Shown piece by piece: positions 1-30,831 of a stretch of 30,831 nt of DNA; the stretch's first letter is position 1; every line of letters starts with the position of its first letter. Position numbers and translations under genes: made by a program. The notes beneath the pieces are model-generated. The model had not been told where the DNA came from, searched no databases, and was given only the letters and a program-made list of their open reading frames with translations. The DNA comes from a virus, in the IMG/VR virus record IMGVR_UViG_3300028553_002403, positions 1 to 30,831 of that record; one strand, written 5' to 3'.

Positions 1-1
1 G

Positions 2-307
2 GGCTTATGCTCAGTATGTAGCTTTTTGCTCTTGTGGTTTGTTTCACCCCTCAAAATAACTCTAGCCAAATTGCTATTTAATGCAGACATAGTGGATGTT
101 AAGAATTTTGACGATCTAATATATCTTAAAAGTAAATATCTGTCCAAACTATCCTCTTGTTGGATATGCTGTAGTTTCTGGTCATCGCTGGCTGTGGGTA
201 TTGTCATGGCCATTGTATCGTCCAATCCTGTCTACCCTGTAATTACGTTCTGCACTTATCCTTGTCTAGCTTATGTTTTTAAACGTATCATTGACCAAGA
301 CCGTTGA
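2..307 (+). CDS. Small membrane protein, DUF1360-like (5' end outside window)
   Basis: The frame is open to the left edge of the window, so the true start is probably outside; the first in-window candidate is a TTG at 26. The visible part has a hydrophobic N-terminus, then a motif SSCWICCSFWSSLAVGI followed by a second hydrophobic stretch (PVYPVITFCTYPCLAYVF). The Cys-x-x-Cys-x-x-Phe-Trp arrangement just before a membrane helix resembles small phage and bacterial DUF1360-type membrane proteins of unknown function. It converges on the glycosyltransferase gene at 288-1538 and overlaps its end by 20 bp. Family assignment is from motif memory only; the function is unknown. Confidence 0.6.
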   Translation, partial: GLCSVCSFLLLWFVSPLKITLAKLLFNADIVDVKNFDDLIYLKSKYLSKLSSCWICCSFWSSLAVGIVMAIVSSNPVYPVITFCTYPCLAYVFKRIIDQDR

Positions 308-1538
308 TGCGATTCAATCTGGTACGCTTTGGATCACCATAGGGATGACTGAATAATTCATAATAACACTGAATATTTTCTTGATTCTCTAGCCATCTTG
401 TGTCTGCATCTTTGCGTCCTTTGGCACACAGATTCATATATCTTCCCTTTTTGCTGAGCACATCATCTATCATGGTCAGCATCTCCTCACCAGTCTTAAA
501 TTTAAACTGAGCGTCCTCATATGTGCATAAATCTTGACATGCTATAGGAAGACCGAAGCTGTTGGCTTCTATTAGCTTCAAATCGGATTTGGACTTGTTG
601 AAGTTATTGTCCTGCAATGGTGCAACAAGCATATTAACTTTAAGTTTTCTGATGGCCTCACCATAGTGGTAAAGATTGACCCATGGGTGGAATTCTACTG
701 CACCTGAATCAACAAGTGGTTTGATTGGCAGTGGATAGGCACCTAGAAACACCCACTGATATTTGTGATGGGTATCATAGATAGCTTTGATAACATGAGC
801 AAAATCATCATTTTGGTTGACTCTATTCTCTACATCAAAATGTGCCCCAGATCCTGCATACAGAATTCTAGGTTTATTTTTGTGCGTATCATAATTGGCA
901 CTTATTGCTTTTTCATCATAGAAATGACCTAGCCAGAATTTTGGTGGAAAGTTTGGAATGACGGTTACGTTCTGGTTACCAGTTTTTTCTTTGTAGTAGT
1001 TTTTCATGAAATCACATGTAACTGTAATTTCATCACACATGGACATTATCTCACAAGCATTCTGCCTGATCTGTGGATCAGTGAAAGCAGATTTAAATTT
1101 GTTATAATCAGGAATATCCTCATGAAATACTAGATCGTCAATCTCATATATGATCCTAAACCCTACCTGCTTTGAAACTTCTTTCAAGAACTTAACAAAC
1201 TGCAGTTGTGAAGATGTCGCTTGTCGTTGTATTCTCACAACCTTGGTGTTGATATAATATCTTGGATCCAACACCATCACTGTTGTACCGTGCACACAGA
1301 ATTCACCGTAGGCATTGCAAAGGTGCTCTGGCCATATCATTCTCCAGAAACCACACCCAGAGTAATCTGCATAATACTGAATGACCCTTGGGTTGGTGAT
1401 CTCAGGTGGTTGCGGCGATGTGGGTGCAATCATCGGCGCTTGTGACTGTTGATTGAAAGGATTATTTAAATAAGGTACACTTTGAAGAAGAGGTGATGCA
1501 AAGGGGTTGCTGTTGAAAGGAGTACCGGTTGTATTCAT
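288..1538 (-). CDS. Glycosyltransferase, GT-B type
   Basis: A 416-residue protein with the layout of GT-B glycosyltransferases. The N-terminal half ends in IIYEIDDLVFHEDIPDYN, typical of phage and bacterial GT4-like enzymes. The C-terminal half holds KPRILYAGSGAHFDVEN (start of the donor-binding domain), the region WVFLGAYPLPIKPLV, and the nucleotide-sugar site KSDLKLIEANSFGLPIAC with the expected Glu. The first 40 or so residues are Pro/Asn/Gln-rich and likely disordered. It is the last gene of the minus-strand block after gp46, separated from it by 34 bp, and has its own AT-rich upstream stretch. It probably transfers a sugar to a phage or host surface glycan; donor and acceptor cannot be read from the sequence. 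Confidence 0.8.
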   Translation of the reverse strand: MNTTGTPFNSNPFASPLLQSVPYLNNPFNQQSQAPMIAPTSPQPPEITNPRVIQYYADYSGCGFWRMIWPEHLCNAYGEFCVHGTTVMVLDPRYYINTKVVRIQRQATSSQLQFVKFLKEVSKQVGFRIIYEIDDLVFHEDIPDYNKFKSAFTDPQIRQNACEIMSMCDEITVTCDFMKNYYKEKTGNQNVTVIPNFPPKFWLGHFYDEKAISANYDTHKNKPRILYAGSGAHFDVENRVNQNDDFAHVIKAIYDTHHKYQWVFLGAYPLPIKPLVDSGAVEFHPWVNLYHYGEAIRKLKVNMLVAPLQDNNFNKSKSDLKLIEANSFGLPIACQDLCTYEDAQFKFKTGEEMLTMIDDVLSKKGRYMNLCAKGRKDADTRWLENQENIQCYYELFSHPYGDPKRTRLNRINGLGQ

Positions 1539-1572
1539 GTTTAATATATAACAAGTCTGCAGAATATATCAA

Positions 1573-3384
1573 CTACATTACCTTGAAAGGAAGTCTCGTG
1601 GTTATACCGTTCTTTTTCTCCAAATATATAACTTCTCCATTGCATACTTTAGTACATTCTTTTCTATGGGAAATTATGTAGATTCCAAGATTATACAAGT
1701 TGACTTGTTCATTGAGAATATTTAAAACCAAATCAACACCAGTCTCATCTAGACTTGTATCCAGCAATTCATCGTAAAACTGTATGTTATAAAATACATT
1801 ACCCTGGAGTCTGAGCATGTCAATAAAGGCAAACATGGTTGCTAAATCTATAACCTTTCTCTCTGCACCACTATAGTTAAAGTAGCTGGTGATCTTGCCT
1901 TTTTCATTAACGATTGTTTCATCAAACAGTTCGTTAAATGTTACAATAGCATTAGAATTGAGCTTTTTGAGGTATATATTGATTTTATTATTGAATAACT
2001 TTAATATTTTCTTTACTATATAGCTCTTCACACCCTCTTCACTTACTACAAATTTGGATGCTTCGATTAAGCTTAGAACATTTTGAAGCTTATTAATCTT
2101 TTCCGATATATCTGAAAGTTTTTTAGTATTTTCTTCTATCAATACATCTGAATTTTCATCTGCTATTTTGAGATGGTCAAAATCCTGTTGCAACTGCTCT
2201 AACAGAGTATCAATTTCTGTTAATCTCTTCTTGCTACTCTCAAACTTTTGCGAGTTAAGGTTGTGGAAATTTATATTATTATTGCCCTTTTTTATTGCAT
2301 CCATTATTTTAGTCTTGAGAATATTCAATTCTGAAACCTTATTTTCATTTAGCTTTATATCGTTCTCCGAATCTGTTATTTGTTTTTTGAGCTTTGCTTT
2401 TTCTTCTTTAATTAATCCTTTATCATGCTCTGTAACAGGCTTCAAGCACACTGGGCAGTTGTGTTTATCTGTGCCAATCTTGGATGAAGTTGCAATGGCA
2501 AATTCATTCTTGGTTTCTAGAGATGCAATAACTTTAGAATATTCTCTAAGCTTATCATCACAATCTTCAAGCTTAACATTTAACTTTACAATATTAGCTT
2601 CTATTTCAGACACATTAATAGGTGCATAGTTGTTTGTAAAATCTAGAGTTGCCTCTTTCTCTTTATGCAGTTCTTTCTGTCTTATGTTTAATTGTGATCT
2701 TCTAAATTCAAAGTCTTTCTTTGTTTTTTCCTTTTGCTTGATTAAATTGTCTAGCATATTTTTTATTTCTTCCTCTCTTGCTAGATTCGCTTCAAGTTCT
2801 TTCTTAGTGGTGTTTAATTCATCTCTGATCATGTTAAGCATCTTGCTAAATACTTCCAGATTGAAGATACCCTCAATAAACTTTCTCTTTTCTATCTTTT
2901 TCTTTGCCATGAACGGTGTAGTATTATTAACAGTCATGACAACACAATTCTGAAATACCTCTGAGCTACATTGTATTAGTTGTGAGATATAATCAGTAGT
3001 GCTTGATATACTATCACGAGTAACATCAATTTGATTCTGGTATAAAATGCATTTGCTTGGTTCTAGGGTTCTTACAACTTCAAATTCATCTACCTTTTCA
3101 CCAGTGCGAATATTAAAGGACAATGACACCTCGCATGTTCTGTTTGTAGAATAATTTATAATATGTTCTTTTTTAAGCTCTCTTATGGTGCTACCAAACA
3201 ATGCAAAGTGGAGGGCGTCAGTTATTGTGCTCTTCCCAACGCCATTTCTTCTATCGGTTTGATCTCTATTGATACCAGTTATTGCATTTAGCCCTGGTGT
3301 GAATGTAACTTCTACCATTTTATCGCCAACGCTTAGAAAGTTTTTAGCTTTAAGTGTATTAAAGATTACGCTTTTCATTTGCAA
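1573..3384 (-). CDS. gp46: Recombination endonuclease subunit, SbcC/Rad50-like (T4 gp46)
   Basis: A 603-residue SMC-type ATPase. The N-terminal Walker A region reads GINRDQTDRRNGVGKST, with an insert before the NGVGKS loop. Long coiled-coil arms flank a zinc hook (HNCPVCLKPV, CxxC) near the middle. The C-terminal lobe has the ABC signature FNYSGAERKVIDLA and the Walker B/D-loop FYDELLDTSLDETG. With gp47 it forms the Mre11-Rad50-type nuclease that degrades host DNA and resects ends for recombination-dependent replication. T4 gp46 is 560 residues, so this one is slightly long. The start overlaps the end of gp47 by 10 bp, indicating translational coupling. Confidence 0.95.
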   Translation of the reverse strand: MQMKSVIFNTLKAKNFLSVGDKMVEVTFTPGLNAITGINRDQTDRRNGVGKSTITDALHFALFGSTIRELKKEHIINYSTNRTCEVSLSFNIRTGEKVDEFEVVRTLEPSKCILYQNQIDVTRDSISSTTDYISQLIQCSSEVFQNCVVMTVNNTTPFMAKKKIEKRKFIEGIFNLEVFSKMLNMIRDELNTTKKELEANLAREEEIKNMLDNLIKQKEKTKKDFEFRRSQLNIRQKELHKEKEATLDFTNNYAPINVSEIEANIVKLNVKLEDCDDKLREYSKVIASLETKNEFAIATSSKIGTDKHNCPVCLKPVTEHDKGLIKEEKAKLKKQITDSENDIKLNENKVSELNILKTKIMDAIKKGNNNINFHNLNSQKFESSKKRLTEIDTLLEQLQQDFDHLKIADENSDVLIEENTKKLSDISEKINKLQNVLSLIEASKFVVSEEGVKSYIVKKILKLFNNKINIYLKKLNSNAIVTFNELFDETIVNEKGKITSYFNYSGAERKVIDLATMFAFIDMLRLQGNVFYNIQFYDELLDTSLDETGVDLVLNILNEQVNLYNLGIYIISHRKECTKVCNGEVIYLEKKNGITTRLPFKVM

Positions 3385-4415
3385 TTATTATACAGCGAGA
3401 CAGTATAGTCAACAACATCTTTTTTATTTTGAATATCTAGCATGTCTATAAATTCTGATATAGCTTGAGGTATGTTCACACCACTCAAATCTATTTTTTC
3501 TTGGCCTAGATCAAACTTATCAAAATTTGCCGAATGATCCACAGTGAGTGTTACTGGCTTGAATGAATTTAATTTGACTGAAAGTTTATCCAAATCTGTG
3601 GAATCAATGTTTCTATCTACAACAAGTTTAATAATATTATTCCCTAGAATATCTTTACCTTTGCGGTCAAAATTATCAATTTTAATTAATTCAGAGAGCT
3701 TAATTTTCTTATGCTTAGGAGAAAAATTGTTTTCAATGAATTCAAACAACATGGTCTTGAGGTCTAGTATATAAAATCCTTTTACTGAGTCTACATCACC
3801 AAAATCTAACTCAAAAGGACACCCTACATACAGAATAGTGTTTTTGCCATATTTTCTCTCTTCTCTCAAATGAAAGTGACCAGAAACAATTAACGGTGAG
3901 TGTTTAAAGAGATCATCTGGCTTTGTACCATGATCACAGATTTTGTATGTGTTCATCTTGAAGCTTTCAATTTCAAAGTGACCGAAAACTATGTCACAGC
4001 TATGAATTTCATTAACATCAGTTCCCCAGGGAGCGAAATACATCTCCCTACCACACACTTGCAACACCTTAGGCTCTTGTATTACTTCTATGTTCTTACG
4101 ACCGTTAAAAATGCTGATACTGTTAACTTTGCTGTTATGTCTGAAGAAGGAATCATGATTACCTGTGATCATTATCAGTCTAAAGTCATCAAACAGTTGC
4201 AGAATCTTACTTGCATGATGCAGTGTATTGACAGTAATTTCACTCCTGTTGTGAAAGAAGTCACCGCAAAATATAATATCTGTAATGTTTCTGCTCTTCA
4301 GCTGCGCTGTATACCATTGAGCCCATTCCAGTGATATATCGTGCCAGGTGGAACTATTGGTATGGACACCTAGATGAAGATCAGAGAAGATAGCTACTTT
4401 GCAGTCTTTAAGCAT
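3375..4415 (-). CDS. gp47: Recombination endonuclease subunit, SbcD/Mre11-like (T4 gp47)
   Basis: A 346-residue calcineurin-like phosphoesterase, close to T4 gp47 in length (339). The metal-binding motifs appear in order: FSDLHLGVH (D-x-H) near residue 11, FCGDFFHNR (GD) near 50, MITGNHDSF (GNH-D) near 83, VFGHFEIESF and IVSGHFHLRE (GHxH) between about 145 and 180. The C-terminal third is the capping and gp46-interaction part. It supplies the nuclease active site of the gp46/gp47 complex. It overlaps gp55 upstream by 8 bp and gp46 downstream by 10 bp, so the three are almost certainly one operon. Confidence 0.95.
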   Translation of the reverse strand: MLKDCKVAIFSDLHLGVHTNSSTWHDISLEWAQWYTAQLKSRNITDIIFCGDFFHNRSEITVNTLHHASKILQLFDDFRLIMITGNHDSFFRHNSKVNSISIFNGRKNIEVIQEPKVLQVCGREMYFAPWGTDVNEIHSCDIVFGHFEIESFKMNTYKICDHGTKPDDLFKHSPLIVSGHFHLREERKYGKNTILYVGCPFELDFGDVDSVKGFYILDLKTMLFEFIENNFSPKHKKIKLSELIKIDNFDRKGKDILGNNIIKLVVDRNIDSTDLDKLSVKLNSFKPVTLTVDHSANFDKFDLGQEKIDLSGVNIPQAISEFIDMLDIQNKKDVVDYTVSLYNNCK

Positions 4416-5049
4416 TACTTTGATTATAGTGGCTATTATCTAGATCTCCACCGTTACCAAAATCAGAGCAAATTCTAACACCACTTGCATCCTCATTAGC
4501 GTTTATCAGGTCATCATAATGTCTCTCTCTGTAGTCAACTATGAGTTGATGGTACTTCTTTTCCTTCTTGATACGGCTGATGAATGCATGGAAGGCAATG
4601 GTTGTGAAATAGCTGAAAGGGCTGAACCCTTTGTCTATATGAAATTTTTGATATTTCAACGCTTGGTACATCTTTACAACAGCATCCCCAATCATTTCAT
4701 CTTTATAGCTATAATTTATAAAATTAGGAGCAAAAGAAAGACCATAGGCAATGCGCCTGATACTATCGGCCAGATACTCTGTCATCACCCCGCTCTTATA
4801 AAAGCCTCTGATACCATCTTCAAATTCCTTACTGTTTACATAGTGAGGCTTCTCTGAAGGTTTGAGCTTTTTACGCGTCTTAGCTTCATTCTTAATACCT
4901 TTTTCCAGAGTCTGCAGTGCAACCTTTTCAAGCTGCAACTCTGCAGGCAGTACTACTGCCTCTTTATTTTTCTCTGATTTCGGTGATTTTATACGGGATG
5001 GTTTCTTGATCATAAAGTGTTTGTCTTTTAATTTCATGTCGACGTCCAT
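4408..5049 (-). CDS. gp55: Late-transcription sigma factor (T4 gp55)
   Basis: The core DEMIGDAVVKMYQALKYQKF ... KGFSPFSYFTTIAFHAFISRIKKEKKYH is the sigma region 2 signature of T4-type gp55, which redirects host RNA polymerase to TATAAATA late promoters. The N-terminal 50 or so residues are Lys-rich and variable. The start is uncertain: a TTG at 5073, an ATG at 5049 (chosen here) and ATGs at 5037 and 5013 are in frame, none with a clear Shine-Dalgarno. All of these starts lie inside the 3' end of uvsW (stop at 4964), so the overlap is 50-110 bp. Its target motif is found upstream of many genes in this window, which supports the call. Confidence 0.92.
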   Translation of the reverse strand: MDVDMKLKDKHFMIKKPSRIKSPKSEKNKEAVVLPAELQLEKVALQTLEKGIKNEAKTRKKLKPSEKPHYVNSKEFEDGIRGFYKSGVMTEYLADSIRRIAYGLSFAPNFINYSYKDEMIGDAVVKMYQALKYQKFHIDKGFSPFSYFTTIAFHAFISRIKKEKKYHQLIVDYRERHYDDLINANEDASGVRICSDFGNGGDLDNSHYNQSNA

Positions 5050-6424
5050 AGGTGAGTTGATCTGCAAAGTCAAAAATTTGTAGCTTGCTCTTATTTTCGT
5101 GCAGTCTCAATCCTCTTCCTATGCTCTGAATAACCTTAACTTTGGCTTTTCCACCTGCTGCAAAGAAGATATAATGTAAATTTTTAACATTAATACCTGT
5201 ACTAAAAATCTTACTAATTGCAATGGCTACTACGTTAGATTCCTTCTCCATTAAACCTTTGATCTGCTCTCTATCTTCAACTTCGACACTGCCTTGAATA
5301 AAGAATATTTTTTTACGAGTAGCATGTTCTGAAAGATATTTATAGATGGCCTCACCATGTTTGATGTAATCCACCAATATTAAGACATTATTAGTAGCGT
5401 TATTAGCAAGCGTGCACATCAAATTATTTCGAAATTTATTTTCAAATAAGAACTCCAGTTCTGTCCTATATCGCTCTGTTGGATTTAGTGTCTCCACATA
5501 CTTGGGTTTATCATTATAGGAGATCTCTAAGATGTTACATATCACACTAGTTACAAAATTTTCTTTTCTCAATTCAAAGCTAGACTTCTCATATATAATG
5601 GGACCAATTTTACCTATTATGTTCCATTGATCCAATTTATCTTCTGGCATGGTACCGGTGAAGCCAAATCTTATTGGTGTATTTAATTGTTTGAGTATCT
5701 TATTGATTTGATTGCCTCTTCTAGCTTTATGTATCTCATCAAATATTAAGACATTAATTCCTTCTAACCAGGATAAATCTGATTTTTCAGATAGTATGAT
5801 TCCCAAATTAGCTATGACAACGTTTGCATTTGCGTTGAGCTTATCAGAGCCAGTCCATTTATTAAAGAAAAAAGGAACACCATATTGTGCAAAATCATTG
5901 AACGTCTGGTTTACTAATCCGAGATCAGGTACTATTAATAAACATTTAAACTGATTATTGAGCATAAAAAAATTGGATAGGAGAGATGCCATTACCAGTG
6001 TTTTACCACCTGCAGTCGCGAGAACAGTGACTCCTCTCCCTTTATCAAGACACTGGTAAACTATCTCCTTTTGATAATCTCTCAATTTTAATGACATGTT
6101 ATCATAGGGTGTATTTGTGAAGCTAATATTATTTTTATAGATGTGTGATGGTATTACATGTGAGGCAAATTCACTGGATGTTTTTATATCGGATTGTTGG
6201 CAGTATTCATTTTTTACTAAGAATTTAATTATCTCGTAAAACAAACATGGATCAAACTGACCGGTAGGGGTAATGGCATATGTGCGCGAAGGTATGAAGC
6301 GGCCTCTCATCCTGGCAAATCTTGCACCTTCGTTTGGTGTAGAAAAGTGTTCTCTTATCTCAGATAAATGCTCAGTCTTTAAAATGCCAAGACCTTTATT
6401 CTTATTATACTCAAACAGAATCAT
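4964..6424 (-). CDS. uvsW: ATP-dependent DNA/RNA helicase UvsW
   Basis: A 486-residue superfamily 2 helicase (T4 UvsW is about 500). Motifs in order: Q-like region LRDYQKEIVYQCL, Walker A LATAGGKTLVMAS, motif Ia LIVPDLGLVNQT, Walker B VLIFDEIHKAR (DEIH), motif III FGFTGTMPE, motif V AISKIFSTGINV and motif VI QSIGRGLRLHE. UvsW unwinds branched DNA and R-loops and moves T4 replication from origin-dependent to recombination-dependent mode. Its start abuts the stop of the UvsY gene (shared base at 6424), and its 3' end overlaps gp55. The gene order uvsY-uvsW-55-47-46 is that of marine T4-like phages. Confidence 0.95.
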   Translation of the reverse strand: MILFEYNKNKGLGILKTEHLSEIREHFSTPNEGARFARMRGRFIPSRTYAITPTGQFDPCLFYEIIKFLVKNEYCQQSDIKTSSEFASHVIPSHIYKNNISFTNTPYDNMSLKLRDYQKEIVYQCLDKGRGVTVLATAGGKTLVMASLLSNFFMLNNQFKCLLIVPDLGLVNQTFNDFAQYGVPFFFNKWTGSDKLNANANVVIANLGIILSEKSDLSWLEGINVLIFDEIHKARRGNQINKILKQLNTPIRFGFTGTMPEDKLDQWNIIGKIGPIIYEKSSFELRKENFVTSVICNILEISYNDKPKYVETLNPTERYRTELEFLFENKFRNNLMCTLANNATNNVLILVDYIKHGEAIYKYLSEHATRKKIFFIQGSVEVEDREQIKGLMEKESNVVAIAISKIFSTGINVKNLHYIFFAAGGKAKVKVIQSIGRGLRLHENKSKLQIFDFADQLTYGRRHEIKRQTLYDQETIPYKITEIREK

Positions 6425-6822
6425 TATGTGGTCTCCATCTTAATAATTTCCACTAAGTTCTTGATATCAAAACCTATGCTATGCATAGTTCTTTCAACTT
6501 TTTCTAAAAACTCAACTACTATTCTCTTATCACCTATTTGTTTAACCACCTCTACTACAGCTTCATGCCTTTCTGCTGTCTTCTCACAAATTAAAGGTGT
6601 GAGCTTAACTGGTGATTCTTTTCTTATTTCCTCGCCCACTCTACAAACCAACGAGTCTCTCTCTTTTTGTAGCTCGTTTAATGCGGATTTTTCTTTCATT
6701 AATCTGGACACCCACTTGGCCTTTCTTGCAGGAAGCATCAAGGCACTCTCTTTCAAGTTCAGTTCATCTAGCGCCACATCAGCCTCTAGTTCAGATATAT
6801 ACTTTTCAAGCAATGTCACCAC
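6424..6822 (-). CDS. uvsY: Recombination mediator UvsY-like
   Basis: A 132-residue, mostly helical, charged protein directly upstream of uvsW. T4 UvsY has 137 residues and sits in the same place. Visible similarities are the N-terminal LEADVALDELNLKESAL followed by PARKAKWVSRL, and the C-terminal MHSIGFDIKNLVEI, which match the UvsY pattern (AK[WY]...; GF-x-IK near the end). UvsY loads the UvsX recombinase on gp32-coated ssDNA. The start is a GTG at 6822 or 6819. A plus-strand frame of identical length on the opposite strand is a shadow. Position and motif support the call, but the family diverges strongly. Confidence 0.8.
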   Translation of the reverse strand: MVTLLEKYISELEADVALDELNLKESALMLPARKAKWVSRLMKEKSALNELQKERDSLVCRVGEEIRKESPVKLTPLICEKTAERHEAVVEVVKQIGDKRIVVEFLEKVERTMHSIGFDIKNLVEIIKMETT

Positions 6823-6856
6823 ATAAATATAACATATACTCTAGATAAATCAATTA

Positions 6857-7078
6857 ATGAAAAGCTTTAAACAATATATTACAGAACTCAACGCTGCAGG
6901 TGCAGGGGGTGTATTTGGAGATGCTCCTAGTATGGGTCATGGCGGCAGTGTGGGTAATAAGGATTTTTATGCCCCAGGTGATGCCAGAATACCTTACATA
7001 ATTGGGTCAACGAGAATCAAAGGCAAAAAAAATAAAACTAAATTCCCTATTCAACGTAGAACTCTTGCTGGTATGTAG
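6857..7078 (+). CDS. Small protein with capsid-targeting-like N-terminus
   Basis: A 73-residue Gly-rich, basic-tailed protein. The first ten residues MKSFKQYITE are nearly superposable on the capsid-targeting sequence of T4 internal proteins (MKTYQEFIAE). They end in I-T-E followed by Leu, a good fit to the [LI]-x-E cleavage site of the T4 prohead protease gp21. The rest (DFYAPGDARIPYIIGS, then KGKKNKTKFPIQRR) looks like a short DNA-associated tail. It is the first plus-strand gene after the divergent gap from uvsY. A CATAAATA octamer lies 27 bp upstream. The packaging role is inferred from the N-terminus. Confidence 0.65.
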   Translation: MKSFKQYITELNAAGAGGVFGDAPSMGHGGSVGNKDFYAPGDARIPYIIGSTRIKGKKNKTKFPIQRRTLAGM

Positions 7079-7085
7079 TTAAATA
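7078..7085 (+). promoter_or_regulatory. Late promoter, 4 nt before ATG at 7090
   Basis: The octamer GTTAAATA is followed by ATTG and then the ATG of the GIY-YIG gene. It overlaps the last base of the preceding stop codon. It matches the gp55-type late -10 element in the TTAAATA form. Confidence 0.6.
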
Positions 7086-7089
7086 ATTG

Positions 7090-7506
7090 ATGGACATAGG
7101 GCATTGGATTTTATTAGATGGTATTGAATTCAAAGAGCAACCTTTTGGTTTCATATATGAAATAACCAACACTGTTAACAACAGAAAATATATAGGCAAA
7201 AAACAGTGTGTCTCTAAGATTAGAAAGGCCCCTCTCAAAGGTAGAACCAATAAGAGAATTGCAATAAAAGAATCGGATTGGAAGCAATACACTAGTTCAT
7301 CTAATGAGCTCAATGAAGACATTAAAAAACATGGTAAAGATAAATTCATCTTTAAAATCTTAAAACTATGCGGCAGTAAGTGGGAGTTGGGATATTTTGA
7401 GATAAAAGAACAATTATTGAGAGAGGTAATTTTGAGAGATGATTATTACAACGGCATACTAAATGTACGCATTGGTCGACCGCCTAAAACCTTATTGAAT
7501 TTATAG
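7090..7506 (+). CDS. GIY-YIG family nuclease
   Basis: A 138-residue protein with FGFIYEITNTVNNRKYIGKKQ near residue 20, the two short strands of a GIY-YIG nuclease, and the conserved downstream block ESDWKQYTSSSNELNEDIKKHG seen in many T4-like phage members of this family. The catalytic Arg/Glu pair would lie in the helix after the first motif and in the LREVILRDDYYNGILN region. Such proteins act as homing or host-DNA-cleaving endonucleases. The ATG at 7090 is preferred over the TTG at 7087 because the late octamer lies exactly 4 nt upstream of it. There is no separate DNA-binding domain, unlike most homing enzymes. Confidence 0.8.
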   Translation: MDIGHWILLDGIEFKEQPFGFIYEITNTVNNRKYIGKKQCVSKIRKAPLKGRTNKRIAIKESDWKQYTSSSNELNEDIKKHGKDKFIFKILKLCGSKWELGYFEIKEQLLREVILRDDYYNGILNVRIGRPPKTLLNL

Positions 7507-7522
7507 ATAGTCATTATAGAAT

Positions 7523-8032
7523 ATGAGCGTGAAGAAAGTTTTAATATTTAAAAATATTGAACTTAGAGATTTGGTAGGTTCATTCTATGAGCTGGTTGAG
7601 CCGCTGATAGAGGCTGATACACACAAGTACTCTTTAACCAAGGCCAATATTGTTAACAAATTTGCTATTTATAGATTTGTGGAATTTTTGATTGCGGCGA
7701 AGTCTAAAAAAATGAGTAAAATATTAGCATTTTACGTGGATAGTACAAGATTAAAGAATGATCTTCTTGGAAGTAATTTAAAAATTTATAGAAAATTATG
7801 CCTGATGCTTAATGTCAAAATAATTGAAAGGGTCATTAATTTTGACGAGTATAGCGAACTTCTGAATAGTAACTCTGGTAGAGGTAAGGAAGAAAGACTG
7901 TATTTGCTTCATAAGACACTAGAGCCGACCAAGAATAGTCCTTCCAAGTTCATTGAATTACTCAACAAATATGGTATCTATAAGTTGGATTATAGCAAAA
8001 ACTCAATAAAGTTAGGCATCTTTCTAACATAA
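7523..8032 (+). CDS. Hypothetical protein, 169 aa
   Basis: A Leu/Lys-rich, predominantly helical protein with no motif I recognise and no membrane segment. It lies between the GIY-YIG gene and the small late genes, 16 bp after the former, with an AT-rich upstream stretch but no clear Shine-Dalgarno. It lacks the capsid-targeting-like start of its downstream neighbours. The uninterrupted 510-bp frame between tightly packed co-oriented genes supports it being real. Confidence 0.75.
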   Translation: MSVKKVLIFKNIELRDLVGSFYELVEPLIEADTHKYSLTKANIVNKFAIYRFVEFLIAAKSKKMSKILAFYVDSTRLKNDLLGSNLKIYRKLCLMLNVKIIERVINFDEYSELLNSNSGRGKEERLYLLHKTLEPTKNSPSKFIELLNKYGIYKLDYSKNSIKLGIFLT

Positions 8033-8035
8033 ATA
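8028..8035 (+). promoter_or_regulatory. Late promoter, 4 nt before ATG at 8040
   Basis: CATAAATA, then ACAT, then ATG. The octamer overlaps the stop codon of the previous gene; there is no Shine-Dalgarno between it and the start. Confidence 0.7.
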
Positions 8036-8039
8036 ACAT

Positions 8040-8363
8040 ATGAAGTTCGATACTCTTCTCGTAAAACAATATAAAAAATATAGCTTGCAAGTGCCCAGCG
8101 ATTATACCTTTAAAGAGGATGTCGATACAGGTGCTGATTTGAATATAGGTGCAGGAATTCCTGGTATGGATAAGCAAAAAATAGAAGTTGCAGCTAATGT
8201 TGACAAGAGATCTAAGCTTAACAACCTCATCTCCTCTACTCTTGATTTGTTAATTAAGAAAGCCCAAGACGGTCTTAACAAGACCAAAACACCTTCAACT
8301 CAATCGGTGACTGCACCCACGTCGCCATCATCCAACTCACCTACTACTATCAATCCAGTTTAA
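8040..8363 (+). CDS. Small late protein, possible internal virion protein
   Basis: A 107-residue protein whose N-terminus (MKFDTLLVKQYKKYSLQVPSDY) resembles that of the next gene (MKFYNLLKQKYVDLLEQVPAD), suggesting a shared targeting function or duplication. The middle is Gly/Ala-rich, followed by a helical segment KLNNLISSTLDLLIKKAQDGLNK and a Ser/Thr/Pro tail. Its stop overlaps the next start (TAATG). It is headed by a late octamer at 4-nt spacing. No enzymatic motif is visible. Confidence 0.7.
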   Translation: MKFDTLLVKQYKKYSLQVPSDYTFKEDVDTGADLNIGAGIPGMDKQKIEVAANVDKRSKLNNLISSTLDLLIKKAQDGLNKTKTPSTQSVTAPTSPSSNSPTTINPV

Positions 8364-8707
8364 TGAAATTCTATAATTTACTCAAACAAAAATATGTTGA
8401 TTTGCTTGAGCAGGTGCCAGCGGATCTTAATGGGCTGCCACCAGAAGCAATGCCTGGGGCTATGCCAACAGATCTTCAGACTCCTCCAAGAATAGAGACA
8501 GAAAAGCAGCCATTAACAGCTGAGGGTGAAGTATTTTTAGTTAGATTGCTGCGCAAAGCTCTTTTTATGAACCCGGGTGATATAGATGAAAAATTATTAA
8601 AAGACTTGCCAGAGATAAATGAAAAGAATGCTTCAGAAGTTCTTAACTCTATCATCAACATAATGAAGAAGTACTCAAATACAATTGATGTAGAGACTAA
8701 AGTATAA
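8363..8707 (+). CDS. Small late protein, sister of the preceding gene
   Basis: A 114-residue protein sharing the N-terminal pattern M-K-F-x3-L-L-x2-Y...Q-V-P-[AS]-D with the gene before it. L-L-E at residues 14-16 is a possible gp21-type cleavage site. After a Pro-rich linker it has a compact helical domain (EGEVFLVRLLRKALF, DIDEKLLKDLPEINEKNASEVLNSIINIMKKY) whose pattern is reminiscent of small conserved proteins in T4-like phages. It starts on the stop codon of its neighbour, so the two are translationally coupled. The function is unknown; structural or packaged protein is an inference. Confidence 0.7.
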   Translation: MKFYNLLKQKYVDLLEQVPADLNGLPPEAMPGAMPTDLQTPPRIETEKQPLTAEGEVFLVRLLRKALFMNPGDIDEKLLKDLPEINEKNASEVLNSIINIMKKYSNTIDVETKV

Positions 8708-8713
8708 TAAATA
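8706..8713 (+). promoter_or_regulatory. Late promoter, 4 nt before GTG at 8718
   Basis: AATAAATA, then ACTT, then GTG. It overlaps the end of the upstream gene. Confidence 0.7.
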
Positions 8714-8717
8714 ACTT

Positions 8718-10016
8718 GTGGCATACAAGAGTTTAAAAGACATTTACCTGAGTCAAACTTATGGTAGAAAAATACCAGTTCTCCCCAGACAAGATGTGTA
8801 CAATGAACAAGTTGGACAACCAGTAGAAGTGCCTCAAGAGCCTGTGCAAACAGCAATAGAACCTGTAGACAGCGACGGAGTACAACAGGATGATACTACA
8901 GAAGTAAAGCCTCAAACAATTAATAAAATAAAAGTTCCTTTCTCTTTAGACAGCGTACATGAAGCCAGCTGGCCAGTAGCTTCTGCAGGGGTACCGTTCA
9001 ATACAAAAAGCTTCACACCTCATGTAGGTGAAGGAAATGGTGAAAGAAAGGTAGCTTCTCTCTTTCACCCACAAATGAAGAAAGAGCCAGATAATAGATA
9101 TACAGAAAGATTGGGCACCTTTATTGCAGGCCAGAATGAATCTTTTGATGTTGTATCAGAACAAGGAAATTTTGAAGTTAAGGAATTTAAGCTTGCTAAA
9201 AACGGAAAGTATAGAGGCAGTGTGAGAATAGGTGCTGAAGGCAAGCACACCACAGGCATGATACTATCCCAGGTAAAGGATTTGCTCATTATTCTGCTTC
9301 AAACATATTCATCGCTGGATAATGACTCTAAGAAAGTTTTAAATGACAATTTGATTAAAAACATATCTACTACTAATGATATACCGCCAGGATGGAATCT
9401 AGAGAATTACATTGATGCTATTTTTGATGTAACCATAGGCGAGGACAAAGGTATAACGGAATTTCCTAAAACTCTGTTTCATGGTCAAGAGATAAATCCT
9501 AATTTATTTACTAGAAATAAAAAGCGAGCCACTTACTTGGTTTACACCATACCACAGATTTTAAATGCGCTCAAACAATTGGCTCTACAGGATCAAAATC
9601 AAGCAAATTTAGACAATGAAATTAATCGTGTTAAAAACCTGCAAAGCACTCTCAAAGGATTATATTTGAAAAAGGATGATGAGAAATTTAGTAAAGAAAT
9701 AGAGAAAGAAGCTGAGTCCTTGGATAGGAAATTAATCAGCAAAGCATGCTTATCTGATAGGGGGTCCAATTGCATTACCATTAATACCTTCCTTCAGAAA
9801 TTAGAGAGACTTGACCTGGGTGGTGTGTTTAACAGCATTGATCAGTTGCGGCAAAGTGAGGTTGCAAATATATTCCCTCCAGAGGTTGTTGGGTTCTTTG
9901 CAGTTTTTGAGACAAAGTATAAGTATATTCCCAGGGCTCTACTGAAGGACTATATGGTTATAGATAGCTTTACCCAGAAAGGACTTAAGATAGCATTAAA
10001 AAGTGAAAACGTTTAA
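8718..10016 (+). CDS. Putative PD-(D/E)xK-like nuclease, late gene
   Basis: A 432-residue protein. After an N-terminal region rich in Pro, Gln and Val (about residues 20-70) comes a candidate restriction-endonuclease-like core: Glu109 in GERKVASLF, Asp144 in SFDVV, and Glu153-x-Lys155 in NFEVKEFKL, followed by a basic strand YRGSVRIGAEGK. The order E...D-x8-E-x-K is that of the PD-(D/E)xK fold, where the acidic residues bind metal. The C-terminal 250 residues are helical, with a coiled-coil-like stretch near 290-340. It is led by a late promoter and overlaps the nucleotidyltransferase gene by 14 bp. The nuclease call rests on motif spacing alone; a structural or terminase-associated role is possible. 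Confidence 0.55.
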   Translation: MAYKSLKDIYLSQTYGRKIPVLPRQDVYNEQVGQPVEVPQEPVQTAIEPVDSDGVQQDDTTEVKPQTINKIKVPFSLDSVHEASWPVASAGVPFNTKSFTPHVGEGNGERKVASLFHPQMKKEPDNRYTERLGTFIAGQNESFDVVSEQGNFEVKEFKLAKNGKYRGSVRIGAEGKHTTGMILSQVKDLLIILLQTYSSLDNDSKKVLNDNLIKNISTTNDIPPGWNLENYIDAIFDVTIGEDKGITEFPKTLFHGQEINPNLFTRNKKRATYLVYTIPQILNALKQLALQDQNQANLDNEINRVKNLQSTLKGLYLKKDDEKFSKEIEKEAESLDRKLISKACLSDRGSNCITINTFLQKLERLDLGGVFNSIDQLRQSEVANIFPPEVVGFFAVFETKYKYIPRALLKDYMVIDSFTQKGLKIALKSENV

Positions 10017-10635
10017 AATTTTCTTTGAAAATACAAACACTCTGACATTAGGTCTGTTTCCCGGCGCATTTAAACCACCACATAAAGGACATCTGCAAAC
10101 TGTGGTCGATGCGTTGAAAAACAATCAAAAGGTTATAGTTCTTATTTCCGGCGAAGAGCGTGAAGGCATTAATCCGGAGAAATCTATGATGGTTTGGACA
10201 CAATTCAAACAGTCTATGAATTTAAATAATTTAGAGATTCATATAATATCAGGATCACCTGTGGCAGCAGTGTATCAGATAGTAGACATTCTTAATAATA
10301 GTTCTTATTCACCAACAAAGAGATCTCCAGCGCCCTTGCCTGAATCCAAAACAATTGCAGACAACTTATTGAAACAATCAGCAATATTCGCTATCAAGCT
10401 ATATGCTAGTGAGGAAGATTTTGGCAGATATAATGCGTTTTTTAATCCTAAGACTTCTGATATTTATGTAGGTAAAAATGTTAAAAGTATTGATAAAGGA
10501 GAAGTGAAGAGACTGGCCTCAGCTACTGATGTTAGAAAAAGCATTGTGACTGATAACTTTGATAGATTTAAAGCGTCAATGCCTAACATAGGTGATGATA
10601 AATTAAAAGCAATATTTGGAGCTCTGCAAACATGA
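10003..10635 (+). CDS. HxGH nucleotidyltransferase with capsid-targeting-like N-terminus
   Basis: A 210-residue cytidylyltransferase-superfamily protein. The nucleotide-binding signature LGLFPGAFKPPHKGH places HxGH at residues 27-30, and SATDVRKSI near residue 175 corresponds to the (I/S)-S-x-T-x-x-R motif that binds the triphosphate. Members include NMN adenylyltransferases, phosphopantetheine adenylyltransferases and CTP:glycerol-3-phosphate enzymes; the substrate cannot be told. The first ten residues MKTFKIFFEN look like a T4 capsid-targeting sequence. The start is a GTG inside the end of the upstream gene. Its stop overlaps the start of the KxDGSP protein by 4 bp, so the pair is coupled. 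Confidence 0.85.
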   Translation: MKTFKIFFENTNTLTLGLFPGAFKPPHKGHLQTVVDALKNNQKVIVLISGEEREGINPEKSMMVWTQFKQSMNLNNLEIHIISGSPVAAVYQIVDILNNSSYSPTKRSPAPLPESKTIADNLLKQSAIFAIKLYASEEDFGRYNAFFNPKTSDIYVGKNVKSIDKGEVKRLASATDVRKSIVTDNFDRFKASMPNIGDDKLKAIFGALQT

Positions 10636-11999
10636 TATCCTACAAAGACTTCACAACAACCAATGTTGTACTTGAAGACACTTCACATATTAAGACTCAT
10701 TTGTCTCACTTGGAAGATTTGGCTATTGAAAAGGGCAAGGAAGGATTTGTTGAATTTATGGAGCAGATTTCTAACTTGGTGAACAAGATTAAGGGGTATG
10801 AAACTAATACCGAAATTAATGCAAAAATAGACGGTAGCCCCATGATATTGTTTGGTGTTGATCCGAGAAAGGCCCATTTTAACAAATTTTTTATCTCTCT
10901 GAAAAGTGGTTTGAGTGAAAAAAATCCAAAAATAATGCACAGTAATGAAGAGGTGGATACCTTTTATTCTGGTGAACAGACTCTGGCTAACAAGCTTAAA
11001 AATTTGCTAGTAAATCTTAAATCAGCATACGATGGATCAGGCAATACGTATCAAGCAGATGTATTGTATTCCTCCATGGAGGATAAGAAACAGACAACTA
11101 TAAATGGAGAAAATTTTATTGTGTTTAAGCCTAATACAATAGTATATGCAGTACCAATGGACACAGATTCTGATTTAAGCAAGAGAATTATTGAATCGTC
11201 TGTAGGGGTCATTGTGCATGAATCTTTTAAACCCATAGCAGTAAATTCGACCATATTGCCTGCAGTATCAGGTGTAGCACCAGATCAAACAATAAAGCTT
11301 ACTTCCGCAGGAAGAAATGTAGATTCTATTATTGAATCTGGTAAAAGGGCTAATGTTTTCATAGAGAGTAGCAACTATGGCGCTGTTAGTTACAATATTC
11401 CCGATATTACTTTTGAAAAAATAGCAAACAATTTAATGCAGGCTAAATCTAAGATAGATTTGATTAATTCTAATTTTAATAAAGAATACATCAAAAGCCC
11501 GGCGCTGTCGTTGCTCAAGATATATCTGAACAAGCAGGTTGACAACCCAGCATCAAGTATCTTCACATCTGCAATGAAGGGTGGGGATTTAGATTTGAAA
11601 GAATTTATGGAAGGATTTGTATCGTTCTTAAAGCATCGCTTCGAGAAAGAAGGTCAAACCAAAAAAACGGAATCTGGTAGAAAAAATATTCAGTCCAAGC
11701 TTAATTCCATATTAACATTTATTAAAGAAAATCAAGAAAGCTTTAAGAGCTTGATAGAGGCAACTTTCCATATGGCAGTTATAAAGTATATTATTTTAAA
11801 TATTTTATCTAGCTTAGATTCTAAGATAGGACGAACATTTGTGCAGATGCCTGATGGTACTCTGGTCAAAACCAAAGACGAAGGATATGTACTCTTTGTA
11901 GGAACCAATCACGTGAAAATAGTGGACAGGTTAGACTTTACCAAGATGAACAGACAGGTAGGTGGGAAAAAGAGGGCAGATTTAGTCTCTAAGTTCTAA
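10632..11999 (+). CDS. Ligase-like KxDGSP protein (DUF6267-type)
   Basis: A 455-residue member of a family common in marine T4-like phages, recalled as DUF6267. Recognisable blocks are HLSHLEDLAIEKGKEG near residue 24, AKIDGSPMILFGVDP with Lys65, KFFISLKSG, FIVFKPNTIVYAVP near 165 and DEGYVLFVGTNHVKIVDR near 416. Lys65-x-Asp-Gly matches motif I of covalent nucleotidyltransferases (DNA/RNA ligases and capping enzymes). Glu417-Gly and Lys429 could be motifs IV and V, but this is inference. The N-terminus MISYKDFTTTNVVLE is capsid-targeting-like. The coupled upstream gene encodes another nucleotidyltransferase. It converges on and overlaps the next minus-strand gene by 18 bp. Confidence 0.75.
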   Translation: MISYKDFTTTNVVLEDTSHIKTHLSHLEDLAIEKGKEGFVEFMEQISNLVNKIKGYETNTEINAKIDGSPMILFGVDPRKAHFNKFFISLKSGLSEKNPKIMHSNEEVDTFYSGEQTLANKLKNLLVNLKSAYDGSGNTYQADVLYSSMEDKKQTTINGENFIVFKPNTIVYAVPMDTDSDLSKRIIESSVGVIVHESFKPIAVNSTILPAVSGVAPDQTIKLTSAGRNVDSIIESGKRANVFIESSNYGAVSYNIPDITFEKIANNLMQAKSKIDLINSNFNKEYIKSPALSLLKIYLNKQVDNPASSIFTSAMKGGDLDLKEFMEGFVSFLKHRFEKEGQTKKTESGRKNIQSKLNSILTFIKENQESFKSLIEATFHMAVIKYIILNILSSLDSKIGRTFVQMPDGTLVKTKDEGYVLFVGTNHVKIVDRLDFTKMNRQVGGKKRADLVSKF

Positions 12000-12518
12000 T
12001 TGAAATATTGCTTCGCGTATAGCCTTCTGAATAGTATCTTTATTTTCACCAGTCAACAGATCACGTATTTTACTGACTACTTTATATTCATGGTCATCAT
12101 GTTGACCTTGAAATTTACCTTTGCTCTCAAAATCTTTGTATTCTAAGTAGTGTAAGATGCTGTCCAAATAATCACCAGCAAGAGTAATTTTACTGAATAC
12201 CCAGGGCTCAAGATCAGGTGTGCGTTCAATTATATCATGTAATTTCTTGCTATAATTATGAATTTTATATAGTTCACTCTTGGCCATGCTAGTTTCTTCT
12301 GTGTCTGGTCCTGGTACATCCACAATACCTGCAGGGTTATCCATAGTTATGTTCTCACTTTCTTCAGCTTTAGCTGGAACCTTCTGTACTTTGACATTTA
12401 CCTGTCCAAAAGAGGATGGGCTGACGTTCTGATCTATTGCAGGACTTAACCCCAAGCTAGTTTCATTGATTTGGTCGTAAGCCTCTTTTATGTTGATTAA
12501 ATCAGATTTTCTGTTCAC
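11982..12518 (-). CDS. Conserved T4-like phage protein, probable virion component
   Basis: A 178-residue protein. Residues about 80-125 (MAKSELYKIHNYSKKLHDI ... LEPWVFSKITLAGDYLDSILHYLEY) match a block I recall from many marine T4-like phage proteins of unknown function, usually with a long disordered N-terminus. Residues 25-75 here are Pro/Ser/Glu-rich. The N-terminus contains I-K-E followed by Ala (10-12) and I-N-E followed by Thr (17-19), both of gp21 cleavage type. It starts with GTG, 4 nt after a CATAAATA late octamer. It is the only minus-strand gene of the capsid-targeting-like set. Confidence 0.7.
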   Translation of the reverse strand: MNRKSDLINIKEAYDQINETSLGLSPAIDQNVSPSSFGQVNVKVQKVPAKAEESENITMDNPAGIVDVPGPDTEETSMAKSELYKIHNYSKKLHDIIERTPDLEPWVFSKITLAGDYLDSILHYLEYKDFESKGKFQGQHDDHEYKVVSKIRDLLTGENKDTIQKAIREAIFQLELRD

Positions 12519-12522
12519 TTAT

Positions 12523-12530
12523 TATTTATG
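12523..12530 (-). promoter_or_regulatory. Late promoter, 4 nt before GTG at 12518
   Basis: On the minus strand CATAAATA, then ATAA, then GTG. It stands almost back to back with the plus-strand octamer at 12535, so the 29-bp gap between the two divergent genes is essentially all promoter. Confidence 0.75.
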
Positions 12531-12534
12531 CTCC

Positions 12535-12542
12535 ATTAAATA
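12535..12542 (+). promoter_or_regulatory. Late promoter, 5 nt before GTG at 12548
   Basis: ATTAAATA, then TATAT, then GTG. The spacing is one base longer than in the main group. Confidence 0.5.
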
Positions 12543-12547
12543 TATAT

Positions 12548-12961
12548 GTGAGGCCTTACAAAACTTTTGTTAATGAACAGATTCTAGGTCTTACTGAAGG
12601 TATGACTATTCAGCATGTTGGTTTTGTTCAAGCCAAAATAGACACAGGCAACAGTGCCTATAATGTGCTTCACGGCTTAATTGAAAAGGAAGAAAACGGC
12701 AATGTTACCTTCAAGACCGTTAAAGATAAAATTTTAACTCTGCCAATAGTTGAGCATATACCCATTCACATAGGTAGTGGCAATGTTGAAAAGAGGCCTG
12801 TTGTTGAGTTGGACTGTGGCATAGGCAGCAAGCAATTCAATGGAGTCAAGTTTAGTATAGCAGATAGATCGCAAAACGACTATCCAGTTTTGATTGGTGA
12901 GGATTTCATTAAACTCAATGGTGGAATAGTTAACGTCAAGATTAATAATGACGGTGACTAA
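12548..12961 (+). CDS. Retropepsin-like protease (RimK-associated Zn_protease type) with capsid-targeting-like N-terminus
   Basis: A 137-residue protein starting MRPYKTFVNEQILGLTE followed by Gly: a capsid-targeting-like head ending in a textbook L-T-E cleavage site. Then comes AKIDTGNSAYNVLHG (Asp32-Thr-Gly), GNVTFKTV, EKRPVVELDCGIG and FSIADRSQNDYPVLIGEDFI. This order matches the PF05618-type family of retropepsin-like proteins found next to RimK in bacteria, which share the D-T-G active-site loop with aspartic proteases and act as dimers. No RimK is visible here. It may be a packaged protease or an inert structural relative. It starts at a GTG with a late octamer 5 nt upstream. Confidence 0.75.
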   Translation: MRPYKTFVNEQILGLTEGMTIQHVGFVQAKIDTGNSAYNVLHGLIEKEENGNVTFKTVKDKILTLPIVEHIPIHIGSGNVEKRPVVELDCGIGSKQFNGVKFSIADRSQNDYPVLIGEDFIKLNGGIVNVKINNDGD

Positions 12962-12973
12962 TAATCCTTACAA

Positions 12974-13627
12974 TTAAATTAATTTTCTATTTTGCGCAAA
13001 TTCAATGAATTTATAGAATTCACTTCTAGAATTGTCTTTATCATCCAAGAATGCTCCAGACATTCTAGCGGTTCTCATGGTTGAATCATGACGAATGCCT
13101 CTGTTGGAACAACATGTATGAGCTGCTTCTATCATCACTGCAACACCCTTGTTTTTGACACACACCTCATCAATATACTTGTGAACTTGCATTGTAAGAT
13201 TCTCTTGAACTTGTGGTCTGCGAGAAAACCAATCAACAATACGATTCAATTTGCTGAGACCTATGACTTTGCCGTCCTTGGCAGGAATATATGCAACATG
13301 GGCAAACCCCATGAAAGGTGCATGGTGGTGTGAGCATAGTGAAGTTAATTTGATATTGGTTTGTGAAACAATGCCATCATACTCATCCACATTATCAAAT
13401 GCTGTAATCTTCGGTGGTTCGCTATAACATCCCCATGCGAAATCATCAACAAATGCTTTGGCCACTCTAAGGGGTGTGTTGGCACTATTTGGATCGTTTC
13501 TCCAGTCATACCCTAAAGCATCCATGTAAGCTTCATAAGCTTTGGACGCTTTGTCGATAATCTGCTCTTTTTCTTCTTGAGAACGTGGGATATTATGGTT
13601 GGCAAATGCGAGTTTGTTCTTAAACAT
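12974..13627 (-). CDS. folE: GTP cyclohydrolase I
   Basis: About 217 residues, the normal length. The hallmarks are LCSHHHAPFMGFAHVAYIP (zinc Cys and His), GLSKLNRIVDWFSRRPQVQE (GTP-binding) and AHTCCSNRGI (third zinc ligand). The enzyme converts GTP to dihydroneopterin triphosphate, the entry step for folate and for the QueD-QueE route to 7-deazaguanines. Since queD and queE lie nearby, the deazaguanine role is favoured. The ATG at 13627 is preferred to a TTG at 13633 because a TATAAT box lies 7 nt before it. The gene is divergent from 13675. Confidence 0.95.
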   Translation of the reverse strand: MFKNKLAFANHNIPRSQEEKEQIIDKASKAYEAYMDALGYDWRNDPNSANTPLRVAKAFVDDFAWGCYSEPPKITAFDNVDEYDGIVSQTNIKLTSLCSHHHAPFMGFAHVAYIPAKDGKVIGLSKLNRIVDWFSRRPQVQENLTMQVHKYIDEVCVKNKGVAVMIEAAHTCCSNRGIRHDSTMRTARMSGAFLDDKDNSRSEFYKFIEFAQNRKLI

Positions 13628-13634
13628 ATTCAAT

Positions 13635-13661
13635 ATTATAGTAGGAAACTAATTTAATCAA
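13635..13661 (-). promoter_or_regulatory. Sigma70-like promoter of folE, 7 nt before ATG
   Basis: On the minus strand TTGATT, 15 bp, TATAAT, then 7 nt to ATG. The expected transcription start falls at the start codon. It abuts the plus-strand late octamer at 13663. Confidence 0.5.
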
Positions 13662-13662
13662 G

Positions 13663-13670
13663 ATTAAATA
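13663..13670 (+). promoter_or_regulatory. Late promoter, 4 nt before ATG at 13675
   Basis: ATTAAATA, then TAAA, then ATG; no Shine-Dalgarno. Confidence 0.65.
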
Positions 13671-13674
13671 TAAA

Positions 13675-14097
13675 ATGAAGGTTGATAGAGCAATAGAAGA
13701 GACGTTTAAGAAATCTAGTTTGAAGAGAATTAGGATTAAGGTAGACCCAAGACAGCTTGTCAATCAAGGATTTGAACACTGTGATAGCTTTGAAGGTTAT
13801 GTTCTAGAAGAGTGTGGCAACGAATTGAAAGTATATATTTTAAATACACATCCAGGAATAGAGCCTGTGCAGATGGTGGATAAGAAAAATACTGGTGAAA
13901 TAGAGAATACCACATTCAACAAGGACAGATTATTAAAGATATTAGACATGTTGAACTTGCCTGAAGGGACACCTGGGGTGGAACAAATAAAAAATACTAA
14001 TGATCCTGAATTTATTGTGAAGTATTTTAATGATCTACCAGTAGATAAAGACAAATTACTTGATGTTTTGAAGGCTGTACTGATGTCCAATAAATAG
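13675..14097 (+). CDS. Hypothetical protein, 140 aa
   Basis: A soluble, charged protein with an N-terminal basic helix (KKSSLKRIRIKVDPRQLV), a beta-rich middle (FEGYVLEECGNELKVYILNTHPG) and a helical C-terminus (DKDKLLDVLKAVLMSNK). No family is recognised. The late octamer at exactly 4 nt suggests a virion or morphogenesis role. It is followed by 81 bp without a convincing gene before queD. Confidence 0.7.
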   Translation: MKVDRAIEETFKKSSLKRIRIKVDPRQLVNQGFEHCDSFEGYVLEECGNELKVYILNTHPGIEPVQMVDKKNTGEIENTTFNKDRLLKILDMLNLPEGTPGVEQIKNTNDPEFIVKYFNDLPVDKDKLLDVLKAVLMSNK

Positions 14098-14178
14098 AGG
14101 GTATGATGGTTGTGCCAAGTGTATTAAGAATCAAGAATAACTAATTGATATTGCTTGTCTGTATATTAACATAATGAT

Positions 14179-14838
14179 ATGTTATATCAAAGCACCAAGA
14201 TTATTGAGCTAGGCAGTTGCGCATTCAGACAGTGGAAAGCAGACAGCCATTGTAAGTTTATACATGGCTATAGATTGGTAGCTAAATTCTGGTTTGGTTG
14301 TGACAGGCTGGATGAAAGAAACTGGGTTGTAGATTTTGGTGGCCTCAAGGAACTTAAGCAAGTTTTAGAGAAACAGTTTGATCATACATTTTGTGTGTCG
14401 GCTGATGATCCTCTATTAGAGCAATTCAAAGCTCTACATGCTTCAGGAGCTGCAGATCTTAGAGTAATGCCCAAGGGTGTGGGTATTGAAAGAACAGCAG
14501 AATGGTGTTTTGATGTGGCGGATGGGCATGTGAGAGGTATCACAAGCAATAGATGCTGGGTAGAGAGAGTTGAAGTATGGGAACATGATAAAAATTCTGC
14601 TATTGTAAGTTTTGAGAGCGTAAGGGATATTAGCAACAAGGATTGTTATGTAAAAGATAGTCACCAAAAAGTCGACACTATTACAACAACAATTTCTCCA
14701 ATACTTGAGAATGTCAATACTACTGGTGCCGGTAACAACATTGTCAGCCCAGTTGCAACAGATACTGCTGCAAGAGTAACCCCAAAGGTAACCACAGGTT
14801 ATGCAAATCCCTTTGGTGGTACTAGCTGGGGTGCATGA
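14179..14838 (+). CDS. queD: 6-pyruvoyltetrahydropterin synthase / 6-carboxytetrahydropterin synthase, phage type
   Basis: A 219-residue QueD/PTPS-fold protein of the T4-like phage type. CAFRQWKADSHCKFIHGYRL contains Cys25 and His29 in the C-x3-H spacing of the catalytic and zinc site. The usual second His of HGH is Tyr, and an extra His24 precedes the Cys. WVVDFGGLKELK and QFDHTF (His69), and the C-terminal VEVWEHDKNSAIV complete the fold. Residues about 160-219 are a Thr/Ala/Gly-rich extension beyond the usual 120-150-residue enzyme, ending NPFGGTSWGA. The reaction is dihydroneopterin triphosphate to 6-carboxytetrahydropterin. Its stop overlaps the next start by 4 bp. Confidence 0.85.
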   Translation: MLYQSTKIIELGSCAFRQWKADSHCKFIHGYRLVAKFWFGCDRLDERNWVVDFGGLKELKQVLEKQFDHTFCVSADDPLLEQFKALHASGAADLRVMPKGVGIERTAEWCFDVADGHVRGITSNRCWVERVEVWEHDKNSAIVSFESVRDISNKDCYVKDSHQKVDTITTTISPILENVNTTGAGNNIVSPVATDTAARVTPKVTTGYANPFGGTSWGA

Positions 14839-15038
14839 TAAAGAGAGAGAGGGACCCTATTCAAGTGAAACTTGAACAGGACATATTCGGTAAGCTGGCT
14901 GAAATAGCTAATGCAAATGACAATGTATCACCATCAAGTTCACCCAATCAAATAAACACCATTGGTGTTGAAGAGGCTCTTAGAGAGTTAATTACTATCT
15001 TTAGAGGTGCTAGTGGTGATTCACCATCGGTGTCTTGA
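14835..15038 (+). CDS. Small hypothetical protein coupled to queD
   Basis: A 67-residue protein starting within the queD stop (ATGA), with a GGGG run just upstream. The sequence is acidic/basic helical at both ends with a Ser/Asn-rich middle. It converges on phoH and overlaps its 3' end by 29 bp. Nothing recognisable; coupling to queD is the main support. Confidence 0.55.
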   Translation: MIKRERDPIQVKLEQDIFGKLAEIANANDNVSPSSSPNQINTIGVEEALRELITIFRGASGDSPSVS

Positions 15039-15765
15039 TGCTTGATATAACTCTGACTATAAATTTGAGTAGCTTGCTCCTGGTTATATCCTCCTCTGAG
15101 AAATGGAATGTGCAGATGCCATTTTCCCTGCTCTGATCTGAATCAAACGCTTTCATGATTCTCTCAAAGCCAGATTTTTGAATATCTGATTGCAGAGAAT
15201 CACCTATAACAAACAGCTTACAATTTTTACCAAATCTTGTTAAAATGGTAACCAATTCACTGTGTTCGAGGTTTTGGGCCTCGTCAACTATAACAACATT
15301 ATTGGTGAATGTTGATCCACGCAAGAAATTCACGGGAATACTTTTGAGGTAATCACTTTGAAATAACATTTCAGTTATCTGTTTGCCTACTAGCTCATCA
15401 CATTTTTCTATGAGTGGAATACTCCATGGTTTAAATTTATCATCAACTTCACCAGGTAGACTTCCAAGTTTTCGAGTAGCTGATTCCACTATACTTCTTA
15501 TATATAAAATTTCATCTATCTTTTTGTCCCTTAACATACTCAACGCAACATATACTGCAAGATACGTTTTTGATGAACCTGCTGGGCCATCACAAAACAA
15601 GATTTGCGATGATTCATCCATAGCTTTTTCAACAAAAGCTTTATGGTGATCATTTAAATGGAATTTTTGATCAATTTTAAAGTTAAGAAAAATATCATTT
15701 CTAATGATACCATTCTCGTCTTTGGCTTTTGCAGCTTTTTTAAGCTGTCTGTCCTTCTTAGACAT
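15010..15765 (-). CDS. phoH: PhoH-like ATPase
   Basis: A 251-residue P-loop protein with Walker A FCDGPAGSSKTYLAVY, Walker B NVVIVDEAQNLEHSELVTIL and the sensor-like KLFVIGDSLQSDI. These are the hallmarks of the PhoH family (an RNA helicase-like ATPase core). PhoH is common in marine phages; proposed roles are phosphate-stress response or RNA metabolism, not settled. The N-terminus is strongly basic (KKDRQLKKAAKAK). A late-type octamer lies 7 nt upstream. Confidence 0.92.
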   Translation of the reverse strand: MSKKDRQLKKAAKAKDENGIIRNDIFLNFKIDQKFHLNDHHKAFVEKAMDESSQILFCDGPAGSSKTYLAVYVALSMLRDKKIDEILYIRSIVESATRKLGSLPGEVDDKFKPWSIPLIEKCDELVGKQITEMLFQSDYLKSIPVNFLRGSTFTNNVVIVDEAQNLEHSELVTILTRFGKNCKLFVIGDSLQSDIQKSGFERIMKAFDSDQSRENGICTFHFSEEDITRSKLLKFIVRVISSIKTPMVNHH

Positions 15766-15772
15766 CTACTAT

Positions 15773-15780
15773 TATTTATT
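15773..15780 (-). promoter_or_regulatory. Late-type octamer, 7 nt before phoH ATG
   Basis: AATAAATA on the minus strand, then ATAGTAG, then ATG. The spacing departs from the 4-nt rule, so this message may have a 1-2 nt leader. Confidence 0.45.
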
Positions 15781-15789
15781 TTGACTATG

Positions 15790-16572
15790 TCAGATTTCTG
15801 TGACTTTCTTACCGGAAGATAGTGCAGCAGTACGGGCAAACCCACCTTTGGTAGAAATAATAGTACCACACCTTCTTAGAAGGAAGAAATCTTGAAAAGA
15901 TTTTATGAACCCCTTGTAACTGCAGCCTGGTCTATCCATGTGCTCTGTTTCATTAGATGTGCATAGAACATTCATCTTTGTTTTAATAAATTGAGTGAAC
16001 TTGGTGCTATCTGTGCAAATAAAGAGATTGTTTGTTAGAGCATTTTGCATGAAGTGTGTGATTCTCTCTAACATATAGTCGAAACTAATATCTCTATTAA
16101 AGTCAGAATCACTCCAATTGGAAAGCTGACCGCCAAATCTTGCACACACCCCCACAGTATTTTCATCTGTTAGAAATGGTAGTTCAGGCTCTTTAAAAAG
16201 TTGATTGAAATAATCTTGAAAATTATCTTCAAGCCCCAGATGATCCAAAAAATTAATATTAGTCTTAATGATGCTAATATCTTCTGTAAAAAACTTATCA
16301 GAATTGTTGCGATTGAATTGATCTTTAAAATGTACATAGTTATCATTATCCATGGCAAAATATTGCTTGTGTGATCCGCTAATAGGTCTGGGTAACCAGT
16401 TATATGTATTATGCCCTAATGCAGATTGCAGATTGAAAGGGTATGTCCAATTGATGAAAAAATCTCTGTCCAGTAATCTGGACAAAGCAAAGCAAGATAT
16501 TAGACCTTTGATTCTATCAGCAAGCCCACCTGCAGGACGTTCAGTGCAGTCATACACTATGCACTTTTTCAT
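15790..16572 (-). CDS. Fucosyltransferase-like glycosyltransferase
   Basis: A 260-residue protein with features of the GT11/GT23/NodZ-like GT-B superfamily: GGLADRIKGLISCFALSRLLDRDF near the N-terminus, VGVCARFGGQL in the middle, LFICTDSTKF, and GTIISTKGGFARTAALSSG near the C-terminus. These enzymes usually transfer fucose or a related deoxy-hexose from a GDP donor. It lies upstream of phoH in the same direction and is divergent from queE. Substrate unknown. Confidence 0.7.
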   Translation of the reverse strand: MKKCIVYDCTERPAGGLADRIKGLISCFALSRLLDRDFFINWTYPFNLQSALGHNTYNWLPRPISGSHKQYFAMDNDNYVHFKDQFNRNNSDKFFTEDISIIKTNINFLDHLGLEDNFQDYFNQLFKEPELPFLTDENTVGVCARFGGQLSNWSDSDFNRDISFDYMLERITHFMQNALTNNLFICTDSTKFTQFIKTKMNVLCTSNETEHMDRPGCSYKGFIKSFQDFFLLRRCGTIISTKGGFARTAALSSGKKVTEI

Positions 16573-16573
16573 A

Positions 16574-16601
16574 TTGAATTATAATACACATACATTATAA
16601 T
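16574..16601 (+). promoter_or_regulatory. Sigma70-like promoter of queE, 6 nt before ATG
   Basis: TTGAAT (16574-16579), 16 bp, TATAAT (16596-16601), then AATTCA and ATG. This leaves essentially no leader. Confidence 0.6.
16578..16583 (-). promoter_or_regulatory. TATAAT box, 5 nt before ATG at 16572
   Basis: On the minus strand TATAAT, then TCAAT, then ATG. A TTGAAT lies 19 bp further upstream. It forms an imperfect inverted repeat with the queE promoter. Confidence 0.5.
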
Positions 16602-16607
16602 AATTCA

Positions 16608-17354
16608 ATGAGCAAAGAGACAATAATTTTCTTAAGTGATGATAAAGTATTCTATACCCTTGAAGGTGAAGGTGAGTATGTAGGGCATCCGTCTGTCTTC
16701 ATGAGACTATCCATGTGCAATTTAACATGCAAGGGGTTTGCATCAGCAGATTCACCCAATGGTTGTGATAGTTTTATCAGCTGGTCTGTTAAGAATAGAA
16801 TGACATGTAGCGAAGTTTTAGATCATATGGATGATGAAGGGTTTACAAAACATCTTCGCAATGGTGCAATATGGAAAATAACTGGTGGGGAGCCCTTGAT
16901 TCAGCAGAAGGCATTATTGGATCTGGTGAGAGATTTTGTCAAAAGAAATGGCTTCATACCACACATAGATTTTGAAACCAATGCAACCATTCAACCTGAT
17001 GATGCCTGGAAGGCTTACAAGGTGACGTATACTACTTCACCTAAACTCTCCAATAATGGGGATCCAGTGGAGAAGAGATACAAGCCAGCTGTTCTGAGAT
17101 GGCATGTTGAAAACAATTCAGGCTTCAAGTTTGTTGTGAGTTCACAGAAGGATATGGACGAAATTTTTGAGAGATATATCAATGATCCAGATGTATTAAT
17201 ACCACCTCATAGGGTGTGGCTCATGCCTTGTTGCGGTAGCAGAAAGGAGCACATTGACGTTGCTCCAGTTATAGCAGATATCTGCAAGAATCATGGGTTT
17301 AAGTTTAGCCCACGATTGCAATTAATTATTTGGGATAAAGCTCTTAAGGTTTAA
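16608..17354 (+). CDS. queE: 7-carboxy-7-deazaguanine synthase, radical SAM
   Basis: A 248-residue QueE: FYTLEGEGEYVGHPSVFMRLSMCNLTC, then IWKITGGEPLIQQ (SAM-binding GGE) and HIDFETNAT. The iron-sulfur cysteines are Cys37, Cys41 and Cys53, giving C-x3-C-x11-C instead of the radical SAM standard C-x3-C-x2-C; an insert separates the second and third. The enzyme converts 6-carboxytetrahydropterin to 7-carboxy-7-deazaguanine. Later elements YTTSPKLSNNGDP and VWLMPCCGS are typical of the family. It is divergent from the fucosyltransferase-like gene with abutting promoters. Confidence 0.9.
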   Translation: MSKETIIFLSDDKVFYTLEGEGEYVGHPSVFMRLSMCNLTCKGFASADSPNGCDSFISWSVKNRMTCSEVLDHMDDEGFTKHLRNGAIWKITGGEPLIQQKALLDLVRDFVKRNGFIPHIDFETNATIQPDDAWKAYKVTYTTSPKLSNNGDPVEKRYKPAVLRWHVENNSGFKFVVSSQKDMDEIFERYINDPDVLIPPHRVWLMPCCGSRKEHIDVAPVIADICKNHGFKFSPRLQLIIWDKALKV

Positions 17355-17357
17355 CCG

Positions 17358-17365
17358 CATAAATA
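17358..17365 (+). promoter_or_regulatory. Late promoter, 4 nt before GTG at 17370
   Basis: CATAAATA, then ATAT, then GTG, in the 15-bp gap after queE. Confidence 0.75.
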
Positions 17366-17369
17366 ATAT

Positions 17370-18176
17370 GTGGTTACGTTCTCTAGATTTGTAGAAAATT
17401 TTGCTGTTGGTAAGACCAATTCCATCACTGGCAGTGGTCCAAGTGCGGCCAAGGTGGGTGTGTTGCAATTAAGAGATTTGGACGGTTCGGTGTTGGGTAC
17501 CTATAGTTATGTGAATGGTGGTTATGGTAGAGGATATATTCCATCGGGTGAATACATGATTCAAGCACCGCAACGAGTTAGACCAGATCAATTCAAAGCC
17601 ATGTCCATTGACAATGTTGCATACAAATTTCCTGTGGCCAGTGCCAGCGGGTCAACAGAGATACCTGATTCTAGAGTTCAAAACATACCCACAGGTGATA
17701 ACCCACGTGGAGGTCCCAGAGACGGCATAATGATACACCCTGATGGTGGTTCACGCGGCACAATGGGGTGCATTGGCATACAAGGTGGCGGTGATGTACA
17801 GAAAGATTTTTATGAAAAATTAAAATATCTTGTTAATAATAATGGTGGTTCATATCCTTTGAGATTTGACACTGGAGAAATATCTGTTGGTCCAGAGAGT
17901 CAACCACCAGTGCAGCAAAGTGAACAACCAGAGCAAACACCACAGCAGCCAGCAGAACCTGCAGATGTACTACAACAAGCCTCACTCTCGGATACAAATG
18001 CTCCCAAGGCCATGGCATTTACCCCGCAAGAGGATGGTATTACACAACCTTCACCTGAACCAGATGAAGTACCAGTGCAACAAAATGAGCCAGAACCAGT
18101 TACAGTGCAACCAGTTAAAACATACAAACATAAAAGCACACAAGAGTTTATAGATAAATTAAATCAAATTAAATAA
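17370..18176 (+). CDS. L,D-transpeptidase-like / peptidoglycan-active protein with capsid-targeting-like N-terminus
   Basis: A 268-residue protein. The start MVTFSRFVEN mimics the T4 capsid-targeting sequence. Residues 30-170 form a beta-rich domain with GRGYIPSGEYMIQAP, then DGIMIHPDGGSRGTMGCIGIQG: His123 and Cys134 in the H-x(10)-C order with a GC-I core. This resembles the YkuD-type L,D-transpeptidase and DUF2778/DUF5675-like folds, in which the Cys attacks peptidoglycan stem peptides. The C-terminal 95 residues are Pro/Gln/Glu-rich. GTG is the only usable start before the motif and lies 4 nt after the late octamer. A role in crossing or editing the host wall during entry is inferred. Confidence 0.65.
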   Translation: MVTFSRFVENFAVGKTNSITGSGPSAAKVGVLQLRDLDGSVLGTYSYVNGGYGRGYIPSGEYMIQAPQRVRPDQFKAMSIDNVAYKFPVASASGSTEIPDSRVQNIPTGDNPRGGPRDGIMIHPDGGSRGTMGCIGIQGGGDVQKDFYEKLKYLVNNNGGSYPLRFDTGEISVGPESQPPVQQSEQPEQTPQQPAEPADVLQQASLSDTNAPKAMAFTPQEDGITQPSPEPDEVPVQQNEPEPVTVQPVKTYKHKSTQEFIDKLNQIK

Positions 18177-18179
18177 ATA
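18172..18179 (+). promoter_or_regulatory. Late promoter, 4 nt before ATG at 18184
   Basis: AATAAATA, then TAGT, then ATG. It overlaps the stop codon of the upstream gene. Confidence 0.75.
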
Positions 18180-18183
18180 TAGT

Positions 18184-19050
18184 ATGAACACATCTACCTC
18201 TAAGACAATTTACTCATTATACAGAGAACATGTTCTAACTGAAGCTGCTAATAATTTCGATAGACAAAAATTTATGGAGAAACTATCCAAAAAATCAGAA
18301 ATTTTTAGAGACACTCTCATGGACATAGCTACAAAAATTGACATGACTGAGAAGGATCAAGCCGAGGCTATAGATGAAGTGTTTGTTGCTGCACAGGAAA
18401 ATATTAATCAATTCATTGTAGGTTATAAATCAGAGATAGAGAATGCAATTAAAAATAATCAATATTCAACACAAGGGTTGGTTGATGATTTGAACACAGC
18501 ATTTAGCAGCTACTTGGGTAAGGTGGCAAAAATAAATGGACCAAATGAATGGAAGTTGCAGTTTCCGTCTCCTTCAAATTACTATCCACAGAACAAAACA
18601 CAACAACAAGCTAGCACACCACCAACAACCCAGCAGCCTGCACCACCAGCACAAGCCTTCAACCCAACAGCACAAAATTCTACACAAACCCCACAGCCAC
18701 TGACACCATCCAAAAATGTTCCTGGGGCTGTGCCGCTCACTCCCTCACAACCACTATCGCAGCAGCAGTTGAATCCTTTCACCGGTCAACCTGTAGTGCC
18801 TGTACAAAATACGCAAAATCAAAATATTAATTTGAATCCTTTTGCAAATACCTTCAAACCTGGACCTGGTAGCGCGGCCACCTATGCTCCAAAATCAGGT
18901 CCACTGACTGGCACACAGCAGCCTGTGTACCCCACAAGAAATCAGGCTTATGCTCAAAAAGAAGCTGGTCAAGCACCGCTCGCTAACACAGGCAATGTGT
19001 TGGCAGATTTTAACAGAAGAAGAGCTTACCTTTCAGGCAGAGGATACTAA
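18184..19050 (+). CDS. Probable internal virion protein with Pro/Gln-rich tail
   Basis: A 288-residue protein. The N-terminus ends in HVLTE followed by Ala (L-T-E at 18-20), an excellent prohead-protease site. Residues 20-120 are helical and charged; residues about 130-260 are a low-complexity Pro/Gln/Thr/Asn region (repeated QP, TP and NPF motifs), followed by FNRRRAYLSGRGY. The composition resembles scaffold or internal proteins. The stop overlaps the next ATG (TAATG), which has an AGAGGA Shine-Dalgarno. No enzymatic motif. Confidence 0.7.
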   Translation: MNTSTSKTIYSLYREHVLTEAANNFDRQKFMEKLSKKSEIFRDTLMDIATKIDMTEKDQAEAIDEVFVAAQENINQFIVGYKSEIENAIKNNQYSTQGLVDDLNTAFSSYLGKVAKINGPNEWKLQFPSPSNYYPQNKTQQQASTPPTTQQPAPPAQAFNPTAQNSTQTPQPLTPSKNVPGAVPLTPSQPLSQQQLNPFTGQPVVPVQNTQNQNINLNPFANTFKPGPGSAATYAPKSGPLTGTQQPVYPTRNQAYAQKEAGQAPLANTGNVLADFNRRRAYLSGRGY

Positions 19051-20735
19051 TGACTTTTAATGAACTATTAAAACTAGCTACAGAAGCCTCACTTAGCACC
19101 GGTGCAGCTGCACCTGGCATAGGTTCAAATCTGGCCAGTGGTGCAGCAACACTGCAATCTTTAAACCCTGCACAAAAGGGAAAGCTGGAATTGCCTGTGC
19201 CGGGCATGGACAATCCAGAGTTCAATATTAGCGGTCTGGAAGAATTTTTTATTGAATTCGCAAAAGTATTAGACCCAACTGGTGTATTGAGTTATAAAGA
19301 TACTTTGGTTGCAGCAGGTAAAATGTATGATGAATTTTCAAAGATGTCTAACAAACAAGAAAATAATTTCTGGTTATCATTCTTAATATTTGTACTGTGT
19401 GTTTATTCCTCTCTGCCTAATGTGGGACTATTAGTCGGTGGCATAGGGGGGCTTGTGCAATACACTGGCAAAGCTGGTGCAAGGCTTGCAAGGCAACAGC
19501 TATCAAAAGGAATATCTGAAGAAGCGGTGAAAGAGATGGGAATAATTGCCCGCACTACTGAAGATCATTTTAAAAAGAATCCTCAACAGCTCACAGGTAT
19601 TATTGATTTTGCCTCTAAGCATAATTTAATAGAACCTGAAGCTTCAGCAACTATAAAAAATTATTTTTTAAAGAATCCTGAATATGCAAAGAGAGTGGAC
19701 CAAATGCCATCTCTTCCAGATTATTTTGAGAATCCTACTCTGCTTGATAACACAATTAAAGCATACGAGAATAAACTTGCAGGTAAGATGGACGGTGACA
19801 AGCTTATACGGCATAACGAACTGGTACGCAAGAAAACGGATAAAGGTTTAACTATACCTGAAGAAAGAGAATTGATGAATTTAAATAAAAAAACGGAATT
19901 GAGTGAATATGATTTGAAGAATTATGAGGAGGCCTTATACGCGAAGAATATCCAAAAAATGGCAGATCAACCCGGGCCAGAGACATTGCCACAAGTAGCA
20001 GGCAAAGCAATGAAATCGCAATCACAATTTAAACCAGATCCAGCATCATCTGGTCTCTCCAGAGCTGCACAGAGTATTTACGGAAAATCTACAGGCAACT
20101 ATTATGGCATTACTGGTGTCAAGGGTAATGTAATAGCTCCACCTAGCCCGGGCATATCCGGTGTAGGCAGGGGCCTAATTACACCTTCACAGGCAAAGGT
20201 AAGATTGGGTAAGAATATTGCTGCAGGTTATGGACCCATGAACGAACCCACACAGGGAGGTGGCACGAGCGATGTTTCACCCACATATAAGCCAGCCAAA
20301 CAACAACCAGGTCAAATACCTGCATATAATTACGAGGTGCAACCAATTCCAATATCTGCTCCAGTTTCAACTAACTTGCCTCCAGTGATGCAGCCACCTG
20401 TAAGAGTACCTGCAGGTAGCAAGCCTGCAGGTGTGAGGTTTGCTCCTCTGTACCAGGGATCTGCTGGAGCAACCAAAGAGGAACCCCTGGGTAGATATAC
20501 ACCTGGTGCCAAGGATTATTCTACCCCTGATAAAACCATGCAGCTGTATGCCAAAAATAAAGAAGAGACTGATGTGGATAGTTCGGCAGGACCAATGCCT
20601 TTGTTTCAGCAGCTTAGTGTCCAAAAGCATAATGATGCCGAACAGAAAGAAAGAACTACCCGAGAAACCAGAGATGAGACCAAAAAACAGATCAAATCTT
20701 TCAAAGAAAGAATGAAAGAACAAGATAACAAATAA
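19050..20735 (+). CDS. Large virion-associated protein with hydrophobic segment
   Basis: A 561-residue protein. The N-terminus MTFNELLKLATEASL has the targeting-like pattern, although the residue three before the candidate cut is Ala. Residues about 107-136 (NFWLSFLIFVLCVY, then VGLLVGGIGGLVQY) form one long or two short hydrophobic segments. Residues 150-300 are helical and charged; residues 330-490 are Pro/Gly-rich and probably disordered; the last 50 residues are strongly charged (KERTTRETRDETKKQIKS). It could be an ejected, membrane-inserting internal protein, but no homologue is recognised. It has a good Shine-Dalgarno inside the end of the preceding gene. Confidence 0.7.
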   Translation: MTFNELLKLATEASLSTGAAAPGIGSNLASGAATLQSLNPAQKGKLELPVPGMDNPEFNISGLEEFFIEFAKVLDPTGVLSYKDTLVAAGKMYDEFSKMSNKQENNFWLSFLIFVLCVYSSLPNVGLLVGGIGGLVQYTGKAGARLARQQLSKGISEEAVKEMGIIARTTEDHFKKNPQQLTGIIDFASKHNLIEPEASATIKNYFLKNPEYAKRVDQMPSLPDYFENPTLLDNTIKAYENKLAGKMDGDKLIRHNELVRKKTDKGLTIPEERELMNLNKKTELSEYDLKNYEEALYAKNIQKMADQPGPETLPQVAGKAMKSQSQFKPDPASSGLSRAAQSIYGKSTGNYYGITGVKGNVIAPPSPGISGVGRGLITPSQAKVRLGKNIAAGYGPMNEPTQGGGTSDVSPTYKPAKQQPGQIPAYNYEVQPIPISAPVSTNLPPVMQPPVRVPAGSKPAGVRFAPLYQGSAGATKEEPLGRYTPGAKDYSTPDKTMQLYAKNKEETDVDSSAGPMPLFQQLSVQKHNDAEQKERTTRETRDETKKQIKSFKERMKEQDNK

Positions 20736-20762
20736 TAAGTCTTGATTTAGAGCAACAAAACA

Positions 20763-20768
20763 TATAAT
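20763..20768 (+). promoter_or_regulatory. TATAAT box, 6 nt before ATG at 20775
   Basis: TATAAT, then TAAGTT, then ATG. A TTGATT lies 15 bp upstream, a weak -35. Confidence 0.5.
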
Positions 20769-20774
20769 TAAGTT

Positions 20775-21485
20775 ATGAGGATATCTTTTAGCGGGGCTGC
20801 AAGCACAGGCAAGACAACTACATTCAAAGCATTTCTAGAGAAATGGCCAAATTATAAAACACTGCAATCTGACTACAGACATCTGATAAGAGGCAATAAA
20901 CACAGCAAGCACACTGATAAAAAAACTCAAAAAAATATTCTGGAATTCATGTGTAATGCGCAAAAGGGCTTCACATTGCATGATAACATTGCTTACGACA
21001 GATGCCCCCTGGATAATCTCGTTTACACATTGTGGGCTTATGAGAAAGGTATCAAAGGCTTCAATGAGAAGTTTGTAACTGATTGCATGGAGATTGTCGG
21101 TGAAAGTATGAAAGCGTTGGATATTATTTTTCTGTGTACCAGGGATTTGATGGGTCCTGCGGAAAGCAATGGCAAGAGAGAATCAGACCCAGTATATATT
21201 TCGGAAACTGATAATATATTCAAAGCTATCTCCAGACAGCTTTCCACTGGGAAATCACCCATTTTTCCGCATGGTGACAGCCCAGCAGTTATTGAGATTC
21301 ATGGCAATACAGAGGAGAGAATGGCACAGGTTGCTCTCTATGTTACTGCAGAGGGCACCATGTATGGGGAAGAACAGAGCATAGTCAATTTTGATGAATT
21401 GCTGAAAATGAAATCTCTCATCAACGAACAACACGGTCAAATTAAACAAGACACGCAATTACCCATCATTGATCCCAATAAATAA
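20775..21485 (+). CDS. P-loop NTPase/kinase, AAA_28 (NadR-kinase)-like
   Basis: A 236-residue protein beginning directly with a Walker A loop, FSGAASTGKTT (Gly7...Lys13-Thr14). NIAYDRCPLDNLVYTLWA (D-R, as in nucleoside-kinase LID/substrate regions) and DIIFLCTRDL (Walker B-like end of a strand) follow. This arrangement is that of the AAA_28 family, which includes the ribosylnicotinamide kinase domain of NadR and other small-molecule kinases. The C-terminal 45 residues are extra. The substrate is unknown. Its promoter is of the TATAAT type, unlike the late genes around it. Confidence 0.65.
   Translation: MRISFSGAASTGKTTTFKAFLEKWPNYKTLQSDYRHLIRGNKHSKHTDKKTQKNILEFMCNAQKGFTLHDNIAYDRCPLDNLVYTLWAYEKGIKGFNEKFVTDCMEIVGESMKALDIIFLCTRDLMGPAESNGKRESDPVYISETDNIFKAISRQLSTGKSPIFPHGDSPAVIEIHGNTEERMAQVALYVTAEGTMYGEEQSIVNFDELLKMKSLINEQHGQIKQDTQLPIIDPNK
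21477..21484 (+). promoter_or_regulatory. Late promoter, 4 nt before ATG at 21489
   Basis: AATAAATA, then ATGT, then ATG. It overlaps the end of the kinase-like gene. Confidence 0.75.
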
Positions 21486-21488
21486 TGT

Positions 21489-21707
21489 ATGAGCTTTAAT
21501 AGAGAATTCAGTAAACTCTATGAAAACTTTTCTTCCATAAAAGTTACAAACAGATTGTTTTACCCCCGTTCAAAGAATTTTAATCTGTCACCTCAATTCA
21601 TCCATGCCTTTAAACAGGAGTACAAGAGGTTGAAAGAACAGGGACTTACAGACAAGGGGATAATGCAGAGCATTGCTAAAGCATTGTTCTTCCACGCAAA
21701 GAATTAA
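21489..21707 (+). CDS. Small basic late protein
   Basis: A 72-residue basic protein, MSFNREFSKLYENFSS at the start, with L-Y-E followed by Asn at 10-12 as a possible processing site. The C-terminal half (FIHAFKQEYKRLKEQGLTDKGIMQSIAKALFF) is a helical, helix-turn-helix-sized segment. A late octamer at exactly 4 nt supports expression. It converges on the fibre-like gene with a 4-bp overlap. Function unknown. Confidence 0.65.
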   Translation: MSFNREFSKLYENFSSIKVTNRLFYPRSKNFNLSPQFIHAFKQEYKRLKEQGLTDKGIMQSIAKALFFHAKN

Positions 21708-22282
21708 TAAGGCGTACAGATAGTATAATAAATGGTAACAGGGGAGGCAAGAGATGTTGTGCAGCTAATAACAAAACTGAAGCTAGAATTACCAGCACCA
21801 CCATTTGTAATAGAAGATATATAGAATTGCGCACCAGAATTTCCGGGCACACTGGTCATCATGAGATTGATGTCTGACTGAGTAATAATAGCATTGCTGG
21901 GCTTGGTCAGTGCACCTATAGAGGCAGTGGAGGTCACTGTAGTATTGCCTTTGTAGCAGAAGATATTGTAACTATTGGCAATGGGTGTGGTGGAAGTGGT
22001 GAGTGTGATGCTGGGGGTTCTGGCCATTATATTGCCACTGGCAGTAACCAAATCTGTATTTGCCTGAGTCTTGTCTGTAGTGGCTTGAGAGCTTAGATTA
22101 TTGACGTTAGTACTCAGAGTTTCAAGACTGCTGTAAAAACTAACATTATTTGGACCTAAAACAAAATCAATAAAATCAATAACGTTAGTCCCTTGTTCAT
22201 TCTCTACAATGAGAAAGTTACCATTGGTAATTTCTTCTATTTGATTTAGATCCTTTATATTTACATTATTATAAACGGCCAT
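21704..22282 (-). CDS. Fibre-like structural protein
   Basis: A 192-residue protein whose N-terminus (NVNIKDLNQIEEITNGNFLIVENEQGTNVIDFIDFVLG) matches the attachment block found at the start of several fibre or appendage proteins of marine T4-like phages. A short coiled-coil-like stretch (LETLSTNVNNLSSQATTDKTQ) follows, then a Ser/Thr-rich, beta-prone C-terminus. It is preceded by TATAAATA, the exact T4 late consensus, 4 nt before ATG. Likely a short appendage or adaptor; which one is unclear. Confidence 0.7.
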   Translation of the reverse strand: MAVYNNVNIKDLNQIEEITNGNFLIVENEQGTNVIDFIDFVLGPNNVSFYSSLETLSTNVNNLSSQATTDKTQANTDLVTASGNIMARTPSITLTTSTTPIANSYNIFCYKGNTTVTSTASIGALTKPSNAIITQSDINLMMTSVPGNSGAQFYISSITNGGAGNSSFSFVISCTTSLASPVTIYYTICTPY

Positions 22283-22286
22283 ACCT

Positions 22287-22294
22287 TATTTATA
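22287..22294 (-). promoter_or_regulatory. Late promoter (exact T4 consensus), 4 nt before ATG at 22282
   Basis: On the minus strand TATAAATA, then AGGT, then ATG. This is the only copy in the series with the full T4 octamer. Confidence 0.85.
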
Positions 22295-22341
22295 CAGCTC
22301 CATAATGTTGCAATATGTATATTGTATATTAAAATAGCTGC

Positions 22342-23157
22342 GTGATTGGTGTTGGCATAGTAACATGTAACAGGCCAGAATTCCTGGTTAAATGTCTCAA
22401 TAGCATGCCTGAATGTGTTGAGCTGGTTGTAGTTAATGATGGTGACAATATACCTAAAAACATTGTTAAAAGATTTAGCCGTAAGAATACATACGATTTG
22501 ATACAGAATGAAAAGAATTTAGGTGTGGGCAAATCAAAGAATGTATTGTTCAGGCACCTCATCAACAAAGGCTGCACAGATATTTTTATAATAGAAGATG
22601 ACATAGTAGTCAAAGATCCCTCAGTGTTTGATGAATACATTAGGGCAAGAAAAGTTACCGGTATACAGCATTTTTGCTTTGGTTACCATGGACCGGCAAA
22701 TAAGAACGGAATATCAGGTGGTAAGCCGGTACCGCGGTTCATTGTTGATTATGGTGATGTGAAGGTGGCAATCAACATGCATAGCGTGGGGGCATTTTGT
22801 TACTATACCAAGGAAGTGTTACAGGATGTGGGCCTGATAGATGAAGAGTATACCAATGCCTTTGAACATGTGGATCACGATTACAGAATCCACAAAGCAG
22901 GGTACTCCACACCATATTGGAATTTTCCAGATATTGCTAACAGCATGGACTATCTCGATGAAATAGAATGCTCTGAGAAGAGCAGTTCCATTAAACATAG
23001 AAAGGATTGGATGGATAATATTAAGAGTGGTGTTGAGAAATTCAGGCAAAAACATGGCTATCTGCCTGCTTGGCAGGGCTGTGTGCCAGATTCCACTACA
23101 GATGAAGTTAAGAAAATAATGAAAGAGATTCACAGAAAATATGCTAATAAAACCTAG
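22342..23157 (+). CDS. Glycosyltransferase family 2-like
   Basis: A 271-residue GT-A enzyme: GVGIVTCNRPEFLVKCLNS at the start, VVVNDGDN, NLGVGKSKNVLFRHL, then FIIEDDIVVKD (metal-binding D-D) and FEHVDHDYRIHKAGY (acceptor-side acidic motif). These are GT2 hallmarks. The start is a GTG with little upstream signal. The gene opens the glycan island and overlaps GMP reductase by 17 bp. Confidence 0.85.
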   Translation: MIGVGIVTCNRPEFLVKCLNSMPECVELVVVNDGDNIPKNIVKRFSRKNTYDLIQNEKNLGVGKSKNVLFRHLINKGCTDIFIIEDDIVVKDPSVFDEYIRARKVTGIQHFCFGYHGPANKNGISGGKPVPRFIVDYGDVKVAINMHSVGAFCYYTKEVLQDVGLIDEEYTNAFEHVDHDYRIHKAGYSTPYWNFPDIANSMDYLDEIECSEKSSSIKHRKDWMDNIKSGVEKFRQKHGYLPAWQGCVPDSTTDEVKKIMKEIHRKYANKT

Positions 23158-24100
23158 CACAGCTTATCATTATTCAGACATCTGCTTGATACCACAGAAG
23201 GGCATACTCCCATCCAGATCAGACGCAGATACTTCAGTTACACTTGGTAAGCATACTTTTGCTCTACCAGTGCTGCCTTCAAACATGAGATGCACCATTG
23301 ATTCTTCTTTAGCGCAGACGCTGGCTTATCAGAAGTATTTTTATGTTATGCACAGATTTGATGATAGTAAAGTTTTTATTAGAAATGCCATAAGCGAGAA
23401 TTATTATGTATCCATTAGCGTTGGCATAAAGGAAGAGGATAGGTGTTTGATTGATGGGGTAAAAGATTTAGATATAGAATATATTACGGTGGATGTTGCC
23501 CATGGTCATTCTCTACAAACCATGAAGATGGTTGAATATATTAAAAGTAAAATGCCTAACGCTTTTATTATTGCAGGGAATATAGCCACTGCCGCAGCTG
23601 CATTTGATTTGAAGAGCGCAGGTGCAGATGCAGTCAAAGTAGGCATAGGACAAGGCAATGCTTGTATAACCAAAGATAAAACTGGTTTTACAGTGCCCAT
23701 GTTTACATGTGTGAGAGATATCTATGAAGAAAATATCGGCATTCCTATAATTGCAGATGGTGGTATCAAGAGCAATGGCGACATAGCCAAGGCCATAGTT
23801 GCTGGTGCAGATATGGTGATGTGTGGATCATTATTTGCAGTGTGTATAGATAGTCCTTCTGAAATTGTTAAAGATACCACCGGTCAAACTTACAAGCTGT
23901 ATTATGGATCTGCATCTGAACACAACAATTACTATCAAAGACATATCGAAGGTACATTGAAGAAGATACCTCAGAATTCAATGACTTATGTTGAAAAATT
24001 AGAAGAAATAAAACAGGATCTATCTTCAGCCATAAGTTATAGTGGTGGCAGTAATTTAACAAGTCTCAAAGGCAGTGTGAAGGTGTATGCAGCCAAATAA
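23141..24100 (+). CDS. guaC: GMP reductase (GuaC type 2)
   Basis: A 319-residue TIM-barrel enzyme. [88 protein letters not shown] (catalytic Cys), [24 protein letters not shown] and YGSASEHN follow the Firmicute-type GMP reductase pattern. The length fits (about 325) and there is no CBS domain, so it is not a full-length IMP dehydrogenase. It converts GMP to IMP with NADPH. It sits between two glycosyltransferase genes and overlaps both, so it is co-expressed with them. Confidence 0.88.
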
Positions 24101-24932
24101 AAAAATAGCTTTTGGTGTAAATTTGTTCAGTGATAGTAGCAGGACTGATTTAGCCATAGAATCTTTCTTAAAATTAAAAAACAAATTCAGTGATGTTCTG
24201 GATTTGTATAATATTCAATTTACTGATGAAAGTTTAAAATTTCGTAATCATGATCAATTCAAGCTGCTCAGATGTCTTACCAGCAGTAGTAAGAATTATA
24301 TTTCTGGTGAATCTAAGAAAACACTTCCAATGACCAAAGATTGTTTTAATGAATTGGCAAAATTAAATTATAATCACTTCATATTCACCAATGATGATAT
24401 TATAGTTTCAGATAGATATATTGATTTCATATTGAAAACCAATTATGATTGTTACCCGGCATCGCGACTAGCCATCACACCAATCAAATCTCTCAAAGAC
24501 ATTGTTGTTGTGGACAATCATTATCAAGTTGCAGGTTTTGACACTTTCTGCATCAAGACTGATTGGTGGTTGCAGAATGGTGATAAATTTCCAAATTACG
24601 TTCTTGGGCATCCTTGCTGGGATGTACATTATGCAACACTGTGCATGAAATTAGGCAATTCAACATTATGTAACAAATGGCCACCACCTACGTTTCATCA
24701 GATACATGACAGTGAGTGGAAGACTACTTCATGTCCTGAGACTGATTACAATTATAACACATTCTGGAAGCCTCATAAATTTGATTCAGACATGTGGCAT
24801 AATTATCTTTTTCACATCTTGTTGAAACGGCCTGGTGTTAACTATTGTCAGCCGCATGAAAATGAAATGGACTTGGAGAAGGAGTATTTTGACGAAACTT
24901 GGTTTAAGAGCAACTACTGGTCCTACCAATAA
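24087..24932 (+). CDS. Glycosyltransferase-like protein, GT-A
   Basis: A 281-residue protein with IAFGVNLFSDSSRTDLAIESF at the N-terminus and a central FIFTNDDIIVSDRYIDFIL, whose Asn-Asp-Asp motif after two strands resembles the metal-binding DxD of GT-A folds. The rest is rich in Trp, Tyr and His, as in acceptor-binding regions. The ATG overlaps guaC by 14 bp, with AAGG just upstream. It converges on 24923 with a 10-bp overlap. Family not assigned. Confidence 0.6.
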   Translation: MQPNKKIAFGVNLFSDSSRTDLAIESFLKLKNKFSDVLDLYNIQFTDESLKFRNHDQFKLLRCLTSSSKNYISGESKKTLPMTKDCFNELAKLNYNHFIFTNDDIIVSDRYIDFILKTNYDCYPASRLAITPIKSLKDIVVVDNHYQVAGFDTFCIKTDWWLQNGDKFPNYVLGHPCWDVHYATLCMKLGNSTLCNKWPPPTFHQIHDSEWKTTSCPETDYNYNTFWKPHKFDSDMWHNYLFHILLKRPGVNYCQPHENEMDLEKEYFDETWFKSNYWSYQ

Positions 24933-25783
24933 CAACCATCTTCAACTAGTTCCTTCTTTTCTGGAACTTCTGCATGAGAGGGTCTCACCCAGAAGTCGTT
25001 ATAATAAACATTGGCTTTTTTCATATTATCCCAGCGCTTGCCTTTGATACCGAACAACATTTGAACTGCACCCCCAAGGTGTATTCCTTTTTTGCCCAAT
25101 CTTTTTGCATGTGCTGCAATGGGCAGAGATGAAGCACCTGTGCCAACAATCGCCACATCAAAATCTATTTTCTCCATTTTCTCTTTGACATCATTAACCA
25201 TATCCTTCCAGCTACTGTATGTGTTCTTGTTGCTTATGGCCTTGCTGTTGGGATGGTACAAAGTCTTGAGATTGAATTGCGGTAAAATATCCAGATTAAA
25301 AAGCTTATCCCTGATCTTGTATTGCTTTTCAATGCTCTCAGCAAACGGTGAAATGACCAATACGTTCTTACCTTTGAGGTGCACTGTCCAAGGATTTCCA
25401 AAATAGTAGGGCTCCAAGCCGCACAGGTTCACCAATGTACAATTAATGTTTTGCTTTTTTATAACTCTTTTCTCAAATTCAGCTAATCCACTGTTCCAGG
25501 CACCTATGTAGTCACCTTGAGTGAGACCATCAAGCAATTGTTCACAAAAATAAATTCTAGATTCTTCTGTTTGCGGGAAAACACCTGCATTGATGTAATT
25601 CTCTTTGACAATTGTCGGGTCCCAAGGAATAGGATTTAAATTTAAATGCTTTGCATGCAAGTAATTGTACAGCGTCATTAATTCGCAGTTACCTATTTTC
25701 CCTGCCATCAATGGTTTGTCTGATTTAAACCCTTCATATAGTACCGCTGCTGAATCTAACACATCTAATACTTCGAAATTCAC
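24923..25783 (-). CDS. GT-D-type glycosyltransferase-like protein
   Basis: A 286-residue protein. The N-terminal KPLMAGKIGNCELMTLYNY resembles the R/K-x-G-x-x-E loop of GT-D (DUF1792) glycosyltransferases. FDVAIVGTGASSLPIAAHAKRLG and GIHLGGAVQMLFGIKGKRWD form a conserved C-terminal block I recall from phage and capsule loci. It is the only minus-strand gene in the island and starts at GTG with its own TTGATA/TATAAT promoter. Confidence 0.65.
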   Translation of the reverse strand: MNFEVLDVLDSAAVLYEGFKSDKPLMAGKIGNCELMTLYNYLHAKHLNLNPIPWDPTIVKENYINAGVFPQTEESRIYFCEQLLDGLTQGDYIGAWNSGLAEFEKRVIKKQNINCTLVNLCGLEPYYFGNPWTVHLKGKNVLVISPFAESIEKQYKIRDKLFNLDILPQFNLKTLYHPNSKAISNKNTYSSWKDMVNDVKEKMEKIDFDVAIVGTGASSLPIAAHAKRLGKKGIHLGGAVQMLFGIKGKRWDNMKKANVYYNDFWVRPSHAEVPEKKELVEDGCYW

Positions 25784-25789
25784 ACCATT

Positions 25790-25817
25790 ATTATATTAAA
25801 AAATATTGCAATATCAA
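25790..25817 (-). promoter_or_regulatory. Sigma70-like promoter, 6 nt before GTG at 25783
   Basis: On the minus strand TTGATA, 16 bp, TATAAT, then AATGGT and GTG. This is the best -35/-10 pair of the early-type class in the window. Confidence 0.6.
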
Positions 25818-25839
25818 GATTTAAGTATAAACTTTTATT

Positions 25840-26571
25840 GTGAAGCGTATAATGGTTAGTTTCGCCAATGAGAGGTTCTTCAGATCTCAATCTTTTCTGG
25901 TTGATTCCGGTAAAAAGTATTTCGATGGGCATGCTTCTTTTAATCCAAATTATATTGATAGGGAATTCGCAGCAAAGAATAAGCACATATTCAATCAAAA
26001 GCGTGGATATGGATACTGGTTGTGGAAACCATATATCATCAGAGAGACTCTCAAGCAGGTTAAAGAGGGTGATGCGGTGTTTTATGTTGATAGTGGCAAT
26101 TTGATTGTGAGTGATCCAAATGTTCTAATAGACATCTGCAAGAAAACCGACAAAGGCATTCTGCTGTTTGAAAATAGAGACGGTGCACCTGCAAATACCA
26201 TATGGAAGAACTATCAGTGGACCAAGTATGATTGCTTCAAGAAAATGAATTGCCTGAATGATACTTACACACAAGGCAATCAAGTGGATGGATCTTATGT
26301 GGTGACCATTAAGAATGATTTTACCACGTCGTTTTTCGATGAATATGTTGCACATTGTGAGGATGAGGACATACTGACTGATGCGCCAAATAAACTCGGT
26401 AGCAACTTGCAAGGATTCAAAGATCACAGACACGATCAGTCCGTTCTATCGTTAATGGCCATAAGGGAAAAGTTAACAGTGGCACGCGAGCCCTCAGAGT
26501 GGGGTAATGACTACATGACGGCAGAATATAATTACCCGCAGATATTCTCCCATCATAGAGGCATAATATGA
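25840..26571 (+). CDS. Glycosyltransferase-like protein, GT-A
   Basis: A 243-residue protein of a type common in capsule loci and phage glycan islands: KRGYGYWLWKPYIIRETLKQ, then GDAVFYVDSGNLIVSD (the D-S-G strand end equivalent to DxD), GSYVVTIKND and HRHDQSVLSLMA (a DQS-type acceptor motif). The start may be the GTG at 25840 or the ATG at 25852. Its stop overlaps the next ATG by 4 bp, behind an AGAGG Shine-Dalgarno. Substrate unknown. Confidence 0.7.
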   Translation: MKRIMVSFANERFFRSQSFLVDSGKKYFDGHASFNPNYIDREFAAKNKHIFNQKRGYGYWLWKPYIIRETLKQVKEGDAVFYVDSGNLIVSDPNVLIDICKKTDKGILLFENRDGAPANTIWKNYQWTKYDCFKKMNCLNDTYTQGNQVDGSYVVTIKNDFTTSFFDEYVAHCEDEDILTDAPNKLGSNLQGFKDHRHDQSVLSLMAIREKLTVAREPSEWGNDYMTAEYNYPQIFSHHRGII

Positions 26572-27245
26572 AGATTTTATATGTCTATCATTGCCTGGGG
26601 CTTGGTGATACTATAATTTGCAACGGTATCATTAACAACTGCACTACCAAATTTGATAAGGTGGTAATATTCTGCAAGCCTCAATTTTACCCTAGCATAA
26701 GTTTTTTATACAGAAATAATGATAGAGTTTTTATAATAAAAGCAGATGATGCTCAAGCGGGAGCAATTTTTGATAATATTCTACATGATACAAAGATCAA
26801 GGTTGGCTTTGGCAATATTCCTTCTGATTATAAATTTTTTGATGAATCTTTTTACAAGCAGGTTGGTTTGAATTTCAATAAAAGATGGAGTGACTTCAAG
26901 TTGGAAAGAGACCTTGCAAAAGAACAAGAGCTGTACGAAAAACTTAACCCGGGTGATAATTACGCATTTGTTCATGAGAATATAGCACTAGGTCACATAG
27001 TTCCAACCAAAGATATTGAGTCAAGGGGTTTAAAGATATTTCGTCCAGATTCAAATTATTCGGTTGATAATATCTTTCTGTATGGTAAAATCATAGAGAA
27101 TGCAAAGGAAATACATTGTGTGTGCAGTAGTTTCAAGAATTATATTGACAGCATGACAACCATCAAATCCAAGCTTTATTTTTACCCTAATCGCAAAGAT
27201 ACATTTTTTGTTTCTTCAAGTAAACTCAATTGGGAGGTGAGGTGA
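26568..27245 (+). CDS. Heptosyltransferase-like glycosyltransferase (GT9-like)
   Basis: A 225-residue protein. The start MKILYVYHCLGLGDTIICNGII is the GT9 N-terminal strand-loop (G-x-G-D). FVHENIALGHIV and IHCVCSSFKNYIDSM recall the C-terminal donor domain, in a shortened form (GT9 enzymes are usually above 300 residues). It may act on a sugar chain like its neighbours. The stop TGA overlaps the ATG of the methyltransferase (TGATG). Confidence 0.6.
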   Translation: MKILYVYHCLGLGDTIICNGIINNCTTKFDKVVIFCKPQFYPSISFLYRNNDRVFIIKADDAQAGAIFDNILHDTKIKVGFGNIPSDYKFFDESFYKQVGLNFNKRWSDFKLERDLAKEQELYEKLNPGDNYAFVHENIALGHIVPTKDIESRGLKIFRPDSNYSVDNIFLYGKIIENAKEIHCVCSSFKNYIDSMTTIKSKLYFYPNRKDTFFVSSSKLNWEVR

Positions 27246-27922
27246 TGCTGGATAAATTTATAACATGCTCTCAGGAAAGATGGAAGGAAGCTCAAGAGTG
27301 GGAGCTTAATGCCTGGTTGGGCTCTGAGAAAAATCTAGAAGATTGGAACAGCTGGTGGTTCAATCATTTTCAGAACTTTAATTATCTGCAGGCTAAAAGC
27401 TTCAAGTCTCTGCTTGAAGTGGGATGTGGTCCATATTGCCGTAACACAGAATACTTCATGAAACTATTTCCAAGCATAACAACTGTTTCAGTTCTAGATC
27501 CTCTTCTTGATGACTATACAAAGCACGAATATTATGTTACAACTGTTGTGAAGCGGTATGGAGCTCGGATGTTCTCTTGTGCATTGGAGGATTATTCTGA
27601 TGATAACAAATATGATGCCATACTGTGCATTAATGTGCTGGACCATGTTAAAGATGCTAATGCTTGCATGGGTAAGATGTTTGATGCATTGAATAAAGAT
27701 GGTGTGTTGATCTTGGGTCAAGATTTAACCTGTGATGAAGACTTTAAATCAGATCCAGGTCTTCTGACAGATCCTGGGCATCCAATCAGATTGGATCATC
27801 TTTATTTCAGGGATAAACTCAAACCCTACAATCACATTTTCCATAATATATTGCCAAGAGAATTGGGTAGAAATCCAAAAGCTCATTATGGTACTTTGTT
27901 TTATGTGGGTAGCAAGAAGTGA
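27245..27922 (+). CDS. SAM-dependent methyltransferase
   Basis: A 225-residue class I methyltransferase: SLLEVGCGPYCRNTEYF (motif I), VSVLDPLLDDY (acidic motif II) and YDAILCINVLDHVKDANACMGKMFDALNKDGVLILG (motifs IV to VI). The ATG at 27245 is chosen because it follows a strong GGGAGG/GAGG Shine-Dalgarno and overlaps the stop of the gene before. In the glycan context it probably methylates a sugar or lipid. It overlaps the next GTG start by 4 bp. Confidence 0.8.
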   Translation: MLDKFITCSQERWKEAQEWELNAWLGSEKNLEDWNSWWFNHFQNFNYLQAKSFKSLLEVGCGPYCRNTEYFMKLFPSITTVSVLDPLLDDYTKHEYYVTTVVKRYGARMFSCALEDYSDDNKYDAILCINVLDHVKDANACMGKMFDALNKDGVLILGQDLTCDEDFKSDPGLLTDPGHPIRLDHLYFRDKLKPYNHIFHNILPRELGRNPKAHYGTLFYVGSKK

Positions 27923-28746
27923 AAATAACTTCTGGCACACTACTCTTTAATGGGAGCAGTCTCATGCCTGAGGGCATGCTCAAAGCACAACTTGATCAAT
28001 TGTATTATCTTTCAGATCAAATAATAATTGTGGAAGGTGCAACAAAGGCAGATAAAACCTCTCACTACTATGATGGCAATGCAACACCGTTTACACCGGA
28101 TGGTAAATCTACAGACAATTGTCTTGACATAGTAAGAAACTATCCTGACCCTGAGAACAAGATTACTATCATAGAGTCAGCAGGCTTCTGGAACGGCAAG
28201 ACACAGATGTGCAATGAATGGAGCAAGATTGCCACCGGTGATTACATCTGGCAAGTTGATATGGATGAGTTTTATTTTAAAAAGGATATAGATAAGATCA
28301 AGGACATTCTGGCTAAATATGATCCAAATATCGTTCATTTTTTTGCTAACAATTTCTGGGGAGATTTTAGACACTGTATAAATGAAACATCCCCCAGTAC
28401 ATGGGGCAATGAAGCTCCATGGATGAGGATATTCAAACATACACCTGGGTGCAGTTGGGAGAGACATGAACCACCTACTTATATGTTTCCTGATGGTACA
28501 AAGGTTAATGATGCAAAAATAATACCCAGGGATGAAACCTTGGGAATAGGCATCAAGATGTTTCATTACAATTATGTAACTCCGCAACAGATAAATTTTA
28601 AGACACAATTCTATCACCAAGACTGGACATCTGTTTTATATGAAAAATGGTTGAATGATAAGAGCACCCTGATCAACAATTCACGGGCAGTTGAATATCA
28701 TGGTGAACATCCAGAGTGGGTTAGAGATATAATTAAAAATCATTAG
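27919..28746 (+). CDS. Glycosyltransferase, GT-A (DxD)
   Basis: A 275-residue protein with QLYYLSDQIIIVEGATKADK, KTQMCNEWSKIATGDYIWQVDMDEFYFKKD (D-M-D-E metal motif) and a C-terminal Trp/His-rich domain (FHYNYVTPQQINFKTQFYHQDW). This is the layout of GT2-like or DUF-type phage glycosyltransferases. It is the last gene of the island. Start GTG at 27919, coupled to the methyltransferase. Confidence 0.75.
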   Translation: MKITSGTLLFNGSSLMPEGMLKAQLDQLYYLSDQIIIVEGATKADKTSHYYDGNATPFTPDGKSTDNCLDIVRNYPDPENKITIIESAGFWNGKTQMCNEWSKIATGDYIWQVDMDEFYFKKDIDKIKDILAKYDPNIVHFFANNFWGDFRHCINETSPSTWGNEAPWMRIFKHTPGCSWERHEPPTYMFPDGTKVNDAKIIPRDETLGIGIKMFHYNYVTPQQINFKTQFYHQDWTSVLYEKWLNDKSTLINNSRAVEYHGEHPEWVRDIIKNH

Positions 28747-28756
28747 CCTGGTTGTG

Positions 28757-29077
28757 ATGAAATTTATTATTGGGCTTTTGTCAGTGTGGATGCTGTGTTG
28801 CACATTGAAGGGTGAGAGATTTGCCATTGAAGGCAATTCCATGTATCCAAATATTTGCAATGGGGACTTGGTGTATGTGCAACACAAGAATTTTGATGCA
28901 GTTAAAGTTAATGATGTTGTAGTTTTTTCGGCCACTTGCAATGGTGACAACATGGTTGTTTGTCACAGAGTGGTGTCACGCAATTATATATTTCTGAATA
29001 CTTGTGGTGATAACAACATGTATAAGGATAATTTTGTTGTTACTAAGGAAAACTTTATCGGTAAAATTAAGAATTGA
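28757..29077 (+). CDS. Signal peptidase I-like (SipW/S26B type), minimal
   Basis: A 106-residue protein with one N-terminal hydrophobic helix (FIIGLLSVWMLCC), then IEGNSMYPNICNGDLVYV with the catalytic Ser28 in S-M-x-P, VVCHRVVS with His70 and LNTCGDNNMYKDNF. Ser plus His (not Lys) with GDNN is the signature of the archaeal/ER-type S26B signal peptidases. It would cleave exported proteins at the membrane. It is shorter than bacterial SipW (about 190), lacking the C-terminal helix. Start ATG at 28757 or GTG at 28754. Confidence 0.75.
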   Translation: MKFIIGLLSVWMLCCTLKGERFAIEGNSMYPNICNGDLVYVQHKNFDAVKVNDVVVFSATCNGDNMVVCHRVVSRNYIFLNTCGDNNMYKDNFVVTKENFIGKIKN

Positions 29078-29342
29078 AAAGACTTGATAAATCTATGTCG
29101 TATTTGTTTTTGAAATAAACACTGCACTTTTTAAGTGTTTCAAAGTAAATTCTTCTGTTGTACTGATGTCTGCTTTCCAGCTCCATAAATTTTTCACTCA
29201 GTCTGTTTACTCCCACCATGTTGTCATTGTCAAAAGCTGCAGTAATTTTTTTGTCTAGATTCTCCACTTCTTCGTTGATCCAAGCAAAGTTTTTATCCAG
29301 TAGCTCCAAATCATTCAACATTTTATCCACTTCATTATTCAT
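29067..29342 (-). CDS. Small coiled-coil protein
   Basis: A 91-residue protein, acidic at the N-terminus (MNNEVDKMLNDLELLDKNFAWINEEVENLDKKI), with heptad-like helices and a basic C-terminal part. No family recognised. Its ATG overlaps the stop of the small gene upstream (TGATG), so the two are coupled. It converges on the signal peptidase with an 11-bp overlap. Confidence 0.65.
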   Translation of the reverse strand: MNNEVDKMLNDLELLDKNFAWINEEVENLDKKITAAFDNDNMVGVNRLSEKFMELESRHQYNRRIYFETLKKCSVYFKNKYDIDLSSLFNS

Positions 29343-29488
29343 CACGGGTATTTGTATGTCTTTTTACCTTTCTTCTTTACATAAGGCCTGATCTCTTTGC
29401 CTTCTGCAGTTGCCCAGTTGATCAGATCGAAGTTCTCTTTGAACTTTCTACTGAAACAACTTCTCGGTTTGGATCCTTTGCCTGCCAT
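29342..29488 (-). CDS. Small basic protein, 48 aa (MAGKGSKPR type)
   Basis: A short minus-strand frame starting MAGKGSKPRSCFSRKFKENF, then DLINWATAEGKEIRPYVKKK and a Lys/Tyr tail. The MAGKGSKPR start followed by an F-x-x-N-[FW]-D-x-I-x-W-like segment is one I recall from many short phage proteins of unknown function. It begins 27 bp downstream of the tmRNA 3' end on the same strand and is coupled to the next gene through TGATG. Confidence 0.75.
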   Translation of the reverse strand: MAGKGSKPRSCFSRKFKENFDLINWATAEGKEIRPYVKKKGKKTYKYP

Positions 29489-29515
29489 AAAAATAATAAA
29501 TATAATTCATTGACA

Positions 29516-29926
29516 TGGAGCTGCTGGGAATTGAACCCAGGTCTTGAATAATTTCATTCACAAGCCCTACAAGTTTATCTTAGTTGATATTTCATAAGGA
29601 TTAAACTAATCAAAAATCCCTTACTCATAACAATTTTATACGTATAAACTATTAATTGTTATAACCCAATTTATACGAAGGTCAGTAACACGCTCCATCT
29701 TACAAACCTCAATCTACAATGGAACGCTCAAGTCAGTAAACTAACTCAAGGTTGGCTTCTGTGTCTTCAAAGCCGGCTACTGCAAGAATTGCATCAGCCT
29801 CTTCTAAACTCATGGCCATGTCGAATGTGTCTTCGGCATTTAATGTTGTTTTGCTATTGATAAACCGGCATGCCCCGGTACTTGCTCTCATGAACTCCAC
29901 TGTTCAATCGAAACCTTTACAGCCCC
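29516..29926 (-). ncRNA. ssrA: Transfer-messenger RNA (tmRNA)
   Basis: The 411-base RNA reads GGGGCTGTAAAGGTTTCGAT at its 5' end and ends CTGGGTTCAATTCCCAG (T stem-loop) then CAGCTCCA. GGGGCTG pairs with CAGCTCC as the acceptor stem, and the CCA is not encoded. Segments GTTCATGAGAGCAAG and CTTGTAGGGCTTGTGAA can form the long P2 helix. A PK1-like pseudoknot is visible: ACCGG/CCGGT with loop GGCAT pairing to ATGCC. A hairpin CGTTCCAT/ATGGAGCG follows the likely tag stop. This is a one-piece tmRNA that would rescue stalled ribosomes. The proteolysis tag frame is ambiguous; the long open one ends ANLELVY followed by TGA. Confidence 0.9.
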
Positions 29927-29944
29927 ATGTCAAAGAACTCCTAT

Positions 29945-29973
29945 ATTATATATACAAACAAAAAAAATGCCAG
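29945..29973 (-). promoter_or_regulatory. Sigma70-like promoter for the tmRNA
   Basis: On the minus strand CTGGCA, 17 bp, TATAAT, about 18 bp before the mature tmRNA 5' end. The -35 box would lie inside the arm of the upstream terminator palindrome. Confidence 0.45.
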
Positions 29974-29993
29974 ACTTAAGTCTGGCATTTTTT
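29962..29993. terminator. Perfect-palindrome rho-independent terminator
   Basis: A 32-bp perfect palindrome: six A, TGCCAGACTTAAGTCTGGCA, six T. The stem is GC-rich with a TTAA loop and a T-run on either strand, so it can work in both directions. It ends the small basic gene at 30012-30206 and insulates it from the tmRNA. Confidence 0.9.
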
Positions 29994-30011
29994 ACCTAAT
30001 GTTAGTGAGGA

Positions 30012-30206
30012 TTAGGCCACCTGCAATCCGTTCTTACGAATGGCACGCGTTAAGTCACGTGCGTCAACCCGACGGATACGGCGCGAGTGCTGATTGGATT
30101 GCTCCAAAACTTTGGCACGCTTCACGGTAAACGTGCCATTGCGAGAGCGCTCCATCTTAACGAAGAACGTCTTCGGCCGAAGATCCTTGTTTTTATAATC
30201 GATCAT
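30012..30206 (-). CDS. Small basic protein in a high-GC cassette
   Basis: A 64-residue protein starting MIDYKNKDLRPKTFFVKMER and continuing with HSRRIRRVDARDLTRAIRKN; very Arg-rich. The start is fixed by AGGAGG (30214-30219) 7 nt upstream, the best Shine-Dalgarno in the window; a longer frame reaching 30329 is not needed. Unlike its neighbours it uses CGN arginine codons and is visibly GC-richer, suggesting recent acquisition or selection for high expression in the host. It has a possible promoter upstream and the strong terminator downstream, so it is a self-contained transcription unit. No family recognised; nucleic-acid binding is likely from the charge. Confidence 0.75.
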   Translation of the reverse strand: MIDYKNKDLRPKTFFVKMERSRNGTFTVKRAKVLEQSNQHSRRIRRVDARDLTRAIRKNGLQVA

Positions 30207-30236
30207 CTTAAATCCTCCTTTCATATTCATAATAAT

Positions 30237-30266
30237 AACATACATAAACGTTATTTCCACTGTAAA
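30237..30266 (-). promoter_or_regulatory. Possible sigma70 promoter of the high-GC cassette
   Basis: On the minus strand TTTACA, 18 bp, TATGTT, about 30 bp before the ATG, leaving room for a leader with the AGGAGG site. The -10 match is weak. Confidence 0.35.
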
Positions 30267-30282
30267 GATAAAGATTTCGGTG

Positions 30283-30290
30283 ACTAAATA
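30283..30290 (+). promoter_or_regulatory. Late-type octamer, 6 nt before ATG at 30297
   Basis: ACTAAATA, then ATTTAA, then ATG. It resembles the CTAAATA late motif reported for marine T4-like phages; spacing is longer than the 4-nt group. Confidence 0.4.
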
Positions 30291-30296
30291 ATTTAA

Positions 30297-30608
30297 ATGA
30301 AGGTTAATCTTAACATCACCAAAACACACATCAAAAATGGAGTAAAGACAGATCCTAGTGATTGCCCTATTGCCAGTTCAATAAAGGACAAGATCAAGAA
30401 TCTCAAAAGAGTGAGCGTATTCGTGGACTATGCTACGATAATTGTTTCTCGTAACAATAGGAACCAATACCTCAGGGCCAGCTTGAATGACATGGCCAGT
30501 TCTTTTGTGCGCCGTTTTGATGGTGGCATGGCAATAAAGCCATTCAAAGTTACTCTGAATTTTGCCAAGGAAGCAGCCAATGATTACTTGGTCAAGACCA
30601 AGGGATAA
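30297..30608 (+). CDS. Hypothetical protein, 103 aa
   Basis: A protein starting MKVNLNITKTHIKNGVKTDPSDCPIASSIKD. The pattern I-x-x-x-H-I-x-x-G ... C-P-[IV]-A-x-[AS]-[IL] near the N-terminus recurs in short phage proteins of unknown function. The C-terminal part (FVRRFDGGMAIKPFKVTLNF) is beta-like. It stands alone between the high-GC cassette and the convergent gene at the window end. Confidence 0.7.
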   Translation: MKVNLNITKTHIKNGVKTDPSDCPIASSIKDKIKNLKRVSVFVDYATIIVSRNNRNQYLRASLNDMASSFVRRFDGGMAIKPFKVTLNFAKEAANDYLVKTKG

Positions 30609-30613
30609 TTTTT

Positions 30614-30831
30614 TTAGAATGTTGTGGGGCCACCAGCTGGGCTACCAGGTGTGGGCATTGGCTCTGTGCCAGCCCCTAATGTAGAAGCAGTTGTTGCGGC
30701 ATTGCCTGTTGCAACATTACTGGTTGCTGCATAATCATTCAGCACGCCTTGCAAGGCACTTACAATTTCGGCTGTTTTCAATTTATGATTCTTCAGAAAA
30801 TTGTGTATGTCCACTTGAGCCCTTTTGACTG
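30614..30831 (-). CDS. Virion-like protein, C-terminal part (start outside window)
   Basis: The frame is open to the right edge (V-K-R-A-Q precedes the GTG at 30814), so the gene probably begins outside. The visible part is a helical segment DIHNFLKNHKLKTAEIVSALQGVLNDY followed by an Ala/Thr/Gly/Pro-rich tail (TEPMPTPGSPAGGPTTF). The tail resembles the low-complexity ends of the late proteins in this window. It converges on 30297-30608 with a 5-bp gap. Confidence 0.55.
   Translation of the reverse strand, partial: VKRAQVDIHNFLKNHKLKTAEIVSALQGVLNDYAATSNVATGNAATTASTLGAGTEPMPTPGSPAGGPTTF

Follow-up and report, generated by a model that had tools for sequence, protein, structure and literature searches.

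The window, by which we mean the whole 30.8-kb stretch of viral DNA that was analysed, represents an entire record that is itself a fragment, and the genome-wide plot of distances was therefore made on longer relatives. Few structural genes can be recognised in it, and its T4 core genes comprise gp46/47-type genes, the gene of a UvsW-like helicase and that of gp55; those found in its relatives are the genes of TerL, gp43, gp44, gp41, UvsX, gp18, gp21 and gp23. The assignment of the gp55-type late sigma factor gene (4408..5073, minus strand; start codon TTG at 5073 or internal ATG at 5049), proposed in the initial annotation, was confirmed by a match to PHROG 234 'late sigma transcription factor' (E 8e-23), and its product is 31-39% identical to gp55 proteins of cyanophages and pelagiphages (tblastn).

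All nine N[AT]TAAATA octamers that had been noted exactly 4 nt before an ATG or GTG codon are present at that spacing. On the plus strand these are GTTAAATA (7078..7085) upstream of ATG 7090 of a SegE-like GIY-YIG gene, CATAAATA (8028..8035) upstream of ATG 8040, AATAAATA (8706..8713) upstream of GTG 8718, ATTAAATA (13663..13670) upstream of ATG 13675, CATAAATA (17358..17365) upstream of GTG 17370, and AATAAATA upstream of both ATG 18184 (18172..18179) and ATG 21489 (21477..21484). On the minus strand, CATAAATA (12523..12530) precedes GTG 12518, and TATAAATA (22287..22294) precedes ATG 22282. The near cases are also borne out, namely, ATTAAATA (12535..12542, plus strand) 5 nt from GTG 12548 of a putative Zn protease gene, AATAAATA (15773..15780, minus strand) 7 nt from ATG 15765 of a PhoH-like gene, a spacing kept in two orthologs, and the near-copy ACTAAATA (30283..30290, plus strand), whose CTAAATA lies 6 nt from ATG 30297. 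The ortholog of the gene starting at 8718 in the relative G011 likewise has a GTG start and a spacing of 4. Stop codons of preceding genes lie inside the octamers at 8028 (TAA, 8030-8032) and 18172 (18174-18176) and overlap that at 8706 (TAA, 8705-8707). The octamers at 12523 and 12535 stand back to back, and their start codons, 12518 and 12548, are separated by 29 bp.

Boxes of a second type, TATAAT, are also found next to start codons of the window. On the minus strand they are located 7 nt from ATG 4415 of the gp47 gene (4423..4428), a spacing present as well at gp47 orthologs in four relatives, 7 nt from ATG 13627 of the GTP cyclohydrolase I gene (13635..13640), 5 nt from ATG 16572 (16578..16583), and 6 nt from GTG 25783 (25790..25795, with TTGATA upstream). 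On the plus strand they are located 6 nt from ATG 16608 of a Fer4_12 / QueE-like gene (16596..16601, with TTGAAT upstream) and 6 nt from ATG 20775 of an AAA ATPase gene (20763..20768, with TTGATT upstream). The boxes at 16578 and 16596 are back to back, with start codons 35 bp apart.

In an unbiased scan of all 6-mers at all distances from start codons, applied to the window and then to eight divergent relatives, TAAATA at distance 4 ranked first in both cases, with 9 sites against 0.25 expected in the window (1e-11) and 61 against 3.2 expected in the pooled relatives (1e-54), where orthologous sites make the counts not independent. Given a chance of 0.0072 per position for a start codon that opens at least 50 codons, the 28 octamers of the window should yield 0.2 starts per distance (P of at least nine, ~3e-13); the observed histogram has a peak of nine sites at 4 nt and 0-3 sites at all other distances up to 40. 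The genome-wide distance peak, which the initial annotation had put forward as a check, was found in the longer relatives. The second motif class in the scan was TATAAT-N6-start (37 vs. 4.2 expected). Both the TAAATA peaks at 4-7 nt and the TATAAT peaks at 6-7 nt place a -10-like box about 12 bp 5' of the start codon well above chance, in line with the criterion for leaderless genes of Zheng 2011. Altogether, 181 of 559 genes (~32%) have an abutting promoter.

The two classes differ in their upstream elements. The motif TTG[AC] at a proper -35 spacing accompanies 27 of 38 TATAAT-N6 sites vs. 25 of 1032 TATAATs elsewhere, and such elements at TATAAT-N6-ATG indicate host-type early promoters with the predicted +1 on the start codon. 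The octamer sites, as a rule, are devoid of a -35 element, with TTG[AC] at spacers of 15-17 in about 8 of 139; seven distance-4 octamer sites that have TTG[AC] cluster at a spacer of 14. In the relatives, the classes are also split by function: TATANT boxes precede the genes of DNA polymerase gp43 (5/6) and gp47 (4/6), and the octamer precedes orthologs of T4 late genes, those of TerL and gp21 as well as, in the relative G003, gp15. Thus, the initial restriction of the arrangement to late genes is not borne out, as early host-type promoters abut start codons too.

The spacing of exactly 4 nt holds for the clade of the window but not in general, since orthologs have spacings of 4-7 nt and other clades of 5-6 nt; distance 4 is the mark of one gp55 clade, and elsewhere 5 is the rule. 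In the gp55 tree, in which spacing labels from single loci are noisy, only the clustering of distance 4 and pooled counts were used, and the 'd5' label of T4 stands for three chance-level sites. The T4 octamer occupies positions -13 to -6 (PMC1524935). With this geometry, +1 would fall on the A of ATG at a spacing of 5 and on the second base of the codon at a spacing of 4, and the latter would require a shift of 1 nt. This suggests that late transcription in the distance-4 clade starts 5 nt past the octamer, 1 nt nearer than the distance of about 6 nt in T4.

Several signals coincide with the abutting codon itself. Across codons 2-8 of 186 pairs of orthologs, the first, second and third codon positions differ in 405, 330 and 653 cases, respectively, of 1302 each, which indicates that coding begins at the abutting codon; in these pairs the octamer is kept while the spacer and upstream bases diverge. 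The base at -1 is T in 87 of 126 sites at distances 4-6 (73 of 204 in the control, p 5e-9) and in 69 of 96 distance-5 sites of other clades, which is, as a sequence pattern, the Y-1/R+1 initiator positioned at the start codon. GTG starts account for 34 of 106 sites at distances 4-5 vs. 1 of 33 at distances 6-7 (p 4e-4). Moreover, 28 divergent gene pairs lie within 65 bp, some with starts 29-33 bp apart, with back-to-back promoters only between them; no such pairs were found in T4, cyanophages or pelagiphages.

These observations lead us to propose, with a probability of roughly 0.85, that the gp55-type octamers and the host-type early promoters abut start codons in such a way that the predicted messages are leaderless or nearly so. 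The earlier claim that late messages, in contrast to those of T4, begin on or beside the start codon is thereby supported at the level of sequence by the distance peak, the codon bias from codon 2, the T at -1, the divergent promoters and the parallel early class, the 5' ends themselves being predicted. RNA polymerase directed to a gp55-type promoter would begin transcription on the first base of the start codon or no more than about 1-3 nt away from it; at a spacing of 4, either the late start would be shifted to 5 nt past the octamer or start choice would slide to the nearest purine. Early promoters would be placed likewise, with a -35 TTGA/TTGC, a 15-17 bp spacer, TATAAT and N6-7. Promoter and translation start would thus form a single unit, 12-15 bp long for late and about 35 bp long for early promoters, at about one third of genes, including most of those that head strand runs. 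Ribosomes would recognise the 5'-terminal AUG or GUG without a Shine-Dalgarno (SD) sequence, for which the 4-7 nt between octamer and start leave too little space, and translation of the downstream genes of operons would rely on coupling or on other routes that do not involve SD sequences. Enrichment of SD sequences near starts is 1.0-1.5 times background in the clade and 3.7-7.2 times in T4, which weakens the contrast drawn earlier with SD-bearing downstream genes. The claim that late messages are leaderless would hold for many genes and not for those of the major capsid protein (gp23) and tail sheath (gp18), which have leaders with an SD sequence or a mini-ORF. Short ORFs led by an octamer showed no general excess when one was sought, and only the gp18 case and a few at tail genes seem genuine.

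The retention of such leaders by gp18 and gp23, together with the overlap of 40 of 146 octamer starts with the stop codon of the preceding gene, agrees with a mixed use, in which abutting promoters yield leaderless messages but most protein comes from leadered or polycistronic read-through messages and leaderless initiation is minor. We consider this unlikely, though a serious possibility, as an abutting promoter is the visible start signal in 83 of 143 genes that head strand runs, and intrinsic-terminator-like hairpins lead directly into the octamer at six places. Where an octamer start overlaps an upstream stop, read-through mRNA may serve as a further template for translation of the gene.

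A/T-rich sequence 5' of start codons is common where organisms use SD sequences little, and the weak SD enrichment in the clade could accordingly mean that the box is a translation-initiation signal and not a promoter, with transcripts beginning further upstream. This is improbable, given that two motifs occur at distinct fixed spacings (TAAATA at 4-7 nt and TATAAT at 6-7 nt), each of which fits the -10 geometry of its class, that the -35 boxes of the TATAAT class are unexpected of a purely translational signal, that T4 is known to use this octamer as its late promoter, which in T4 itself and in cyanophages sits at a greater distance from the start, and that next to no space remains upstream of divergent starts separated by 29-35 bp. 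Still less credible is that the octamers are real late promoters followed by T4-like leaders and true starts further downstream, the abutting ATG or GTG being incidental; the 23-29 nt between octamer and start codon in T4, and the fact that strict T4 geometry at spacing 4 would deprive the codon of its first base, speak for it, but the substitution bias from codon 2 and the excess of fixed-spacing start codons far above chance in every relative speak against it. An artefact of composition, with upstream TAA stops and A/T richness yielding TAAATA near starts, as the stops within several octamers might hint, can be practically dismissed, because the spacing is exact, T4 and HTVC008M, which are just as A/T-rich, lack the pattern at distance 4, divergent pairs have no upstream stop, and an origin from TAA stops is refuted by the distance scan and by the limited number of overlapping starts.

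If leaderless expression from abutting promoters is accepted, many early and late genes of an uncultured group of freshwater T4-related phages would be expressed by a non-T4 route, and the start-site geometry of a phage sigma factor would evolve together with the start codon. On a broader view, for which we see even odds, early and late expression would be mainly leaderless throughout a large uncultured group of the T4 superfamily, spacing would have evolved with gp55 (5 nt in most clades, with a 1-nt shift to 4 nt in the window's clade only), and leaderless mini-ORFs would take over the loading of ribosomes at some genes whose products are in high demand. For annotation, a promoter box 4-7 nt before a codon fixes the start codon. 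Abutting promoters may also explain why late-promoter prediction was unsuccessful in pelagimyophages (PMC7029224). Phage HTVC008M, which is cultured and has nine octamers at 5 nt, makes leaderless expression directly testable. As regards the host, a search with GMP reductase against genome contigs gave no relative, and the tmRNA 3'-end pattern was rejected as a clue, its sole match being one chromosomal Bacilli tmRNA, most likely by chance.

Late transcription in T4 is a textbook system, the messages of which have leaders and Shine-Dalgarno sites. The late promoters of T4 (gp55/gp33/gp45; TATAAATA) share with those described here the octamer and the usual lack of a -35 element, and the likeness extends to the gp55 homolog of the window and to late structural and packaging genes downstream; in T4, however, a strong SD sequence stands between the distant octamer and the start. 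Cyanophage late promoters (NATAAATA; S-PM2, Syn9; PMC2984593) have the same degenerate first base plus octamer and little SD enrichment but, unlike in the window's group, the octamer lies mostly 19-29 nt upstream, and there is no abutting class. In the Pelagibacter phages HTVC008M and Mosig (Kyanoviridae), a minority of genes (9 and 6, respectively) carry the octamer exactly 5 nt from the start, and SD use is strong overall (3.3-7.4x), unlike in the window's clade; abutted genes make up 7% in HTVC008M vs. 32% in the window's group. The starts with a spacing of 5 in HTVC008M include 75559, annotated as the start of a CDS, as well as 7562, 19456, 31132 and 49760. Sinorhizobium phages phiN3 and phiM9 show no abutting pattern, and the literature searched, which comprised few subscription papers, yielded no description of T4-like late messages that are leaderless across a genome. 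In leaderless bacterial genes, about 12 bp separate the -10 box from the start codon (Zheng 2011, PMC3160421; mycobacteria, PMC4633059), and the logic by which a -10 box at the start codon leaves no leader is shared. While the promoters of those genes are of the host sigma-70 type, the arrangement described here additionally involves a phage late-sigma promoter, in a phage of the T4 superfamily.

All nine N[AT]TAAATA-N4-ATG/GTG sites listed in the initial annotation were found at their coordinates in the window (30,831 bp, GC 37%), and its near-copies at 5, 7 and 6 nt from the starts at 12548, 15765 (minus strand) and 30297, respectively, are also correct. With a start counted as an ATG or GTG opening at least 50 codons, here and in the motif scan, the two strands together hold 28 WTAAATA matches, 9 of which lie exactly 4 nt upstream of a start codon (expected 0.2, P ~3e-13), and TAAATA at 4 nt ranks top among all 6-mers at distances of 0-25 from starts.

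The UvsW-like helicase (window 4964-6424) used as a query gave 26 IMG/VR loci, among them records of 193, 127, 105, 64, 64 and 59 kb that were analysed at full length, with T4, the cyanophages Syn9 and S-PM2, Sinorhizobium phage phiN3 and the pelagiphages HTVC008M and Mosig processed identically as controls. The genome-wide peak predicted at 4 nt is present in eight divergent relatives (58 sites, background ~2), but 47 sites lie at 5, 20 at 6 and 13 at 7 nt; the strongest two motif-distance pairs of the 6-mer scan are there TAAATA at 4 nt (1e-54) and at 5 nt (1e-50). The 193 kb relative G003 (UvsW identity 50%) has 29 sites at 5 nt and 14 at 6 nt, without a peak at 4 nt. In the gp55 tree, for which 80 relative loci were retained and whose rooting and deep branches (T4, phiN3) are unreliable, every record dominated by the 4-nt spacing sits in the window's clade (support 100/100). 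The pooled, de-duplicated ratio of 4-nt to 5-nt sites is 65:46 in this clade vs. 2:96 at all other gp55 loci (p 6e-21). The tree placement and these counts indicate that the 5-nt spacing is the norm across a large uncultured group, with the 4-nt spacing a derived 1-nt shift in one clade; the proposed rule of exactly 4 nt is better confined to this clade.

The start codons next to octamers are real, judging from their coding pattern. Across codons 2-8 of 186 ortholog pairs whose octamers abut the start, the numbers of differing cells at positions 1/2/3 are 405/330/653 (of 1302 per position), and the octamer is conserved while the bases 5' of it differ at ~55%; these figures are descriptive, since pairs were selected by same-register N-terminal alignment and are non-independent. 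Octamer-start spacing ranges from 4 to 7 nt between orthologs, the range within which pairs were collected. A pyrimidine-purine step is typical of bacterial transcription start sites, and T at -1, which would give such a step at the start codon, precedes 87/126 starts at 4-6 nt vs. 73/204 starts that have no promoter box (p 5e-9), as well as 69/96 starts at 5 nt in other clades. GTG is apparently tolerated mainly at the extreme 5' end: it opens 34/106 genes with the octamer at 4-5 nt vs. 1/33 at 6-7 nt (p 4e-4), and 14/38 with TATAAT at 6 nt vs. 1/19 at 7 nt (p 0.01). Because the T4 late octamer spans -13 to -6 (PMC1524935), the 5-nt spacing places +1 on the A of the start codon, and the 4-nt spacing would need transcription to start 5 nt past the octamer.

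Leaderless late mRNAs are strongly supported as a prediction, but one that should extend to early genes as well. In the same scan TATAAT occurs 6 nt upstream of starts 37 times (expected 4.2), with a minor form at 7 nt. TTGA/TTGC at a spacer of 15-17 bp accompanies 27/38 abutting TATAAT sites vs. 25/1032 matches elsewhere, so the former are sigma-70-type promoters that retain both the -35 and -10 elements and their spacing; with the -10 at -12 to -7, the predicted +1 falls on the start codon's first base. Most octamer sites lack the -35 box, as expected for gp55 promoters. Terminase and gp21 genes (and gp15 in G003) carry octamers, and TATANT boxes precede the DNA polymerase gene gp43 in 5/6 genomes and gp47 in 4/6; this split by function agrees with two promoter classes.

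Many divergent gene pairs of the clade have both promoters abutting, with start codons 29-60 bp apart. Three are in the window, namely 12518(-)/12548(+), 16572(-)/16608(+) and 13627(-)/13675(+), with 29, 35 and 47 bp between start codons, and 25 in close relatives (31 in total with G003); the same test found none in T4, Syn9, S-PM2, HTVC008M and Mosig. Some of these pairs combine one early and one late promoter. In six places the octamer is directly preceded by a hairpin and its T-run.

The predicted leaderless arrangement is common but not universal, given the following exceptions. Gp23 of relative G001 has a leader containing TAAGGAG. In G001 (48106, L030), G002 (~47.5 kb, L036) and G004 (~28.8 kb, L042) the octamer lies 7-8 nt before the ATG of an 11-codon mini-ORF (MSNNSLAGDNN, MSQFFPVGGVN and MSYKIPAGGSK, respectively), which holds a GGAG or GGAGG-like sequence, stops 1-5 nt 5' of the gp18 (tail sheath) start and is possibly a ribosome-loading leader peptide. 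Three relatives also have longer mini-ORFs, situated upstream of a different large gene.

Other genes were also noticed. Phage-encoded tmRNAs are present in the window (29513-29926, minus strand; Rfam RF00023, 96 bits; missed by ARAGORN), G005 (L051:1927-2331, minus strand) and G002 (112129-112532); their tag ORF, of unusual length and conserved (AEDTFDMAMSLEEADAILAVAGFEDTEANLELVY vs. AEDNFDMAMSLEEADAILAQYGFEDAEAELELV in G002 and G005), ends without the usual LAA-type degron. Twenty-two tRNA genes are in G003 (L062-L064, 1-60 kb), one in G002 and none in G001, G004, G005 and G006. The window genes for GTP cyclohydrolase I (12974-13633, minus strand), 6-pyruvoyl-tetrahydropterin synthase (QueD-like, 14179-14838) and a QueE-like Fe-S protein (16608-17354) likely form a 7-deazaguanine (DNA modification) set. 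At 22342-28746, a row of glycosyltransferase- and methyltransferase-like genes is broken by an IMP dehydrogenase/GMP reductase gene (23141-24100), for which a scan of bacterial genomes gave no close relative.

Octamers lie 23-29 nt upstream of starts in T4 and ~19-29 nt in Syn9 and S-PM2, unlike the 4-7 nt of the clade, and the same distance analysis found none near starts in phiN3. By a crude ORF-based count, abutting promoters precede 181/559 genes (32%) and 83/143 genes heading a strand run here, vs. 2% of genes in T4 and 0% in S-PM2. Shine-Dalgarno-like motifs 3-10 nt 5' of starts reach 1.0-1.5x background in the clade vs. 3.7-7.2x in T4 and 3.4-7.4x in HTVC008M. The pelagiphages have a small octamer peak at exactly 5 nt (HTVC008M 9, Mosig 6) beside strong Shine-Dalgarno use, and one such start, HTVC008M 75559, coincides with an annotated CDS start. 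The component parts are of known kinds, namely the T4 late promoter and leaderless genes (PMC3160421, PMC4633059); the literature searched held no report of T4-superfamily phages that combine them as a strategy across the genome.
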